From Actinomycetota bacterium (GTDB lineage: Bacteria > Actinomycetota > Acidimicrobiia > Acidimicrobiales > Ilumatobacteraceae), in assembly GCA_009703125.1 (NCBI GenBank), contig WLGS01000003.1:1-58119 (forward strand): 58,119 nucleotides of DNA, written 5' to 3'. Under the pieces are notes generated by a model. The model did no database searches. It was not told the origin of the DNA and saw nothing but the letters and a program-made list of their open reading frames with translations. Positions 1 to 58,119 of this stretch are shown here, piece after piece; the stretch's first letter is position 1, and the number at the start of each line of letters is the position of its first letter. The position numbers and the translations under genes were made by a program.

Positions 1-139
1 CATTGTCCCCCCATTGGATAAATTCTCTGGTGCGTAAATCACCAAATGTTTCGTAACACTACACACAAACACTGCTCGTGTTTTCGGTCGTAGAAGCTAG
101 CGCTACAACCAATCTCAACGCGAAACCATTGGGAACCCC
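1..139. other. Left-edge stretch without a recognised gene
   Basis: I see no supportable gene here. Positions 1-3 read ATG on the minus strand after a G-rich run, so a leftward gene could begin exactly at the edge, but nothing of its coding sequence is in view. A short 5-bp hairpin (TGGTG/CACCA, about 29-45) is present and is not followed by a T-run. Confidence 0.4.
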
Positions 140-145
140 TACCCT
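140..145 (+). promoter_or_regulatory. Probable -10 box TACCCT for the HNH gene
   Basis: TACCCT lies eight bases before the GTG at 154, with no Shine-Dalgarno sequence in between. It matches the TAnnnT-to-start spacing seen at many genes of this window and favours the GTG at 154 over the ATG at 187. Confidence 0.4.
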
Positions 146-153
146 GAGCGGTT

Positions 154-549
154 GTGGAGCCTCGACCAAGCCATGGATCTCGCCAAATGAATCGCCGCGA
201 GCGCATGGCCGCGATCTTGGAGCGCGATGGTCCTTATTGCGTCTGGTGCTCTGCCCCACTAGATGCCACCTTGAACACCCCCACCACCGAACACCTTGTG
301 CCGCGTATTAAAGGCGGCCCTAGTTGGATAGAAAACGAACTAGCTGCCTGCAAGAGATGCAACAACTCACGCGGTCATCAAAGCCCGGCTGGGTGGTTAC
401 AAGATTGCATCGGCATGGGTCGCACCCCACGCACAGACACAGTCATCGCATCTCTTGAACGATTACAGACAGCAATTATTGAACGCGGCGGGCAACGTCG
501 TGCACGGCCCTACATACACAGTCAACTGCGCAGATTGCGCAAGATGTAA
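154..549 (+). CDS. HNH endonuclease family protein
   Basis: A 131-residue protein with a compact HNH nuclease fold: a first zinc knuckle CVWC near residue 28, the catalytic TEHLVPRIKGG stretch (His of the first H), an Asn in WIENEL, and the second knuckle CKRCNNSRG. HNH proteins of this size are metal-dependent nucleases; stand-alone members serve in restriction, mobile elements or repair, and which applies here cannot be read from the sequence. The GTG start at 154 is chosen because a TAnnnT box sits eight bases upstream; an in-frame ATG at 187 would remove eleven residues but leave the domain whole. The gene ends directly against the oppositely oriented permease gene. The C-terminal 40 residues are basic, fitting DNA binding. 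Confidence 0.75.
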   Translation: MEPRPSHGSRQMNRRERMAAILERDGPYCVWCSAPLDATLNTPTTEHLVPRIKGGPSWIENELAACKRCNNSRGHQSPAGWLQDCIGMGRTPRTDTVIASLERLQTAIIERGGQRRARPYIHSQLRRLRKM

Positions 550-1371
550 CTACAGCTCTTCGGCGAAGCGTCGCGACAAGCGTGTAAACAGCGACCAGCC
601 GAGCACCATCGACACAACTGCGACAATTGCACACGCGGCCAAGTTGTCCCACCCAGGGAAAGCGCTGTCATACATAGAGCGACGGAAACCTTGTGCAAAC
701 ACTGCCATGGGGTTGTAATCCAACATTGCCTCTACCCAACCAGGCACGCGACCTTCAATGAGATCTGGCGTGTACACAATGGGCGTTGCGAAAAACCACA
801 CTTGGCTAAAGATTTGCCACAAGTAGCCAAGGTCTCGGAAATACACATTTGCTGCAGCAAGACCCAACGCCAAGCCAGATGCAAACAGCAACAACAACAC
901 CATCTGCACAAGCACTACGGGAATCCATGGCAAAAAGATGCTGCCCGCAATCAATAAGGCAACAGTGAGAAGCCCCATCTCAATGCTGAACTGCACAATG
1001 CCATGTAATGAATTGGCAAACACCAACACCTCGCGTGGGAAGGCCACTTTGCGCACCAATGCTGCATTGGCAAGAAGTGAGTTCATTCCGGTGTTGGTCA
1101 CCAACATAAAGAAGTTCCATGGCAACAACCCACATAACAAATACAACGCAAACACTTGTAGATCACTGTTGATACCAAGGGGGGCTTGTGCTTTAAACAG
1201 ATGCCCGAACACAAAGGTGTAGATGGCAACAGTTGCCAAGGGGTTCATCATGGACCAACCCCACCCCAGAACACTTCGGCGATACTTGGTGCGCAATTCG
1301 CGCAACGTCAAGTTCCACAACAATTCATGTGATGCGGCCACGCGCTTCACTGGGGCAAGAGGTGAACTCAC
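550..1371 (-). CDS. wzm: ABC-2 type polysaccharide export permease (Wzm)
   Basis: A 273-residue integral membrane protein of the Wzm/TagG family, the membrane half of an ABC exporter for undecaprenyl-linked polysaccharide. The N-terminus carries the typical amphipathic segment with LRELRTKYRRSVLGWGWSMMNPL near residues 22-43, followed by about six hydrophobic segments, and the conserved FFATPIVYTPDLI stretch near residue 190. Length fits the family (about 260-290). It starts with GTG, and that codon shares one base with the TAG stop of the small coiled-coil gene before it, so the two are translationally coupled. The partner ATPase is the Wzt gene at 7024, not next to it but in the same locus. 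It should act in the cytoplasmic membrane. Confidence 0.9.
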   Translation of the reverse strand: MSSPLAPVKRVAASHELLWNLTLRELRTKYRRSVLGWGWSMMNPLATVAIYTFVFGHLFKAQAPLGINSDLQVFALYLLCGLLPWNFFMLVTNTGMNSLLANAALVRKVAFPREVLVFANSLHGIVQFSIEMGLLTVALLIAGSIFLPWIPVVLVQMVLLLLFASGLALGLAAANVYFRDLGYLWQIFSQVWFFATPIVYTPDLIEGRVPGWVEAMLDYNPMAVFAQGFRRSMYDSAFPGWDNLAACAIVAVVSMVLGWSLFTRLSRRFAEEL

Positions 1372-1589
1372 TAGTGCGTGCCTTTTTCTAACTCGGCAAT
1401 GCGCTTTTCCAATTCGGCAACACGTTGTTCCAACAAGTTTTGTTGATCTGTAATTTGTGCAGCGCCGGCAACAAAGGTCTTGCCCAATTCAATGGTGGCC
1501 TGGCGCTCAGATTCGAGAACATCGCGTACGCGCCAATCAATTGCCATGCCCACACGACTTACGATTTTGCGGAGTGGATTATTTGCCAT
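1371..1589 (-). CDS. Small coiled-coil protein coupled to wzm
   Basis: A 72-residue protein with no family I recognise. Residues about 10-35 form an amphipathic helix; the C-terminal third is a clear heptad coiled coil (LEQRVAELEKRIAELEKG). No signal peptide or membrane segment is visible. The ATG at 1589 is preceded by GGGAG with a seven-base gap; a TTG one codon earlier is a poorer choice. The start lies 11 bases inside the end of the glycosyltransferase gene and its stop overlaps the wzm start, so it is translated within a wzm operon. I infer a scaffold or tether for the export complex or for the glycosyltransferase; compare the other coiled-coil gene at 6435, near wzt. Confidence 0.7.
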   Translation of the reverse strand: MANNPLRKIVSRVGMAIDWRVRDVLESERQATIELGKTFVAGAAQITDQQNLLEQRVAELEKRIAELEKGTH

Positions 1590-3093
1590 CAATGGACTCC
1601 CATACTTCTTCCAAACGCACTTTCATCCGGGCGCCCGTGCGCTCTGGTGTAAAGCGTGTCTCTAAATCTTTCTTTCCGCGCAACGCAACTTCGCGTGCAT
1701 TGTCGGGGTTTTCATATACGTGTCTCATGAGTTGGGCTGCGACATCGAGGTCAGGTTCGGCCCATGTCGCATCTGCATCATAGGCTTCGGCGTTTTCGCC
1801 TACCTTCACCCTCGTCCATGGCACCATAAATGAAGTCTCTTCTCCCATGAAGTCCAGATTTCCTGAATAACCCGTAGCGATCACAGGCTTACCCAACAAC
1901 ATGGCCTCGGCAATGGTGAGTCCTAATCCTTCTGATCGGTGCAGTGATACATAGCAGTCACACACGTTCATTAATGCAGCAGATAAATGGGAATCGAGAT
2001 ACTTGTTCATCACGATGATGTCGTCACGACCCTCACAGGAGGCCATCAATTCTGCAAAGCCTTCCGGGCGAGTCTCTCCATTAATGCATTTCAACACCAG
2101 CATCGGACCCTCACCAGGAGCGAATGCTTTCTTGAAAGCCTCAACTAAGCCAAGAGGATTCTTCCGCTTCATCACACTCATGAAGTCAAAGGTGAAAAGA
2201 AACATGAAACGGTTATCAAGATCTAAATCTGCACGAGTTGCATCTTCAATAACGCGTGGCTTGCGTAATGGCAAAGGCATATGGCGCACATGCACACGTG
2301 AGGGTGCCTCGCGTCGCAACATCTCTTCAATGAACTTAGTGGGAGCCCACAGTTCATCTACATATTGATATGCATCGGCATACCAAGTGGGTGCAACTTC
2401 AAGCTCCCAAAACCATTGACCAATCACATAGGTGTCACGGAAGAAATGAGCGCCAAATAAATCCCGCATTGGTTTGTTCAACTCAGCGTTAATTGCTGCA
2501 ATCACTGTGCGATACGTGCCCACTTCATCAGTATCGAAGACATAATTCTGGCGGCTCTCTGTGTTGCGGTATCCCACTGTGGAGACAGCAACATCGGCTG
2601 CGCGCATCGCTTCCACTAAAAGTCGTGATGCCTCGCCAATGCCATGTTCTGCATTGAAAAAACCAATGGCATCAGTGCCACCATTAACACGGCCGCCGTC
2701 TCGCAAAATCCGACGCACGTGAACCTCATGACCAAAGAGACGAAATGTAGGTGCTTCAAATCGACCAGCAACATGTGCCCACCATGCAAACCGAGTGAGT
2801 TCTCCAGATTTCACTTCGGGATAATGCGCTTGCAAATCATTGCGTTCGTTATACACAGCCTGCATATACCTGGGAAGTCCCGACACGGAACGCGCAGGCA
2901 CTTCGGCAAGCCACGCCACAAAACTGCTGAGCCCACCAGGTGCACGCGGATCAATCACCGTGTCGGACTGTGCATTGTGTTCTTCAAGTAACTCCGTGAT
3001 TCCTATAGAGAAAGGAATACCTGGCAGAACTTCATCTCCCTGGGACTGACGCGCATCGGGCGCTGGCAACAATGGCCGACGCTTTCGCATCAT
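1579..3093 (-). CDS. GT4-family glycosyltransferase
   Basis: A 504-residue cytoplasmic glycosyltransferase of the GT-B fold. The C-terminal half has the GT4 donor-binding signature: CDCYVSLHRSEGLGLTIAEA with the E-x7-E pattern, then LLGKPVIATGYSGNLDF. The N-terminal acceptor domain is longer than usual, with about 110 residues before the first Rossmann strand. Sequence from DAIGFFNAEHGIGEASR onward resembles transferases that extend O-antigen and mycofactocin-like glycans; donor and acceptor are unknown. The ATG at 3093 is chosen because it makes an ATGA overlap with the UDP-glucose dehydrogenase stop; upstream in-frame codons read back into that gene. It sits in the ugd-GT-coiled coil-wzm operon. 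Confidence 0.8.
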   Translation of the reverse strand: MMRKRRPLLPAPDARQSQGDEVLPGIPFSIGITELLEEHNAQSDTVIDPRAPGGLSSFVAWLAEVPARSVSGLPRYMQAVYNERNDLQAHYPEVKSGELTRFAWWAHVAGRFEAPTFRLFGHEVHVRRILRDGGRVNGGTDAIGFFNAEHGIGEASRLLVEAMRAADVAVSTVGYRNTESRQNYVFDTDEVGTYRTVIAAINAELNKPMRDLFGAHFFRDTYVIGQWFWELEVAPTWYADAYQYVDELWAPTKFIEEMLRREAPSRVHVRHMPLPLRKPRVIEDATRADLDLDNRFMFLFTFDFMSVMKRKNPLGLVEAFKKAFAPGEGPMLVLKCINGETRPEGFAELMASCEGRDDIIVMNKYLDSHLSAALMNVCDCYVSLHRSEGLGLTIAEAMLLGKPVIATGYSGNLDFMGEETSFMVPWTRVKVGENAEAYDADATWAEPDLDVAAQLMRHVYENPDNAREVALRGKKDLETRFTPERTGARMKVRLEEVWESIDGK

Positions 3094-4367
3094 CGGCCCA
3101 CACCTCGATACACAAATCCATGGTCCTGCCACAATTCACGATCAAGGTGATTACGTGCATCAATTACGCGCGGATGCTTCATTGCCTGTGCAATCACCAA
3201 GGGGTCAACATGGGTGAACTCAGACCACTCAGTCAACACTGCGAGAACGCTTGCCCCTTCACATGCACTTAGGGGTGTCTCGCATACTTCAATCCATGGG
3301 TAATGGTCATATTGCTTTTTCGCAGTGGGGTCATACGCGCGAATCACTGCGCCTGCGTTATGCAGCATCGTCAAGATCTTGATTGCAGGAGAATCGCGTA
3401 AGTCATCAGTATTTGCTTTGAAGGTGAGGCCCCATGCTGCCACAACAACGCCTTCTACAGAATCACCACATTCTTCGAGAACACGTTGTGCAATGCGTGC
3501 GTAGTGCTGATCGTTAGTTTCAATCACGCCGCGTAGGAGTGCAAAGTCGTATCCGTTGTTGGCTGCAATATTGACAAGGGCTCGTGTGTCCTTAGGGAAA
3601 CAGCTACCACCCCATCCGGGTCCGGCTCGCAACATGTCTGCACCAATACGTGGATCAAGACCAATGCCTGTAGAAACATCAAAAATGTCTGCGCCCACTG
3701 CCTCACAAATATCTGCCATGGCATTAATGAATGTGAGCTTCGTGGCAAGAAAAGCATTTGCTGCATATTTCAATGCTTCGGCTGATGCGGTCTTCATTTT
3801 CAAGATCGGTGCATCAACGCCCTCGTACAACTCGGCAACTTTGCCCACTGCAGCCTCATTGTCGCCACCAATCACCACACGAGTGGGGTGAAGAAAATCT
3901 TGCACTGCAGTTCCTTGACGCAAGAACTCTGGGTTCGACACCACTTCCACGTCATCACGATTGAGAACTTTGCGCACAACATCTGCTGTTCCTACAGGAA
4001 CTGTTGATTTGTTCACCACCACAGCACCAGACTTCAAAAGTTCGCGTACCTGTTCAGCAGCTGCCAGCACATAGGAAAGGTCTGCGCTGCCGTCATCTCC
4101 TTGTGGTGTGGGGAGACACAAAAACACCACGTCAGCATTAGCAAGCGCAGTCGCAGCGTCAGTAGTGAAGCTCAAACGTCCAATACTCAAGCCCTCAGAG
4201 ACAAGTTCATCAAGACCTGCTTCCACAATGGGCACCATGCCTTTTTGCAGCATTGCCACCTTTGCAGCATCCACATCAAGACATGCCACTGTGTGACCAA
4301 GGTGGGCCAGACATGCGCCGGTCGACAGACCTACATATCCCGTTCCCACAATGGCGATTTGACTCAT
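3090..4367 (-). CDS. ugd: UDP-glucose 6-dehydrogenase
   Basis: A 425-residue NAD-dependent nucleotide-sugar dehydrogenase that would oxidise UDP-glucose twice to UDP-glucuronate in the cytosol. The N-terminal Rossmann motif is IAIVGTGYVGLSTGACLA (residues 4-21), NPEFLRQG lies near 145, and the catalytic Cys256 sits in GWGGSCFPKDTRAL, the form typical of UDP-glucose rather than UDP-HexNAc dehydrogenases. The C-terminal UDP-binding domain contains GLTFKANTDDLRDSPA. Length is normal. It leads the operon toward wzm and has a TACACT box seven bases before its ATG. Together with the WecC-type enzyme at 35707 the locus can make two kinds of uronic acid. Confidence 0.92.
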   Translation of the reverse strand: MSQIAIVGTGYVGLSTGACLAHLGHTVACLDVDAAKVAMLQKGMVPIVEAGLDELVSEGLSIGRLSFTTDAATALANADVVFLCLPTPQGDDGSADLSYVLAAAEQVRELLKSGAVVVNKSTVPVGTADVVRKVLNRDDVEVVSNPEFLRQGTAVQDFLHPTRVVIGGDNEAAVGKVAELYEGVDAPILKMKTASAEALKYAANAFLATKLTFINAMADICEAVGADIFDVSTGIGLDPRIGADMLRAGPGWGGSCFPKDTRALVNIAANNGYDFALLRGVIETNDQHYARIAQRVLEECGDSVEGVVVAAWGLTFKANTDDLRDSPAIKILTMLHNAGAVIRAYDPTAKKQYDHYPWIEVCETPLSACEGASVLAVLTEWSEFTHVDPLVIAQAMKHPRVIDARNHLDRELWQDHGFVYRGVGR

Positions 4368-4374
4368 AATCTCA

Positions 4375-4380
4375 AGTGTA
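4375..4380 (-). promoter_or_regulatory. Probable -10 box TACACT for ugd operon
   Basis: On the minus strand TACACT is followed by seven bases and then the ugd ATG, with no good ribosome site. This predicts transcription beginning at or next to the start codon. Confidence 0.5.
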
Positions 4381-4436
4381 TGACCTCATGCTGGGCAACT
4401 TCTAGGATGTGGTTGCCCTTCAGCGACTAGGTTTTT

Positions 4437-5210
4437 GTGATTAAACGTATTTTTGCTCCCGTATTTAAGCGCCTCGCCAAGAGTCTTGGAATTCCTGGCG
4501 TTCAACAACGTCTTGATGCGCTGGAGCAAGCATCATTTCTACATTCAATATCGGATGAAACTTACGAAGCTTTGGAACAGAGATTCCGTGGCTCTTCTGA
4601 ACTCATTACTGATCGACAAAAACAGTATTTGCCAATTGTGAAGGAGGTTCACCGTAATGACGCTCCACTTCTCGATCTTGGTTTTGGGCGTGCGGAATGG
4701 ATGAAACTCCTGAAAGAACATGGAATAAGTAGTCACGGAGTGGACTCAAATGATGTCTTTGTACGAAACGCGCTCAAAGATGGACTTGATGTTACAAAGG
4801 AAGATCTGCTTACTTTTCTCAGCCAACAACCTCAGAATTCATTCAGCGCAGTAACGATGCTTCAGGTCGCAGAGCACTTACCCTTGCGGGTCCTCGAGAG
4901 CGTTTTGTCCCAGATTCATCGTGTACTCATTCCTAGCGGAGTAGTCATTATTGAGATACCCAATATTGAGACACTTCGTGTCGGTGCGGGAACGTTTTGG
5001 ATTGACCCCACGCATGTACGACCACTCTTCCCTGAATTTCTCTCATTTCTCACCGAAAGAGCAGGATTTAGTTCAATTCAAGCCAAGGCTTCATCACCTC
5101 TCGATGATTCGTTGGCCATTGAAGAAATTGACGTGCAAACCAAAATGATTCAGCAAATGTGGCAACGCATCAACGGCCCTGGGGACTTTGCGATTATCGC
5201 TAAAAAGTAA
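4437..5210 (+). CDS. SAM-dependent methyltransferase of O-antigen locus type
   Basis: A 257-residue class I methyltransferase. The SAM-binding motif is LLDLGFGRAEWMKLL near residue 78, the acidic residue of strand two is in GVDSND, and MLQVAEHLP is motif post-I near 140. The stretch FWIDPTHVRPLFPEFL is characteristic of methyltransferases next to wzm/wzt genes, some of which cap O-antigen chains and set their length. The first 55 residues are helical and basic. It starts with GTG; a TAGGTT box lies only three bases ahead, too close for the usual leaderless spacing, so the promoter is uncertain. It ends back to back with the following minus-strand gene. I infer methylation of the glycan terminus read by the Wzt C-domain. 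Confidence 0.8.
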   Translation: MIKRIFAPVFKRLAKSLGIPGVQQRLDALEQASFLHSISDETYEALEQRFRGSSELITDRQKQYLPIVKEVHRNDAPLLDLGFGRAEWMKLLKEHGISSHGVDSNDVFVRNALKDGLDVTKEDLLTFLSQQPQNSFSAVTMLQVAEHLPLRVLESVLSQIHRVLIPSGVVIIEIPNIETLRVGAGTFWIDPTHVRPLFPEFLSFLTERAGFSSIQAKASSPLDDSLAIEEIDVQTKMIQQMWQRINGPGDFAIIAKK

Positions 5211-6425
5211 CTATTCAGATTGGTTTCTCAGTGAATACTTTTTCTGAGCGATTGCAATAGCTTTCTCCATTGCATCTAAGACCTGGTTCCAGTTATACAT
5301 CTGACGCACATAACGAGATCCGCTTTCCCCAAGCTCGTGTGCAATATCTGGGCGATCAAGCAGCAACGACACACATGCTTCAAACTCTGCAAAGCCCGTA
5401 TATGGCAGGCCTCCCTCGCTACGTAACACCTGACCCGACAGCACAGGGCTATAACCCTGTACAAGAACAGGTCGTTTTTGCAGCCATGCCTCACACACCA
5501 CAATGGAAAAACTCTCAAACGGTGAGGGTTGCACTAACGCAACTGCTCCAGCAATAGCTTCGCGTTTCTCTTCCTCGCTCAAGAAACCCACATGCACAAA
5601 TCCTTCATATGCGGGAATCTCCATAGAGGCATCACCTGCAAGAACAAGTTTCAATGACCCTGGATGATGCCCTTTGTATTCCACAAAAAATCGGAATAGC
5701 TCGGCGACACCTTTCATGGTGTCGATGCGCCCCACGTACAACAGATACGGATCATCGCCCAACGAGAAACGAGATCGGAAAATATCCGCTGATGCAATGG
5801 GCTCATCGATGGGCATCCCAATTCCACTCATCACTCCATCGGGCTCATCCCCAAGAACTCCTCGCACCACATCTCGTTCCTCGGGAGTAAGAAACACAAA
5901 AGCATCTGCCATTTTGAACAATGACTTGTAATAGGGCAAATGAATAGGTGGCTCATCATGGGCTGTGGGTTGCAATACCACCGGCAAAAGGTCTCGCACT
6001 ACCGGTACTCCATAGGCAGTAGTCGGATAGAGATACGTCATGAAAATGGCGACGTCATATTCATGTGCATGTGATTGCAGCCATGCATCTTGGCCTTGCA
6101 GTAAAGGCCCCATTGCATCAAGCCATTCAAGTTGCATTGCCAGAGTCGCATGTGATGGATCATGCAAAATCTTTTCATGAAGTGCAGCGAATGCAACGGG
6201 GTCTCGAGGCGCGGTCACTGGTAGCCGATGTACTACCACGCCATTTACTTCACTGCGACCTGGAGAAAACACATTTTCCCAGGTCACGAAACTTTGCGCA
6301 CACGAGGTCAATACATCCACATTGTGGCCACGCATCACCAATTGTTCGGCAAACATTCGGCATGCCGCCTCGGCGCCTCCCACAATCTCTGATCCATATC
6401 TATGAACCACGTAAAGAATTCTCAT
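5211..6425 (-). CDS. GT4-family glycosyltransferase
   Basis: A 404-residue GT-B glycosyltransferase. The N-terminus MRILYVVHRYGSEIVGGAE is the usual acceptor-domain opening with the glycine-rich loop; the donor domain shows YLLYVGRIDTMKGVAELFRFF near residue 230 and the E-x7-E site in PSPFESFSIVVCEAWLQ near 305. No membrane segment is seen, so it probably acts at the inner face of the membrane on a lipid-linked acceptor. Nine bases separate it from the coiled-coil gene upstream (6435), so the two probably share a transcript. Donor sugar unknown. Confidence 0.85.
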   Translation of the reverse strand: MRILYVVHRYGSEIVGGAEAACRMFAEQLVMRGHNVDVLTSCAQSFVTWENVFSPGRSEVNGVVVHRLPVTAPRDPVAFAALHEKILHDPSHATLAMQLEWLDAMGPLLQGQDAWLQSHAHEYDVAIFMTYLYPTTAYGVPVVRDLLPVVLQPTAHDEPPIHLPYYKSLFKMADAFVFLTPEERDVVRGVLGDEPDGVMSGIGMPIDEPIASADIFRSRFSLGDDPYLLYVGRIDTMKGVAELFRFFVEYKGHHPGSLKLVLAGDASMEIPAYEGFVHVGFLSEEEKREAIAGAVALVQPSPFESFSIVVCEAWLQKRPVLVQGYSPVLSGQVLRSEGGLPYTGFAEFEACVSLLLDRPDIAHELGESGSRYVRQMYNWNQVLDAMEKAIAIAQKKYSLRNQSE

Positions 6426-6434
6426 TGAGGGTGA

Positions 6435-6944
6435 TTATTTCTGATTCTGAATCTGTGCCTGCAACTCACTGACTTGTTTTTCAAGTCCGCGCACCACCAC
6501 AACCAAACCATCTATAAGTTGGGTACGTTCCGACACCGCTTGTAATTCCGAAGAAAGAATCGCACTACCACGTGAATGGCTCTTAGCAACTTCCTCAACT
6601 AACGACACCAGAATTTCTGTGATGATGTGGTTGATCTGTACGAGTTCATTATTCATGCGACGTAGTTGATGGCGCGACATCGCCACTTCGCGAATAAATC
6701 GCACAGCCTTGTTGCGCGAGGCGTCATGCTCAATGGGTGCCATAGAACTCACTAAGCCTTGCAGTGTGTGCACCAGTGCAATCTGTGCCTCAAATGATGT
6801 TCCGATTTCTGATCTCACACCAAGCACATCCAAGTGCTCGTTCTCAACGGAGGCTTCATACCCTTCGGGAAATACGCCTCGTGTGCGCCGCTCATCGATG
6901 TTGTGACGAATCTCTTTCAGCAGCATTTCCACTCGGTTGTTCAT
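6435..6944 (-). CDS. Coiled-coil protein of the export locus
   Basis: A 169-residue soluble protein that I cannot place in a family with a known activity. It begins with a helical stretch, has FPEGYEASVENEHL near residue 24 (a motif I associate with small proteins in wzm/wzt loci), and ends in heptad repeats (LVVVVRGLEKQVSELQAQIQ). Start ATG at 6944 has a GAGTGGA-like ribosome site. It lies divergent from wzt, 79 bases away, and directly upstream of a GT4 gene. I infer a scaffold bringing glycosyltransferases to the exporter, by analogy to coiled-coil partners of O-antigen polymerising complexes; this is not shown. Confidence 0.7.
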   Translation of the reverse strand: MNNRVEMLLKEIRHNIDERRTRGVFPEGYEASVENEHLDVLGVRSEIGTSFEAQIALVHTLQGLVSSMAPIEHDASRNKAVRFIREVAMSRHQLRRMNNELVQINHIITEILVSLVEEVAKSHSRGSAILSSELQAVSERTQLIDGLVVVVRGLEKQVSELQAQIQNQK

Positions 6945-7007
6945 AATCCACTCGTCTGACTCATCCTGGCGACTCCGACAGGTACTATTTGCTAGTCATT
7001 CACACTA

Positions 7008-7023
7008 GAAGTCGGAGACAGAA
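7008..7023 (+). promoter_or_regulatory. Ribosome binding site of wzt
   Basis: GTCGGAGACAGAA precedes the ATG, with GGAG about eight bases away. This is one of few clear Shine-Dalgarno sites in the window and shows that wzt, unlike many neighbours, is on a leadered mRNA. Confidence 0.6.
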
Positions 7024-8223
7024 ATGGCTGACAATGCCATCTCAGTAGAGGGTCTATGGAAACGTTTCCGCCTCTATCACGAGAAAAATCAATATCTGAA
7101 GTCCGCTGTGATGAAGGGCCGACGGGCCAAATATGAAGACTTCTGGGCACTTAAGGATGTCTCATTTGAAGTGCCTCACGGTCAAGTCTTTGGAATCATT
7201 GGCTCAAATGGTTCCGGCAAAAGCACTCTGCTGAAATGCCTCACCGGAATCTTGGCCCCCGACCAAGGCTCCATCCATGCCGACGGACGGGTAGCTGCCC
7301 TTTTGGAACTCGGTGCAGGATTTCACCCAGATCTCTCAGGTCGGGAGAACATCGGCCTCAACGGCGCAATTTTGGGCATGTCTAAGAAAGATCTCGAGAA
7401 CAAATTCGATGACATCGTGCAGTTCGCTGGTCTAGAGAAATTCATTGATACTCCTGTCAAGAACTACTCCTCGGGAATGACTGTGCGCTTAGGGTTTGCA
7501 GTGGCTATCAATGTGGAGCCAGAGATTCTCATTATCGATGAAGTACTTGCTGTCGGCGATGAAGAATTCCAACAGCGATGCTTTCAAAAGATTGAACAAT
7601 TTCGCCGAGAAGGTCGCACCATCATTTTTGTCAGCCACGGGCTGAGTCAAGTCTCACAATTCTGTAACGACGCCTTGTGGTTAGAAAAAGGTGAAGTGCA
7701 AAAAATTGGTCCCGCTTACGAGGTGGTCTCTGAATACACCGGCACTGCCCACAACGTGGAGCATGCACAGAATGATTCACTTTCAGATGAACCAGTGGAT
7801 AGATGGGGTACAGGTGAAGTACGCATTACTGGCGTCACTATGTCATCTACGGATGGCACCGAGACCCAAACGTTCGACAGCGGTGCACCATTTCGTGTAC
7901 GTGTGAACTACGAAATTCTTCAACCCATTACAGAGTTGATCGTGGGCATTCGCATCACTCATCTCCATGGTTTCAATGTGTTTGGTTCCAATACAAAACG
8001 TCGTGGTGTGCCATTGCCAACAGATACAAAAACTGGTTCGGTGGAATTCTTCGTGGATTCTCTCCCAATTCTTGAGGGAACATTCGACCTCACGGTTGAT
8101 ATCTCCGACAATACTGAAGTGAATCCTTGCGATCACCTAGAAAAGGCGATCCGTTTCAACGTGATTCAACGGGGAACATTCGATGAGGGCGTGACGCGCG
8201 TCGGTGGTAACTGGTCTGTCTAA
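7024..8223 (+). CDS. wzt: Polysaccharide export ABC ATPase with C-terminal cargo domain (Wzt)
   Basis: A 399-residue ATPase that powers the Wzm channel. Walker A is GSNGSGKSTLL (residues 60-70), the signature is NYSSGMTVRLGFA (147-159), Walker B ILIIDEVLAVGDE (168-180), and the switch His lies in FVSHGLSQ. From about residue 245 to the end there is a beta-sandwich Wzt C-terminal domain (GTGEVRITGVTM to the final VGGNWSV), the part that in E. coli O8/O9a recognises the modified non-reducing end of the O chain before export. Its presence suggests that the exported glycan is capped, and the methyltransferase at 4437 is the likely capper. The gene has its own ribosome site and overlaps the convergent membrane-protein gene by four bases. 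Confidence 0.93.
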   Translation: MADNAISVEGLWKRFRLYHEKNQYLKSAVMKGRRAKYEDFWALKDVSFEVPHGQVFGIIGSNGSGKSTLLKCLTGILAPDQGSIHADGRVAALLELGAGFHPDLSGRENIGLNGAILGMSKKDLENKFDDIVQFAGLEKFIDTPVKNYSSGMTVRLGFAVAINVEPEILIIDEVLAVGDEEFQQRCFQKIEQFRREGRTIIFVSHGLSQVSQFCNDALWLEKGEVQKIGPAYEVVSEYTGTAHNVEHAQNDSLSDEPVDRWGTGEVRITGVTMSSTDGTETQTFDSGAPFRVRVNYEILQPITELIVGIRITHLHGFNVFGSNTKRRGVPLPTDTKTGSVEFFVDSLPILEGTFDLTVDISDNTEVNPCDHLEKAIRFNVIQRGTFDEGVTRVGGNWSV

Positions 8224-10556
8224 GACGGACCGTTAGTCAATACAAAGGACTTCAATCCCACACAGGGAATAGGCCCATCCAATGTGTCATCTTTCAAGAC
8301 TTGTTCATCAGTGCGTTCACACTCAATGGAAACTTCGAATTGTTGACGTGCCTCGGTATCGCCTAGTGCAACATCCACAATAAGTTCGCCACTTCGAGGC
8401 ATCGAGAAAGTATTGCTCACCTCGCCATTCACTCGCAGAGTCACTCCAATTCCTCTTCCGTACACCATGTGAGTCTCAAACTTCACTCGAAGCACTGCAT
8501 TGGGTGTTGCCTCACGCGTACGTACGCCAAATACAGATTGATATCCCCCCGCCCAGACTCCCCAATCTTCCATAGGGAGAAAACCACGAAGGATATGTCC
8601 GGCCCCAATCGCCCCATCTGTGACAAAGCGTTCGTTACCCACTGTGAGAGATGGAAAAGACGGCTTGAGCTTCTCCATAATGCGATCTTCTTCGATGTAG
8701 ATCGCATTGGCATTGCACCCCGAGTTCACAAGGGCCGAATAGCCATGGGTTGACGTGTAGACAACTGTTGCATCATTCTCATTGATGAATCTGCAGGCAA
8801 GGTAAGTGTTATTCGAAAGTGCCACGTTGATGGGCATCACTAAGTTCGATGTTGCACGAAGGGCAAGATTGCTCACATGACTTCCCAGTTGATCTGCCCA
8901 CGAAAATGCAACTGCACGGTACTCTTCGTCTGGCACATCAAGCATCATTCCTTTTGCAAACCAATCAACATTGTATTTTCGTGTTGCATTGACAGGTTCT
9001 CGTCCTTGCACAAGCGGCGTCAATAGAAGTGTGACAGCCAGAATTGCGACAAATCCGCGACGCTTCTCAGCCGGCCAACGATGTTCAACCTTCTCCAGCC
9101 ATGTGCAGCCCACAGACAGTGCGACAGGTAGAGAAACGAACAGCAACACCCACAGCATTTTTTGTGTGTAGTACGGCTGATTCAGAAGACCAAAATCTCC
9201 TGCCCACATCGCAGTCAGAATCACACCGAGAACAAGACCGAGATGTACCAGCAAGAATTTCAGCTGTACAACATCAATTCCAGGTACGTCATCTGTGCGT
9301 GTTAACAACCAATGACCCGCTATCGACAAGAAGGCCCATAGCAACACAGTGTAGAAATATGGCTTGTACGAGTCTCCGTCCAATAGAAGTGACACCACTG
9401 CGGGACTTTCACTTCCCAACAGACCAATCAACACAATAAAAATGCCACATGCCACAGCAAGTAACAACACCATGGGGCGTTCGAGAACTACAGATACGGG
9501 CGACAGTAAGCGTGATAATTCTTTAGGTGTAGAGATGAGCCGAATTAAGAGAAGACCAGCAATGGCAACAAAAATCACCGCGTAAGGCTGATACACAAAC
9601 CAACTTGCATATGCAAAAAATCCAAGAGCTACAAATCCTGACCACGATTGACGAAGCGAATCTTTGAAGTGCATACGATCAGACACTGCAAGAAACGCCA
9701 GCAAAATCCATGTGATTCCCAATGATGTTGTAAATCCAGACCACAAAAGATGCATGACGAAGCTGTCCATTGAGGCAAACACAAACATCAAAGGTGGAAG
9801 AAAAAGCGCACGACGCAGTCCGCTCCCACGTGCTCCTTTCATGAACACCACGATGGAAAGCTGACAGAAGGCTGCAAACTGCACCCATTCAACCCATGCA
9901 CCCATTACATATTCTTGTGCTAACAAAGGAAGTGTTGAAGTGGATTGAGTAAATGCAATCAAGTTCGCAATCATGAAATGAATAGCTTGCGGATATGCAT
10001 ACAACTGCAAGGGTTTTTCGTAAAAAACATTTTCCGATGCCTTCAATAAACGATGCACGATCTCGTTATGGGCACCATGATCTCCACCACCAAGATGCGC
10101 AGAGATGAGACGACCGGGTTCATCTCCCCATCTCATTGTCACCAAATAAATAAGCACTATGGGCAATGCCGCCATAATCGCGACGGTGAGACTTCGAGTG
10201 GCGTGCGGAAGAACGACAACATCGCGATGCCACACCACTCGTAACGCAGCAACAACCAGAAATAAAACCGTGAGAATGACAAAAAGTGTCCGTGCACTAT
10301 CGGAGTCAACACCCACTGGGTTACTGAACCATTGCCACCAATACCCACCAAACATCGCAGTCATCACGGCGAGAAGACCAATAGGCCAATACAACAACAA
10401 GTTTGCACGTCGCATTACAGCAAGGGTGGCAAGGCAGGAAAGTGACACCATCAACAGCCAGTGCGAGGATTCATTAATGGCATAAAAGGCCATTGATCCC
10501 AATAGAACAACACCTAATAGGCGCAGAGTAAGCGAGAGTGGTAGCGGAAGAGTCAT
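8220..10556 (-). CDS. Large multi-spanning membrane protein, putative GT-C enzyme
   Basis: A 778-residue protein: roughly 14 hydrophobic helices over residues 1-510, then a soluble region of about 260 residues that should face outward. The soluble part contains ACRFINENDATVVY, a Cys-bearing LVNSGCNANAIYIEE, and a final beta-rich domain starting GFLPMEDWGVWAGG, like the beta-sandwich that follows membrane glycosyltransferases in surface-glycan loci. An early periplasmic loop near 155-180 (HLGGGDHGAHNEIVHRL) carries acidic and His residues as in GT-C active loops. I infer a polyprenyl-phosphate-sugar-dependent transferase or polymerase acting outside, but the catalytic Asp is not proven. Its ATG overlaps the stop of the upstream membrane-protein gene (ATGA). 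Confidence 0.6.
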   Translation of the reverse strand: MTLPLPLSLTLRLLGVVLLGSMAFYAINESSHWLLMVSLSCLATLAVMRRANLLLYWPIGLLAVMTAMFGGYWWQWFSNPVGVDSDSARTLFVILTVLFLVVAALRVVWHRDVVVLPHATRSLTVAIMAALPIVLIYLVTMRWGDEPGRLISAHLGGGDHGAHNEIVHRLLKASENVFYEKPLQLYAYPQAIHFMIANLIAFTQSTSTLPLLAQEYVMGAWVEWVQFAAFCQLSIVVFMKGARGSGLRRALFLPPLMFVFASMDSFVMHLLWSGFTTSLGITWILLAFLAVSDRMHFKDSLRQSWSGFVALGFFAYASWFVYQPYAVIFVAIAGLLLIRLISTPKELSRLLSPVSVVLERPMVLLLAVACGIFIVLIGLLGSESPAVVSLLLDGDSYKPYFYTVLLWAFLSIAGHWLLTRTDDVPGIDVVQLKFLLVHLGLVLGVILTAMWAGDFGLLNQPYYTQKMLWVLLFVSLPVALSVGCTWLEKVEHRWPAEKRRGFVAILAVTLLLTPLVQGREPVNATRKYNVDWFAKGMMLDVPDEEYRAVAFSWADQLGSHVSNLALRATSNLVMPINVALSNNTYLACRFINENDATVVYTSTHGYSALVNSGCNANAIYIEEDRIMEKLKPSFPSLTVGNERFVTDGAIGAGHILRGFLPMEDWGVWAGGYQSVFGVRTREATPNAVLRVKFETHMVYGRGIGVTLRVNGEVSNTFSMPRSGELIVDVALGDTEARQQFEVSIECERTDEQVLKDDTLDGPIPCVGLKSFVLTNGPS

Positions 10557-12505
10557 TCTTTGGTGGGCTGTGTTGCAGGTATCTCCACTACTTTGCCATA
10601 GGGATCCAGCTTGCGAACAACACTCCAGTTAACGGAGCTCAACCAGCCATTGGGTTCACTTTTGGTTGCTTCTTGACATCCTGCGAAAGATGATGTTCGT
10701 GTTCCATCAAAAAGAATTACGGTTAAGTCTTCTAGTTCAGATGTAGGCCACTCAAGTGCCGTTTGTTCCTCTGACACAGTGCAAATATTGCCCGCGGTCC
10801 ACACACGATGGCGGGCATCATCAAACCCACCTAACCCGAAAGCCATTCGGCTACAGAGATAGCCGATGTAGTTCTGAGAAGTATCAGATTTCAGCGTATT
10901 GAGGCAACCAACGGGACGAGTAGGAGACTCGCGAAGCTCCCTCACAACAGGTGCAACCCAGGTGTATCCACCCCCGTCCACTTGGTCAACCCACCGGATG
11001 TTGTTCCATGGTGGGGAATACAGAGCAAAGAGCAGAACTACCGCAACGGGCATTACCCGGGTTAACGCAGGGCTGGCATTGCTTGGCAACAATACGCCAG
11101 CGACAAGAACCGCCAATGGTGCAACCACCGCAGCACCCATGTACAAATACTTCCATGCGCCATATTGAGGGGAAAACGGCGCAAGGAAATACGACCACGT
11201 AAACAGTCCCACAATGGGGAAAATCAACGCGATGATAAGCGAGTTATTCGCAATGGCGTCTGCATGAGAGTGGGTGAAAGTCCACCACAGCACTACACCA
11301 AAACTCAACATCACAAGCCATGGGTTGACGTTCGAATATCCACCAGGAAGTGTCAAGTTGTAAGTGATGTAATCAATACTCGTGACATTCTGGAAGAAAC
11401 TTGGGAACAACCGCGTATACGACAGATACGCAAATACAACAAGAACTGAAGTTGCCCACGCGGCAATCCGCAATTGATTTTTGGTGGGTCGTTTCTGCAG
11501 GAATGGTCGCAACAGGAAAAAAACAACGAGACCGGCGAATACAAATGCAATGCCCGTTAATGGAAACCACGATTGACCCGCAGCAATCAGCGATACGAAT
11601 ACCAGCCCACGCGAGAGCCACAATGCTCGAGGGTCCGAGGTTGGCATCATCACTGCGAAATACACAGCCGCAGAGAGAAATAGCACTGCTACCACAGCGG
11701 AGTAATGCCCCACAGCGGCAAGCCCCATTGAAAAGACATAACTCACTACGCCTGCAACTAGACCAAAAAGTGTTTGCGTAAGTAGATCTCGATGCTGCAA
11801 CATCTTGAAGGCGACTAGAAACCACATCACCGCAAGAACCACTGCAATAAACACATACGAACGAACAAGCACCAAACCGTTGTCTGCGCTAGATACCAAT
11901 TGTGTTTCACCAACGCTGCTCATTAGCTGCCGCACATAATTGATGAGTACACCGGTTCCGGGGCCACCTGAAGTTCCACTAGCCACAGATAGTCGAGTTT
12001 CGCCATTCACCACCGAGCGTGCAAGTGCTACAAGCCATGCTGCATTGTCCTCTCCAGTGTTCACTAGTGCACCAAAGGCATTTTCAGATGTCCAGCCGCG
12101 TCCCGGGATTGTGAGATACACAAAAATTGCAACCAACGAAAACAATGGGAAGGTAATTCTGTATTCGTTGTCTATTCGAAGATACGGCCTTAACAAGACA
12201 GCAAAGAACACGGTCATAACAAGAGCTGATATCAACACCACTTGTCCACTGATGGAATACGCGGGGACCAGCACTTTAGAAACGACTGCAACCAAGATCC
12301 ATGTGATTAAGGAAAGAAGAAATCCAGATACAAGTGAAACAACACTGCGTATCCACCAGCCCAACACACCGGCAATTAGCGTTACAACGCACAACAGATC
12401 AATAGGTGCATCGACCACAAAACATGCCAAGGAAACTATGACTGCAGTGGAGACTGCGGAGGATGCATCTTCTCTGTAGCGAAAAAACGTTTCCTTGAAA
12501 TGCAC
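10553..12505 (-). CDS. Large multi-spanning membrane protein, putative GT-C enzyme
   Basis: A 650-residue protein with about 14 hydrophobic helices to residue 510 and a C-terminal soluble part of about 130 residues with several Cys (PVGCLNTL, GYLCSRMAFGLGG, GNICTVSEE). The loop after the early helices (ENAFGALVNTGEDNAAWLVAL, near 140-160) has the acidic pattern seen in GT-C transferases. It has the same plan as the downstream neighbour, with which it is translationally coupled, so the two may be distant relatives or subunits. It starts with GTG, six bases after a TAAGGT box. Function is inferred from plan and place only. Confidence 0.55.
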   Translation of the reverse strand: MHFKETFFRYREDASSAVSTAVIVSLACFVVDAPIDLLCVVTLIAGVLGWWIRSVVSLVSGFLLSLITWILVAVVSKVLVPAYSISGQVVLISALVMTVFFAVLLRPYLRIDNEYRITFPLFSLVAIFVYLTIPGRGWTSENAFGALVNTGEDNAAWLVALARSVVNGETRLSVASGTSGGPGTGVLINYVRQLMSSVGETQLVSSADNGLVLVRSYVFIAVVLAVMWFLVAFKMLQHRDLLTQTLFGLVAGVVSYVFSMGLAAVGHYSAVVAVLFLSAAVYFAVMMPTSDPRALWLSRGLVFVSLIAAGQSWFPLTGIAFVFAGLVVFFLLRPFLQKRPTKNQLRIAAWATSVLVVFAYLSYTRLFPSFFQNVTSIDYITYNLTLPGGYSNVNPWLVMLSFGVVLWWTFTHSHADAIANNSLIIALIFPIVGLFTWSYFLAPFSPQYGAWKYLYMGAAVVAPLAVLVAGVLLPSNASPALTRVMPVAVVLLFALYSPPWNNIRWVDQVDGGGYTWVAPVVRELRESPTRPVGCLNTLKSDTSQNYIGYLCSRMAFGLGGFDDARHRVWTAGNICTVSEEQTALEWPTSELEDLTVILFDGTRTSSFAGCQEATKSEPNGWLSSVNWSVVRKLDPYGKVVEIPATQPTKE

Positions 12506-12511
12506 CTATGC

Positions 12512-12517
12512 ACCTTA
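12512..12517 (-). promoter_or_regulatory. Probable -10 box TAAGGT for the membrane-protein operon
   Basis: TAAGGT, six bases, then the GTG at 12505. The divergent gene at 12570 has its own box 40 bases away. Confidence 0.5.
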
Positions 12518-12556
12518 CAAACTCGGTGTACGTCACAGTCTCACCCTTAGAACAAC

Positions 12557-12562
12557 TAACCT
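12557..12562 (+). promoter_or_regulatory. Probable -10 box TAACCT for the acetyltransferase operon
   Basis: TAACCT, seven bases, then ATG at 12570, without a ribosome site. This supports the start at 12570 rather than an upstream in-frame codon. Confidence 0.5.
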
Positions 12563-12569
12563 CTCAAGT

Positions 12570-13163
12570 ATGAGTTCGTTCGTTCATGCCACTGCAGATG
12601 TCGGAGACAACGTCACGCTTGGTGAAAATGCAAAGATCTGGCATTACGCCCAAGTGCGTGAAGGTGTATTAATAGGTAAGAGTTGCATTATTGGACGCGG
12701 CGCATATGTCGGTACAAATGTCCATGTGGGTGATAACTGCAAAATTCAGAACTATGCCCTGGTGTACGAGCCAGCTCATTTAGAAAACGGTGTGTTCATT
12801 GGGCCAGCTGCTGTCCTCACAAATGACCAATTCCCCCGCGCCATAACACCCAATTCCGAGCTCAAAAGCGCCTCAGATTGGGATCCTGTAGGGGTCACCA
12901 TTCGCGAGGGTGCGTCTATTGGGGCTCGGGCAGTATGTGTCGCCCCCATAACCATTGGTCGTTGGGCCACGGTGGGAGCCGGGGCAGTTGTCACAAAAAA
13001 CGTTCCCGATTTTGCCCTCGTGGTGGGCGTTCCGGCTCGCCAAGTGGGTTGGGTGGGTAAACACGGAAAACCGCTACTAGATATTGGTGGCGGTAAGTTT
13101 GAGTGTCCAGTTGATGGCTCTCAATATCTTTTGGACTCACCCGACACTCTCAAGGAAATCTGA
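12570..13163 (+). CDS. wbpD: UDP-sugar 3-N-acetyltransferase (WbpD/WlbB-like)
   Basis: A 197-residue left-handed beta-helix acetyltransferase with hexapeptide repeats (IGKSCIIGRGAYVGTNVHVG, then IGARAVCVAPITIGRWATVG). WbpD/WlbB transfer acetyl from acetyl-CoA to the 3-amino group of UDP-GlcNAc3NA. The hallmark NYALVYEPAHLENGVFIGPAAVLTND matches the family's asparagine- and substrate-binding loop. Beyond the helix, the last 30 residues (FECPVDGSQYLL) form a tail often seen in actinobacterial members. The genuine start is the ATG at 12570 (MSSFVHATADVG); 25 upstream in-frame residues are not family-like. It is first in a four-gene operon with aminotransferase, dehydrogenase and ABC transporter. 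Confidence 0.85.
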   Translation: MSSFVHATADVGDNVTLGENAKIWHYAQVREGVLIGKSCIIGRGAYVGTNVHVGDNCKIQNYALVYEPAHLENGVFIGPAAVLTNDQFPRAITPNSELKSASDWDPVGVTIREGASIGARAVCVAPITIGRWATVGAGAVVTKNVPDFALVVGVPARQVGWVGKHGKPLLDIGGGKFECPVDGSQYLLDSPDTLKEI

Positions 13164-13168
13164 TCAAC

Positions 13169-14245
13169 ATGATTCCAGCAGCTCAGCCCATAATCGGAGA
13201 TGACGAACGTGCTGCGGTAGACCGTGTGCTGCTGTCGGGAATGTTGGCGCAAGGCCCTGAGGTAAAGGCCTTTGAAGATGAATTCTCGCCTTACGTAGAC
13301 AACCGACACTGCATTGCCGTGAACTCAGGTACATCTGCGTTGCATATGGCATTCGTTGCAGCAGGCATACGTGCGGGCGACGAAGTGATTGTGCCTTCAT
13401 TCAGTTTTGCGGCTACAGCAAATGCTGTGCGTCTCACTGGCGCCACACCAGTATTTGCAGATATAGAAACAGACCATTTCAATCTTGATCCTGCAGCAGT
13501 TGAAGCAGCAATTTCGCCCCGCACTCGTGCAATCATGCCCGTGCATCTTTATGGTCACCCCGCTGCAATGACCGAACTGCAAGCTATTTGTCAACGCCAA
13601 AACTTGTTGTTGTTCGAAGATGCCGCGCAAGCACACCTTGCTTCGCTTCACGGAACAAAGGTGGGCGCTTTTGGTGTGGCAGGCTCTTTTTCTTTTTACC
13701 CCACCAAGAACATGACATCTGGCGAAGGCGGCATGGTGACCACTGGCTGCGATCACATCGCTCGTCAAGTACGGCTTTTGCGCAACCAAGGTATGGAGCG
13801 TCGTTACGAAAACGAAGTCATCGGTTTCAACACCCGCATGACAGATCTGCACGCAGCAATTGGCCGTGTGCAACTGCAGAAATTAACTAAGTGGACAGAG
13901 CAACGTCAGGCCAATGCTGCCTTTCTCTCCTCGCACCTCTCAGGAGTTGTTACTCCGCCGGTCGCCGCAGGTGCGGTGCATGTGTATCACCAATACACCG
14001 TGCGCGTGGTTGACCACAACAGAGATGCTTTCGCAGAACAGTTGACAAAGAAGGGTGTGGGCTCAGGCGTGTACTACCCCACGCCTATTCATCGCCTTCC
14101 ATCCTTTGGCCTCTCGTTGGATCTTCCCGTTACAGAACAAGTAGCCACACAATGTCTGTCGCTTCCTGTGCATCCAAGTCTGAGTCAAGGTGACCTTGAA
14201 ACAATTGTGGAAGCGGTCAACTCTGTTGCACGCGCAGGTTCATAA
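13169..14245 (+). CDS. wbpE: DegT/DnrJ-family sugar aminotransferase (WbpE/WlbC-like)
   Basis: A 358-residue PLP-dependent aminotransferase that would turn the 3-keto sugar nucleotide into the 3-amino sugar, with glutamate as amino donor. PLP lysine is Lys180 in SFSFYPTKNMTSGEGG; NSGTSALHMA near 52 binds the phosphate; the FEDAAQAH stretch gives the Asp that pairs with the ring nitrogen. Length is normal for the family. It begins five bases after the acetyltransferase stop. The substrate assignment comes from its place between acetyltransferase and dehydrogenase. Confidence 0.88.
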   Translation: MIPAAQPIIGDDERAAVDRVLLSGMLAQGPEVKAFEDEFSPYVDNRHCIAVNSGTSALHMAFVAAGIRAGDEVIVPSFSFAATANAVRLTGATPVFADIETDHFNLDPAAVEAAISPRTRAIMPVHLYGHPAAMTELQAICQRQNLLLFEDAAQAHLASLHGTKVGAFGVAGSFSFYPTKNMTSGEGGMVTTGCDHIARQVRLLRNQGMERRYENEVIGFNTRMTDLHAAIGRVQLQKLTKWTEQRQANAAFLSSHLSGVVTPPVAAGAVHVYHQYTVRVVDHNRDAFAEQLTKKGVGSGVYYPTPIHRLPSFGLSLDLPVTEQVATQCLSLPVHPSLSQGDLETIVEAVNSVARAGS

Positions 14246-14246
14246 C

Positions 14247-15203
14247 GTGCTGCGCGCAGGTCTAGTCGGCGTCGGCATGATGGGTCGCCATCACATGCGA
14301 CTTCTTGATCAAATCGATGATGTCCATTTTGTAGGAGTCTTCGACCCGGCACTCGTGGGCCAAGACAACATCAACGGCCATGCGCTTTTCAACTCACTTG
14401 ACGACCTCATCGCTACCGGCATGGACTATTGCGTTGTTGCCGCACCTACTGCATTTCACCTCGAACTGGGCCTTCAGTTAGCTAAGGCCGGCGTACATGC
14501 ACTCATTGAAAAGCCTGTTGCACCTACACACACGGAGGCATTGCAACTGGTTGAAGCCTTTTCATCGGCGAACCTCATTGGTGGTGTAGGCCATATTGAG
14601 CGTTTCAACCCAGCCCTTCGCGCCATGCGCCAAAAACTAGAAGAAGGTCTTTTGGGAGAGATTTACCAAATCAGCACCCGCCGCCAAGGCCCTTTTCCCG
14701 CACGTATTGCCGATGTCGGCGTAGTGAAAGACCTCGCCACGCACGATATTGACCTCACTGCGTGGGTCGCCCAAAGCCCCTACAAAACGGTGTCTGCAAA
14801 AACCACACACAAAAGTGGAAGAGACCATGAAGACATGGTGGTGGCTGTGGGAGAACTAGAAAACGGCGTGATTGTGAACCACATTGTGAACTGGTTGTCT
14901 CCCTTTAAGGAACGCAACACCACAGTCATTGGAGACAAAGGTGCTCTCGTAGCAGACACTCTCACCGCAGATCTCACATTTTATGAAAACGCCAAGTTCC
15001 AAAACACCTGGGACAGTGTGTCATCATTCCGAGGCGTGTCAGAGGGTGATGTAATTCGTTTTGCGCTCAACAAAGTGGAACCACTTCTTGCTGAGCACCT
15101 TGCATTTCGTGATGCAGTAAAAAACAAGAACAACGAGGGAATTGTCACTTTGGCAGATGGATTGGCAGCTGTGCAGATTGCCGACCAAATGATTCTGCCA
15201 TGA
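14247..15203 (+). CDS. wbpB: Gfo/Idh/MocA-family sugar-nucleotide 3-dehydrogenase (WbpB/WlbA or GnnA type)
   Basis: A 318-residue NAD-dependent oxidoreductase: Rossmann motif AGLVGVGMMGRHHMRLL at the N-terminus, the EKPVAPTHTEA lysine motif near residue 92, and the signature GHIERFNPAL then GPFPARIADVGVVKDLATHDID. It would oxidise C3 of UDP-GlcNAcA (WbpB/WlbA) or of UDP-GlcNAc (GnnA); the GHIERFNPA form also occurs in the GnnA group, so the exact substrate is open. The GTG at 14247, one base after the aminotransferase stop, is chosen since upstream codons read back into that gene. Confidence 0.8.
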   Translation: MLRAGLVGVGMMGRHHMRLLDQIDDVHFVGVFDPALVGQDNINGHALFNSLDDLIATGMDYCVVAAPTAFHLELGLQLAKAGVHALIEKPVAPTHTEALQLVEAFSSANLIGGVGHIERFNPALRAMRQKLEEGLLGEIYQISTRRQGPFPARIADVGVVKDLATHDIDLTAWVAQSPYKTVSAKTTHKSGRDHEDMVVAVGELENGVIVNHIVNWLSPFKERNTTVIGDKGALVADTLTADLTFYENAKFQNTWDSVSSFRGVSEGDVIRFALNKVEPLLAEHLAFRDAVKNKNNEGIVTLADGLAAVQIADQMILP

Positions 15204-16897
15204 GAGAAATTTGGCGCATTTTCGGTGAAGGGCGCGCCATGCTTTCTTCTTCGGGAAAACGTGTGCTCTATCTTTACGGGCTAGGTCTAATTCTTCTTGC
15301 AGGGCTCGATGGAGTAGCCCTTTACTTTGTATCTCGGGTTTTTAGCACCTCAGCAAATGGCGAGTCCATTGAGATTTCCTCCGGTGGCCCGATTCTACTT
15401 CTGGTAGTTGTTCTCTTCACCTTGCGCACTGTGTTTTCCACACTCATCTCTTGGGCTTCAGTAAAAAGATTTGCTCTTGAAGAGGTGCGAATTGGATCTA
15501 CCAATTTCGAGACTTTGATGAATACATCATGGAACGAGCGTGTGGATGCATCAGTCACAGATCTCTACAACGGCGTGGACCGTGGCCCCACCAATATGGT
15601 TCAGGGTTTGCTCATCAACGTGGTCACCATTGTTGCTGAGGCTGCAACAGCGATTCTCATTCTTGGGGCATTGCTACTTCTGCAACCCACCACAGCACTC
15701 ATTGCTGCCGTCTACTTCGGAGTCGTTGCAGTCGTGCAACACAAGTTGCTCTCACAATCCTCTAGTCGTGCGGGAGAAACGGTAGTTACGCACACCAACC
15801 ATGTCTATGAAACGTTGTCAGATTCTTTTTCTCTCAGCAAACTTCTTAGCGTCAGCCCATCTCATTCGCTCACATCTCACTTAACAGATCACAGGCGCTC
15901 ACTTGCTCTTGCCCGCGGTCGTGTCATTTTTCTTGGCATGCTGCCTCGTTATTTCATGGAACTCATCTTGGCAATGGGTTTAGCAATCATCGCAGGTGGT
16001 ACGTATGCGCTAGCTGGTACCGAAGCCGCTGTTTCTGCTGTCACTGTCTTTGCTGCCGCAGGTTTTCGTCTTCTGCCAATTGTGAATCGAATTCAGGGAC
16101 TCATTCTTCAGCTTTTCTCCACGGCTCCAGGGGCTCGCCTTGCAATGCTCCCTCACGAAGAGATCTCACGCACTTCTGATGCTGTGGCAATCAATGATTC
16201 CCATGCACTCGTCCTTGAGAATGTCTCCTTTCAATACCCCACAAGCGCCCACAAGGTTCTTTCCAATATCAATCTCACCCTTACTACTGGCATGCAATAT
16301 GCGGTTGTGGGGCCATCAGGTGCAGGCAAAACAACATTGGTAGATATTTGCCTCGGCCTCCTCACACCACAAGAAGGCACTGTCTCGTCTACATCAACAC
16401 CCATTGCCTATGTTCCACAAGAGACACATATTGCCCGTCTCTCGTTGGAACAAAACATTGCGCTGGAATGGAGTCCAGAAGCCGTAGACGAGACTGCGGT
16501 CAACAAGGCAATCTCTACCGCCCAGTTATTGAACGTTCTCGATGGCCGCTCGGGCACAGAAAGTCTCTCGGAACAGGCTCTTTCGGGTGGCCAAAAACAA
16601 CGCATCGGCCTGGCGAGAGCCATCTATAGAAACCCCTCACTGCTCTTTCTCGATGAAGTCACCAGCGCGTTGGATGCCGAAACTGAACACGCCGTAATGT
16701 CCTCTATTGAGAGCCTTCGGGGCACCATCACAGTGGTTATCGTTGCGCATCGACTCTCTACAGTGCAGCACGCAGATCAAGTCATCTATGTAGATAAAGG
16801 ACAAATTCTCGGAGTGGGCACCTTTGATGAACTGCGGAAATCTATTCCACAGCTACAACGGCAAATCGAACTTGGCACTCTCGATCTTCTCGATTAG
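15200..16897 (+). CDS. ABC exporter half-transporter, MsbA/PglK-like
   Basis: A 565-residue fusion of a six-helix transmembrane domain (residues about 18-320) and an ATPase domain. Walker A VVGPSGAGKTTLVDI near 372, signature LSGGQKQRIGLARAI near 460, Walker B LLFLDEVTSALDAET, and a switch His in IVAHRLST. The family works as a homodimer and flips lipids or lipid-linked oligosaccharides; PglK of Campylobacter is the close functional model. The ATG overlaps the dehydrogenase stop (ATGA). A second exporter beside Wzm/Wzt suggests a separate flipping step for a lipid-linked intermediate. It overlaps the convergent epimerase gene by four bases. Confidence 0.85.
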   Translation: MREIWRIFGEGRAMLSSSGKRVLYLYGLGLILLAGLDGVALYFVSRVFSTSANGESIEISSGGPILLLVVVLFTLRTVFSTLISWASVKRFALEEVRIGSTNFETLMNTSWNERVDASVTDLYNGVDRGPTNMVQGLLINVVTIVAEAATAILILGALLLLQPTTALIAAVYFGVVAVVQHKLLSQSSSRAGETVVTHTNHVYETLSDSFSLSKLLSVSPSHSLTSHLTDHRRSLALARGRVIFLGMLPRYFMELILAMGLAIIAGGTYALAGTEAAVSAVTVFAAAGFRLLPIVNRIQGLILQLFSTAPGARLAMLPHEEISRTSDAVAINDSHALVLENVSFQYPTSAHKVLSNINLTLTTGMQYAVVGPSGAGKTTLVDICLGLLTPQEGTVSSTSTPIAYVPQETHIARLSLEQNIALEWSPEAVDETAVNKAISTAQLLNVLDGRSGTESLSEQALSGGQKQRIGLARAIYRNPSLLFLDEVTSALDAETEHAVMSSIESLRGTITVVIVAHRLSTVQHADQVIYVDKGQILGVGTFDELRKSIPQLQRQIELGTLDLLD

Positions 16898-17955
16898 AGA
16901 GATGACACTTCTCTCATTTTTTCTTCGTGCTTAGCTATACATTGGCTGATCACATCACGATTATCTCTGGTCCATTGCACTGTTTGCTCAATTCCCTCAG
17001 TTATTGAGACTTGTGCTTGGAATCCCAGTTCTCGCATGGATTTTTCCGTTGAACCGAAACGTCGACCAGACTTATCCCAATCTCGTGCGGGGCGAATATC
17101 TAATGGAGCAGAGTTCCCTGTCGTTGTCTTAATTGTCTCGGCGAGTTCACGAATAGTGGTCTCCACACCAGAGGCGATGTTGTAGGCCTCACCAGGCTTT
17201 CCACCAATTGCACACGCAATCAACCCTCGGCAAATATCATCCACAAAAATGAAATCGCGGCTTACTTCTCCGCCGTTATCAAGTGGAAGTGACTCACCAT
17301 TCAATGATTTCCAAATGAATGTAGGGGTCACATTGCGCCACACAGTGGCATAGGTGCCGCGCCATTGACCAGCACCGAGTATTTCTCGTGGCCCATACAC
17401 ATTCTGAAAACGTGCCTTTACAAAAGGCATGCCACTTCGAGTGAAGAAGTAGTTGCCATACATCTCACCTACCAGCTTTGAAATGGAATATGGGCTGTCA
17501 TGAAAAAGTGACACAGGTGCATCTTCAAGCGTTGCAGTTGGCTCGCCATAGGTCTTCTCTGCAACTGCACATCCAGCCGCCGAATACACCACTTTGGTCA
17601 AGTTATTTCGATGACTCAAGTGCTCAAACAATTTCAGTGATGTCACATTGTTATTGGCGTGATCCGCAAGAGGATCAAAAATGGAGGACTGATTACCGTG
17701 GTAACAAGCGAGGTGCCACACGTAGTCAATATTTTGAGGAATCTGTCTCAACACAAAATCGTCGGCAATAGATCCTGGAATCAAATGAGTCCGTGAATCC
17801 GTGGGAACATTCACATGTTCAGAAGACATGAAGTTATCCACAATTGTCAACGACTTCACATCGCTTTGTAGAAGCATGTGCGAGAGGTTGCTTCCGACAA
17901 AGCCTGCTCCACCCACAACAAGAACACGCTTACCAGAAAACTCGGGATACATCAT
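16894..17955 (-). CDS. NAD-dependent sugar-nucleotide epimerase, WbmF-like
   Basis: A 353-residue extended SDR. NAD-binding loop VLVVGGAGFVGSN near residue 10; catalytic triad from YSAAGC (Ser near 130) and SPYSISKLVGE (Tyr/Lys near 160). The stretch ACYHGNQSSIFDPLADH and later ILGAGQWRGTYATVWRNVTP strongly resemble, from memory, one of the three Bordetella O-antigen SDR enzymes WbmF/WbmG/WbmH, whose structures carry NAD and UDP. Reaction is likely an epimerisation of a di-N-acetylated UDP-uronic acid. The ATG at 17955 overlaps the next gene's stop (ATGA); a second ATG follows at once. Confidence 0.8.
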   Translation of the reverse strand: MMYPEFSGKRVLVVGGAGFVGSNLSHMLLQSDVKSLTIVDNFMSSEHVNVPTDSRTHLIPGSIADDFVLRQIPQNIDYVWHLACYHGNQSSIFDPLADHANNNVTSLKLFEHLSHRNNLTKVVYSAAGCAVAEKTYGEPTATLEDAPVSLFHDSPYSISKLVGEMYGNYFFTRSGMPFVKARFQNVYGPREILGAGQWRGTYATVWRNVTPTFIWKSLNGESLPLDNGGEVSRDFIFVDDICRGLIACAIGGKPGEAYNIASGVETTIRELAETIKTTTGNSAPLDIRPARDWDKSGRRFGSTEKSMRELGFQAQVSITEGIEQTVQWTRDNRDVISQCIAKHEEKMREVSSL

Positions 17956-18881
17956 TTCTTCTCCTGAAGATGACTAAATACATCGGTAATGCCATACGCG
18001 TCATACCAATGCAGCATTTTGTTGATGGTCTCTTCAAAAGAGACCATTGCGCTCCAGCCAAATACTTGGGTGGTTGCAGTGGGGTCAAGAACTACTTCTG
18101 CAACGTCATCAGCACCGGGAGGGTTAATTGCCACGGGCTGTGCATCGGGCATCCCCAAGTGATCTGCCACGAGGCGGAAGATCTCAGAAATGGTGTGTCC
18201 TTCCCCGGTTGATACGTTGAAGATTCCTATAGGCGCATCTGACTTCAACGCAAGTTTCAACATTGAAATAAAATCGGTCATGTCAATGAAATCTCGTACC
18301 GTTGTGGAGACAGAACAGCCCTCGCCTGCTTTCAACCGTTTGTAGAAAGCTGGAATCGGCCCAATCGCCAAGCGGGGTCCTGTCACATTGGCCAACCGAA
18401 GAGACACGGATGGAACTTGGCTGTTCAGCACGAACGCCTCACCTGCGGTCTTGCTAATTCCATAACTCGTGAATGGCTGCAGAGCATGGGTGACTGGTAT
18501 GGGAACCTGTGTCGGCCTGCCATAACACAGTGCGGTCTGAAAGTTCACTAAACGTGTCACCGCATGTGCCTCTGCCGCACGCACCACGTTGATCGAGCCA
18601 ATCACATTGGTCTGACTATCTTCTACCCAGTTATTGGGGTCCTTATAGGAAGCAGCGCTGTGAATCACATGTGTGGGTTGCAATGAAGAGAACACTTTGT
18701 TAACAAGATCAGCATCTACAACAGAGCCTTCAACGATCTCCACGTTGTTGCGAGGAGGTAATGATTCTCTCTTGCCGGTTGCAAAATTATCCAGAACAAC
18801 TATTGCTTCATACTCATCGCCAATATTCTCAATAATGTTCGAACCGAGCGAACCTGCACCGCCAGTAATCAGGAGACGCAT
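17952..18881 (-). CDS. NAD-dependent sugar-nucleotide epimerase, WbmG/WbmH-like
   Basis: A 309-residue SDR: LLITGGAGSLGSNIIE at the N-terminus, FQTALCYGRPTQVPIP near 120 and SYGISKTAGEAF (Tyr, Lys) near 146. The active-site Ser of most SDR epimerases is replaced by Thr in FQTAL, as also in the neighbour. ATG at 18881 shares a base with the upstream stop (TAATG). It is similar to the next gene along its whole length (AASYKDPNNWVED against AAAYKDPDDWLTD), so the two arose by tandem duplication, old enough to have diverged widely. Confidence 0.8.
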   Translation of the reverse strand: MRLLITGGAGSLGSNIIENIGDEYEAIVVLDNFATGKRESLPPRNNVEIVEGSVVDADLVNKVFSSLQPTHVIHSAASYKDPNNWVEDSQTNVIGSINVVRAAEAHAVTRLVNFQTALCYGRPTQVPIPVTHALQPFTSYGISKTAGEAFVLNSQVPSVSLRLANVTGPRLAIGPIPAFYKRLKAGEGCSVSTTVRDFIDMTDFISMLKLALKSDAPIGIFNVSTGEGHTISEIFRLVADHLGMPDAQPVAINPPGADDVAEVVLDPTATTQVFGWSAMVSFEETINKMLHWYDAYGITDVFSHLQEKK

Positions 18882-19813
18882 TAGTCGTTGCTCTTTAGAT
18901 GTGTGTAGCCACCAGTGACACCAAATTCTTGGTAGTACTTCACTGCATTCCACACGGTCACATTGAGTGGCGTGAATTCGATATCGCCGAAATCGGCAAA
19001 CGTGCGAGACGGATCAAGAAGAATAGATGGCGCATCATCGGGCGAAAGTTCACGGCGCTCAGGCTCAGGATAATCACTTATGCCCATGGCTTTGACCACT
19101 TCGTCATACAACTCAATAATCGCGACATCGCCACCGCTAGAGAAATGATAGGCGCCGTGACCGGTGCCTTGGCTCGCCATCATCACTGCCTTTACTAAGT
19201 CCCCGACGTACACAAAGTCTCTGCGAGCGGGCGTAACGAAACATTTCTTTCCTTCGGAAAGACGTTGATAAAAAATAGGAAGAGGTCCTGACACATTACG
19301 TGGCCCCACAACATTTGCTAATCGGAATGTGACATAATCCAATCCAGAGAGAACCAAGTAATCCTCTGCAGCTCCCTTTGAGATGGAATAGCTCGAGTTA
19401 TCTACACGGCGCGGATGCTGTAGCGAGACAGGATTTTCTTCTGGCTTCACTCCGTAAATGAGTGCGGTTTGAAAATACACAAAACGACCTACAGAATTTG
19501 CCTTTGCCGCGTCTACCAAGTTCACCATTCCACGAATGTTGGTATCCACATCTGTGAGCCAATCATCGGGGTCTTTGTAGGCAGCAGCTGTGTGCACCAA
19601 CACGTCAGGCTTGAAATCACTGATGAGTTGTTGCACCAGTTCAGTATTGGAGATGGAACCTTCTACAAAGTTGTACTGAGAAGATCCTGCTACATGTACA
19701 TCACGTCCGGTGGCAAAGTTGTCGATTCCCACAACTTCATCTCCCCTCGCAATTGCACTATCAACAACATGGGACCCAACTTGGCCAGCAGCACCTGTTA
19801 CAAAAATTTTCAC
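18881..19813 (-). CDS. NAD-dependent sugar-nucleotide epimerase, WbmG/WbmH-like
   Basis: A 310-residue SDR, paralogue of the gene after it. MKIFVTGAAGQVGSHVVDS binds NAD; FQTALIYGVKPEEN and SSYSISKGAAEDYL hold Thr, Tyr and Lys of the active site; RRDFVYVGDLV follows. It starts with GTG. The -10 box TAGACT begins in the stop codon TAG of the upstream asnB-like gene and ends six bases before this GTG, so this gene opens the three-gene epimerase operon with its own promoter. Confidence 0.8.
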   Translation of the reverse strand: MKIFVTGAAGQVGSHVVDSAIARGDEVVGIDNFATGRDVHVAGSSQYNFVEGSISNTELVQQLISDFKPDVLVHTAAAYKDPDDWLTDVDTNIRGMVNLVDAAKANSVGRFVYFQTALIYGVKPEENPVSLQHPRRVDNSSYSISKGAAEDYLVLSGLDYVTFRLANVVGPRNVSGPLPIFYQRLSEGKKCFVTPARRDFVYVGDLVKAVMMASQGTGHGAYHFSSGGDVAIIELYDEVVKAMGISDYPEPERRELSPDDAPSILLDPSRTFADFGDIEFTPLNVTVWNAVKYYQEFGVTGGYTHLKSND

Positions 19814-19819
19814 GACAGA

Positions 19820-19825
19820 AGTCTA
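19820..19825 (-). promoter_or_regulatory. -10 box TAGACT fused to the upstream stop codon
   Basis: The TAG that ends the asparagine-synthase-like gene is also the first half of TAGACT; six bases later comes the GTG of the epimerase gene. There is no room for a ribosome site. Confidence 0.5.
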
Positions 19826-21739
19826 ATTCAGAAGCTGTCGATACTCGCTTGACTTGTCGTGGAACTCTTGTTGCCACAGTTCCAGGCTCAATAGCGCCCA
19901 GGTCTTACGAGAGAACTGACCGCTCGTGCCAAAATTTTTCAGAACCGCATCAGTATTCACAAACTCCCGATTTTTTGCCTTCATATTGGCGACGATATCG
20001 AGCACAAAATCATTCAATTCTTTGGCAAACCATTCCTTGAGAGGAACAGGGAAACCCATCTTGTCCCGGCGATTAAGGATCTCCGGAGGCAATTCTGCCC
20101 CAAAGGCTGATTTCAACAAGTGCTTCAACTGGCCGCCATCAAACTTGATATCTGCGGGGACTGTGGCTGCAAATTCAATCAAAGGATGGTCAAGTAGAGG
20201 TACTCGACTCTCAAGACCATGAGCCATACTCATTCGATCTTCTACTTGCAAAAGCGCGGGAAGCAGTGTCTTGAATTCAAAGTGAGTCATACTGTCGAAA
20301 TAGGCTTCCTTAGCCACATTTGATCGGTTGTTGAAAATGTCATAGAAGCGGCCGTAGACACCTTGGATATCCAAGTCTTGCCAAGCAATCTCTTCTTTCA
20401 TGTCTGTTGATCGGTCAATGAGACGCAAAAAGCGCTGATCTAGTGGTCCGAATAATCCGTCTTTCCAGAACTCTTTAATGAGGGGTGTGTACTCACGAAG
20501 TATCCCAAGATTAGGAATGATGGATTCAATAGTGACGACATAGTTGCCGTTTTTGTAGGTTCCATCAATCGCGGCTTTTATGCACTGCTCAAAGTACGCC
20601 ACGAGATAACGGGCATAGCCCCCGAAGATTTCGTCTCCGCCTTGACCCCCAAGAACAACCTTAAGGTGATCACCTGCAAGTTTTGACACCATGTACTGCG
20701 GAAATGATCCAGGTCCTGCAACAGGAAAATCTAGGTGATAAATAACTTTTCGGATGTTGTCTCGAAAATCAGAAGATGTGATATCAGAAATATGCAAGTC
20801 ACCCTTGAATGAGTCCGAAGCAATTTTCGCATACGCACTCTCGTCATAGCCTGGATAATCGGTAAATCTCCCGTGAAAACCTTTACCGCCGAATTTCGTC
20901 TTACCCGCAGCCAGAATTGCCATAAGGGAAGAATCGATTCCCCCCGATAGATACGTTCCTACTTCAACGTCGCTATGCAAATGAACATCCACAGAATCAG
21001 TCAAGAGTTCGCGCAATCGTGCTTCTGCTGATGCAGGAGTCCATGAATAGTCCACTTCATACTGAACATCCCAGTATTTTTCAACGTGAATTGCACCGTT
21101 CTCAATGATCAGCGAATGGCCAGGCATCACTTGTTGAATTCCATCAAACAAAGTCTTGTCACTTATGGAATATTGAAATGTCAAATACTCAGCTAGAGCA
21201 TCCGAGTTGGTGCTGATAGATGGCAAAAAAGGAAGAAGGGCTTTTGCTTCAGAAGCAAAGACAAAAAGATTGTCAACTATGGTGTAGTAGAGAGGCTTTA
21301 TTCCGAACCGATCTCGAGAAAGAACTAATCGATTTTTTCTCTCATCCCACAATGCATATGCAAACATTCCTCGCAAATGACAAGCTGCTTCAACGCCGTA
21401 CTGAGCGTATGAAGAAAGAATTGTTTCAGTATCTGAATGGGTTGCGAAACTAATGCTCTTGGCTTCAGCCTCTTTCCGTAATTCCTTGTAGTTATAGATC
21501 TCGCCGTTGTAGGTAATCGTCAATTCGCCGTGCCCAGTCATGGGTTGCGCTGCCTGTTCAGAAAGATCAATAATCGCCAGACGCCGGTGTACCAAACCCA
21601 CATTCTCAGCTCTATTCACCCAGGTTCCATAACCATCTGGGCCTCGATGCGAGATTAAGTCGCCAAGAACCTGTAGAAATCGAGCAGACTTTTCAATCTC
21701 GTTTCCATTAAGCGAAATAAATCCCGCAATTCCACACAC
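19823..21739 (-). CDS. Asparagine-synthase-like glutamine amidotransferase 1
   Basis: A 638-residue protein with an N-terminal class II glutaminase domain and a C-terminal ATP-pyrophosphatase domain. The GTG at 21739 is chosen because it puts Cys at position 2 (VCGIAGFISLNG), the required nucleophile, and because TAGGAT ends seven bases upstream; a longer form from 21766 would bury the Cys. SHRGPDGYG and YNGEIYNYKEL are glutaminase landmarks, LSGGIDSSLM is the PP-loop. In O-antigen loci such enzymes (WbpS, WbmI type) amidate uronic acids; a plain asparagine synthase is less likely from the context. It lies between an SDR trio and a putative glycosyltransferase. Confidence 0.85.
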   Translation of the reverse strand: MCGIAGFISLNGNEIEKSARFLQVLGDLISHRGPDGYGTWVNRAENVGLVHRRLAIIDLSEQAAQPMTGHGELTITYNGEIYNYKELRKEAEAKSISFATHSDTETILSSYAQYGVEAACHLRGMFAYALWDERKNRLVLSRDRFGIKPLYYTIVDNLFVFASEAKALLPFLPSISTNSDALAEYLTFQYSISDKTLFDGIQQVMPGHSLIIENGAIHVEKYWDVQYEVDYSWTPASAEARLRELLTDSVDVHLHSDVEVGTYLSGGIDSSLMAILAAGKTKFGGKGFHGRFTDYPGYDESAYAKIASDSFKGDLHISDITSSDFRDNIRKVIYHLDFPVAGPGSFPQYMVSKLAGDHLKVVLGGQGGDEIFGGYARYLVAYFEQCIKAAIDGTYKNGNYVVTIESIIPNLGILREYTPLIKEFWKDGLFGPLDQRFLRLIDRSTDMKEEIAWQDLDIQGVYGRFYDIFNNRSNVAKEAYFDSMTHFEFKTLLPALLQVEDRMSMAHGLESRVPLLDHPLIEFAATVPADIKFDGGQLKHLLKSAFGAELPPEILNRRDKMGFPVPLKEWFAKELNDFVLDIVANMKAKNREFVNTDAVLKNFGTSGQFSRKTWALLSLELWQQEFHDKSSEYRQLLN

Positions 21740-21746
21740 TTCGGTA

Positions 21747-21752
21747 ATCCTA
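21747..21752 (-). promoter_or_regulatory. Probable -10 box TAGGAT for amidotransferase 1
   Basis: TAGGAT, seven bases, GTG, then the catalytic Cys codon. The box lies just after the stop of the upstream gene and decides the start codon. Confidence 0.5.
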
Positions 21753-21755
21753 GTT

Positions 21756-23168
21756 TTATTTGGCAATAAGGCTGGACATTGTCCGCCAAGGAATCAGGAA
21801 AGACTCAAGAAGCAACTCGTCATTTTGGAAGGCCTTGAGCCAGCGAATCACACTCTCGCTTTGCGCTTGAGCATGTTGGCCCCAAGCAACATCTTGTTTA
21901 TGAAGCACCAAGAATTCCTTTTTTTCTAGGGCTGAAATCGCAGGTCCTATCTTTCGTTTAAGATATGCACGCAGTACATAGTCTTGTACCCAAGCAAGTG
22001 CATCAGTTTTCCGAATAACAATGTCATCAAAGTCTTCTGAGCTATCACTGAAGCTATGGCTGCCCTCGACATTGGCCTCAATACCCGTTATGTCGCGAAA
22101 TTTTTGGACAAATGCTGAATAAGTAAAGTCGCCGCTTTCCAGTAACAGCTGCTGTGAAGACTTCACTATTTCTTCACAACGATCGATATCTCTCATCGCA
22201 TCAAAAACTTTATTGATATTGGAGAAGTCACTTTCAAGCGGTATGTAATGAATCCAGGGCTCAAAACCGTCGACATATTCATCAGGCTCAAGGATTTGAC
22301 AGACTCCCAACGCGGCTGCTTCAAACAACCTTGGACTAATTGCGGAGAAATCTCCTTCACGTCCTCCCTTTAGAGTTACGCGATTGCTCAGTTCTTCCAT
22401 GGTTACTTCTGGATGCCTAAGTAAATAGCGACGTACTTTGTCTGCGAGACGTCCGGTCGGATCAGCCAAGGACGCTCCACCGCGTCGACTGATCGTAAAT
22501 CTGGTATTTCCAAGAAATTGCCACCATGCATCCCCTACAAATGCATCTTCTTCCCTTGTTGACACATCACAAGAGAAACCGACCTTCGAAGCCTCCCGCC
22601 CAAATTGGACTGCTAACTTACCTTTGCGCGCCGCCGACTCGCCCAACTGTGGGGGCAAATAACGCACACGCTGTCCAAGATCTACTGATCTCTCACTAAA
22701 TGGTTTCGAAAATTTCTGAAGGTTAAACCAATCTGAATTTTCAAAGTAACCAGTAAACGCTTCTTCAAATTTGATTCCACGTTTTACAGATTTTGGATAA
22801 ATCTGTTCCAGGTCGCGGGTTAAGGGTGTAAAAACATAATCAAAATCATGGTTAACAGTGAACTCATCAAGTGGATCAGATATCGAGTAATCGTCTTGTG
22901 GCATCAGAATTCTCAAACTGGAATTCTTCAGCAATGGTTCCATACGACGAACAAGTTCCTTCCAAATTGGCAAATGCCTCAATGAAGCCAATTCATAAGT
23001 CACAATGACAACCTCGGATTGAAGGTGAGCCGGCATTAATCCAAAGATGTTTATGTATTCAACTTCATAGTCATTGATGTATCGACCGAAACAAGCTGCA
23101 TGATTAATGGTTGTCGCTCTTGAATCGCTTCTCAGAGCATGTAACACAACTATGCGTTTGCCACTCAT
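21756..23168 (-). CDS. Putative glycosyltransferase, CgeB-like paralogue A
   Basis: A 470-residue protein I assign only loosely to GT-B (CgeB-type) glycosyltransferases. The C-terminal half holds the donor-site-like SPRLFEAAALGVCQILE (near 290) and EPWIHYIPLESDFSN. It shares with genes at 31384 and 32916 the blocks VDLGQRVR-LPPQLG, CDVSTREEDAFVGDAWWQFL and RRGGASLADPTG. The N-terminus VVLHALRSDSRATTINH is also shared with paralogue C. There is no signal or membrane segment. Its ATG overlaps the stop of a 52-residue gene (23165), making a two-gene unit. Donor and acceptor unknown. Confidence 0.65.
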   Translation of the reverse strand: MSGKRIVVLHALRSDSRATTINHAACFGRYINDYEVEYINIFGLMPAHLQSEVVIVTYELASLRHLPIWKELVRRMEPLLKNSSLRILMPQDDYSISDPLDEFTVNHDFDYVFTPLTRDLEQIYPKSVKRGIKFEEAFTGYFENSDWFNLQKFSKPFSERSVDLGQRVRYLPPQLGESAARKGKLAVQFGREASKVGFSCDVSTREEDAFVGDAWWQFLGNTRFTISRRGGASLADPTGRLADKVRRYLLRHPEVTMEELSNRVTLKGGREGDFSAISPRLFEAAALGVCQILEPDEYVDGFEPWIHYIPLESDFSNINKVFDAMRDIDRCEEIVKSSQQLLLESGDFTYSAFVQKFRDITGIEANVEGSHSFSDSSEDFDDIVIRKTDALAWVQDYVLRAYLKRKIGPAISALEKKEFLVLHKQDVAWGQHAQAQSESVIRWLKAFQNDELLLESFLIPWRTMSSLIAK

Positions 23169-23323
23169 TTTCGACTCGCTCTGACTCTGATACTTCTTCT
23201 CAGAAGAATACTCCCAAAGAAAAGAGGTCGATTTTTGCGAAATAGACGATACCCACTAAATAACAAACGGTCCGATGGAATAGACATCAGCCAATGGGTC
23301 GTTTTGGCCACTCTTTTACTCAT
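23165..23323 (-). CDS. Very small basic protein upstream of paralogue A
   Basis: A 52-residue reading frame (MSKRVAKTTHWLMSIPS to the final RASRK) with about 14 Arg/Lys and a central hydrophobic patch (LLFSGYRLF, PLFFGSILL). The ATG follows a strong ribosome site, GGAGG with a four-base gap, and the TGA overlaps the ATG of the next gene (ATGA). Both features together make chance unlikely. A -10-like TAATGT lies about 12 bases before the start. I recognise no family. A basic, partly hydrophobic peptide could sit at the membrane surface and help the coupled glycosyltransferase; this is inference. Confidence 0.6.
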   Translation of the reverse strand: MSKRVAKTTHWLMSIPSDRLLFSGYRLFRKNRPLFFGSILLRRSIRVRASRK

Positions 23324-23358
23324 GATGCCTCCACAACATTATGTTAATTCACTTGGGC

Positions 23359-23364
23359 TATTGT
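23359..23364 (+). promoter_or_regulatory. Probable -10 box TATTGT for the methyltransferase
   Basis: TATTGT, seven bases, ATG at 23372. It stands divergent to the small gene ending this 48-base gap. Confidence 0.45.
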
Positions 23365-23371
23365 GTGATGT

Positions 23372-24208
23372 ATGTCTGAAGATATAACAAGTTCACTAAA
23401 TGCCGAATTTTGGAACGAACTTTGCGGTACCAACATTGCGACAGAACTCGGACTAACAGACGGATCTGAACGTTCCATTAAATTGTTTGATGATTGGTTT
23501 TTTAACTTCTATCCATACTTGAAACCATTTTTGAACCGCTCTCTTGTTGGAAAGGACAAAGTTCTTGAAGTAGGACTAGGTTTTGGGTCCGTCTCGACCT
23601 ATTTGGCTTCCGGTAAAAAATCCTATACCGGGTTGGACATAGCACAAACTCCGGTGGCAATGTGCTCATCTCGTCTATCTGGTCTCCCTGGAGAGCATGT
23701 GGCCATCCAAGGCAATGCTCTCAATGCGCCTTTTTCAGATTCTACTTTTGACGCAGTTGTCGCAATCGGCTCACTCCATCACACTGGGAACTTTGACCGA
23801 GCAATCTCGGAGATGGTGCGCGTGACAAAGTCTGGAGGTGTTGTTTGCGGCATGGTTTATTCGCTGTTCTCTCTTCGAAATATTCGATCGCAACCTAAAG
23901 AAACCACAAAACGTATCGTTGAGAATTTACGGGGAGCCGCACGAATACAGGCGGGACCCAAAATGAGGTGGCAGTCTGATCACAATCAGAAGGGCGAGCC
24001 TGCGCCTAGCACTGAATACTTTTCCAGAAAAGCCTTAAGAAGAATCTTACAAGAGTTTGGAGAAGTTCAAATTGTTGCTCGCAATCTAGACAGTCCACCT
24101 ATTCCGTTTGGTATTGGACTTAAGATTCGCAAATTATTGATTCGTACAAAACTAGCTAAATGGTTCGGCTTAGACCTGTACTTTGTCGTCACGATAAAGA
24201 AGGCTTAG
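23372..24208 (+). CDS. SAM-dependent methyltransferase
   Basis: A 278-residue class I methyltransferase. LEVGLGFGSVSTYLA near residue 67 is the SAM motif, YTGLDIAQTPV gives the acidic residue, FDAVVAIGSLHHTGNF is motif post-I near 128 and VRVTKSGGVVCGMVYS the next strand. The N-terminus NAEFWNELCGTNIA is typical of sugar or lipid-linked glycan methyltransferases in capsule loci. It stands alone on the plus strand inside a minus-strand block and ends 81 bases before the convergent amidotransferase. Probable target is a sugar hydroxyl or carboxyl; not determinable. Confidence 0.8.
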   Translation: MSEDITSSLNAEFWNELCGTNIATELGLTDGSERSIKLFDDWFFNFYPYLKPFLNRSLVGKDKVLEVGLGFGSVSTYLASGKKSYTGLDIAQTPVAMCSSRLSGLPGEHVAIQGNALNAPFSDSTFDAVVAIGSLHHTGNFDRAISEMVRVTKSGGVVCGMVYSLFSLRNIRSQPKETTKRIVENLRGAARIQAGPKMRWQSDHNQKGEPAPSTEYFSRKALRRILQEFGEVQIVARNLDSPPIPFGIGLKIRKLLIRTKLAKWFGLDLYFVVTIKKA

Positions 24209-24289
24209 TTCTTTCAGCCAATTGGCGTGCATCAAGAAGTGGCCGTATAAGGGCATCATGCAAACTTAAGACATTCGCTGAGTTTTTGT

Positions 24290-26197
24290 TCAACAGACAT
24301 CAAACACTTTCATCCACCGAAGCAACGCGAACATGCGCCAGCCAGCCAAGTAGTTGGAGTTCTCACCTGAAAGCGCACTCTGGATAAATTCTCTCGTAGA
24401 GGATGTCATTAAGCCATCTGCTCTGTCGCTCAACAGGTCAAATTCACTCAGTATTTCGCCTACATTGCTCGCCAGCCAACTTCTTTCCGCGGTCTGAAAT
24501 CCAATCTTGTCCCGACGTTGCGCAATGGTTGTAGGCAAACAATCGACAACCGAATCTCGTAACACAGACTTGGTGTTACCGTCTCGTAACAGGTACCCCT
24601 CAGGGAGTGTGAGGGCAAATTCCATCAATTCATGGTCGACAAAAGGAACTCTTGCTTCTATTCCAAAAGCCATTGAATTTCGATCTTCGAAACGAAGAAG
24701 CATTGGAAGGTTGATGCGATCAACCATGTCACGCGAAAGCTCACTAACAGATTGTGGATATTTACCAGAAGGTGTAAAGGGATCTTCAACACCTAGTCCA
24801 TCCATGAGATGTGGATTGAGCCAATTTCCTCCGTTTTGAGAAGGGATCTTGGCAAATCTTCCCGCAGCACTACGGAGAGTTTTTGGCAAATGCGTATAGG
24901 CCATGGCAGAAAGAATTGAATTCGTAGTCACTCGTCCGGAATTTTTGAAATTTCTAAAACTGTGTTGGGCGCTAATCAATCGCCCCTTCATTATTTGATT
25001 AACAATGTGAAGTGATACGAAACTGTTGTATCCACCCAGTTGTTCATCTGCGCCCTGGCCATCTAACGCAACTTTGATTCCCTGATCAGCCATTGCACTG
25101 AAGACACACCACTGCGCAAAAATGCTGGTGGAGCCAAAAGGCTCATCCTGATGCCAAATGATTTGGTCCAGTTCCTTCCATAATCTCTCGGATGTAGGTA
25201 ACAGCTCATGACCGGTTGATCCAGAAAATTCATTCACAGCTCGTGCGTACTGAGATTCATCCAGATTGCGGTCATCACTGGTAGCGGTGAACGTGTGATG
25301 TGAAATTCGATTGTTATCGAACCATCTAGAGGTCGCACCCACAATCGCAGAACTGTCCAACCCACCGGATAGGCACGAGGCAATGGGCACATCGGACCTC
25401 AAATGAATGTCGAGAGACTGTCGAAAGAGATATTGATACTTCTCACACGCATCTTCATATGAGCCCTCAAATGAAGTTCTTTGTGGATTCCACCACTTTT
25501 CCACTCGAAGCTCATCATTCGTGTTTCGATTCAGTGTTGCCACTGAGCCAGGAAGTATGTGTTCAACATCTTGAAATAATGTTGATGCGGAATAGTCTGA
25601 GACCCCATATAAGAGAAACTCAAGAGCTGCTTTCTGATTCAGGCGTGCTTTCCATTTGGGATGGCCTAAGAATTGCTTTACCTCACTTGCGAAATGAAAA
25701 TTTTGTCCCTCTCTCCAGAGATAGAGAGGCTTTATCCCATAACGATCACGGGCAGCAATGACTGACTCAGCCTTTAAGTCAACAAATACAAAAGAAAACA
25801 TTCCCCGCAGGCGAGGAAGAACCCCGACGCCCCATTCAATAAGTCCCTGCAATAAGACTTCAGAGTCTCCGCGAGACGTGAATGTCCGGCCGAGACCAAC
25901 AAGCTCACTTCGCAATTCAAGGTAATTGTAAATTTCGCCATTAAAAACGAGGGCAAAACGCCCACATTGAGAGATGATGGGCTGCGCTGAGGCATCCGAG
26001 AGATCAATAATTGACAGACGCACATGGCCTAGACCAATCCATGCAGAATCTGTTTCCTTGTTTTCCCAACTATTTCCATCTGAGAATAGAGTTCCAAATC
26101 CATCTGGACCACGATGCTGTGCATTCTGCAACATTCGCGTCAGATCCGCAGACCGCAACCCTCTATGGGGACACACCGATGCAACTAGTCCGCACAC
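24290..26197 (-). CDS. Asparagine-synthase-like glutamine amidotransferase 2
   Basis: A 635-residue homologue of the gene at 19823. Start GTG, then Cys2 (CGLVASVCPH); QHRGPDGFG, FNGEIYNYLEL and SRGDSEVLLQG mark the glutaminase domain; LSGGLDSSAIVG is the PP-loop near residue 260. A TAGTCT box ends six bases before the GTG. It is followed upstream by hisF/hisH-like genes, though with its own promoter. Two divergent copies in one locus suggest two different carboxyl groups are amidated, or one acts on a different sugar nucleotide. True asparagine synthesis cannot be excluded for one of them. Confidence 0.85.
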   Translation of the reverse strand: MCGLVASVCPHRGLRSADLTRMLQNAQHRGPDGFGTLFSDGNSWENKETDSAWIGLGHVRLSIIDLSDASAQPIISQCGRFALVFNGEIYNYLELRSELVGLGRTFTSRGDSEVLLQGLIEWGVGVLPRLRGMFSFVFVDLKAESVIAARDRYGIKPLYLWREGQNFHFASEVKQFLGHPKWKARLNQKAALEFLLYGVSDYSASTLFQDVEHILPGSVATLNRNTNDELRVEKWWNPQRTSFEGSYEDACEKYQYLFRQSLDIHLRSDVPIASCLSGGLDSSAIVGATSRWFDNNRISHHTFTATSDDRNLDESQYARAVNEFSGSTGHELLPTSERLWKELDQIIWHQDEPFGSTSIFAQWCVFSAMADQGIKVALDGQGADEQLGGYNSFVSLHIVNQIMKGRLISAQHSFRNFKNSGRVTTNSILSAMAYTHLPKTLRSAAGRFAKIPSQNGGNWLNPHLMDGLGVEDPFTPSGKYPQSVSELSRDMVDRINLPMLLRFEDRNSMAFGIEARVPFVDHELMEFALTLPEGYLLRDGNTKSVLRDSVVDCLPTTIAQRRDKIGFQTAERSWLASNVGEILSEFDLLSDRADGLMTSSTREFIQSALSGENSNYLAGWRMFALLRWMKVFDVC

Positions 26198-26203
26198 ACT
26201 TAA

Positions 26204-26209
26204 AGACTA
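26204..26209 (-). promoter_or_regulatory. Probable -10 box TAGTCT for amidotransferase 2
   Basis: TAGTCT, six bases, GTG, with the TGC of the nucleophile next. A TTGACT string overlaps it upstream and is too close to be a partner -35. Confidence 0.5.
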
Positions 26210-26310
26210 GTCAAAATGTCTTAATTGATGTTGATAGTTAAGGTCTTATTCATCTAATTCTTCATATCAATTAAGCCCTCCCGCTCGTTGTGTTGACATA
26301 AGAAAACTCT

Positions 26311-27078
26311 CTAGGTGTGCTTCCCAAAACAACGTTCAAGCTCAAGGTCAGTTGGATAGTTAATGAGGACTGCTCGTTCTGCGTCATGAAATACGAACGC
26401 ACTTCCAGAAGCCACTGCGCTTGCACCACTAACTACTGCTTCAGCCATGTGATCTATCGACCCCGCGCCTCCCAAGGCAACAACTGGGACCCTTGCGGAT
26501 TCACATATTTGCGTGATCAACTCGATATCCATTCCGGTCATCATTCCGTCGAAATCAACATTCTGGAGAATTATCTCGCCACTACCTGAATTCTGAATCC
26601 GTTGTACCACAACAGCAGCATCCGACCGGAGCTCTATGTGCTTGCCATCTTTCTTGTTTTTTTTGACAACTTTTGTGGCCGATGAAACATCCACACAGAC
26701 CGAAATCGCCTGCACTCCAAATACGTGAGCAATTTCATTCATGAGTTCTAAGGTCTCGTCACCTGCCCAACCAAGAATTACCTTTTCAATTCCAATTTCA
26801 AATAGACGTTGGGCATCGTTAAATGTTCTAATCCCGCCACCATATGAGAAGGGCATAAAGGCTTCCTCAGCAATTCGGGATATGAAAGACACATCGAGAG
26901 GCTCTCTTTTTTGCGTAGCTGCGATATCAAGAACGATGAGTTCGTCAACTCCCTTTTCGGAGAAGATTCTGGTCGTATTCACCGGGTCACCAATGTAAGT
27001 GGGGTTCTTGAATTGTTGAGTTTTCACTGCTTGTCTTTGTTCAATGAGCATCACTGGGATGAACCTTGGTCGTATCAT
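26311..27078 (-). CDS. hisF2: HisF-like subunit for sugar amidination (HisF2)
   Basis: A 255-residue (beta-alpha)8 barrel. In histidine synthesis HisF joins PRFAR and ammonia; O-antigen copies instead only pass ammonia from HisH to WbpG. Here the catalytic Asp11 of true HisF is Leu11 (RFIPVMLIEQRQ), while Asp130 is kept in VCVDVSS. GDPVNTTRIFSEKGVDEL, YGGGIRTF and ALGGAGSIDHM are barrel landmarks. ATG at 27078 overlaps the hisH stop (ATGA). Loss of Asp11 and the neighbours argue against a histidine role. It is last of the hisH-hisF unit. Confidence 0.85.
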   Translation of the reverse strand: MIRPRFIPVMLIEQRQAVKTQQFKNPTYIGDPVNTTRIFSEKGVDELIVLDIAATQKREPLDVSFISRIAEEAFMPFSYGGGIRTFNDAQRLFEIGIEKVILGWAGDETLELMNEIAHVFGVQAISVCVDVSSATKVVKKNKKDGKHIELRSDAAVVVQRIQNSGSGEIILQNVDFDGMMTGMDIELITQICESARVPVVALGGAGSIDHMAEAVVSGASAVASGSAFVFHDAERAVLINYPTDLELERCFGKHT

Positions 27079-27683
27079 GGTGCCCAACTCCCGAACCACT
27101 CGAAGAGTCTGCGACCAAATCGATGACTTTTCTCAGGGTGAAACTGCACTGCGACAATGTTGTCTTTCAAAAGGATTGCATCCAAGGTTTCTTCATATTC
27201 AAAAGTGCCGAAGCGCTCATTCTCATTGGTCGCCTTGATGACATAGCTATGCGAGAAATAAAAACGTGGCTTTCCCTGATGCTCAGAGTGAAAATGTTGT
27301 GGTTGAAGAATCTCAATTTCCTTCCAACCCATGTGGGGTACGGGCTGTGTGAGGGGCCTCAGACGGACAGTGCGATGACTCATCAGACCAAGACCTGATT
27401 CATCTCCCTCTTCGCTTGATGTACCCAAAAGATGTGCCCCTACACAGATCCCCAGCAGTGGTGTAGATCTTTGTTGTAATTGCTCAATAAGGGCAGTGTC
27501 TAGGCCTTTTCCCCTCAGGGCCTGAGCACACCTGTCAAAACTGCCCACGCCAGGCAGCACAAACCGTGAAGAAACCTTCATGTCTTCTGGGCGCGAGACA
27601 ATCTGTGCCTCGAGACCCGAGGTTTCGCACATTCGCAAGATTGACCTGGGATTACCAATTCCGTAATCGAGAATTCCAATCAC
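27075..27683 (-). CDS. hisH2: HisH-like glutaminase subunit (HisH2)
   Basis: A 202-residue class I glutamine amidotransferase with nucleophile Cys80 in LLGICVGAHLLG and His182/Glu184 in VQFHPEKS. It would release ammonia from glutamine for the WbpG/HisF partner. The nucleophile elbow GICVGAHLL differs from the GICLGMQLL of most histidine-pathway HisH, as is common in O-antigen copies. Start GTG; TAGAGT ends six bases before it. Only 18 bases separate it from the divergent glycosyltransferase start. Confidence 0.88.
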   Translation of the reverse strand: MIGILDYGIGNPRSILRMCETSGLEAQIVSRPEDMKVSSRFVLPGVGSFDRCAQALRGKGLDTALIEQLQQRSTPLLGICVGAHLLGTSSEEGDESGLGLMSHRTVRLRPLTQPVPHMGWKEIEILQPQHFHSEHQGKPRFYFSHSYVIKATNENERFGTFEYEETLDAILLKDNIVAVQFHPEKSHRFGRRLFEWFGSWAP

Positions 27684-27686
27684 ACC

Positions 27687-27692
27687 TAGACT
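27687..27692 (+). promoter_or_regulatory. Probable -10 box TAGACT for GT4 paralogue 1
   Basis: TAGACT, nine bases, ATG at 27702. It overlaps on the other strand the box proposed for hisH2; the gap between the two start codons is only 18 bases. Confidence 0.35.
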
Positions 27693-27695
27693 CTA
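27690..27695 (-). promoter_or_regulatory. Probable -10 box TAGAGT for hisH2-hisF2
   Basis: TAGAGT, six bases, GTG at 27683. Any -35 element must lie within the coding region of the divergent gene. Confidence 0.45.
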
Positions 27696-27701
27696 TTAGG
27701 T

Positions 27702-28946
27702 ATGTCCTTTGGCGGTAAAAGTTCTCACTCTTCGGACTCAAATCGCCCTAAGGCACTCTTTATCAACCTCTCTGAGCGCATGGTGGAAAGCCCTCGGCAG
27801 AACCGTCAGATGAATGCACTGGCAGATGAATACGACATCTACACCGTAGGAATTGGCCCACCCCCCACAAAGTCCATCTGCCATGTAGATGTTTCCTATT
27901 CACCCCGTTTCACAATAAGAAATATCGATGTGTGTGCCTTTCCCCGCGTTGTTTTCTTCATGTTTCTGTGTGTCATTGGGTGCTTTTCTCTCGCACATCG
28001 TCTTCAACCAACTGCAGGGAACACCCTCTCCCCGCGTCGAATTATCAAACTCATTCCAACGACTCAATTCGAAATCGTATGTGGCCGAGATCTTCAGAGT
28101 TTCTGGGCTTGTCAACAGGTGCCTTCGGTAGAACTTGTTTGGATTGATCTGCCCGACTTCACACCTTTACAACAAGAACACGACAACATCTGGCGTAAGA
28201 CATGGGGAAGATACTTCCAACATGCAGCCCAGCTTCTTGCAAAGAGTAAGGCGCTTACAACGACAGTAACTGAAGGGCTCTCAAAAAGATTTCAAGAGGA
28301 CTTTCAGATCACACCACATCTTTTATTGAATGTGCCGCCCTATAGAGAACGTGTTGCAAGAGAACAGTTGAATGGGGGTGCACCGTTACGTCTTGTGCAC
28401 TCAGGAGCCGCAATACGTTCTCGAGGCCTTCATCTCATGATTGAAGCTGTGTGCAGAACTGAGAATGTCACATTGGACATGGTCTTATTGCCCACAGATC
28501 AGAATTACCTTGAGGAACTAAAACAACTCTCCCGTGGAAAAGATTTCATCAATTTCAGATCTCCAGTTGAACTCAATCACATAATCACAGATCTACGTAA
28601 TTATGACTCGGCCCTCATCGTCATTGCACCTCAGAACTTCAACTATGCAAATTGTTTACCGAATAAGTTTTTTGAGGCCATACAAGCAAGAATTCCCATC
28701 ATCAGTGGACCAACTCCCGACATGAAGAGGATCATCGAAGAGTACGACATAGGTACTGTGGCAACTGATTTTTCTGTTGATGCCATTTCCCAAGCCATTT
28801 ACGAGATGAAGAGAGCCCATGTTGGGGACCATTGGAAACAATTTGAGATAGGTCTTGATGAATGTGCCAAGCTTTTCTGCGCTTCTGAGGAAGACGCCAA
28901 GCTCGCAGACCTAATCTCAAGGTCTCTTGCAAATCTCAGGATCTGA
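27702..28946 (+). CDS. GT4-like glycosyltransferase, paralogue 1
   Basis: A 414-residue GT-B glycosyltransferase. Donor-site blocks: LRLVHSGAAIRSRGLHLMIEAV near 225 and CLPNKFFEAIQARIPIISGP near 308, where the Glu contacts the nucleotide. It shares these and ITPHLLLNVP-type blocks with the gene at 30072, so the two are paralogues. Residues about 75-100 form an unusual hydrophobic stretch (RVVFFMFLCVIGCFSLA) that may dip into the membrane. It is inserted, on the opposite strand, between hisH2 and wbpG, genes that normally stand together, and overlaps wbpG tail to tail by 11 bases. Confidence 0.75.
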   Translation: MSFGGKSSHSSDSNRPKALFINLSERMVESPRQNRQMNALADEYDIYTVGIGPPPTKSICHVDVSYSPRFTIRNIDVCAFPRVVFFMFLCVIGCFSLAHRLQPTAGNTLSPRRIIKLIPTTQFEIVCGRDLQSFWACQQVPSVELVWIDLPDFTPLQQEHDNIWRKTWGRYFQHAAQLLAKSKALTTTVTEGLSKRFQEDFQITPHLLLNVPPYRERVAREQLNGGAPLRLVHSGAAIRSRGLHLMIEAVCRTENVTLDMVLLPTDQNYLEELKQLSRGKDFINFRSPVELNHIITDLRNYDSALIVIAPQNFNYANCLPNKFFEAIQARIPIISGPTPDMKRIIEEYDIGTVATDFSVDAISQAIYEMKRAHVGDHWKQFEIGLDECAKLFCASEEDAKLADLISRSLANLRI

Positions 28947-30060
28947 CAATTCTCCGAAACACTTTGGAAAAATCACTATTTGCGAGTTGCAGCAGATACT
29001 CATGATTAGGAAATTTACGATGGCTCACGGCCTCCATATGCATGTAACTCTCTAATTCATCAACTGAGATATCAAGTTTTCTTGCCACATAAGCAATCAT
29101 GTTGCGTTCTTCGGTTTCCGTTACTGGCTTCTTCGCAAGTTCTTGCAACGCGTCAGATCTTGTAACTTGTCCTGAAACAATAAGGCTCGAAAGGTATGCG
29201 CGGCGCTTATCAATTCCAAATCTCCTTGGAAGGTAAACGGATTGATAGAAGCTAGTGAAAGATGATTCACCGTGTTTACCTTCATAGTGTTTCCATGCAA
29301 TTAGCTCATTGAGTTTCTTCTGTGCTTCACCTTTTGAATAGTCCACTTGAGTTAATGGCTTGTGCACCTGTAATCGACGTAAGAGAAAATCTGCCACATA
29401 CAGTCTTGGGATTGTGAGGAATGGAAACGACGAAAAAGACCCTCCGTCAAATTTCCGAGCTATTGCCCTCACTTGTCGGCCATCCATGGCCCCATATTCC
29501 CAAGCCCTAGGCAGAATTGATTCTGTTGTGACGTTCTCCCCGGTGATGACGTCGTTGAGTTGCTGTTGAGCAGAAAAACGATACAGACTCGCAAAGAAGG
29601 CGTGATCTTGTGGAACATCTTGATTCATCAGACCACTCTTCAAATAGGCAATCTGCAATCGTCTCATTTCATCCCAATTGACAACTACCGTCTTTAGCTT
29701 CAAGTCGTAATGTTCTACCAAAGCACGAATATTGGAGCTGGAGATGTCACTATTCCATCCGGCATCCACATGTACAACCAGCGGTCGTAAACCATGCTCC
29801 ACTGCCAGTGTTAACACATAAGCACTGTCGAGACCGCCACTCAAACCGATAATGCCATCGTGTTTGTTTTTGATATTTCTTGTCTTAATACTGTCAAAAG
29901 TTTCTTCAAGATGGGACGACAAGTAGTTCTCACGATTCTTGGCGAGCAACGCTTCCGCTTTGCGGCAATGCGAACAATTCCCACCAGAATCAAATTCAAT
30001 TTCAGGGTCGCTAATGTCCATCACACAACGGACGCATTCGATCTTTTCAGAATTTTGCAT
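28936..30060 (-). CDS. wbpG: Sugar-nucleotide amidotransferase, WbpG-like
   Basis: A 374-residue N-acetyl sugar amidotransferase of the WbpG/PseA group. Cys pairs CVRC (9-12) and CSHC (29-32) form a zinc site; the PP-loop is GLSGGLDSAYVL near 74-82, which binds ATP to activate the acetamido group, after which ammonia from HisH-HisF makes the acetamidine. Length matches WbpG (about 376). Two ATGs are close together; the second, at 30060, lies at a normal distance from AAGAGAG, the first (30066) is nearly inside it. Expected substrate here is UDP-ManNAc3NAcA or a related di-acetamido uronic acid. Confidence 0.85.
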   Translation of the reverse strand: MQNSEKIECVRCVMDISDPEIEFDSGGNCSHCRKAEALLAKNRENYLSSHLEETFDSIKTRNIKNKHDGIIGLSGGLDSAYVLTLAVEHGLRPLVVHVDAGWNSDISSSNIRALVEHYDLKLKTVVVNWDEMRRLQIAYLKSGLMNQDVPQDHAFFASLYRFSAQQQLNDVITGENVTTESILPRAWEYGAMDGRQVRAIARKFDGGSFSSFPFLTIPRLYVADFLLRRLQVHKPLTQVDYSKGEAQKKLNELIAWKHYEGKHGESSFTSFYQSVYLPRRFGIDKRRAYLSSLIVSGQVTRSDALQELAKKPVTETEERNMIAYVARKLDISVDELESYMHMEAVSHRKFPNHEYLLQLANSDFSKVFRRIVRS

Positions 30061-30071
30061 CCGCATCTCTC

Positions 30072-31265
30072 TTAATCCTGTTCAGGCTTAGATTGAAGAG
30101 ATTCCTTATGCCGGGATGCTCGCATGGCATCCTGAATGACAGAGAGAAGCTTTTGACATTCTGTCTGAGCGTTCACTGTTTCTGCGGCCCGATTCAAATT
30201 CTCTCTCAGTTTCAAGAGTTCCTTCTTATCAAGGCTTGCGACCAACGCTCGAACATCTTCTACATCGTAAGAATCAGCAACATAACCAATACCAAACTTC
30301 TGGACGAACCCCGATAGGTCTGGAGCTGGACCTACCACCACAGGTCTGCGTGCCTGAATACAATCAAAAAGCTTGTTGGGCAAAGAATGTTTGAGGCTGA
30401 AATTTGAAGGATGGATATAAAGAAATCCCGCATCGTAATTAGAGATGGTGGTTGGAAGTTCAGAAGAAGGAACTGGGGTTTCAATTACACAATTGTCATA
30501 CGAGGCGCACACTTTACGTAAACCCTTGAGAGTTCTTTTCTGACGTGGTGCCTCAACCAAGTAAAGACTCAATGAGACGCCTGGGAGATTACCGACTGCT
30601 CTGATCATCTTGTCAAGATGGCGCCCGCGTGCAGCAAGTCCTGTGTGCACGAGGCGCAGAACATCGTCCTTAGACGGTTCAGAATCTATGTCCACATAAT
30701 CACGAGCATTTCTCACAACCTCTACATGAATATCAAAATCCTGTGAATATCTTTGAGCTAGTCCACCGGATACCGTGACCACGGCATCGGCCTTCCTTAG
30801 ATATTTGTCACACAAATACGTGTAATAGCGCTGCAAAAGAATTCTGAAGCGCCAATCATCTTCCATCTCTAAGGGCGCATATTCATGCATATCGATAACC
30901 GTGACTGAATCTGAATCCAATGAATCAATCAAAGGCAGACATTGAACATCGTTGATCAAGACAATTTTGGGTTTCAAAGCTGACAATTGTGAAGAAACGT
31001 ACTCAACTGCCTGTGACTTGAGTGTCGTCGATCCCCTCAAGTTCAAGAGCAATTGAACAATTCCGACAAGGGATAGAGGCAGATACTTCGTTGAGGTAGG
31101 AATTTCAATGTGGCGAGTTACGTTGGTAGGTCGTGGACCGTAACCAATTGAAGTGATGTCAAATTCATCAGATAGATATCGGATGTGCCTACTTATCCGA
31201 ACATCACTGGCAATTTGTGTAAATGAGATGACGGTTAATGCAGCCTTCTCACCTTTATTCGACAT
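30072..31265 (-). CDS. GT4-like glycosyltransferase, paralogue 2
   Basis: A 397-residue GT-B glycosyltransferase, homologous to the gene at 27702: LRLVHTGLAARGRHLDKMIRAV and SLPNKLFDCIQARRPVVVGP match it block by block. The acceptor domain carries VISFTQIASDVRISRHIRYL at the N-terminus and DMHEYAPLE near 145. The last 25 residues are charged and probably disordered. A TAATCT box ends six bases before the ATG. It stands just upstream of wbpG (five to eleven bases), so wbpG is likely co-transcribed with it. Confidence 0.8.
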   Translation of the reverse strand: MSNKGEKAALTVISFTQIASDVRISRHIRYLSDEFDITSIGYGPRPTNVTRHIEIPTSTKYLPLSLVGIVQLLLNLRGSTTLKSQAVEYVSSQLSALKPKIVLINDVQCLPLIDSLDSDSVTVIDMHEYAPLEMEDDWRFRILLQRYYTYLCDKYLRKADAVVTVSGGLAQRYSQDFDIHVEVVRNARDYVDIDSEPSKDDVLRLVHTGLAARGRHLDKMIRAVGNLPGVSLSLYLVEAPRQKRTLKGLRKVCASYDNCVIETPVPSSELPTTISNYDAGFLYIHPSNFSLKHSLPNKLFDCIQARRPVVVGPAPDLSGFVQKFGIGYVADSYDVEDVRALVASLDKKELLKLRENLNRAAETVNAQTECQKLLSVIQDAMRASRHKESLQSKPEQD

Positions 31266-31271
31266 TTTCTC

Positions 31272-31277
31272 AGATTA
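31272..31277 (-). promoter_or_regulatory. Probable -10 box TAATCT for GT4 paralogue 2 and wbpG
   Basis: TAATCT, then GAGAAA, then ATG at 31265. Confidence 0.5.
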
Positions 31278-31383
31278 CATTCTGTGTGCTTTGATTTTTT
31301 GTATCCAATTGAAGAAATTTCAGTCTGTTTCTATCACTTCTAGATTCGAAGTTGTCCAAGGGAACAAAAGCACACTATTTGAG

Positions 31384-32703
31384 TCAATTAGCTTCAGAAT
31401 CACTGCCGATAACTTCATTGATATCAAACACTTCTATCGAGGTCCAACGGTGCACCGCTTCAATTTGGTGCCATGATCCATTTCGGGCAGATTTTGAATG
31501 TCGGCGGATGACTTTAAGTCGGTTTGATCGAGACTTCAGCGAGGCAATCTTTTCGTAAAGATCTCGCTCCACAAAGGGAATCTTTACTTCTGCTGGTTCA
31601 TCTAATGCAGTAAAGCCTTTGGACACTGCGACATCTTCAATCCACTTTTCGCGTCGCCATTTTGGGTTGCCAAAAAGTTCCATGTGGCAACGCTCTGCCA
31701 TGCCAACTGCTTCCGAGGATTTAATGAATTTTGCAACGGACTCACAGTCTGACAAATCAGAACTGATTGGAACAAAATGATTCCACTCTTCTATGCCGTA
31801 GGGAACTGTACTTTTTTCAAGAACTTGAAGAACTTGCAAAGAGGCTGCCTCGAAAACTCTTGGCGAAGGAGCAAGAAAGGACTTCTCGCGCTGTCTATCG
31901 CCGATATATCTAGCTAATTGTCGCTCAAACTCTTCATTCTTGAAGACATCCTGAATCACAAGGGCTCTGGCTTGATCCAAAGGTGAATTACTCACTAGAG
32001 AGGCCCCACTATGTCGGCCAATTGTGGCACGACAGTTGGCCAAGAACTCGAACCATTCAAAACCAGAAAATCGATCTCTCTCATCTATAGAAACATCGCA
32101 ACTCAGGCCTAATTCAGTCATTCTCTTCGAGAACCCAGCTGCCAAGTCAGCTTTTCGCCGCCCTTCACTTCCAAACTCAAGCGAGAGTTCAAAAACTCTC
32201 TGTCCTACATCAATGGTTCGCATATCCCACTCAATCCGGAGAGATGAGAGCAATTGATCCATTTTTTTATCAGCAAAACCAATCAGCCATGGCTTTGCAG
32301 TGATTCCATATTCAGCATAAATACTGTCAACGTCAGCAAAGACAGAGTAAATCTCGATATCCATTTCTTTGGCGAAGCGAACCGTCTGGTCGATCCGGTG
32401 ATAGTCGTCTTGCAAGAACAGAATTCGATGAGATGCACTTAGTAAGACCTTTGAACTGCGGCGCAAAAGTGTGGGCCAATACGGTGAAGATCGCATAATC
32501 ATGAAACTGTTAGACACAATTACCAAATCAAAATTCCTGTCATCAACTTCATCTAACCCTGGTCCCAGCACATTGATAAAGGTGACCTCAGCAAACTTTG
32601 AGAGCAGTGCCAAGGAATACAAATCTCGCGCATTTGTATGGGGTTCATCTCTATCAATTTGACAATGCAGAACACAAATTGACTTGTTCAAACTTCGTCC
32701 CAT
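31384..32703 (-). CDS. Putative glycosyltransferase, CgeB-like paralogue B
   Basis: A 439-residue member of the three-copy family with genes 21756 and 32916, and the most diverged. Shared blocks are TIDVGQRVFELSLEFG, CDVSIDERDRFSGFEWFEFL, GRHSGASLVSNSP and APSPRVFEAASLQVLQVLE. The invariant Glu of PRVFEA should bind the donor ribose or phosphate as in other CgeB-like GT-B proteins. N-terminus ICVLHCQIDRDEPHTNAR replaces the ALRxxSRxTTxxH opening of the others. Start ATG follows TAAGGT by six bases. Function unknown beyond likely sugar transfer. Confidence 0.6.
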   Translation of the reverse strand: MGRSLNKSICVLHCQIDRDEPHTNARDLYSLALLSKFAEVTFINVLGPGLDEVDDRNFDLVIVSNSFMIMRSSPYWPTLLRRSSKVLLSASHRILFLQDDYHRIDQTVRFAKEMDIEIYSVFADVDSIYAEYGITAKPWLIGFADKKMDQLLSSLRIEWDMRTIDVGQRVFELSLEFGSEGRRKADLAAGFSKRMTELGLSCDVSIDERDRFSGFEWFEFLANCRATIGRHSGASLVSNSPLDQARALVIQDVFKNEEFERQLARYIGDRQREKSFLAPSPRVFEAASLQVLQVLEKSTVPYGIEEWNHFVPISSDLSDCESVAKFIKSSEAVGMAERCHMELFGNPKWRREKWIEDVAVSKGFTALDEPAEVKIPFVERDLYEKIASLKSRSNRLKVIRRHSKSARNGSWHQIEAVHRWTSIEVFDINEVIGSDSEAN

Positions 32704-32709
32704 TTATCT

Positions 32710-32715
32710 ACCTTA
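32710..32715 (-). promoter_or_regulatory. Probable -10 box TAAGGT for paralogue B
   Basis: TAAGGT, six bases, ATG at 32703: the same box and spacing as at 12505 and 35707. Confidence 0.5.
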
Positions 32716-32915
32716 TTGATAACAAGAAATATCAGCTTTGAGCGCATCGCTAAACCAACTGCACTTCGGTAGATAATGACTCGGGCGTAAGACCGCGAAA
32801 TCTTTACCAAATACTGAAATAGCGGATAGTTAATCATGATTTGCAATAGTTGATTACCACGTAATGGTTGTTTCGCATCTTAATCAAGCAACCGAAAAAT
32901 CCTGAGATGGAATGC
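32716..32915. other. AT-rich spacer between paralogues B and C
   Basis: The longest gene-poor stretch. It holds a possible 49-residue minus-strand frame (32688-32837) without a ribosome site and a 5-bp hairpin GGTTG/CAACC with an 18-base loop (near 32866-32893) that may help end the upstream transcript. Nothing else is recognised. Confidence 0.4.
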
Positions 32916-34286
32916 TCAGAGAGCTCGCCAAATCCAAGGTGCTCGCATACCAATTGGGTCGGAAGCAGAAGCGGCCTGTATTGATTGAAACCATTCGCTC
33001 AATGAGAGTCTGTTCAAGATTCGATTGACATGGGCATGTTCTGCGGTGGTACTGGAGGTGAGGTCGTAACCGCTTTGCAGCGCATGCATCACAGCGTCGT
33101 GCAACTCAGGCGCTAGTTCTTGGGCTGAACGTGAGAACCGAAGGAATTCAGCAAAATCATTCCATTGGGCACAATCCCCTCCTTGTGTGGGCAGCAGTCC
33201 CCCACATGCCGTCTCTACAAGTTGTGAATAGTCAAACATCTGTGAATCAACGAGTGCAATCCGAGCATTAGCCACTATTTCCTGACATCGCTCAGTGTCT
33301 CTCATTGCGTTCAAAACTTCGTCCATATTGGAAAAGTCTCGATTGAGTGGAACGTAATCGCGCCAAGGTTCCAACACGCCAAGGTAATCATCTCGTTCCA
33401 AAATCTGACATGTGCCTGCCATTGAGGCTTCGAACAATCTCGGGCTAATGGCCGTGAATTGATGTTTCATGTCTTTGCCCTTGAAACACTTTTGCTCAAT
33501 CTCATCAAAAGATGCCTCTGGATGACGAGCAAGATATGCCTGAACCTTCGTATGTGTAAGACCATAGGGATCGTGCAAGCTCGCGCCACCTTTCATTCCC
33601 ACGGTGAACTTGCAGGATGAAAGAAACTCGAACCACGCAGCACCAATGAATGAGTCTTCTACTCGGGTGGAGACATCTACATTGAGGCCGGCATTCTTGG
33701 CGGCACTTGCCATTGTGACCGCTTGACGAGCTTTTGCCTGAGCGAGTCTGCCGAGGTGCGGAGGCATGTCCCGCACGCGTTGACCTAGATCAATCGAACG
33801 ATCACGCAATAAAGAGGTACGGGGAACGGGTCCAGACTTCACATACCCCGTCAGTGCGGTACGAAACTCTTTATGTTTAATGCTCCGTGGATAGAGAACA
33901 TCGAGATCATTATCAATCGGTGTCAAGATGCGATCAACGTTCCAATCCATACACCAGTTATCAAGGTGTTTGTTAGCCCAGAAATCATCCTGTGCAATCG
34001 CCACAACTTTGCCTGCACGCTGAGCAATCTTTTTATGGCGATTTTTTATAAACGGCCACAGCGGTGTGAACCTGTAATTCAGAAAGTCATAGTTGATGAC
34101 GAATACATCGGGAGAGATGTTTTCATACTCTGCAGGTAGTGGCTGTTGAAAGTGCAGATACTGAACATCTGCTTCGGGGAGATGTTCACGAAAACTGTCC
34201 AAATGATCAATAGTTGTTTGCCTACTCGTAGGTCGTAGTGCATGCATTACTAATACTTTTGGCCGCGAAGTGTTATTCGTATTCAT
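32916..34286 (-). CDS. Putative glycosyltransferase, CgeB-like paralogue C
   Basis: A 456-residue protein, closest to paralogue A: VLVMHALRPTSRQTTIDHL at the N-terminus, SIDLGQRVRDMPPHLG, VDVSTRVEDSFIGAAWFEFL, MKGGASLHDPYG, and TAISPRLFEASMAGTCQILE near 290, then EPWRDYVPLNRDFSNMDEV. The last 100 residues are helical and specific to this copy. The ATG at 34286 follows the stop of the 97-residue gene by two bases; an upstream in-frame extension to 34385 would run across that gene and is rejected. Probably co-translated with it. Confidence 0.65.
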   Translation of the reverse strand: MNTNNTSRPKVLVMHALRPTSRQTTIDHLDSFREHLPEADVQYLHFQQPLPAEYENISPDVFVINYDFLNYRFTPLWPFIKNRHKKIAQRAGKVVAIAQDDFWANKHLDNWCMDWNVDRILTPIDNDLDVLYPRSIKHKEFRTALTGYVKSGPVPRTSLLRDRSIDLGQRVRDMPPHLGRLAQAKARQAVTMASAAKNAGLNVDVSTRVEDSFIGAAWFEFLSSCKFTVGMKGGASLHDPYGLTHTKVQAYLARHPEASFDEIEQKCFKGKDMKHQFTAISPRLFEASMAGTCQILERDDYLGVLEPWRDYVPLNRDFSNMDEVLNAMRDTERCQEIVANARIALVDSQMFDYSQLVETACGGLLPTQGGDCAQWNDFAEFLRFSRSAQELAPELHDAVMHALQSGYDLTSSTTAEHAHVNRILNRLSLSEWFQSIQAASASDPIGMRAPWIWRAL

Positions 34287-34288
34287 AG

Positions 34289-34582
34289 TTAGTACATCTG
34301 GTGATGAAGGCCACTGCTGCGAAGAAGTCGTGAGGCAAGTTTTGGAAACAAAAGAACTGCGCGTTGACCTACATATTGTGCCCAAGCGGGTAAAAACATG
34401 GTGAGTCGAACCAATCCATGTTGGCCTGGCACCGGAGCAACTTCTAGTGCGCTCTTCACACGTGTTGCTAAATCTGCATCAATTGTTCCGTCTGGAAGCG
34501 ATGATGCCCACAAAAGTTCGCCACGATGATGCGTAAGGATTGCACTGCATACTCGTAACTGAATGTGGTCTCGCTCATCCAT
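34289..34582 (-). CDS. Small protein between wecB and paralogue C
   Basis: A 97-residue protein of no known family. It opens MDERDHIQLRVCSAILTHH, has DADLATRVKSALEVAP in the middle and ends with a basic, hydrophobic helix (AWAQYVGQRAVLLFPKLASR). The ATG at 34582 lies eight bases inside the wecB end, and the stop is two bases before the next ATG; this tight packing is the main evidence. A longer frame from 34726 would lie inside wecB and is not believable. It stands before paralogue C as the 52-residue gene stands before paralogue A. Confidence 0.5.
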   Translation of the reverse strand: MDERDHIQLRVCSAILTHHRGELLWASSLPDGTIDADLATRVKSALEVAPVPGQHGLVRLTMFLPAWAQYVGQRAVLLFPKLASRLLRSSGLHHQMY

Positions 34583-35645
34583 GAACAAGTGCTTCTTCCA
34601 TTGCGCGCACAGCGCGCGCCGCAGCAATGCCCATGCCATAAGGATGCTCAGTTGGTTTGGCGTACGACTTGTTGAGTACTTCGTCAATGGTAAGCACGCA
34701 CTCTGCGTCCAACACATTCCAACCAAGAGTGACCGTCTCTACCCACTCTGTCTCGGTGCGCACGGTGATGCATGGTGTGCGTAACAGAAAAGCCTCTTTC
34801 TGCAACCCACCAGAATCGGTGACTACACCTTTCGCATTTAAGACTGCATGCATGAGTTGTGGATAGGAAAGTGGATCAAATACTGAGATATTGCCTTGTG
34901 TTAGTTGTAGTCCAAATTCTTCTGCTTTTGCTTTAAGCCGAGGGTGCGCAAGAAGACGCACTGGCACTGTCGACGCAGCCAAGTACGCAAGAATCTTGCT
35001 TAAGCGTTGAGCATCATCGGTGTTTTCTTGGCGGTGAATAGTAGAGACAACGTACTCACCTTCCACATTCCAACCATTAGGCATCTTTGGAGCGGATTGT
35101 TGTACTCGATCACGAGTGGAGTAACACACATCTGTCATCACATCACCCACCACAACAGTGCGGCCAGATAAACCTTCGGTGGCAAGATGTTGTGCCGCCA
35201 CATCTGTGGGTGCTAACAAAAGATCTGCTGCGTGATCAGTGAGTACTCGGTTGTGTTCTTCAGGCATTTGACGATTGAACGATCTCAATCCGGCCTCTAG
35301 ATGTGCGAGGCGCTGATGAATCTTTACTGCAGCAATTGATGCAGCAAGAGTGGAATTGGTATCTCCATAGACCAACACCCAATCTGGTGTGTGACGGAGG
35401 AAAGACTCTTCCAGCAATTCCAACATGGCTGCGGTTTGTCGGCCATGCGCGGCTGACCCGACCGCCAAGTTTTCATCCGGATGAGGAATGCCGAGATCTT
35501 CAAAGAAGATGTCGGACATGTCACGGTCGTAATGTTGGCCGGTGTGCACGATGATGTGCTGATGCCCAGCCGCCACTAGGGCATGGTGGATTGGTGCCAG
35601 TTTTACAAACTGAGGCCGTGCGCCAACAACACTTAGAACTCGCAC
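34575..35645 (-). CDS. wbpI: UDP-N-acetylglucosamine 2-epimerase family (WbpI/WecB)
   Basis: A 356-residue non-hydrolysing 2-epimerase. GARPQFVKLAPI at the N-terminus, HTGQHYDRDMSDIFFEDLGI near 35-54, VYGDTNSTLAA near 92, HLEAGLRSFNRQMPEEHNR near 115 and TIHRQENTD near 205 are family blocks. WecB acts on UDP-GlcNAc, WbpI on UDP-GlcNAc3NAcA; the MSDIFFEDLGI form fits both, and I prefer WbpI because the 3-acetamido and amidino enzymes are present. It starts with GTG behind a good ribosome site AGAGAGGTGA. It is divergent from the dehydrogenase at 35707. Confidence 0.85.
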   Translation of the reverse strand: MRVLSVVGARPQFVKLAPIHHALVAAGHQHIIVHTGQHYDRDMSDIFFEDLGIPHPDENLAVGSAAHGRQTAAMLELLEESFLRHTPDWVLVYGDTNSTLAASIAAVKIHQRLAHLEAGLRSFNRQMPEEHNRVLTDHAADLLLAPTDVAAQHLATEGLSGRTVVVGDVMTDVCYSTRDRVQQSAPKMPNGWNVEGEYVVSTIHRQENTDDAQRLSKILAYLAASTVPVRLLAHPRLKAKAEEFGLQLTQGNISVFDPLSYPQLMHAVLNAKGVVTDSGGLQKEAFLLRTPCITVRTETEWVETVTLGWNVLDAECVLTIDEVLNKSYAKPTEHPYGMGIAAARAVRAMEEALVHG

Positions 35646-35659
35646 GCGTCACCTCTCTT
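35646..35659 (-). promoter_or_regulatory. Ribosome binding site of the 2-epimerase gene
   Basis: AGAGAGGTGA ends three to four bases before the GTG, one of the strongest Shine-Dalgarno sites here. It decides the GTG start at 35645. Confidence 0.6.
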
Positions 35660-35694
35660 TAATGCAACCTGAGCATTCTAGAAGCGCAATTGAG

Positions 35695-35700
35695 TAAGGT
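35695..35700 (+). promoter_or_regulatory. Probable -10 box TAAGGT for the HexNAc dehydrogenase
   Basis: TAAGGT, six bases, ATG at 35707, with no ribosome site. Confidence 0.5.
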
Positions 35701-35706
35701 TGCAGT

Positions 35707-36987
35707 ATGCAGATTGCCGTTGTCGCACTTGGAAAAATTGGGTTACCTCTCGCTGTTCAGTTCGCAGAAAAAGGACATTCCGTCATCGGATGCGATGTAA
35801 ATGCGCACACGGTGGAGTTGGTGAACACAGGCAAAGAACCATTTCCTGGTGAAACGCATCTGCAAGAGAAGTTGTCGGTGGTGGTAACGGATGGGACTCT
35901 TGTTGCTACCACCGACACTGCTTCGGCGGTAGCCAAGGCCGATGCAGTGGTGATTGTGGTGCCCCTTTTTGTGGATGCAGAGGGTGTCCCCGACTTTGGA
36001 TGGATGGACGCAGCTACTCGAGATGTTGCTAGTGGGTTGCGTAAAGGGGCCTTGGTGTCCTATGAGACCACTCTTCCTGTCGGAACAACGCGCAATCGAT
36101 TCGCAAAAATGCTCGAAGAAGGTAGTGGCCTCAAAGCCGGTGTCGATTTTCATCTTGCATTTAGCCCCGAGCGAGTTTTCACAGGTCGAGTCTTTGAGGA
36201 CTTACGCAGATACCCGAAGCTTGTGGGCGGGTTGACCGAAGCATGTGGCAAGGCAGCCGAAGATTTCTATTCCGCCGTATTGGACTTTGACGAGCGGCCC
36301 GATCTTCCGCGCCCAAACGGTGTGTGGAACTTGGGAAATCCAGAAGCCTCCGAGATGGCCAAGTTGGCCGAGACGACCTACCGCGATGTGAATATTGGCT
36401 TAGCGAACCAGTTCGCTTTGTTTGCACAACAGAACGACATCGACGTGTATGCAGTGATTGATGCTTGCAACAGCCAACCCTTTAGCCATATACATAGGCC
36501 CGGTATTGCAGTCGGTGGACACTGCATACCTATATATCCGCGCATGTATCTCTGGAATGATCCTTCGGCCACGGTCGTGCGTGCTGCACGAGAGGCGAAT
36601 GCCCAGATGCCTGTTCATTCCGTGAGCCGACTAGAGGAAGTTTTTGGGTCTGTAGCTGGAAAGAAAGTTGTGGTACTTGGTGCTGCATATAGAGGTGGCG
36701 TGAAAGAGACTGCGTTTTCTGGAGTGTTTCCTACCGTTGACGACCTAAAGCGTCGCGGTGCATCTGTTGTGGTGCATGACCCGATGTATACGGATGATGA
36801 ATTGCGGCATGAAGGTTTCGAGCCGTTTCATTTTGGCGAATCTGCAGATGCTGCGATCTTGCAAGCAGATCATGCTGAATACGTTCATCTCACAAAATCT
36901 GATTTGCCTGGTGTGACTGTGTTGCTCGATGGTCGCAATCACGTAAAGTCCGCACAAGACATAAAGATTGTCTCACTAGGTCGTTAA
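35707..36987 (+). CDS. wbpA: UDP-N-acetyl-hexosamine 6-dehydrogenase (WbpA/WecC)
   Basis: A 426-residue NAD-dependent dehydrogenase. Rossmann start IAVVALGKIGLPLAVQFAEKG; catalytic Cys273 in VGGHCIPIYP, the form that marks UDP-HexNAc dehydrogenases as against GGSCFPKD of the ugd gene at 3090; FSPERVFTG near 152. It makes UDP-GlcNAcA (WbpA) or UDP-ManNAcA (WecC). With WbpB, E, D and I homologues nearby the WbpA role fits best; pairing with the divergent 2-epimerase alone would also allow UDP-ManNAcA. The first Gly-x-Gly loop reads GKIG after AL, slightly unusual but seen in the family. Confidence 0.88.
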   Translation: MQIAVVALGKIGLPLAVQFAEKGHSVIGCDVNAHTVELVNTGKEPFPGETHLQEKLSVVVTDGTLVATTDTASAVAKADAVVIVVPLFVDAEGVPDFGWMDAATRDVASGLRKGALVSYETTLPVGTTRNRFAKMLEEGSGLKAGVDFHLAFSPERVFTGRVFEDLRRYPKLVGGLTEACGKAAEDFYSAVLDFDERPDLPRPNGVWNLGNPEASEMAKLAETTYRDVNIGLANQFALFAQQNDIDVYAVIDACNSQPFSHIHRPGIAVGGHCIPIYPRMYLWNDPSATVVRAAREANAQMPVHSVSRLEEVFGSVAGKKVVVLGAAYRGGVKETAFSGVFPTVDDLKRRGASVVVHDPMYTDDELRHEGFEPFHFGESADAAILQADHAEYVHLTKSDLPGVTVLLDGRNHVKSAQDIKIVSLGR

Positions 36988-36990
36988 CAG

Positions 36991-37713
36991 TTACGAGTGA
37001 AACGGTTGCAGTTTTTTATGCAGCCGAAGAAAAGCCACTCCTAGACCTTTCAGAGTGAATCGTGCTGCAGCAGTTGCACTTGCGGTTGACTCACCATTGG
37101 CGCGTGGCAATAAACCTGCAGGTGTTTCAACAACTGTGTAACCCGCACGACCTGCAGCAATGACAGCTTCGTAGGTGTCACCGAGATAATTGTTGGCAAA
37201 ATGCAATGAGAATTGCTCGAGTAGCGGCTGTCGAATGATGCGAAAACCGGATGTTGAATCTGTGATGGGTGTACCCGTTGCTGCGGTAGCACTTTGTGAC
37301 AACACTCGCATCGCCAGTCGACGAACTCCCGACACATCCATCTGGCCTGCACTATCTACAAATCTGCTTCCGATGACCATATGTGCGCCCGAATCATTCG
37401 CAGCTGATATCAAAGCCTCAATCTCATCGGGAGGATGTTGACCATCTGCATCAACTTGAATAGCGGCCTCATAATTGTGTTGGCACGCATATTTGAACCC
37501 CGCACGTAATGCACCACCTACACCTAAGTTGATAGGTAATTCAAGAACGTGTGATCCTTCATGTTTCCCAATGCTTGCTGTCTCATCAGTTGAGCCATCA
37601 CTAATGAGCAGCACGTTGTACTTCAGTTCAAGCAATTCACGAAGTACTGAACCCACAGATGCCTGTTCATTGAATGCTGGCACGATGATGAGAACATTTG
37701 ACTTATTGAGCAT
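36991..37713 (-). CDS. GT2 glycosyltransferase, polyprenol-phosphate sugar synthase type
   Basis: A 240-residue GT-A enzyme: IIVPAFNEQASVGSVL, LISDGSTDETA, VDADGQHPPDEI (DxD) and IGSRFVDSAG, then DSTSGFRIIRQPLL. The family loads a sugar on undecaprenyl or dolichol-type phosphate for use by GT-C enzymes. No C-terminal membrane helices are present. It is followed upstream by a DUF2304 gene, a pairing common in actinobacteria. ATG at 37713 is used; a TTG at 37728 with TACTCT eight bases before it is possible. It ends three bases from the convergent dehydrogenase gene. Confidence 0.85.
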   Translation of the reverse strand: MLNKSNVLIIVPAFNEQASVGSVLRELLELKYNVLLISDGSTDETASIGKHEGSHVLELPINLGVGGALRAGFKYACQHNYEAAIQVDADGQHPPDEIEALISAANDSGAHMVIGSRFVDSAGQMDVSGVRRLAMRVLSQSATAATGTPITDSTSGFRIIRQPLLEQFSLHFANNYLGDTYEAVIAAGRAGYTVVETPAGLLPRANGESTASATAAARFTLKGLGVAFLRLHKKLQPFHS

Positions 37714-37800
37714 TGGGGGAACTTTCAACCATGAAAAGAGTACAGGCGCGATAAAGAGTTCTTTGATAGTCGCTTTATAGGACTCACCTATCCGACATAT

Positions 37801-38160
37801 CTACTTATGTTTGTCTTCTAATTCATGAAGTTCTAAACGCAAATACGCTGCCTCTTCGGCCAATGTGCGCACTTGTTCTTGCAAACCCGAGATACTGATG
37901 GATAGTTGCACACACAACGTGACTAACAAGATCACTGCCCCTACACCGAGAAATGCTGCAGGGCTCAAACTGAGTTGATCCGCCAGAGGCTCAGCTAGCG
38001 GCAAGATCACACCCGCAATCACACCTATCCCACCCAGAACCATCCAGCCCACGGTGTAGCGAAAGCTCAACTTTTGTTTACGGCCCAGCCTGTACACAAC
38101 TACAACAAATACAAGACTCGCAAGCGCGGCAAAAATTGTCTGTGTGGTTTGAGGACTCAT
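37801..38160 (-). CDS. DUF2304 membrane protein
   Basis: A 119-residue protein with three hydrophobic helices (about 7-25, 38-58, 66-90) and a C-terminal coiled coil (LQEQVRTLAEEAAYLRLELHELE). The internal RKQKLSFRYTVGWMVLG stretch is the DUF2304 signature. Such proteins stand next to polyprenol-phosphate glycosyltransferases and are thought to anchor or assist them at the membrane; the activity is not known. The neighbour at 36991 is such an enzyme, 87 bases downstream. Confidence 0.8.
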   Translation of the reverse strand: MSPQTTQTIFAALASLVFVVVVYRLGRKQKLSFRYTVGWMVLGGIGVIAGVILPLAEPLADQLSLSPAAFLGVGAVILLVTLCVQLSISISGLQEQVRTLAEEAAYLRLELHELEDKHK

Positions 38161-38220
38161 CGGTATCTATTCTTCACGAAAAAAGACTGCCCAAGTGACA
38201 TCTGTGAAAACACCTTTTTG

Positions 38221-38303
38221 TGCGCGAGGGGGGACTTGAACCCCCACGTCCTTACGAACACTGGCACCTGAAGCCAGCGCGTCTGCCATTCCGCCACTCG
38301 CGC
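38221..38303 (-). tRNA. tRNA-Leu (anticodon CAG)
   Basis: An 83-base type II tRNA. Acceptor arms GCGCGAG and CTCGCGC pair fully with A as discriminator; the anticodon stem CTGGC/GCCAG encloses the loop TTCAGGT with CAG at 38270-38268; a long variable arm (TGTTCGTAAGGACG region) and a T-arm GGGGGTTCAAGTCCCCC follow. CCA is not encoded. On the minus strand TAGCGT (38322-38317) lies 13 bases before the mature 5' end and may be its -10 box. It reads the CUG codon. tRNA genes can be integration targets, but no repeated 3' part was noticed nearby. Confidence 0.95.
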
Positions 38304-38348
38304 GAGTAGGTAGACAACGCTAACAATGGCTACGCAATAGACCAACCC

Positions 38349-39035
38349 TTACGGGCCTTTGGTAACCGCAATATATTGGTAGGCCAACAATGATTTCCAT
38401 GCACGAGCCGTAAAAGCGTTGAATTCCAGAATTGCCCGCAGTGGCTTTACTTTGCGAAGTACGGGCAATACCTCTTCTATAGGGGCTGGCGTGGCACCCA
38501 AATGGACAATTTCCAGATTCGCCTGAGCAATCATCTCTCGAAGGGACCGCTTTGTATAGAAGTGGAGATGGGTGCGATCAAGAATGCCGCGATCGGTGTA
38601 GTTAAAAGATCCCAGCAATAACTGCAACCGCACTGTGAGGTGGGCCACGTTAGGAATGGAAATCACAATCCGGCCACCTGGGTTCAAACGATTCTTGGCC
38701 AAGGTAAGTACTTCAAGCGGCGCCACAAAATGCTCCAGTACATCGGCAAACACAATCACATCAAATGTGTCGGTCATGTTGCTCAATGCAGACTCAGCTG
38801 TTCCCACAATCATTGAGATACCAGCCTCTTGGGCAGCTTGTGCATCTTGAGGGTCATACTCAATGCCAGTGACTTTCCAGCCTTGCTTCTGTAATGCAGT
38901 AGAAAGATGCCCGCGCGCACATCCCACATCTAATAGTTGTTGGCCATTGCCATCTCCGCACACCGTGAGTATCTGTGAATGACTTGAATGCCGATCTGAT
39001 TTAACCGGGTAGCGCTCAGCAATGGAATTGCTCAC
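38349..39035 (-). CDS. SAM-dependent methyltransferase
   Basis: A 228-residue class I methyltransferase: [16 protein letters not shown] near residue 34, [27 protein letters not shown] near 95 and [17 protein letters not shown]. The stretch [21 protein letters not shown] is typical of methyltransferases coupled to glycan glycosyltransferases. It starts with GTG, overlapping the stop of the GT2 gene (GTGA), so the two are produced together. The target is probably the same lipid-linked sugar. Confidence 0.83.
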
Positions 39036-39838
39036 GAGAGTCTCGCCTCTCTGATCTTCTTAAAGCCTTTGAATTTCGCATCACGCGAGAGACCGAACTT
39101 GCATAAGTAATAGGTGCCGATTGCAGCTAACCCGCCTACGCCATAACGAACACTGCGGCTGAAGTTGATAGACGACGCTTCATCCATGTACCGCACAGGT
39201 ACTGGCACGTCGCCAATGCGGAAGCCATATGCAACTGCCTGCACTAAGAATTGCTGATCGAAGGCAAAGTCTTCGGAGTTTTCATGAAAGGGAACTGTCT
39301 CGAGAAGCTCGCGTGAGTATGCGCGAAAGCCGCTGTGAAAGTCTCCAATGGATTGACCAAGAATGAAGTTCTCTAAGAAAGTGGACAGTCGATTGATGAA
39401 GTACTTCCACTTAGGCATTCCTCCAGAGAGTGCTTCTTGCCGAGTGCGAATGCGATTGCCTAAAACCATGTCGCAGATGTCGTACTGAATAAGTTCAGCC
39501 ATGATTAATGAGACGCGAGAGTCGTATTGATAATCGGGATGCAACATGATGACAATGTCTGCTCCACGATCTAGAGCTGCGCGGTAACACGTCTTCTGGT
39601 TTCCGCCGTATCCGCGGTTCTTCTCATGCTGAATGACTTGAATTCCCAAAGAACGCGCAATCTCTACGGTCTTGTCCTTAGATCCGTCATCCACCAGAAT
39701 CACTTGGCCTTTAAGGGCTTCGGGAATGTCGTCAAAGGTTTGTTTTAGTGTGGCTTCGGCGTTGTAGGCCGGCATCACAATCCAGATGTTGGAGTGGGTA
39801 TCCCCACGCGAGGCGTTGTTGTTGGACATGGAACTCAT
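39032..39838 (-). CDS. GT2 glycosyltransferase, polyprenol-phosphate type
   Basis: A 268-residue GT-A enzyme with [55 protein letters not shown] (in place of DxD) and [17 protein letters not shown], then [13 protein letters not shown]. This set marks the branch that transfers sugars to polyprenol phosphate. A hydrophobic C-terminal stretch ([17 protein letters not shown]) may touch the membrane. Its first codons ATGAGTTCCATG mirror those of the divergent gene, forming a 10-bp inverted repeat. Confidence 0.85.
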
Positions 39839-39873
39839 ATTCGGTCAGACTCTGTAGGCAGTCTATGAGTTCC
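39830..39873. repeat. 10-bp perfect inverted repeat over two divergent start codons
   Basis: GGAACTCATA (39830-39839) and TATGAGTTCC (39864-39873) are exact inverted copies, 24 bases apart. Each arm contains the start codon and first two codons of one of the divergent genes. It could be a shared operator, an mRNA structure or a trace of inversion. Confidence 0.7.
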
Positions 39874-41487
39874 AGCATGTTCAATCGGTCAATTGATTTC
39901 CTCAAGCGAAAATGGCGTGAGACCCTTCTCGTCATTGTTCTTGTCTCTCAGGGTCTATTGGGAGTCATCCTGGGCATTCAACTCTTCTATCGAGCCGGTG
40001 TCTATTTCCTAGATGCGGGCTATTACATCTACACATTGGCTTCAGAGAATTTTGGGCAACAGCCTCCAGCCATTGGTGATGCCTGGGGTTCCACGTTGTA
40101 CGCAACACATATGTTGATTACCCCGTTGATAATCACCCAGGTCTTGCGCATCTTTGTCGACGAGCCACTTAACTTCATTGCTTTCCTAGGCATCCAGAAT
40201 TTCATTCTTTCGGTGGCCGGAGCCATGTTGATGATGGTCTCTTTCTGGCTCAATGGCGTGAAGCGCAACAAACTGATACTGCCTGGAATCATGGGAGCTT
40301 TGCTCTTGCCATTTACCAATGTGGGGCTTGGTTCGCTTCTCTACCCACACGTGGAACTCATAGGCACATCGCTGGCAGCAATTGCGGTGTTGCTCTTTGC
40401 ATTGCGATGGAACGCTGTTGGCGACAGGAAGATCTTTGTTGTAGCCATTGTGCTGCTAGTGCTTGGTCTACTTGCACGAGAAGATATTGGTGTACATCTT
40501 GCTGTCACGGTGAGCAGTGCTGTGGTGTGTTCGCAGTGGAGAAATCTGGGCAAGCAAGGACTCATCCGCGCATCATGGCTACTTGGTGCAGGTGTTGCTG
40601 CAGTTGCTGTGCTCATGGGGTATCAACGCTTTTTTGCAGATTCAAAGGGAGTGTTTGCACTCACTTATTCAGGCACACCCGCGTATGCCCACATTACATC
40701 TGTGTGGTACCTGCTTGATCGAGCGATGCATATGTTGTCGTCGCGACTTGATCTACTTGTGGGTCTTGCCGCTTTTGTGATGGCATTCTTTGTTCTTCGC
40801 AAGCGTGAATATCTTGCATTTCCTTTGGCGATGTTGCCATGGTTACTACTTAACCTCACTGCAATTGATCCTGCAAAAAACTCCATGGGTATTTACCATC
40901 TGTTCCCTGTGGTGTTGTACGCAACTGCACCAGTGCTGGCACTCACACTCTCTGGTAGGCGCGAAGAAGACGAGACCACTTCCCCATCACGAGGCTCTGT
41001 TCCTATGTATGCAACCTATGGAGTTGCTGTGCTGAGCTTGTTCTTGGGAGGTGTATCCGCAGCGCCTACCGGTGGAGGGAGCATCCTCACTTCTTTGCTG
41101 CGCCTACCGCCCATTTCTCCTGCAGGCATTACCGCAACACATACTGCGATTGAAGACTTCGCCGAGATTGGCATTGGAATCACCGTCGATGACGCCGTGA
41201 TGGCAATTCGTCCTGTAGAGCTGCGTGATACTCCATTGATTCCTGTGATTTCCGACAGCGGTGACTACAACTCTGCGTTGTTCTTCCCTCGTTACTATCT
41301 CGGGCATAAAGGCGTGCGGCAGTTACTGAAGGGGTGGTCGGATGCAAATAGACCCATCACTGTTACTTGTCTGCCTGGTGGATTAGTTCGCCTAGATGCC
41401 GCAGACCCAGAATTGCTTCCCATGGAACAAACTCCAGAGCGCAAGTTTGACCGTGCGCTGCGTTGTCATCCTTTTCCAAAGGACTAG
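39865..41487 (+). CDS. DUF2079-like multi-spanning membrane protein
   Basis: A 540-residue protein with about ten hydrophobic helices to residue 370 and a soluble C-terminal part of about 150 residues. After helix one comes FLDAGYYIYTLASENFGQQ, which has the acidic residue and pattern of the first outer loop in DUF2079/GT-C proteins, and THMLITPLI like the HxSPxl block. It therefore may be a glycosyltransferase using polyprenol-phosphate sugars from the GT2 enzymes nearby. ATG at 39865 (MSSSM) mirrors its divergent neighbour; a second ATG is at 39877. A longer frame from 39748 would run antisense through the neighbour and is rejected. Confidence 0.6.
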   Translation: MSSSMFNRSIDFLKRKWRETLLVIVLVSQGLLGVILGIQLFYRAGVYFLDAGYYIYTLASENFGQQPPAIGDAWGSTLYATHMLITPLIITQVLRIFVDEPLNFIAFLGIQNFILSVAGAMLMMVSFWLNGVKRNKLILPGIMGALLLPFTNVGLGSLLYPHVELIGTSLAAIAVLLFALRWNAVGDRKIFVVAIVLLVLGLLAREDIGVHLAVTVSSAVVCSQWRNLGKQGLIRASWLLGAGVAAVAVLMGYQRFFADSKGVFALTYSGTPAYAHITSVWYLLDRAMHMLSSRLDLLVGLAAFVMAFFVLRKREYLAFPLAMLPWLLLNLTAIDPAKNSMGIYHLFPVVLYATAPVLALTLSGRREEDETTSPSRGSVPMYATYGVAVLSLFLGGVSAAPTGGGSILTSLLRLPPISPAGITATHTAIEDFAEIGIGITVDDAVMAIRPVELRDTPLIPVISDSGDYNSALFFPRYYLGHKGVRQLLKGWSDANRPITVTCLPGGLVRLDAADPELLPMEQTPERKFDRALRCHPFPKD

Positions 41488-42348
41488 TTACAACAAAAGT
41501 TTCGCAAGATACTCGCCGTATGGGCTTTTGGCGAGTTGTTCTGCATGGTGTCGCAGTTGTGCATCAGAGATCCAACTATTACGCCACGCAATCTCTTCAA
41601 GGCATGCAACCTTGACGCCTTGTCGTTCTTCAACAACGCGCACATAACTACTTGCATCATGTAGAGATTCAAATGTGCCCGAATCTAACCAGGCCGTTCC
41701 TTCTGGAAGAACACTGACCGACAATTGGTTTCTCTGCAGATACTCGTTATTGACAGCGGTGATCTCTAATTCACCACGTGCACTAGGCTTCACATTCTTT
41801 GCAATCTCTACAACTTGGGAATCGTAGAAATACAGCCCCGGAACTGCGAATTGTGATTTTGGTGTTGTGGGTTTTTCCTCGATGGAGAGCACTGTGCCAT
41901 CTGCGGCAAACTCCACCACTCCATATGCATTGGGATCTTTCACTTTGTAGGCAAATATTGTGGCGCCTACTGGTTGAGTGAGTGTGCGTAACAGGGTTCC
42001 CATTCCTGCACCATGGAACACGTTGTCGCCCAACACCAATGCGCAAGGGTCGCCATTAATGAACTGCTCGCCGATGAGAAACGCCTGAGCGAGTCCGTCG
42101 GGGCTGTGTTGCTGAGCGAAGGTAATGGATATGCCCCACTGAGACCCATCCCCCAAAAGCTCCGCGAAGGCCGGTGCGTCTGCCGGAGTAGTAATCACCA
42201 AGATGTCGCGAATGCCCGCACTCATCAATGTGGCTAGGGGGTAATACACAAGAGGCTTGTCGTAGATAGGCAAAAGCTGCTTACTTACGCCCTTGGTCAC
42301 TGGCCATAGCCGTGAACCGGTACCCCCTGCCAGCACAATGCCTTTCAC
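41488..42348 (-). CDS. rmlA: Glucose-1-phosphate thymidylyltransferase
   Basis: A 286-residue nucleotidyltransferase that makes dTDP-glucose, first step to dTDP-L-rhamnose. [19 protein letters not shown] at the N-terminus binds the nucleotide; [29 protein letters not shown] (metal Asp), [19 protein letters not shown] and [14 protein letters not shown] are classic RmlA blocks. The GTG at 42348 gives the canonical length; another GTG at 42381 would add 11 residues. A nine-codon frame with a strong ribosome site ends exactly over this GTG. Confidence 0.92.
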
Positions 42349-42371
42349 CGTGGCGAGCCTAGCGAAGTCAT
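42345..42371 (-). CDS. Possible eight-residue leader peptide before rmlA
   Basis: ATG at 42371 follows GGAGG by four bases, encodes MTSLGSPR and its TGA overlaps the GTG start of rmlA (GTGA). If translated it would couple initiation at the 42348 GTG, which has no good ribosome site of its own. The same bases read in frame with the alternative long rmlA start, so the GGAGG may be chance. Confidence 0.25.
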
Positions 42372-42386
42372 AGACCTCCACTCATC

Positions 42387-42392
42387 TAGCCT
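42387..42392 (+). promoter_or_regulatory. Probable -10 box TAGCCT for the rmlBDC operon
   Basis: TAGCCT, eight bases, ATG at 42401. The divergent rmlA start is 19 or 52 bases away, depending on which GTG is used. Confidence 0.45.
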
Positions 42393-42400
42393 GAGAACCT

Positions 42401-43378
42401 ATGAAGTATTTCGTGACGGGCGGCGCCGGTTTCATTGGCTCGAACTATGTACGAGGTCTGCTCGATGGCCGATGGGGCAACAACGTAGAACAGGTCACCG
42501 TATTTGATGCCTTCACATATGCGGGCAATATTGAGAACCTGGCGCCGGTACAACATGATCCACGATTGTCCGTCGTGAGGGGAAATATCTGTAACCCGAG
42601 CGAGATTCGTCCCGCACTTGCCAACCATGACGTAGTGGTGCACTTTGCCGCCGAATCCCACGTGGATCGCTCCATAGATTCCAGTTCCATCTTTATGTCC
42701 ACCAATGTGCTCGGCACACACCAGATGCTCGAAGTTGCCAAAGAAGTAGGTGTAGACACTTTCGTGCATGTATCAACCGATGAGGTCTATGGCTCTATCG
42801 ATGCGGGTAGTTGGGATGAGCAAGAACCGCTATTGCCCAATAGCCCTTATGCAGCAAGCAAGGCTGGAAGTGATTTAGTTGCACGTTCGTTTTTCCGCAC
42901 ATACGGAATGGATGTGCGCATTACTCGTTGTTCCAACAACTTTGGTATCTACCAGTACCCAGAAAAAGTGATTCCACTTTTCATTACCAATTTGATTGAA
43001 GGCAAGAAAGTTCCCCTATATGGCGATGGCCTGAATGTGCGTGATTGGCTACATGTTGATGATCACTGTCGCGGCATTGATGCAGTTGTGCGCGATGGTA
43101 AAGCAGGTGAGATCTACAACATTGGTGGTGGCACAGAGATGTCAAACCGTGAACTCACCACTTTGATTCTGTCGCATTTCGGATATGACGACGCGATGAT
43201 TCAACCGGTGGAAGATCGCTTAGGTCATGACCGTCGTTACTCAGTGAATTGGTCAAAGATTCACACCGAGCTGGGCTACACACCTCAGCATTCTCTTGTT
43301 GATTCCATTGAAGACATCATTGACTGGTATCGCACACATCCTGAGTGGTGGCAACCACTTAAATCAAAGGCCAAATAA
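42401..43378 (+). CDS. rmlB: dTDP-glucose 4,6-dehydratase
   Basis: A 325-residue SDR. YFVTGGAGFIGSNYVR binds NAD; HFAAESHVDRSI near residue 85, STDEVYGSI near 125 (Thr-Asp-Glu of the dehydratase) and SPYAASKAGSDL (Tyr, Lys) near 150 form the active site; RCSNNFGIYQYPEKVIP and YGDGLNVRDWLHVDDHC confirm RmlB. It converts dTDP-glucose to the 4-keto-6-deoxy form. First of the rmlB-rmlD-rmlC-acyltransferase operon. Confidence 0.95.
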   Translation: MKYFVTGGAGFIGSNYVRGLLDGRWGNNVEQVTVFDAFTYAGNIENLAPVQHDPRLSVVRGNICNPSEIRPALANHDVVVHFAAESHVDRSIDSSSIFMSTNVLGTHQMLEVAKEVGVDTFVHVSTDEVYGSIDAGSWDEQEPLLPNSPYAASKAGSDLVARSFFRTYGMDVRITRCSNNFGIYQYPEKVIPLFITNLIEGKKVPLYGDGLNVRDWLHVDDHCRGIDAVVRDGKAGEIYNIGGGTEMSNRELTTLILSHFGYDDAMIQPVEDRLGHDRRYSVNWSKIHTELGYTPQHSLVDSIEDIIDWYRTHPEWWQPLKSKAK

Positions 43379-43380
43379 CT

Positions 43381-44256
43381 GTGTGGCTGATTTTGGGTGG
43401 CGAGGGCCAGTTGGGGCGCTGCCTGCAACAAGCATTGTTGGCGAGAGATCTCAACTTTGTTGCAGCGGGGAGAAACGAAGTAGACATCACGCACAAAGAT
43501 GAAGTGTCGAACTTTGTGCAACAGGTATCGCCATCGGTGATTGTGAATGCTGCTGCATGGACGGCCGTGGATGCGGCAGAAGATAATGAAGAGGCTGCTT
43601 ATGCGGTGAATGCATTGGGTGCAGCACATGTTGCATATGCCGCACACCTTGCAAAATCTCAATTAGTGCACGTATCGACCGATTATGTGTTTTCAGGAAC
43701 AGCTCAATCCCCCATCTCAGAAGACGCCCCATGTGCACCAGTAAGTGCATATGGTCGTACCAAACTCGCGGGCGAGGAAGCCGTGCGCACGCATTATGCA
43801 GATGGCTCACTGATTGTGCGTACAGCGTGGTTGTACAGCTCGTTGGGAGCCAACTTTGCACTCACCATGGCTCGTCGCGCACTCACCCATCAACCTGTGC
43901 GGGTTGTGAACGATCAATTCGGGCAACCCACATTCGCCCACGATCTGGCTGAACACATTGCACAACTTGTGCACCATAAGGCTCCGAGTGGGACGTACCA
44001 CGGAACCAATGCAGGTCACGCTACCTGGTATGAGTTTGCACGTGAGATTTATGACCTCTTGAAGTGTGATCTAGATCTGGTGACTCCAGTTCCGGGAACT
44101 GAATATCCCACGCGTGCAACACGGCCTTCTTATTCAGTATTAGGACATGAGCGCACTCACGCCGCAGGGCTCAATGAGTTGCGTGACTGGAAGGTTGCAC
44201 TTGCAGATGCGATGCCTGCAATTGCACAGAAACTTAAAATGGAAGAGAATTTATGA
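43381..44256 (+). CDS. rmlD: dTDP-4-dehydrorhamnose reductase
   Basis: A 291-residue SDR that reduces the 4-keto group with NADPH to give dTDP-L-rhamnose. GGEGQLGRCLQQAL at the N-terminus, VNAAAWTAVDAAED near residue 55, HVSTDYVFSG near 98 and SAYGRTKLAGEEAV (Tyr, Lys) near 122. It starts with GTG two bases after the rmlB stop and overlaps rmlC by four bases. Confidence 0.93.
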   Translation: MWLILGGEGQLGRCLQQALLARDLNFVAAGRNEVDITHKDEVSNFVQQVSPSVIVNAAAWTAVDAAEDNEEAAYAVNALGAAHVAYAAHLAKSQLVHVSTDYVFSGTAQSPISEDAPCAPVSAYGRTKLAGEEAVRTHYADGSLIVRTAWLYSSLGANFALTMARRALTHQPVRVVNDQFGQPTFAHDLAEHIAQLVHHKAPSGTYHGTNAGHATWYEFAREIYDLLKCDLDLVTPVPGTEYPTRATRPSYSVLGHERTHAAGLNELRDWKVALADAMPAIAQKLKMEENL

Positions 44257-44819
44257 ACGTGTCATCTCTGGGAATTCAAGGTGCATGGCTCATTACTCCA
44301 CAACGCCACGGTGATGATCGCGGATGGTTTCAGGAATGGTTTAAGCATTCAGAGGTATTAGAAAAAACGGGATACGACTTCGCTCCACTGCAAGCAAATA
44401 TCTCGCATTCGGCACGCGGAACTATTCGTGGGGTGCATTACAGCACTGCTCAAGTTGGCCAAGCAAAACTTGTCACTGTTCTACACGGTGAGATTGACGA
44501 CTACGTGGTTGATATTCGACCCTCATCACCCACATTTGGAAAATGGGAACGCGTGCGTCTCTCTGCACACAACGGGCACTCCGTTCTCTTGTCTGCACAT
44601 CTTGGCCATGCCTTCCATGCGTTGGTTGACGACACCGTTGTGAACTACTTGGTGACTGCTGAATACAACCCCACCGCCGAACATGGCATCACACCCATGT
44701 GCCCTCATTTAGCAATTGATTGGGCCGACACTGGCAAATACCTTCTTGCACCAAAAGACGAGCAAGCACCAGATCTCCACACCCAGCACAATGCAGGCCT
44801 TTTGCCCACAAAGTTATGA
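44253..44819 (+). CDS. rmlC: dTDP-4-dehydrorhamnose 3,5-epimerase
   Basis: A 188-residue cupin. DDRGWFQEWF near residue 22, QANISHSARGTIRGVHYS near 48-65 with the catalytic His, GEIDDYVVDIRPSSPTFGKW and the HLGHAFHAL stretch match RmlC. It inverts C3 and C5 before RmlD acts. ATGA overlaps join it to rmlD before and to the acyltransferase after. Confidence 0.93.
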   Translation: MNVSSLGIQGAWLITPQRHGDDRGWFQEWFKHSEVLEKTGYDFAPLQANISHSARGTIRGVHYSTAQVGQAKLVTVLHGEIDDYVVDIRPSSPTFGKWERVRLSAHNGHSVLLSAHLGHAFHALVDDTVVNYLVTAEYNPTAEHGITPMCPHLAIDWADTGKYLLAPKDEQAPDLHTQHNAGLLPTKL

Positions 44820-46711
44820 CATCACCTCAGACCAATTCTCACACTCGACACATGTCGTATAGGCCCGACATTGACGGCCTTCGTGCGATTGCAGTGCTTG
44901 TTGTCGTTATCTATCACGCATTTCCAGATGTCTTGCCCGGGGGATTTGTGGGTGTGGACATCTTCTTCATTATTTCTGGTTACCTCATTTCTTCAGTTCT
45001 TTTTCAATCCATTCAGTCAAACTCTTTCAGTATTTTCGATTTCTACTCGCGTCGTATTCGGCGCATCTTTCCCGCACTTTCAATAGTTCTTCTTGCCACA
45101 GGAACTTTTGGTTGGTTTGCTCTTCGTGCAGATGAATTCGCTCAGTTAGGCAAACACATCGCAGCAGGCGCAGGGTTCGTATCAAACTTGGTTCTTTGGA
45201 GTGAAAGCGGATACTTCGATGCAGCTGCTGAAACCAAGCCACTTCTTCACCTGTGGTCACTTGGCATTGAAGAACAGTTCTATTTCTTTTTTCCACTTGT
45301 GTTGTGGCTGGCATGGAAACTCAAACGAAATCTTCTTGTAGTTACTGCAGTGATTGCGGCGGGCTCTTTTGTATGGAACATGTATCAATACAGCCGCGAC
45401 ACAACTGCGTTGTTTTACTCACCACAGACTCGGTTCTGGGAGTTGATGATTGGTGCAATTCTTGCCTACATCACTGTGACGCCGACACGTCTGAAGAGTT
45501 TGGTGGGTTCGCGCGGTAGTTCTCTTCGTGCACAAGTAGGTGTGCTACTAGTTGTCCTTGCTGTGATTTCTGGTGCATGGGCAGGTGCGTATCCGGGGGC
45601 ATGGGCACTATTGCCCACTCTTGGTGCAACACTATTGATTTCTGCCGGGCCAGGAACATGGATAAATAAGCATGTGTTGTCGCAAAAACTTATGGTGGGC
45701 ATTGGCTTAATCAGTTATCCGCTCTATCTATGGCATTGGCCCTTGTTGGCATATGCGCGCATTCTTGAAGGTCGCAAACCGCCAGTGAGCACAAGAGCTT
45801 GGTGTGTGATCGCATCTTTTGTTCTCGCCTACATCACCTATCGAGTCATAGAAAAGCCGCTGCGGTTCCACCCACGACAACGAGTTGTCACCATTGGTCT
45901 TGCATCTGCAGTGCTCTTAGTGGGTAGTGCTGGATTCATCACGTCGTCCAACAACGGATTCGAAAATCGTTCGGTCAATCTGCGGGATGTGAAGTTTGCT
46001 GGAGATATTGGGCACGTGGAATTTCACGACTACGTAGAGACAAAATTCTTCCCGTGTACTCCCGATGCAGTACGTGCCCAAGCCGAAACGTGGGAAGGAA
46101 CAGTTCGTTGTTCGCAATCACGCAACGACATACCTGTCGACACGATCCTTCTTGGTGACAGCCATGCAGAGCATCTCTACATAGGCCTTGCCGAGAGTTT
46201 GCCTGAGAAGAACGTTGCCTTTTATATACGCAATGGAATGGCCGTGGAAAGTAACCCCGGTTTCGACATCATCTTTGATGCCATTGAAGACAATCCCAAC
46301 ATCACCCAAATAGTGATTGGAAATTTCTGGACCCTGCGTGGCGTGCCGACAAAGGACATGAGTTCAACGGTGCGTTCACTTCAAGCCCGCGGAATCAAAG
46401 TCTTCATCACTGATGGCACACCGGATTTTCTCTTTGATCCTGCGTTGTGCAAGTTTGACGGCGAGTGCGCAGAACCCATTGCAGGTTTTCAAGAGCGCTA
46501 CGACACATATGCGTCTGACCTAAACACGGTTGTCTCAAATGCGCCTGGTCTTGAATTGATAAAGACAACAGAATTGCTCTGCGATTCTCAAGAGTGTGTG
46601 ATGGGTGCAGCCGGCAAGTTGTACTTCCGTGATTTCCATCATCTCAACATTCCAGGGTCACAGTTTGTTGGCGCCGAAATTGTGCGCCTCCACCCTGCAC
46701 TGGCCCAATAG
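44816..46711 (+). CDS. OafA-type O-acyltransferase with C-terminal SGNH domain
   Basis: A 631-residue protein: an acyltransferase-3 membrane domain of about ten helices (residues about 20-370), opening YRPDIDGLRAIAVLVVVIYH with the catalytic His near 34 and GVDIFFIISGYLISS, then an SGNH esterase-like domain with ILLGDSHAEH near 430 and DFHHLNIPG near the end (Ser, Asp, His). OafA/OatA proteins move acetyl across the membrane to glycans outside. The ATG at 44816 overlaps the rmlC stop, which ties O-acetylation to rhamnose. The frame further upstream reads inside rmlC and is dropped. Confidence 0.88.
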   Translation: MTSPQTNSHTRHMSYRPDIDGLRAIAVLVVVIYHAFPDVLPGGFVGVDIFFIISGYLISSVLFQSIQSNSFSIFDFYSRRIRRIFPALSIVLLATGTFGWFALRADEFAQLGKHIAAGAGFVSNLVLWSESGYFDAAAETKPLLHLWSLGIEEQFYFFFPLVLWLAWKLKRNLLVVTAVIAAGSFVWNMYQYSRDTTALFYSPQTRFWELMIGAILAYITVTPTRLKSLVGSRGSSLRAQVGVLLVVLAVISGAWAGAYPGAWALLPTLGATLLISAGPGTWINKHVLSQKLMVGIGLISYPLYLWHWPLLAYARILEGRKPPVSTRAWCVIASFVLAYITYRVIEKPLRFHPRQRVVTIGLASAVLLVGSAGFITSSNNGFENRSVNLRDVKFAGDIGHVEFHDYVETKFFPCTPDAVRAQAETWEGTVRCSQSRNDIPVDTILLGDSHAEHLYIGLAESLPEKNVAFYIRNGMAVESNPGFDIIFDAIEDNPNITQIVIGNFWTLRGVPTKDMSSTVRSLQARGIKVFITDGTPDFLFDPALCKFDGECAEPIAGFQERYDTYASDLNTVVSNAPGLELIKTTELLCDSQECVMGAAGKLYFRDFHHLNIPGSQFVGAEIVRLHPALAQ

Positions 46712-46767
46712 CCATTCGGCTAGGTCATCAAGGGCTCAAGTGCCCCGCCCCACCCAAATAAGACAAC

Positions 46768-46773
46768 TAGCCT
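46768..46773 (+). promoter_or_regulatory. Probable -10 box TAGCCT for the fhaA operon
   Basis: TAGCCT, six bases, ATG at 46780. It starts the run of growth-control genes. Confidence 0.5.
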
Positions 46774-46779
46774 GTCCTT

Positions 46780-47535
46780 ATGGCCAAACGCACCGTGGAG
46801 AGATCCATTGAGAACATCTTTGACGGCCTGTTCTCGCGTGCCTTTAAATCTGGGGTGAAGCCACTGCAACTGGGCCGCAAATTGTTGCAAGTAGTGGATT
46901 CCGAGCGAGATGTAGATGCCCAGGGCCGCCGCGTGGTGCCCAATAGCTATTTGGTGCAGCTCTCCGTGGCAGACCGCGAAGGTTTTGCTGATATTGAAAA
47001 CACCCTCATTCATGAACTGACCGCCGCCGTACGTGAATACATTCGCCAAGAGGGCTACCACGTAGAAGGCAAAGCCCGCGTGGCCTTGCGCACCAACCCA
47101 GATTTGCGCCGGGGCAAGTTTGAGATTGATTGTCGCAATGTCTCTACCGATATGCCCTCCGATGGCTCACCCCAAGTACCCGCCTCTGATTCACCGGAAG
47201 TCTCACCCGAACCCGCACCGTTGCTCTCGATGGTGGTCAACAATTCCGACACTCCCCCCGCAGTACTCACCTTGCCTACTGGTCAACGCATTGAATTGCA
47301 TGAAGGTCACTATGTATTAGGTCGCCATTTAGAGAGCGACATCGTGTTGAACGATTCCAACGTGTCACGCAAGCATGCAGAGTTTGTATGTGCAGCAGGC
47401 GAAGTGACAGTGCGCGATTTGGGAAGCACTAATGGCACCAAGGTCAACGGCGTGGGAGTAAGTGGCAACCAGTTGTTGCAACACGGCGATGTGATCAATT
47501 TCGGAACAGCGCAAGTGCGTTTCGAGGCCTCCTAG
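46780..47535 (+). CDS. fhaA: FhaA: DUF3662 and FHA domain protein
   Basis: A 251-residue cytosolic protein. Residues 1-115 are the DUF3662 domain (MAKRTVERSIENIFDGLFSR, VKPLQLGRKLLQ), followed by a Pro/Ser/Asp-rich linker and a C-terminal FHA domain from about 165 with YVLGRHLESDIVLND, NVSRKHAEF and DLGSTNGTKVNG, which binds phosphothreonine. In mycobacteria FhaA is a PknB substrate and controls peptidoglycan precursor flipping with MviN. The linker is shorter than in M. tuberculosis FhaA. Confidence 0.93.
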   Translation: MAKRTVERSIENIFDGLFSRAFKSGVKPLQLGRKLLQVVDSERDVDAQGRRVVPNSYLVQLSVADREGFADIENTLIHELTAAVREYIRQEGYHVEGKARVALRTNPDLRRGKFEIDCRNVSTDMPSDGSPQVPASDSPEVSPEPAPLLSMVVNNSDTPPAVLTLPTGQRIELHEGHYVLGRHLESDIVLNDSNVSRKHAEFVCAAGEVTVRDLGSTNGTKVNGVGVSGNQLLQHGDVINFGTAQVRFEAS

Positions 47536-47542
47536 CCCGCAC

Positions 47543-47995
47543 ATGACCGACCAAGTTCTCAACGCTCTCAAACTTGTGCTCCTCGCACTCATCTATTTGT
47601 TTTTCGCACGCGTTCTGTGGGCAGTGTGGAGCGAAGTGCGCACACCAGTTGCCACCACTGGCAAACTTCCTGGCACACGTGGCAAAACCAAAAAGCGTGG
47701 CGGTGCATCGGTGTTTGTGATTGTGGAACCACGCCAACACCGTGGTGCAAGTTTCACTTTGTCGAACTCACTCACTTTGGGTCGCGTTGCCGATAACGAC
47801 ATCGCACTTGATGACGACACGTTTATGTCGTCACACCATGCACGCATTGAACTGCGCCCAGAAGGCGTGTGGGTAGTTGATCTAGACAGTACAAATGGCA
47901 CTTTTGTGAACGGACAACGCGTCACCGGTGACCGTTCGCTGCGAAAAGGCGACAGACTGCAAGTGGGCTCAACAGTGTTGGAGATGCGTTCATGA
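47543..47995 (+). CDS. fhaB: FhaB/FipA: membrane-anchored FHA protein
   Basis: A 150-residue protein with one N-terminal membrane helix (about residues 7-30, LKLVLLALIYLFFARVLWAVW), a basic linker and an FHA domain (LTLGRVADNDIALDD, SSHHARIEL, DLDSTNGTFVNG). The phosphothreonine-binding Arg, Ser and Asn are all present. In mycobacteria FhaB (FipA) links PknA/B signalling to FtsZ and division. It starts seven bases after fhaA and overlaps pstP by four. Confidence 0.92.
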   Translation: MTDQVLNALKLVLLALIYLFFARVLWAVWSEVRTPVATTGKLPGTRGKTKKRGGASVFVIVEPRQHRGASFTLSNSLTLGRVADNDIALDDDTFMSSHHARIELRPEGVWVVDLDSTNGTFVNGQRVTGDRSLRKGDRLQVGSTVLEMRS

Positions 47996-49164
47996 AATTG
48001 AAATGGGGCGCAACCACCGATGTGGGCATGGTGCGGCAACAAAACGAAGACGATTTTTGTGCCGAAGAGAACTTGTTTGTTGTGGCCGACGGCATGGGTG
48101 GACACAACGCTGGTGAAGTAGCAAGTGCATTGGCTATCTCTACGGTGCGCAGTGGTGCACGCGGTGGCATCTTTACTGCCGACCAATTCCGTGAATTAGT
48201 GCAACAAGCAAACACCGCTATATATACGGCAAGCCTGGACGACAGCACACAAAGCGGCATGGGCACAACATTGACCGCCATGGCAGTTGTGCCTGGTGAA
48301 GAGCCTGCGGTGTTAGTAGCCAACGTGGGTGACTCGCGCACGTATCTGTTTCGCCATGGAGTTCTCTCACGTGTCTCGGTAGATCACAGCTATGTACAAG
48401 AACTGGTAAACGAAGGAATCATTACCCCAGAAGAAGCACGTGTGCATCCACGCCGAAACATTGTCACGCGTGCAATGGGCATTGATCGCAACGTACAAGT
48501 GGATGTGTTTCACCAATTAGTGCGCACTGGTGATCGCGTGTTGTTGTGCAGTGATGGCTTGGTCGACGAAGTAGCTGACTTCGATATTGCCCAAGTGCTG
48601 ATTGATCACAGCAATCCGCAAGAAGCAGCAGAAGCTCTGGTGATGGTGGCAAATGCCAACGGTGGTCGTGATAACACCACTGTGATTGTGGTGGACATCG
48701 TTGATGACATCAGCGAACCAGTCCCAGTGCCTGTTGCAGATATCACCACAACCGTGACACCGGTGACTGCCGATGCAACTGCTCCCATGCCTGCACCCGT
48801 TGTGCGCAAATTCTTGCGTCCGAGTGTGATTGCATTTTGGTCTGCGTTGGTGTTCATTGTGTTGAGTGCCTCCACAGTGCTGGGTGTATATGCACGCAGT
48901 GGATACTTTGTGGGATTCGATAGCAACGACAACGTGACCATCTACCAAGGACGCGTAGGTGGTGTGTTGTGGTTCCAACCCACCGTGAATACCCAAACGC
49001 GTCTCAATGGTGATGATTTGCCCGAGGATGTGCGACGTGAAGTGTTGTTGAACCGCACATTTGCGTCATCTTCGCAAGCAGCCAAGTTCCTCAGTTTGGT
49101 AGAGACTGCAATTCTTGATGCCTCCACCACCACGGTGCCCATCACTACAACAACGGTGAAATAG
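47992..49164 (+). CDS. pstP: PP2C-family Ser/Thr protein phosphatase
   Basis: A 390-residue membrane phosphatase. Metal-binding motifs: NEDDF near 19, VVADGMGGHNAGEVAS near 31-46, VGDSRTYLF near 108, LCSDGLVDEVAD near 183 and GGRDNTTVIVVD near 224. A linker leads to one membrane helix (about 283-304, IAFWSALVFIVLSASTVLG) and an outer domain of about 85 residues ending in a Thr-rich tail. It reverses phosphorylation by PknB. The ATG overlaps fhaB (ATGA). Confidence 0.93.
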   Translation: MKLKWGATTDVGMVRQQNEDDFCAEENLFVVADGMGGHNAGEVASALAISTVRSGARGGIFTADQFRELVQQANTAIYTASLDDSTQSGMGTTLTAMAVVPGEEPAVLVANVGDSRTYLFRHGVLSRVSVDHSYVQELVNEGIITPEEARVHPRRNIVTRAMGIDRNVQVDVFHQLVRTGDRVLLCSDGLVDEVADFDIAQVLIDHSNPQEAAEALVMVANANGGRDNTTVIVVDIVDDISEPVPVPVADITTTVTPVTADATAPMPAPVVRKFLRPSVIAFWSALVFIVLSASTVLGVYARSGYFVGFDSNDNVTIYQGRVGGVLWFQPTVNTQTRLNGDDLPEDVRREVLLNRTFASSSQAAKFLSLVETAILDASTTTVPITTTTVK

Positions 49165-49167
49165 CCA

Positions 49168-50526
49168 ATGGCCGATCACAGTGTGGCGCGCATGCGGCGA
49201 GGCACCGAATTGGGATTAGTGCTTCTCTCTGGTGCAATCACAGCATCTGCCTATGTGTTGGCCTCATTAGGCGAAGAATCATCGATGCCGGCGCGCATTG
49301 TGCCGTTCATGTTATTTGTGTTGTCCCTTGTGGGAGTGGCCCACATTGCAGTGCGCTTTGTAGCACGCGGGGCGGACCCATTGTTGTTGCCTACGGCTGC
49401 GTTCCTACATGGCTTGGGTTATGTGATGATTGCGCGACTCTCTGACAGATGGGCCGGGCTACAGGCCACGTGGTCACTTGTGGGCATCGCGGGATTTGTT
49501 GCCACGTTGTTGGTAGTGGAGCGCACCGGAGATTTACGCCGCTACCAATACACCTCGCTCGCTGCTGGTGTGGGTTTGTTGTTGTTACCGATGGTGCCAG
49601 GTGTGGGATTTACAAGTGGTGGCGCACGCATTTGGGTAAACATTGGCCCGATCAATTTTCAACCAGGTGAGTTCGCAAAAATTCTTCTCGCCATTTTCTT
49701 TGCTGCCTATTTGGCAGAGCGACGTGACTTGTTGTGGAAAGAAGGCAAGCGCGTCTTCGGTGTGCAGATTCCAGAGATGCGACACCTCGCCCCGATTCTT
49801 GTTGCGTGGGGTGCAAGCGTTGTGGTGATGGTGGGCCAACGGGACCTCGGGTCATCGCTGTTGTTCTTCACCTTGTTTGTAGTGATGGTGTGGGTAGCTA
49901 CAGAACGCACAAGTTTCTTAGTGGGTGGCGTGGTGTTGTTTGCCGGTGGCGCCTTTGTGGCGTATCAGCTGTTTAGCCATGTACGCACGCGTGTAGATAT
50001 ATGGCTGAACCCGTGGGATCAATACACAGGCCGTGGATACCAACCGATTCAAGCATTGTTCTCTCTGGCTAACGGCGGCATGACGGGTACAGGTTTAGGT
50101 TTGGGCGAACCCGGTGCCGTACCTGCTGCACATAACGACTTTATTTTTGCAGCCCTGGGTGAAGAACTTGGTTTGTTAGGTGCCACTGCAATCTTGAGTG
50201 CATTTGTGTTGTTGGTGGGTGCAGGTATGCGCACCGCACTACGTGCACAACGTGACTTTGAGAAACTTCTTGCTACTGGCCTCACCACCATTGTTGCGGT
50301 GCAGACATTCATCATTGTGGGTGGCGTACTACGCGTAGTGCCACTCACCGGCGTCACGTTGCCGTTTATGAGCTACGGAGGATCATCGCTAGTGGCTAAC
50401 TACGTATTGTTGGCATTGCTGATTCGCATGAGTGATTCCACTGCACGCGGATTACATGAAGTGCCTGACTCTCCCAGCGTGACCGAACGTGTTGCTACAT
50501 GGCGATTGCAAAGGGCTGCACGATGA
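49168..50526 (+). CDS. rodA: RodA/FtsW-family peptidoglycan glycosyltransferase
   Basis: A 452-residue SEDS membrane protein of about 12 helices that polymerises lipid II. Landmarks: GGARIWVNIGPINFQPGEFAKI near 150, MVGQRDLGSSLLFF near 223 with the catalytic Asp, and the C-terminal LTGVTLPFMSYGGSSLVANY near 395. It forms a pair with the next-gene transpeptidase, whose ATG overlaps this stop. RodA is chosen over FtsW by synteny with the actinobacterial cluster. Confidence 0.93.
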   Translation: MADHSVARMRRGTELGLVLLSGAITASAYVLASLGEESSMPARIVPFMLFVLSLVGVAHIAVRFVARGADPLLLPTAAFLHGLGYVMIARLSDRWAGLQATWSLVGIAGFVATLLVVERTGDLRRYQYTSLAAGVGLLLLPMVPGVGFTSGGARIWVNIGPINFQPGEFAKILLAIFFAAYLAERRDLLWKEGKRVFGVQIPEMRHLAPILVAWGASVVVMVGQRDLGSSLLFFTLFVVMVWVATERTSFLVGGVVLFAGGAFVAYQLFSHVRTRVDIWLNPWDQYTGRGYQPIQALFSLANGGMTGTGLGLGEPGAVPAAHNDFIFAALGEELGLLGATAILSAFVLLVGAGMRTALRAQRDFEKLLATGLTTIVAVQTFIIVGGVLRVVPLTGVTLPFMSYGGSSLVANYVLLALLIRMSDSTARGLHEVPDSPSVTERVATWRLQRAAR

Positions 50527-52016
50527 ACCAACGCATACGCCATTTAACCGTGGCACTCATTGTGTTGTTTGCAGTGTTGTTTATTCAACTCACCACCTGG
50601 CAAGTAGTGCGACGTGATGATCTAGTGGCAGATGCGCGCAACAACCGTGTCTCACTTCGAGAGTTTGATACACGGCGTGGGCCCATTGTGACTGCTGATG
50701 GCACCGTTGTTGCTGCAACTGAACCAGTAGACCCTGCCACCAACACCAGCCGCTTTGGATATCAACGTGTGTATCCCAAAGGTGATCTGTATGCACATGT
50801 GACTGGCCACTACACATTGGGTTTTGGCCGCACACAAATTGAGCGCGTGCACAACGACGTGTTGATGGGCAAAACGCCCCAACAACAACTTGAGGGTGCC
50901 GGTGATTTGTTTTCTCGCGCCGATACTTCTGGCAGTGTGCACCTCACTGTGGATAGTCGCATTCAACAAGCAGCCAAAGATGCATTGGGTAAACGCGAAG
51001 GGTCTGTAGTGGTGATGAACCCCACCACGGGCGCGGTGCTCGCGATGTATTCGAACCCTAGCTATGACCCGAACCTTGTGGCATCACACAATGGCAACAG
51101 TGTGAACACTGTGATGACCGAACTACAAGCCGATGCACGTAAGCCGTTGTTGGCTAATGCGTACCAAGAGCGATACATGCCGGGCTCCACCATGAAGATA
51201 GTGACCACCGCGGTGGGCTTTGAGACAGGCTTTCTTACCATGGAACGTGTATTCGCCAACGAGCGTGAATGGCTACCGCCAAACACCACCAAACCAATTC
51301 GTAACTATGGCCAACGTGAATGTGGTGGCGACATGTTGGAAGTGTTCCGACGCAGTTGCAATATCCCCTTTGCACAAGCAGCTGTTGAGATTGGCCCCAG
51401 TGTGATGGTGGATGGTGCGAACCGTTTTGGTTTTGATGAACGCGTGCCTTTTGATTTGCCGGGGGCAGCAGCGAGCACCTTTGGTGGTCTTGCAAAAGAT
51501 TTTGATGACTCACTCGCATTGCTTGCCATTCACGGTTTTGGACAAGGGGGTGTGCAAGTAACTCCCCTACACATGACAATGATCGCTTCCAGTGTTGCTA
51601 ATGGCGGTCGCATGATGAAACCATTTGTGGTGGAGCAAACACGCACACAATCGGGAACACCCATCTCCACTACATCACCTTCTGTATGGAAAACGCCGAT
51701 GTCTCCTGCAACGGCCACCACATTGACTGCGTTAATGAAAGAAGTGGTGCGTAACGGAACTGCAACGTGTTGTTTCCGTTTGGCAAACGGTGTGGTGGGG
51801 GCTGCGAAAACAGGAACTGCGCAGTTGAACCCCGAGGGTGAACCCGAACGATCACATGCATGGATTACTGCATTTGCCCCCGCCGATGCACCCACTGTGG
51901 CAATTACGGTGTTTATTAAAGGTGTTGATGATGAAGTGTCTGCCTCAACGGGTGGTCGACTTGCAGGCCCAGTTGCAGCAAAGGTGCTCAATACTGCGTT
52001 ATCTGTTGTGAAATAG
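50523..52016 (+). CDS. pbpA: Class B penicillin-binding protein (PbpA)
   Basis: A 497-residue transpeptidase anchored by one N-terminal helix (residues 8-27). The penicillin-binding domain shows MPGSTMKIV (Ser-x-x-Lys near 221), RRSCNIPFA (Ser-x-Asn near 278) and AAKTGTAQ (Lys-Thr-Gly near 437). It cross-links the glycan strands made by RodA. The ATG at 50523 overlaps the rodA stop (ATGA); an in-frame ATG at 50499 lies in rodA and is not used. Before SxN, the stretch NYGQRECGGDMLEVFRRSC carries two Cys that might pair outside the cell. Confidence 0.93.
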   Translation: MNQRIRHLTVALIVLFAVLFIQLTTWQVVRRDDLVADARNNRVSLREFDTRRGPIVTADGTVVAATEPVDPATNTSRFGYQRVYPKGDLYAHVTGHYTLGFGRTQIERVHNDVLMGKTPQQQLEGAGDLFSRADTSGSVHLTVDSRIQQAAKDALGKREGSVVVMNPTTGAVLAMYSNPSYDPNLVASHNGNSVNTVMTELQADARKPLLANAYQERYMPGSTMKIVTTAVGFETGFLTMERVFANEREWLPPNTTKPIRNYGQRECGGDMLEVFRRSCNIPFAQAAVEIGPSVMVDGANRFGFDERVPFDLPGAAASTFGGLAKDFDDSLALLAIHGFGQGGVQVTPLHMTMIASSVANGGRMMKPFVVEQTRTQSGTPISTTSPSVWKTPMSPATATTLTALMKEVVRNGTATCCFRLANGVVGAAKTGTAQLNPEGEPERSHAWITAFAPADAPTVAITVFIKGVDDEVSASTGGRLAGPVAAKVLNTALSVVK

Positions 52017-52083
52017 CGAGATGTAGTGCCCAAATGGGTGCCCGAAGGCTCTGGTGTAGGAGCGATAGCCTCTATAAAGCCTT

Positions 52084-54057
52084 ATGACGAATCAGAATCC
52101 CACGGTGATTAACGACCGCTACGAACTTGGCCAACGCATTGGCCGTGGCGGAATGGCCGATGTGTTTCTGGCTCGCGACCTTTTGCTAGATCGCCAAGTG
52201 GCCTTGAAGGTGTTGTTCCCTGAACACGCCATTGACCCGAACTTTGTAGAGCGTTTCCGCCGCGAAGCGCAATCTGTGGCCGGATTGAACCACCCCAACA
52301 TTGTGGCCGTCTATGACTGGGGTCAATATTCGAACACCTATTTCATGGCCATGGAATACGTAAAGGGTCGCACGTTGGCAGAACACCTGCGCCGTGAACA
52401 ACAACTCACTCCGCGAGGTGCTGCAAACATTGTGGCCAAGATTGCCAATGCTCTTGCGTATGCACACCGCAACAATGTGGTGCACCGCGACATTAAACCA
52501 GCCAACATTTTGATTGGTGAAAACGGTGACGTGAAGGTTGCAGACTTTGGTATTGCGCGCGCGCTTGATGCACACCACGATGCAGGCCTCACGCAAGATG
52601 GCGCAGTGATGGGTACTGCAACATACTTTTCTCCGGAACAAGCAAAGGGTGAAGGCCTCGACTTGCGTTCGGATCTGTATTCATTAGGTGTTGTTCTGTA
52701 TGAACTCCTAGTGGGCAAGCCGCCATTTACTGGCGAAAACGCATTAGCTACTGCATATATGCAGGTGAACGAGGCGCCCAAGAGCATTCGTAGCCAAGTA
52801 CCTAGCACGCCCGCTGAAATTGAAGTGGTGGTGTCGAAGTGCATCGCTAAAGATCCAGGACTTCGATATTCCTCTGCAGAAGAGTTACGCGATGACTTAG
52901 GACGATTCATGAATGGCCAACAAACACGTGCCATGTATGAAGCGTTATCGATGCAAGGCAAAGTGACACCGGGAACGCCAAACCCCAACGAAGCAACAAC
53001 TGTGATGTCACAAGTGCCGCGCGATCCGAATGCAACCGCAGCCATGCCTGCAGTGTCCCCTGTTGCAGGCACCACCGTGATGCCCGCCACCATGGCCCCG
53101 GTGGAAGATCTTCCCGATTATGACCGTGCAGCGATGAACAAGCGCAACTACATCATTGGGGCCGTCACGGCAGGAATTGTTCTCATCGGTGCAATTGTGT
53201 TCCTTCTCTCCAACATGGGCGGATCAAGTGCAATCACTGTTCCCGCCGTTGCAGGTCAGCCCTGTGATGCTGCCAAGACCACATTGGAACAAGCAGGGTT
53301 TGTTGTAGCGGTGACGCCCGTGGATGCAGTGTGTGACGGCGTGGGTCTTGTGCAAACGCAATCACCTGGTGGTGGCGATAGCGCTATTGAGGGCGAAACC
53401 ATTACGTTGGCATTAGCTGCCACCACAGTGGAAGTGCCGCCAGTTGTGGGCCTCACCGAACAAGCTGCACGTGCAGCGATTGAAGGCGCGGGCTTTGTGT
53501 TTACGCGCGGCCCCGACGTGATTGACAAAACTTTCGCGCTTGGCCAAGTGGTGTTGCAGAACCCCGCGGGTCGTTCACAGTTAGCAAAGGGTGGCACCAT
53601 CTCGGTGAACATCTCTGGTGGCACCGGACAAGTGGCGATTCCTACAGTGGTAATTGGCCAAACAACCGAAGCAGCAAGTGCTTTCTTGCAAGCTGAGCCC
53701 TATGCATTTGTGGTCACCATTGCCGAAGAAGCAAACGACACTGCAGTGAAAGGCACTGTGGTGCGCACCTCGCCAGTTGTGGGGCAATTGCTCGACAAAG
53801 GTGCGCCCGTGACAATTTACGTGTCCTCTGGTCCAAAGCCAGTATCAATGCCGACTTTGGTAGGCCAGTTAGAAGCAGATGCTGTTGCACGATTGACAGC
53901 TTTGAAACTGAAGAGTTCCATTGTCTATGTAGATCTTCCACCCACGGATGCAAACGTGGGCAAAGTGATCTCACAAGGAACAAAGGCCGGCACAATGGTG
54001 GCACCCGCAACTGAGATTGTGTTGACGGTGGGTCGCACCACCCCCACACCTAGTTAG
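52084..54057 (+). CDS. pknB: Ser/Thr protein kinase with PASTA domains (PknB)
   Basis: A 657-residue transmembrane kinase. Gly loop GRGGMADVF (20-28), Lys42 in ALKVL, HRDIKPAN (134-141, Asp136), DFG (154-156) and the activation segment with Thr170 and GTATYFSPEQ. A Pro/Thr linker leads to the membrane helix (about 356-377). Outside follow four PASTA repeats (from about 384, 450, 515 and 590) that sense muropeptides or lipid II. It phosphorylates the FHA proteins and growth enzymes. TATAAA lies five bases before the ATG, an imperfect promoter match, so it may be read both from the operon and alone. No pknA gene precedes it. Confidence 0.95.
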   Translation: MTNQNPTVINDRYELGQRIGRGGMADVFLARDLLLDRQVALKVLFPEHAIDPNFVERFRREAQSVAGLNHPNIVAVYDWGQYSNTYFMAMEYVKGRTLAEHLRREQQLTPRGAANIVAKIANALAYAHRNNVVHRDIKPANILIGENGDVKVADFGIARALDAHHDAGLTQDGAVMGTATYFSPEQAKGEGLDLRSDLYSLGVVLYELLVGKPPFTGENALATAYMQVNEAPKSIRSQVPSTPAEIEVVVSKCIAKDPGLRYSSAEELRDDLGRFMNGQQTRAMYEALSMQGKVTPGTPNPNEATTVMSQVPRDPNATAAMPAVSPVAGTTVMPATMAPVEDLPDYDRAAMNKRNYIIGAVTAGIVLIGAIVFLLSNMGGSSAITVPAVAGQPCDAAKTTLEQAGFVVAVTPVDAVCDGVGLVQTQSPGGGDSAIEGETITLALAATTVEVPPVVGLTEQAARAAIEGAGFVFTRGPDVIDKTFALGQVVLQNPAGRSQLAKGGTISVNISGGTGQVAIPTVVIGQTTEAASAFLQAEPYAFVVTIAEEANDTAVKGTVVRTSPVVGQLLDKGAPVTIYVSSGPKPVSMPTLVGQLEADAVARLTALKLKSSIVYVDLPPTDANVGKVISQGTKAGTMVAPATEIVLTVGRTTPTPS

Positions 54058-54064
54058 CGCAAAT

Positions 54065-54643
54065 TTATTTTGTGCAGCGCGCAAGAAAATTGCGCAACAG
54101 ATCATGGCCTGCCGCAGTGAGAATACTCTCGGGATGAAACTGCACACCTTCCACATCAACATCACGATGTCGCACGCCCATCACTGTGCCATCTGCTGAT
54201 TCTGCAGTAATCAACAACTCTGCGGGCATGGTTGCACGATCAATCACTAATGAGTGATAACGCGTAGCTTCCAGTGGTGAAGGTATACCAGTGAATACTC
54301 CGGTGTTGTTGTGTGTAATGAACGAAGTTTTTCCGTGCATGAGTTGTGGTGCACTCACAACATCGCCGCCATACACGTGACCAATTGCTTGATGCCCGAG
54401 ACACACACCAAACACCGGCGTGTTTCCCGCGAAGGCGCGAATGGCATCACAGATAATTCCTGCCTCTTCTGGCCGACCAGGACCAGGCGACAACAACACG
54501 CCATCGGGGGCGAGTGCAACTGCTTCTTCGACGGTGAGTTGATCGTTGCGCACCACAATGGGGTCAGCACCTAGTTCACCGAGATATTGCACGATGTTGT
54601 AGACAAAGCTGTCGTAACTATCGATGACAAGGATGCGTGGCAC
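54065..54643 (-). CDS. trpG: Anthranilate/aminodeoxychorismate synthase glutaminase subunit
   Basis: A 192-residue class I glutaminase: ILVIDSYDSFVYNIVQYLGE at the N-terminus, LLSPGPGRPEEAG near 50, the nucleophile Cys in GVCLGHQAIGHVYG near 78, and GVQFHPESILT near 168 (His, Glu). It supplies ammonia to TrpE or PabB; neither partner is in the window, so TrpG or PabA cannot be told apart. GTG at 54643 gives the canonical start with GCAGG eight bases before it; a GTG at 54667 adds eight residues. Synteny with pknB and crgA matches the mycobacterial trpG position. It runs tail to tail with pknB, seven bases apart. Confidence 0.9.
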   Translation of the reverse strand: MPRILVIDSYDSFVYNIVQYLGELGADPIVVRNDQLTVEEAVALAPDGVLLSPGPGRPEEAGIICDAIRAFAGNTPVFGVCLGHQAIGHVYGGDVVSAPQLMHGKTSFITHNNTGVFTGIPSPLEATRYHSLVIDRATMPAELLITAESADGTVMGVRHRDVDVEGVQFHPESILTAAGHDLLRNFLARCTK

Positions 54644-54701
54644 CCTTCCAGCCTGCCGTGTTTTCACCCGATTTGTGAAGTCAATTAGGCCCTCGGCGTT
54701 C

Positions 54702-54707
54702 TACACT
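54702..54707 (+). promoter_or_regulatory. Probable -10 box TACACT for crgA
   Basis: TACACT, seven bases, GTG at 54715; the same box and spacing as at ugd. Confidence 0.5.
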
Positions 54708-54714
54708 CGTTGTC

Positions 54715-55023
54715 GTGGCAAAGAATCAGAAAAAGGGCGGTCGCGTCACCCCCAAAGGTGGACACATCAATCCGGCGAATGTGCACGGAACAAACCCCGA
54801 GTCGGTGAGTTCTTCCAGCCGCTACACCCCACCCATTCCTGAATTCAAGAAGTCCAGCCCACCATGGGTGTTATGGGTGATGTTCGCGCTGTTGGGCGTG
54901 GGTTTCCTCATTATTTTGTTCTATTACTTGGGTTTTGTACCGGGTGGGCGCAGCAATTGGTACCTAGCCGTGGGTTTGGTGTCGCTTTTGGGTGGGTTGT
55001 ACACAGCCACCAAATATCACTAA
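54715..55023 (+). CDS. crgA: CrgA, cell division regulator
   Basis: A 102-residue membrane protein with a basic, Gly/Asn-rich N-terminus (KNQKKGGRVTPKGGHINPAN), the motif KKSSPPWVLWVMFALLGVGF and two membrane helices (about 50-71 and 81-98) joined by a short loop. CrgA binds FtsZ, FtsI and the PBP/PknB machinery at the septum. The N-terminal tail is about ten residues longer than the common 85-93. Start is GTG behind its own box. Divergent from trpG. Confidence 0.88.
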   Translation: MAKNQKKGGRVTPKGGHINPANVHGTNPESVSSSSRYTPPIPEFKKSSPPWVLWVMFALLGVGFLIILFYYLGFVPGGRSNWYLAVGLVSLLGGLYTATKYH

Positions 55024-55076
55024 AAGCCTCGCATACCTATACGGGTACCCGACTTTGTGAAATTGCAACGGTGTAG

Positions 55077-55109
55077 TTATCACCACCGTTATCCACAACT
55101 TGTGGAGAA
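55077..55109. promoter_or_regulatory. Pair of inverted DnaA boxes
   Basis: TTATCCACA (55089-55097, plus strand, perfect consensus) faces TTCTCCACA (55109-55101, minus strand, fits TTNTCCACA) with three bases between. A weaker TTATCACCA begins at 55078. All lie between the ends of crgA and the zinc-ribbon gene. In relatives this gene cluster is near oriC, so this may be an outlying DnaA-binding site. Confidence 0.55.
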
Positions 55110-55113
55110 CTCT

Positions 55114-55395
55114 CTATTCGTACAGCGGCGCGATGATGTCCATGTCTTCGAGACAGTGACGCGGCGGTGGCGGATCTTCATCTGGTGCCATCACCACACG
55201 TAATTCCACACCACACACACTGCAGCGATACCGCACATTGATCTTGCGCATCTCACCACTGGGAGGTGGCGGTGGCAGTGAATTCGTCATCGACTTCAAC
55301 ATGCCAAAGCCAAACTTCCAGATGAGCCGCATAAACACGAGGCCCACTGCAACCCAGACAATTGTTCCCCATGCGGGAAACGAGAGGGCAAACAT
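55114..55395 (-). CDS. Small membrane protein with a zinc-ribbon-like tail
   Basis: A 93-residue protein: one membrane helix (about 5-26, LSFPAWGTIVWVAVGLVFMRL), a Pro-rich hinge (LPPPPPSG) and a C-terminal part with YRCSVCGVELRVV and, later, PPRHCLEDM, giving Cys, Cys and His/Cys for a metal site. I know no function. ATG at 55395 is used; a TTG two codons earlier is weaker. The thiolase stop TAA lies nine bases upstream and could start an imperfect -10 (TAACAG). Likely co-transcribed with the thiolase. Confidence 0.7.
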   Translation of the reverse strand: MFALSFPAWGTIVWVAVGLVFMRLIWKFGFGMLKSMTNSLPPPPPSGEMRKINVRYRCSVCGVELRVVMAPDEDPPPPRHCLEDMDIIAPLYE

Positions 55396-55404
55396 GTGCA
55401 ACTG

Positions 55405-56574
55405 TTAGCCGAGGCGTTCGATGATGGTGGCGTTTGCCATGCCGCCACCTTCACACATTGTTTGCAGACCGTAGCGACCGTTGGTGCGCTCGAGCTCATG
55501 CAGCAATGTGGTGAGCAAACGTGTGCCACTTGCACCCAATGGGTGACCCAATGCAATGGCGCCACCGTTGGGGTTCACCTTTGCCATGTCGGGGCGTAGT
55601 TCTTTCTCCCATGCCAACACAACAGATGCGAATGCTTCGTTGATTTCGGTGAGATCCATGTCTTCCATGGTGAGGCCTGCTTTTGCAAGAGCCTTGCGTG
55701 TTGCAGGAATTGGTGCAGTGAGCATCAACTGCGGGTTGTCGCCAGCGAGACCAAAGTTCACGAACCGTGCGCGTGGTGTGAGACCAAGTGCACGACACTT
55801 CTCTTCGCTCATGATCAACACTGCAGATGCACCGTCGGTGATTTGGCTGGAGTTACCCGCGGTCACGCGGCCACCTTCTTCTTCACTGCGGAATGCAGGC
55901 TTAAGTGTTTGCAGTTTTTCAAATGGAGACTCACGAATACCTTCGTCGGTATTCATCAACTTTCCTTCTGCATCCAAGATGGGAAGAATCTCGCGCTCGA
56001 AGCGTCCTTCTGCTGTTGCTTGTGCAGCAAGTGCTTGTGAGCGTGCAGCGAAACGGTCCATGTCCTCGCGGGTGATGTTCCACTTATCGGCAATCATCTC
56101 AGCGCTAATGCCCTGTGGTACGAGACCACCGTCGGGTGCATAACGTGCAGTCACCATGGGGCCAAATGGGTATCCGTATTTGCCATCGGCAACAGCAGAA
56201 CCCATAGGCACGCGTGTCATTACTTCGACACCGGCTGCAATCACTACGTCGTATGCACCAGCCATCACGCCCTGTGCAGCAAAGTGTGCTGCTTGTTGGC
56301 TAGAGCCACACTGACGATCAATGGTGGTGCCAGGAATTGTCTCTGGCAAACCCGCAGCAAGAACTGCGTTACGTGCCACGTTCAAGCTCTGCTCGCCCAC
56401 TTGCATGACGCAGCCCATGATGACGTCTTCAATCAGTTCGGGATCGATGTTGTTGCGAGCAACGAGTTCTTTCAACGTGTGACCAGCGAGGTCGACGGGG
56501 TGCCAATCTTTCAAGCGACCATTGCGCTTGCCCAGTGGTGTGCGGATGGCATCGACGATGACTGCGTTTTGCAT
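55405..56574 (-). CDS. Thiolase (acetyl-CoA C-acyltransferase)
   Basis: A 389-residue degradative-type thiolase that splits 3-ketoacyl-CoA with CoA, or runs backward to join acyl units. Nucleophile Cys89 in TIDRQCGSSQQA, INEAFAS near 293, His344 in ALGHPLGASG and Cys374 in CEGGGMANA are all present. The sequence is of the FadA/steroid thiolase kind used in fatty-acid or sterol side-chain breakdown. AAGGA lies seven bases before the ATG. The MarR gene is 93 bases upstream in the same direction and a palindrome lies in the gap. Confidence 0.92.
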   Translation of the reverse strand: MQNAVIVDAIRTPLGKRNGRLKDWHPVDLAGHTLKELVARNNIDPELIEDVIMGCVMQVGEQSLNVARNAVLAAGLPETIPGTTIDRQCGSSQQAAHFAAQGVMAGAYDVVIAAGVEVMTRVPMGSAVADGKYGYPFGPMVTARYAPDGGLVPQGISAEMIADKWNITREDMDRFAARSQALAAQATAEGRFEREILPILDAEGKLMNTDEGIRESPFEKLQTLKPAFRSEEEGGRVTAGNSSQITDGASAVLIMSEEKCRALGLTPRARFVNFGLAGDNPQLMLTAPIPATRKALAKAGLTMEDMDLTEINEAFASVVLAWEKELRPDMAKVNPNGGAIALGHPLGASGTRLLTTLLHELERTNGRYGLQTMCEGGGMANATIIERLG

Positions 56575-56592
56575 GGGTTTCCTTGTGATGGG

Positions 56593-56606
56593 GGAACGGG
56601 CGTTCC
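56593..56606. promoter_or_regulatory. Palindrome upstream of the thiolase, possible MarR operator
   Basis: GGAACG-GG-CGTTCC, 6-bp arms with two bases between, centred about 25 bases before the thiolase ATG. Upstream on the minus strand TTGGAC and CAGACT stand 17 bases apart as a possible promoter, placing the palindrome just after the transcription start. Confidence 0.4.
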
Positions 56607-56667
56607 GGTTGCCTCAAAGTCTGCCTTGTTCGCGCCCCGTGTCCAAAGTCGGAACGCACCAGGGGAC

Positions 56668-57111
56668 TTATTCGGCCTCGAGAACCTTTGAAAACACACG
56701 ATGGAGCGCCACAACATCGGTCTCAGTGAGTGTGTTCGTGAAAGCGTGACGCACAATGCGGTAATAGGTAAGGCTGGCTTGTTTCCAGGCGTCATGACCA
56801 CGAGGCGTCAAGGTGACCACGATGGCACGGCCATCATCGAGAACAGATTTCTCACGCGCTACTAATTTGCGCTTCTCTAACTTGTCTAACTGTCGCGACA
56901 AGCTGCTGGGGTGGGTCATCACGCGTTCGGCTAGTTCGTTAAAGCGCAATGAGCCTTCGTCGCTAAACACCAGTGCATCAAGAACTTCGAACCATGGCAA
57001 TTGCAGATCATGATCTTCTTGCAGTGCAAGCGTCAACATTTTGTCGACTGCAGCGTGAGCAACCCGAAACGATCGCCACGCTTCTAAACGTTCAGGGTCT
57101 GGCAGAGTCAT
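56668..57111 (-). CDS. MarR-family transcription regulator
   Basis: A 147-residue winged-helix regulator: FEVLDALVFSDEGSLRFNELAERV (helices 2-3), MTHPSSLSRQLDKLEKRKLV (recognition helix) and the wing VLDDGRAIVVTLTPRGHDAW. MarR proteins are dimers that leave DNA when bound to a small ligand. The ATG at 57111 has TAAATT seven bases before it. The position ahead of a thiolase and after a flavoprotein suggests control of a catabolic set; ligand not known. Confidence 0.88.
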   Translation of the reverse strand: MTLPDPERLEAWRSFRVAHAAVDKMLTLALQEDHDLQLPWFEVLDALVFSDEGSLRFNELAERVMTHPSSLSRQLDKLEKRKLVAREKSVLDDGRAIVVTLTPRGHDAWKQASLTYYRIVRHAFTNTLTETDVVALHRVFSKVLEAE

Positions 57112-57118
57112 TGAAAAG

Positions 57119-57124
57119 AATTTA
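57119..57124 (-). promoter_or_regulatory. -10 box TAAATT fused to the upstream stop codon
   Basis: The TAA that ends the flavoprotein gene starts TAAATT; seven bases later comes the MarR ATG. The same arrangement occurs at 19820. Confidence 0.5.
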
Positions 57125-58119
57125 CTGTGCAGGTGGTGGAGCTGTGACACGTGCAAAGTGGGCACGTGCATCCTCTACTGAGGTGTGTGTGGACAACAAC
57201 GCACGACTGGGCATGACCAACTTGGGCATAGACACACCAAGAACACCCACTAGACGGTTGTTCGCTACATACATTGCGCACCACTTGCCTTCTGCGGGGT
57301 TTCCGGCCACAACTTCTGCAACTGCATCTTTAGTGACACGACCAAGGAACTGAATGCGTGCATCGAATTGATCACTCCAGAAAAATGGCACTGCTTCATA
57401 CGGTGTTTGTTCTGTGTTATTCAATGCAGCCAGCAAGTTCTTTGCTGCATGTGCACCTTGTTCAGCAGCGTTCGTCCAATGCTCCACGCGCATGGTCTCT
57501 TCAACATCTGTGAATAAATGATTGGGCCAACGCAATACATCGCCGGCGGCAAACACATTCTTTGGGCCGGCATTCAATTGTGCATTGCACACAATGCCGT
57601 CAGCAATGGTGAGCCCAGATCCTTCACACCATGATGTTGCAGGCGCAACACCAATTCCCACAATCACCACATCGGCTGGCACTACTTCGCCGTTAGCTAA
57701 AGAGATTGACTCCACGCGTTCGGTGCCATTGATGGATGCCACAGAAACGCCACAACGAATGGTGACACCATTGCGCGTGTGCACATCGCCAATAGCTCTG
57801 CCCATCTCTGGGCCAAGTGCACGAATAAGTGGAGCATCCAAACCTTCCAACACCGTGACGCTTGCGCCACGCTTTGTGGCAGTGGCTGCGGCTTCTAGGC
57901 CAATAAAGCCCGCGCCAATCACCACAACACGTGCGCCTTCGGTGAGTTCTGCGCGCAAGTGTTCTGCGTCATCAATGCTGCGCAGTACATGAATGCCTGC
58001 GAGTGCGGGTTGGTTGGGAAGACGACGCACTACTCCGCCTGTAGCGATGATGAGCCCGTCATAAGAGATGGTCTCCCCTGTTGCCAAAGTAAGCGTGGAT
58101 GCATTGGTGTTCAGTGCGG
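57122..58119 (-). CDS. FAD-dependent ferredoxin-reductase-like oxidoreductase, 5' end cut
   Basis: The C-terminal 331 residues of a pyridine nucleotide-disulfide oxidoreductase; the frame stays open to the window edge, so the N-terminal FAD loop (about 70-80 residues) is missing. Visible are YDGLIIATGG, the NAD-binding VVVIGAGFIGLEAAATATKRG, VFAAGDVLRWPN of the second FAD segment and a C-terminal reductase domain (FFWSDQFDARIQFLG). This is the plan of rubredoxin/ferredoxin reductases that feed P450s or dioxygenases. Its stop codon overlaps the MarR promoter. Confidence 0.85.
   Translation of the reverse strand, partial: ALNTNASTLTLATGETISYDGLIIATGGVVRRLPNQPALAGIHVLRSIDDAEHLRAELTEGARVVVIGAGFIGLEAAATATKRGASVTVLEGLDAPLIRALGPEMGRAIGDVHTRNGVTIRCGVSVASINGTERVESISLANGEVVPADVVIVGIGVAPATSWCEGSGLTIADGIVCNAQLNAGPKNVFAAGDVLRWPNHLFTDVEETMRVEHWTNAAEQGAHAAKNLLAALNNTEQTPYEAVPFFWSDQFDARIQFLGRVTKDAVAEVVAGNPAEGKWCAMYVANNRLVGVLGVSMPKLVMPSRALLSTHTSVEDARAHFARVTAPPPAQ

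Follow-up and report, generated by a model that had tools for sequence, protein, structure and literature searches.

The window considered here (the whole stretch of DNA analysed, 58,119 nt) comprises positions 1 to 58,119 of the forward strand of contig WLGS01000003.1 from an Actinomycetota bacterium of the Ilumatobacteraceae (GCA_009703125.1). It carries eight genes that a preliminary description had assigned to an acetamidino-uronic acid pathway, and all eight frames were found in place, open and with their key residues kept. The scattering of these genes over several units, also described there, was borne out: the genes for an acetyltransferase, an aminotransferase and a 3-dehydrogenase (D, E and B) lie 19 kb from those for a 2-epimerase and a 6-dehydrogenase (I and DH), both strands are used, and the amidination trio of WbpG, HisH and HisF is situated in between, in a middle block of 45 % GC against 51–52 %. 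The interval that separates the module's halves and holds the trio differs in both of the genus relatives read. The five sugar-nucleotide enzymes share 58–73 % identity with their counterparts in a single Streptomyces-like locus, G233, whose gene order (aminotransferase, oxidase, TarS-like glycosyltransferase, dehydrogenase) is that of S. griseus utrA–D; judging from this order and from the TarS-linker GT2, G233 probably stems from a Streptomyces and represents the utr cluster.

The D gene (12570..13163, + strand; alternative start TTG 12495) encodes a predicted hexapeptide N-acetyltransferase of the WbpD/WlbB/UtrJ kind, as indicated by its PDB matches (3mqg, which we take to be WlbB, leads with 156 bits, the second having 105 bits), its 63 % identity to the G233 copy and its departure at only one of 41 columns conserved at ≥90 %. 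E (13169..14245, + strand) is a DegT/DnrJ sugar aminotransferase (PF01041, 413 bits), UtrA/WbpE-like, with 62 % identity to the G233 copy, 48 % to a haloarchaeal copy and 37 % to P. taeanensis WbpE; as PDB matches of E, 7b0d and 2oga outscore WbpE. The profile, tree and G233 identity (58 %) point to B (14247..15203, + strand; alternative start GTG 14190) being a Gfo/Idh/MocA 3-dehydrogenase of the GnnA/UtrB kind, its score of 204 bits against the UDP-GlcNAc 3-dehydrogenase model NF040723 lying below the cut-off of 450. Membership of the WbpB group was ruled out by tree placement, a branch of 4.41 separating 17 WbpB-type rows from the window's protein, and by an alignment with WbpB that covers 128 residues only at 23 % identity. 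WlbA, likewise a 3-dehydrogenase of the UDP-ManNAc3NAcA pathway, falls on the same side of the tree as B, yet outside the starred sets that contain B.

DH (35707..36987, + strand; TIGR03026, 304 bits, cut-off 190) is a UDP-sugar 6-dehydrogenase of utr type, 73 % identical to the G233 copy, and its tree position is inside a starred actinobacterial group (19 rows) that is distinct from the WecC group and lies outside the WbpA group of 25 rows (100/98); a second tree without the long-branch rows L152 and L044 and the duplicate L148 agrees with the first, in which all three were kept. Among solved structures, UDP-ManNAc dehydrogenases come closest to DH, at 225 and 186 bits, and UDP-ManNAc models top the specific ones of NCBIfam with scores below cut-off, but this resemblance is non-discriminating because P. 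taeanensis WbpA does likewise. The product of I (34575..35645, − strand; TIGR00236, 252 bits, cut-off 210) is a non-hydrolysing UDP-sugar 2-epimerase that scores 327 bits against the UDP-GlcNAc3NAcA epimerase 8sxv and 116 bits against E. coli WecB (1f6d). It keeps Trp307 and Tyr96 (Thermus numbering), which are markers of UDP-GlcNAc3NAcA epimerases, and the Gln marker too, but has Leu at position 18, where most such enzymes carry Ala; Leu at this site matches the type found in UDP-GlcNAc epimerases. Ala together with Tyr and Trp occurs in 49 of the 83 rows of our epimerase table, in which identical sequences were counted once and the short fragments L131 and L133 were left out. The sequence supports a WbpI/UtrH-like assignment for I. 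The preliminary description had held that grouping of these two proteins with WecB and WecC would break the pathway; instead, a plain WecB/WecC reading was set aside on the epimerase residues, the dehydrogenase tree and a gene row described below. The kinship with the P. aeruginosa Wbp enzymes proposed at the same time found no support, as DH falls outside the WbpA group and B outside the WbpB group, and the module resembles Streptomyces utr.

Of the trio, WbpG (28936..30066, − strand) is a putative WbpG/WbuX N-acetyl sugar amidotransferase (NASAT; TIGR03573, 212.6 bits, cut-off 203.2). It has a PP-loop SGGLDS at 76 and a tetracysteine made up of CVRC at 11 and CSHC at 31, and an SGGXDS PP-loop with a tetracysteine is reported as the NASAT signature (PMC10607449). 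A PDB search with WbpG gave no match at E 0.01. HisH2 (27075..27683, − strand; TIGR01855, 178 bits, cut-off 105) is a predicted glutaminase with catalytic motifs GICVG and HPE kept, and HisF2 (26311..27099, − strand) is the putative ammonia-channel partner, nearest to AglZ/HisF2 (NF038364, 287 bits, below the cut-off of 310). At columns with ≥95 % conservation among relatives, departures number 4 of 49 in WbpG, 1 of 32 in HisH2 and 2 of 45 in HisF2. HisF2 is a paralogue, since the genome has a separate true hisF, over its cut-off (361 bits), on contig C84; with this and the loss of the first cyclase Asp, which is Leu as in P. taeanensis HisF2, the HisH/HisF pair is distinct from histidine biosynthesis. 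Identity of the trio to the P. taeanensis copies is 41–46 %. In a tree of 100 rows, built by a quick method with rows selected for their resemblance to an alignment headed by the window's own WbpG, this protein has a very long branch (2.63) and no firm placement; the tree requires four or more label changes to accommodate the family's WbpG rows, which hints at repeated acquisition. The trio may have originated in a Gram-negative wbp cluster; for the five sugar enzymes such an origin was set aside.

A Wzm/Wzt exporter, also part of the preliminary description, was recovered through Pfam domains as an ABC-2 permease (550..1371, − strand; PF01061, ABC2_membrane, 62 bits), 80–82 % identical in two genus relatives, and an ATPase with a C-terminal Wzt_C domain (7024..8223, + strand; PF00005 and PF14524), 59–62 % identical in them. 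An MsbA/PglK-like full ABC transporter (15200..16897, + strand; named families all below cut-off) is a second export candidate. It is followed by three SDR enzymes (16894–19813) and an asparagine-synthase-like amidotransferase (19823..21766, − strand; TIGR01536, 498 bits, cut-off 267) that is a possible uronamide former; a second such protein (24290..26197, − strand; 412 bits) may have a similar amidotransferase role. Three paralogues are predicted GT-B glycosyltransferases, all on the − strand: 21756..23168 (38 % identical to the third; sub-threshold Pfam match only), 31384..32703 (32 % identical to the first; no Pfam match) and 32916..34295 (no Pfam match), whose AlphaFold model (pLDDT 72, pTM 0.69) gave GT-B enzymes as top Foldseek matches (E 5e-7, TM 0.43–0.46), suggesting that fold. 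Weak Pfam matches mark 27702..28946 (+ strand) as a GT4-like glycosyltransferase, and 30072..31265 (− strand), glycosyltransferase-like with no Pfam match, resembles frames in many WbpG loci. On the right flank, RmlA, RmlB, RmlD and RmlC (41488..44819; Pfam) would supply dTDP-rhamnose.

Among 41 relatives, WbpG exceeds the TIGR03573 cut-off in the genome itself only and is thus rare in the genus, and the trio was absent from all 15 other sampled actinobacterial loci with a utr-type dehydrogenase (all trio queries, E 1e-5). Both the trio and this dehydrogenase occur in two other genomes of the family, G475 and G496. In G475, HisF, WbpG and HisH directly follow D-E-B and no epimerase match was found at E 1e-30, so that a manno sugar is not necessarily the substrate of the trio. 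In a third family genome, G529, homologues of E, B, DH and I adjoin in one row, which argues that the gene set is not a chance assembly.

Our working hypothesis, to which we assign a probability of roughly 0.6, is that a utr-type UDP-ManNAc3NAcA route and the amidination trio together produce ManNAc3NAmA within a surface glycan exported by Wzm/Wzt. B would oxidize UDP-GlcNAc at C3, E would then transaminate and D would N-acetylate the product, and C6 oxidation by DH and C2 epimerization by I would yield UDP-ManNAc3NAcA. HisH2 would free ammonia from glutamine and HisF2 would hand it on to WbpG, which would ligate it to an N-acetyl group, with ATP spent, to give ManNAc3NAmA; glycosyltransferases would incorporate this sugar into the glycan and Wzm/Wzt would export it. 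The basis observed consists of genes, motifs, tree placement and synteny, and the published ManNAc3NAcA product is that of the Streptomyces relative, S. griseus, whose wall polymer is reported to contain it by NMR (PMC13274773). In the window's organism all enzyme activities are predictions from sequence, and the amidine presumably sits on ManNAc3NAcA; the sequence of reactions, export by Wzm/Wzt and the glycan's charge are likewise presumptive. An earlier assumption that C2 epimerization necessarily precedes a WecC-type oxidation was dropped because four loci (L224–L227) have DH, B, E and D but no epimerase, with none at E 1e-55 in their four genomes, and because S. antibioticus, without the 2-epimerase gene utrH, is reported to make GlcNAc3NAcA, S. 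griseus with utrH making ManNAc3NAcA (PMC13274773). The 'partly cationic' glycan of the preliminary description is one possible outcome: the carboxyl may stay, giving a zwitterion, or the pair of asparagine-synthase-like proteins may convert it to an amide.

The alternative that survives best, although we consider it rather unlikely, is that the five enzymes make UDP-ManNAc3NAcA and the trio amidinates another N-acetyl sugar of the same glycan, made for example via the three SDR enzymes within the island. WbuX is reported to act on FucNAc in E. coli O145 (PMC10607449), and at 47 of 78 public WbpG loci the available stretch has no WbpI-like epimerase above 180 bits; this absence is weak, however, because only 54 of the 78 loci are ≥20 kb, and the position of the trio between the halves of the ManNAc3NAcA module, and directly after D-E-B in G475, speaks for a shared sugar. 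The remaining 31 loci do have such an epimerase, and WbpG is accompanied by HisH and HisF at 67 of the 78, both in favour of the working hypothesis. A division into two sugars, D, E and B making a GlcNAc3NAc-type sugar and I and DH a WecB/WecC-like pair making ManNAcA, would suit the separation of D-E-B from I-DH, the likeness of DH to UDP-ManNAc dehydrogenases and Leu18 of the epimerase, but is improbable in view of the Trp, Tyr and Gln markers, the single row in G529, the position of DH outside the WecC group and the lack of an epimerase match at E 1e-55 in 5 of 15 dehydrogenase genomes (G048, G063, G147, G211 and G333). Least probable of all is a decaying or silent cassette from which no amidinated glycan is made, as its rarity in the genus, the low GC of the middle block and the long WbpG branch might suggest, given that none of the eight frames is interrupted and almost every strongly conserved column is retained.

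A ManNAc3NAmA-forming locus remains our preferred reading, and the claim that an actinobacterium holds the full complement of genes for a 2,3-diamino-uronic acid with an acetamidino group is supported. Amidine-bearing sugars of this type are rare and known from Pseudomonas and some archaea. The locus is apparently an amidination trio added to a wall-sugar pathway already present in other actinobacteria; as the module resembles Streptomyces utr, ManNAc3NAcA is already known in actinobacterial walls and the amidine alone would be new. No acetamidino sugar was found in an actinobacterial glycan in the accessible parts of the open-access literature, where absence carries little weight, and on wall uronic acids or Ilumatobacter that literature held nothing useful besides PMC13274773. 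The literature on acetamidino sugars includes work on Clostridium flagella. If our reading is true, the amidine chemistry of LPS, flagellar glycans and archaeal N-glycans has also been grafted onto actinobacterial di-N-acetyl-uronic-acid glycans. This polymer class was recently reported as a receptor of Streptomyces umbrella toxins (PMC13274773), which makes a charge-changing cassette a testable candidate for receptor diversification. With a GnnA-like 3-dehydrogenase and Leu18 epimerases, the order of the actinobacterial steps becomes a simple enzyme question. It is tempting to speculate further, although the combined proposal is doubtful, that the route is re-ordered in Actinomycetota: UDP-GlcNAc would be oxidized at C3 by a GnnA-like enzyme ahead of C6, and 3-acetamido sugars whose C6 hydroxyl is still free would be accepted by DH and by the epimerase, which has Leu in its C6 pocket. 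Ilumatobacteraceae might then amidinate the product, turning an anionic teichuronic-acid-like polymer zwitterionic or cationic by means of an exchangeable cassette that conceals cells from phages or from toxins guided by lectins.

Among known systems, the utr cluster of S. griseus and S. antibioticus, reported to specify a teichuronic-acid-like wall polymer (PMC13274773), shares the five enzymes for UDP-ManNAc3NAcA, the comparison being made through G233. It differs in that the 15 sampled loci with its dehydrogenase have no trio, in that the TarS-like UtrC joins the polymer to wall teichoic acid, no such TarS-linker glycosyltransferase (PF22181) being found among the window frames scanned, and in the window's ABC exporter with Wzt_C. 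Operons of the haloarchaea Haloarcula pelagica (L115) and Salinibaculum litoreum (L116) have the same five kinds of enzyme in a single operon with a GnnA-like B, but E, B, DH and I are only 30–48 % identical to those of the window, the epimerase keeps Ala and no trio match occurs within the 25 kb read. The window's genes are expected to provide the same eight activities as the P. aeruginosa B-band wbp pathway (WbpA, B, E, D, I, WbpG, HisH and HisF), but the dehydrogenase and 3-dehydrogenase of the window come from other groups, and its gene order and setting, which is not that of LPS, are different. The archaellin N-glycan of Methanococcus maripaludis, reported to depend on the WbpG homologue MMP1081 for the acetamidino group of its third sugar (PMC2952790), is similar by description in that a WbpG homologue amidinates a mannuronic-type sugar outside LPS, but that glycan is archaeal and protein-linked.

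All eight genes that the preliminary description had assigned to a UDP-ManNAc(3NAm)A pathway of the Pseudomonas aeruginosa type were found as open frames, each in its expected family: the N-acetyltransferase D (from 12570), aminotransferase E (13169), 3-dehydrogenase B (14247), 2-epimerase I (34575–35645) and 6-dehydrogenase DH (35707), and the trio of WbpG (28936), HisH2 (27075) and HisF2 (26311). The observation is sound as to the genes present; their pedigree needed correction. In the PDB search, D matched 3mqg best (156 bits; next match, 105), which we take to be WlbB of Bordetella, and the structure nearest to I was the UDP-GlcNAc3NAcA 2-epimerase 8sxv (327 bits, versus 116 for Escherichia coli WecB). 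At 212.6 bits, WbpG exceeds the WbuX cut-off of 203.2 bits, and HisF2 lies below that of its nearest model, AglZ/HisF2 (287 against 310 bits); a separate hisF on another contig of the genome scores 361 bits, above its cut-off. The first cyclase Asp of HisF2 is replaced by Leu and the second is kept, and HisH2 retains the Cys and His-Glu motifs, residues which we presume to have their usual roles. In columns with a conservation of at least 95 % among relatives, departures are few (WbpG, 4/49; HisH2, 1/32; HisF2, 2/45).

The claim of a Wbp-type pathway held for the complement of eight genes, but not for DH and B, which fell outside the WbpA and WbpB groups in the phylogenies built for these two enzymes. 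Our wbp-type reference locus was that of Pseudomonas taeanensis, the gene order of which presumably resembles that of P. aeruginosa wbp. Identities to this locus, whose start cuts off part of WbpA, are 29 % for DH, 37 % for E, 43 % for I and 40 % for D, and B can be aligned with its WbpB over 128 residues only (23 % identity). In dehydrogenase trees of 44 and 56 rows, DH sits in a 19-row actinobacterial group (support 100/99). The 25 WbpA-type rows (100/98) form a separate group, as do WecC, Cap5O and the Pyrococcus horikoshii enzyme, this last group being weakly supported (86/35). In a 31-row 3-dehydrogenase tree, B shares a starred set (97/88) with 7bvj, a pair of haloarchaeal enzymes and those of two Ilumatobacteraceae genomes, G529 and G475; a branch of 4.41 separates it from 17 WbpB-type rows, and WlbA (3q2k) lies on B's side of this branch but outside B's starred sets. 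The PDB title of 7bvj reads only oxidoreductase; we take it to be a GnnA enzyme. GnnA oxidizes the 3-OH of UDP-GlcNAc, according to PMC5644692. Among NCBIfam models, B scores highest with UDP-GlcNAc 3-dehydrogenase, without reaching its cut-off, and P. taeanensis WbpB matched none of the models at E 1e-15. Two haloarchaeal plasmids also carry the five sugar enzymes in a cluster, with a GnnA-like 3-dehydrogenase (L115, 7973–13263; L116, 9281–15365).

Our working hypothesis is that B, E and D would together introduce the acetamido group at C3, DH would oxidize C6 and I would invert C2, and that WbpG, receiving ammonia from HisH2 and HisF2, would convert an N-acetyl to an acetamidino group in an ATP-driven reaction. 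The GnnA-like character of B favours the C3 step preceding the C6 step. The base sugar is already known in actinobacterial walls; literature searches made on its amidination returned no report for Actinomycetota. Where UDP-GlcNAc epimerases have Arg, His/Gln and Leu/Met, the Thermus epimerase has Trp307, Tyr96 and Ala18 (PMC10622841). The Trp occurs in 66 of 83 aligned epimerase rows. The window epimerase has it together with the Tyr, but its residue at position 18 is Leu. This combination is confined to seven rows, the window's own among them, and all seven come from actinobacterial genomes in which a window-type DH lies nearby. Ala18 is kept in haloarchaeal rows with a similar 3-dehydrogenase and in actinobacterial rows of family f62, so Leu18 is not simply tied to 3-dehydrogenase type; in these seven WbpI-type epimerases it possibly reflects a changed C6 pocket.

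The stretch between Wzt and RmlA (8224–41487) is a variable glycan island, its content very different in two genus relatives, G003 and G532. Both share the left flank (Wzm, a glycosyltransferase, UDP-Glc dehydrogenase, a methyltransferase, a second glycosyltransferase and Wzt) and FhaA, and the stretch between the shared flanks is not common to the three. Wzt and RmlA are approximately 2.7 kb apart in G003 versus 33 kb in the window. In G532, Wzt and FhaA are separated by 17 kb in which most of the genes are different. The region includes a tRNA-Leu(CAG) in both relatives as well as in the window (38220–38303). The halves of the sugar module have GC contents of 0.518 (12570–15203) and 0.509 (34575–36987). 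The value is 0.451 for the block at 19823–34295, where the trio lies along with two asparagine synthases and the new glycosyltransferases. As the simplest history, we infer that an amidination block was inserted into an actinobacterial module.

Within this block, three paralogous proteins (21756–23168, 31384–32703 and 32916–34295), 26–38 % identical, have no Pfam match above threshold; one is predicted to resemble GT-B glycosyltransferases, and some alphaproteobacterial and Neomarinimicrobiota WbpG loci encode relatives. Genes like the two asparagine-synthase-like amidotransferases (19823–21766 and 24290–26197) lie near WbpG, within the stretch read, in 27 of 78 public WbpG loci, some being 57–61 % identical to the first window copy. 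Such proteins could amidate the uronic carboxyl, forming a uronamide, which would make the sugar cationic instead of zwitterionic. Elsewhere in the island, three consecutive SDR frames (16894–19813), like GalE or dTDP-glucose dehydratase with scores below cut-offs, are a possible source of another sugar, and three large frames (8220–10556, 10553–12505 and 39748–41487) have no Pfam match and look membrane-spanning by eye.

The assembly (1.93 Mb, 150 contigs, 94 % complete; the window is its contig C74) is the only one of 41 close relatives with TIGR03573 above cut-off, and one of eight among 396 genomes of the phylum sample. In a family sample of 200, a protein search found WbpG in six genomes and the epimerase (E 1e-30) in 17; the Trp-type epimerase is present in three of the 15 epimerase genomes long enough to read, namely this one, G529 and G601. 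Among the Ilumatobacteraceae, G529 has E-B-DH-I consecutively and D on the same contig, and a search for WbpG at E 1e-15 gave no match in it; G496 has DH and the trio; G601 has the epimerase and the trio, with no DH of the window's type within the 40 kb read. G475 (loci L144 and L145) carries D-E-B-HisF-WbpG-HisH, a second WbpG and DH, with no epimerase match at E 1e-30, and perhaps makes an amidinated gluco form. Elsewhere in the phylum, a single contig of G216 carries both WbpG and a WbpI-like gene, and the pairing is therefore not exclusive to Ilumatobacteraceae.

DH itself was found (E 1e-80) in 16 of the 396 phylum genomes, and 20 kb was read around it in each of the 15 others. At E 1e-40 these loci include B (12/15), I (10/15) and E (8/15), and two (L215 and L218) hold all five enzymes, D included, each at least 58 % identical to the window's. 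Searches for WbpG, HisH2 and HisF2 at E 1e-5 gave no match in any of these 15 loci, and the matches listed for TIGR03573 at E 0.001 include none of the corresponding genomes. L215 belongs to G233, which we infer to be a Streptomyces; its identities to the window are 63 % (D), 62 % (E), 58 % (B), 73 % (DH) and 58 % (I), and a TarS-linker GT2 lies between B and DH. The UDP-glucose-epimerase family was absent among ten frames scanned there. Its other genes are partly different from those of the utr wall-polymer cluster of Streptomyces griseus and Streptomyces antibioticus, and a C5-epimerase-like gene lies at one end, but the order aminotransferase, oxidase, TarS-like glycosyltransferase, dehydrogenase is that of utrA–D. 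In PMC13274773, ManNAc3NAcA was identified by NMR in the S. griseus polymer, and S. antibioticus, which lacks utrH, is reported to make a GlcNAc3NAcA polymer.
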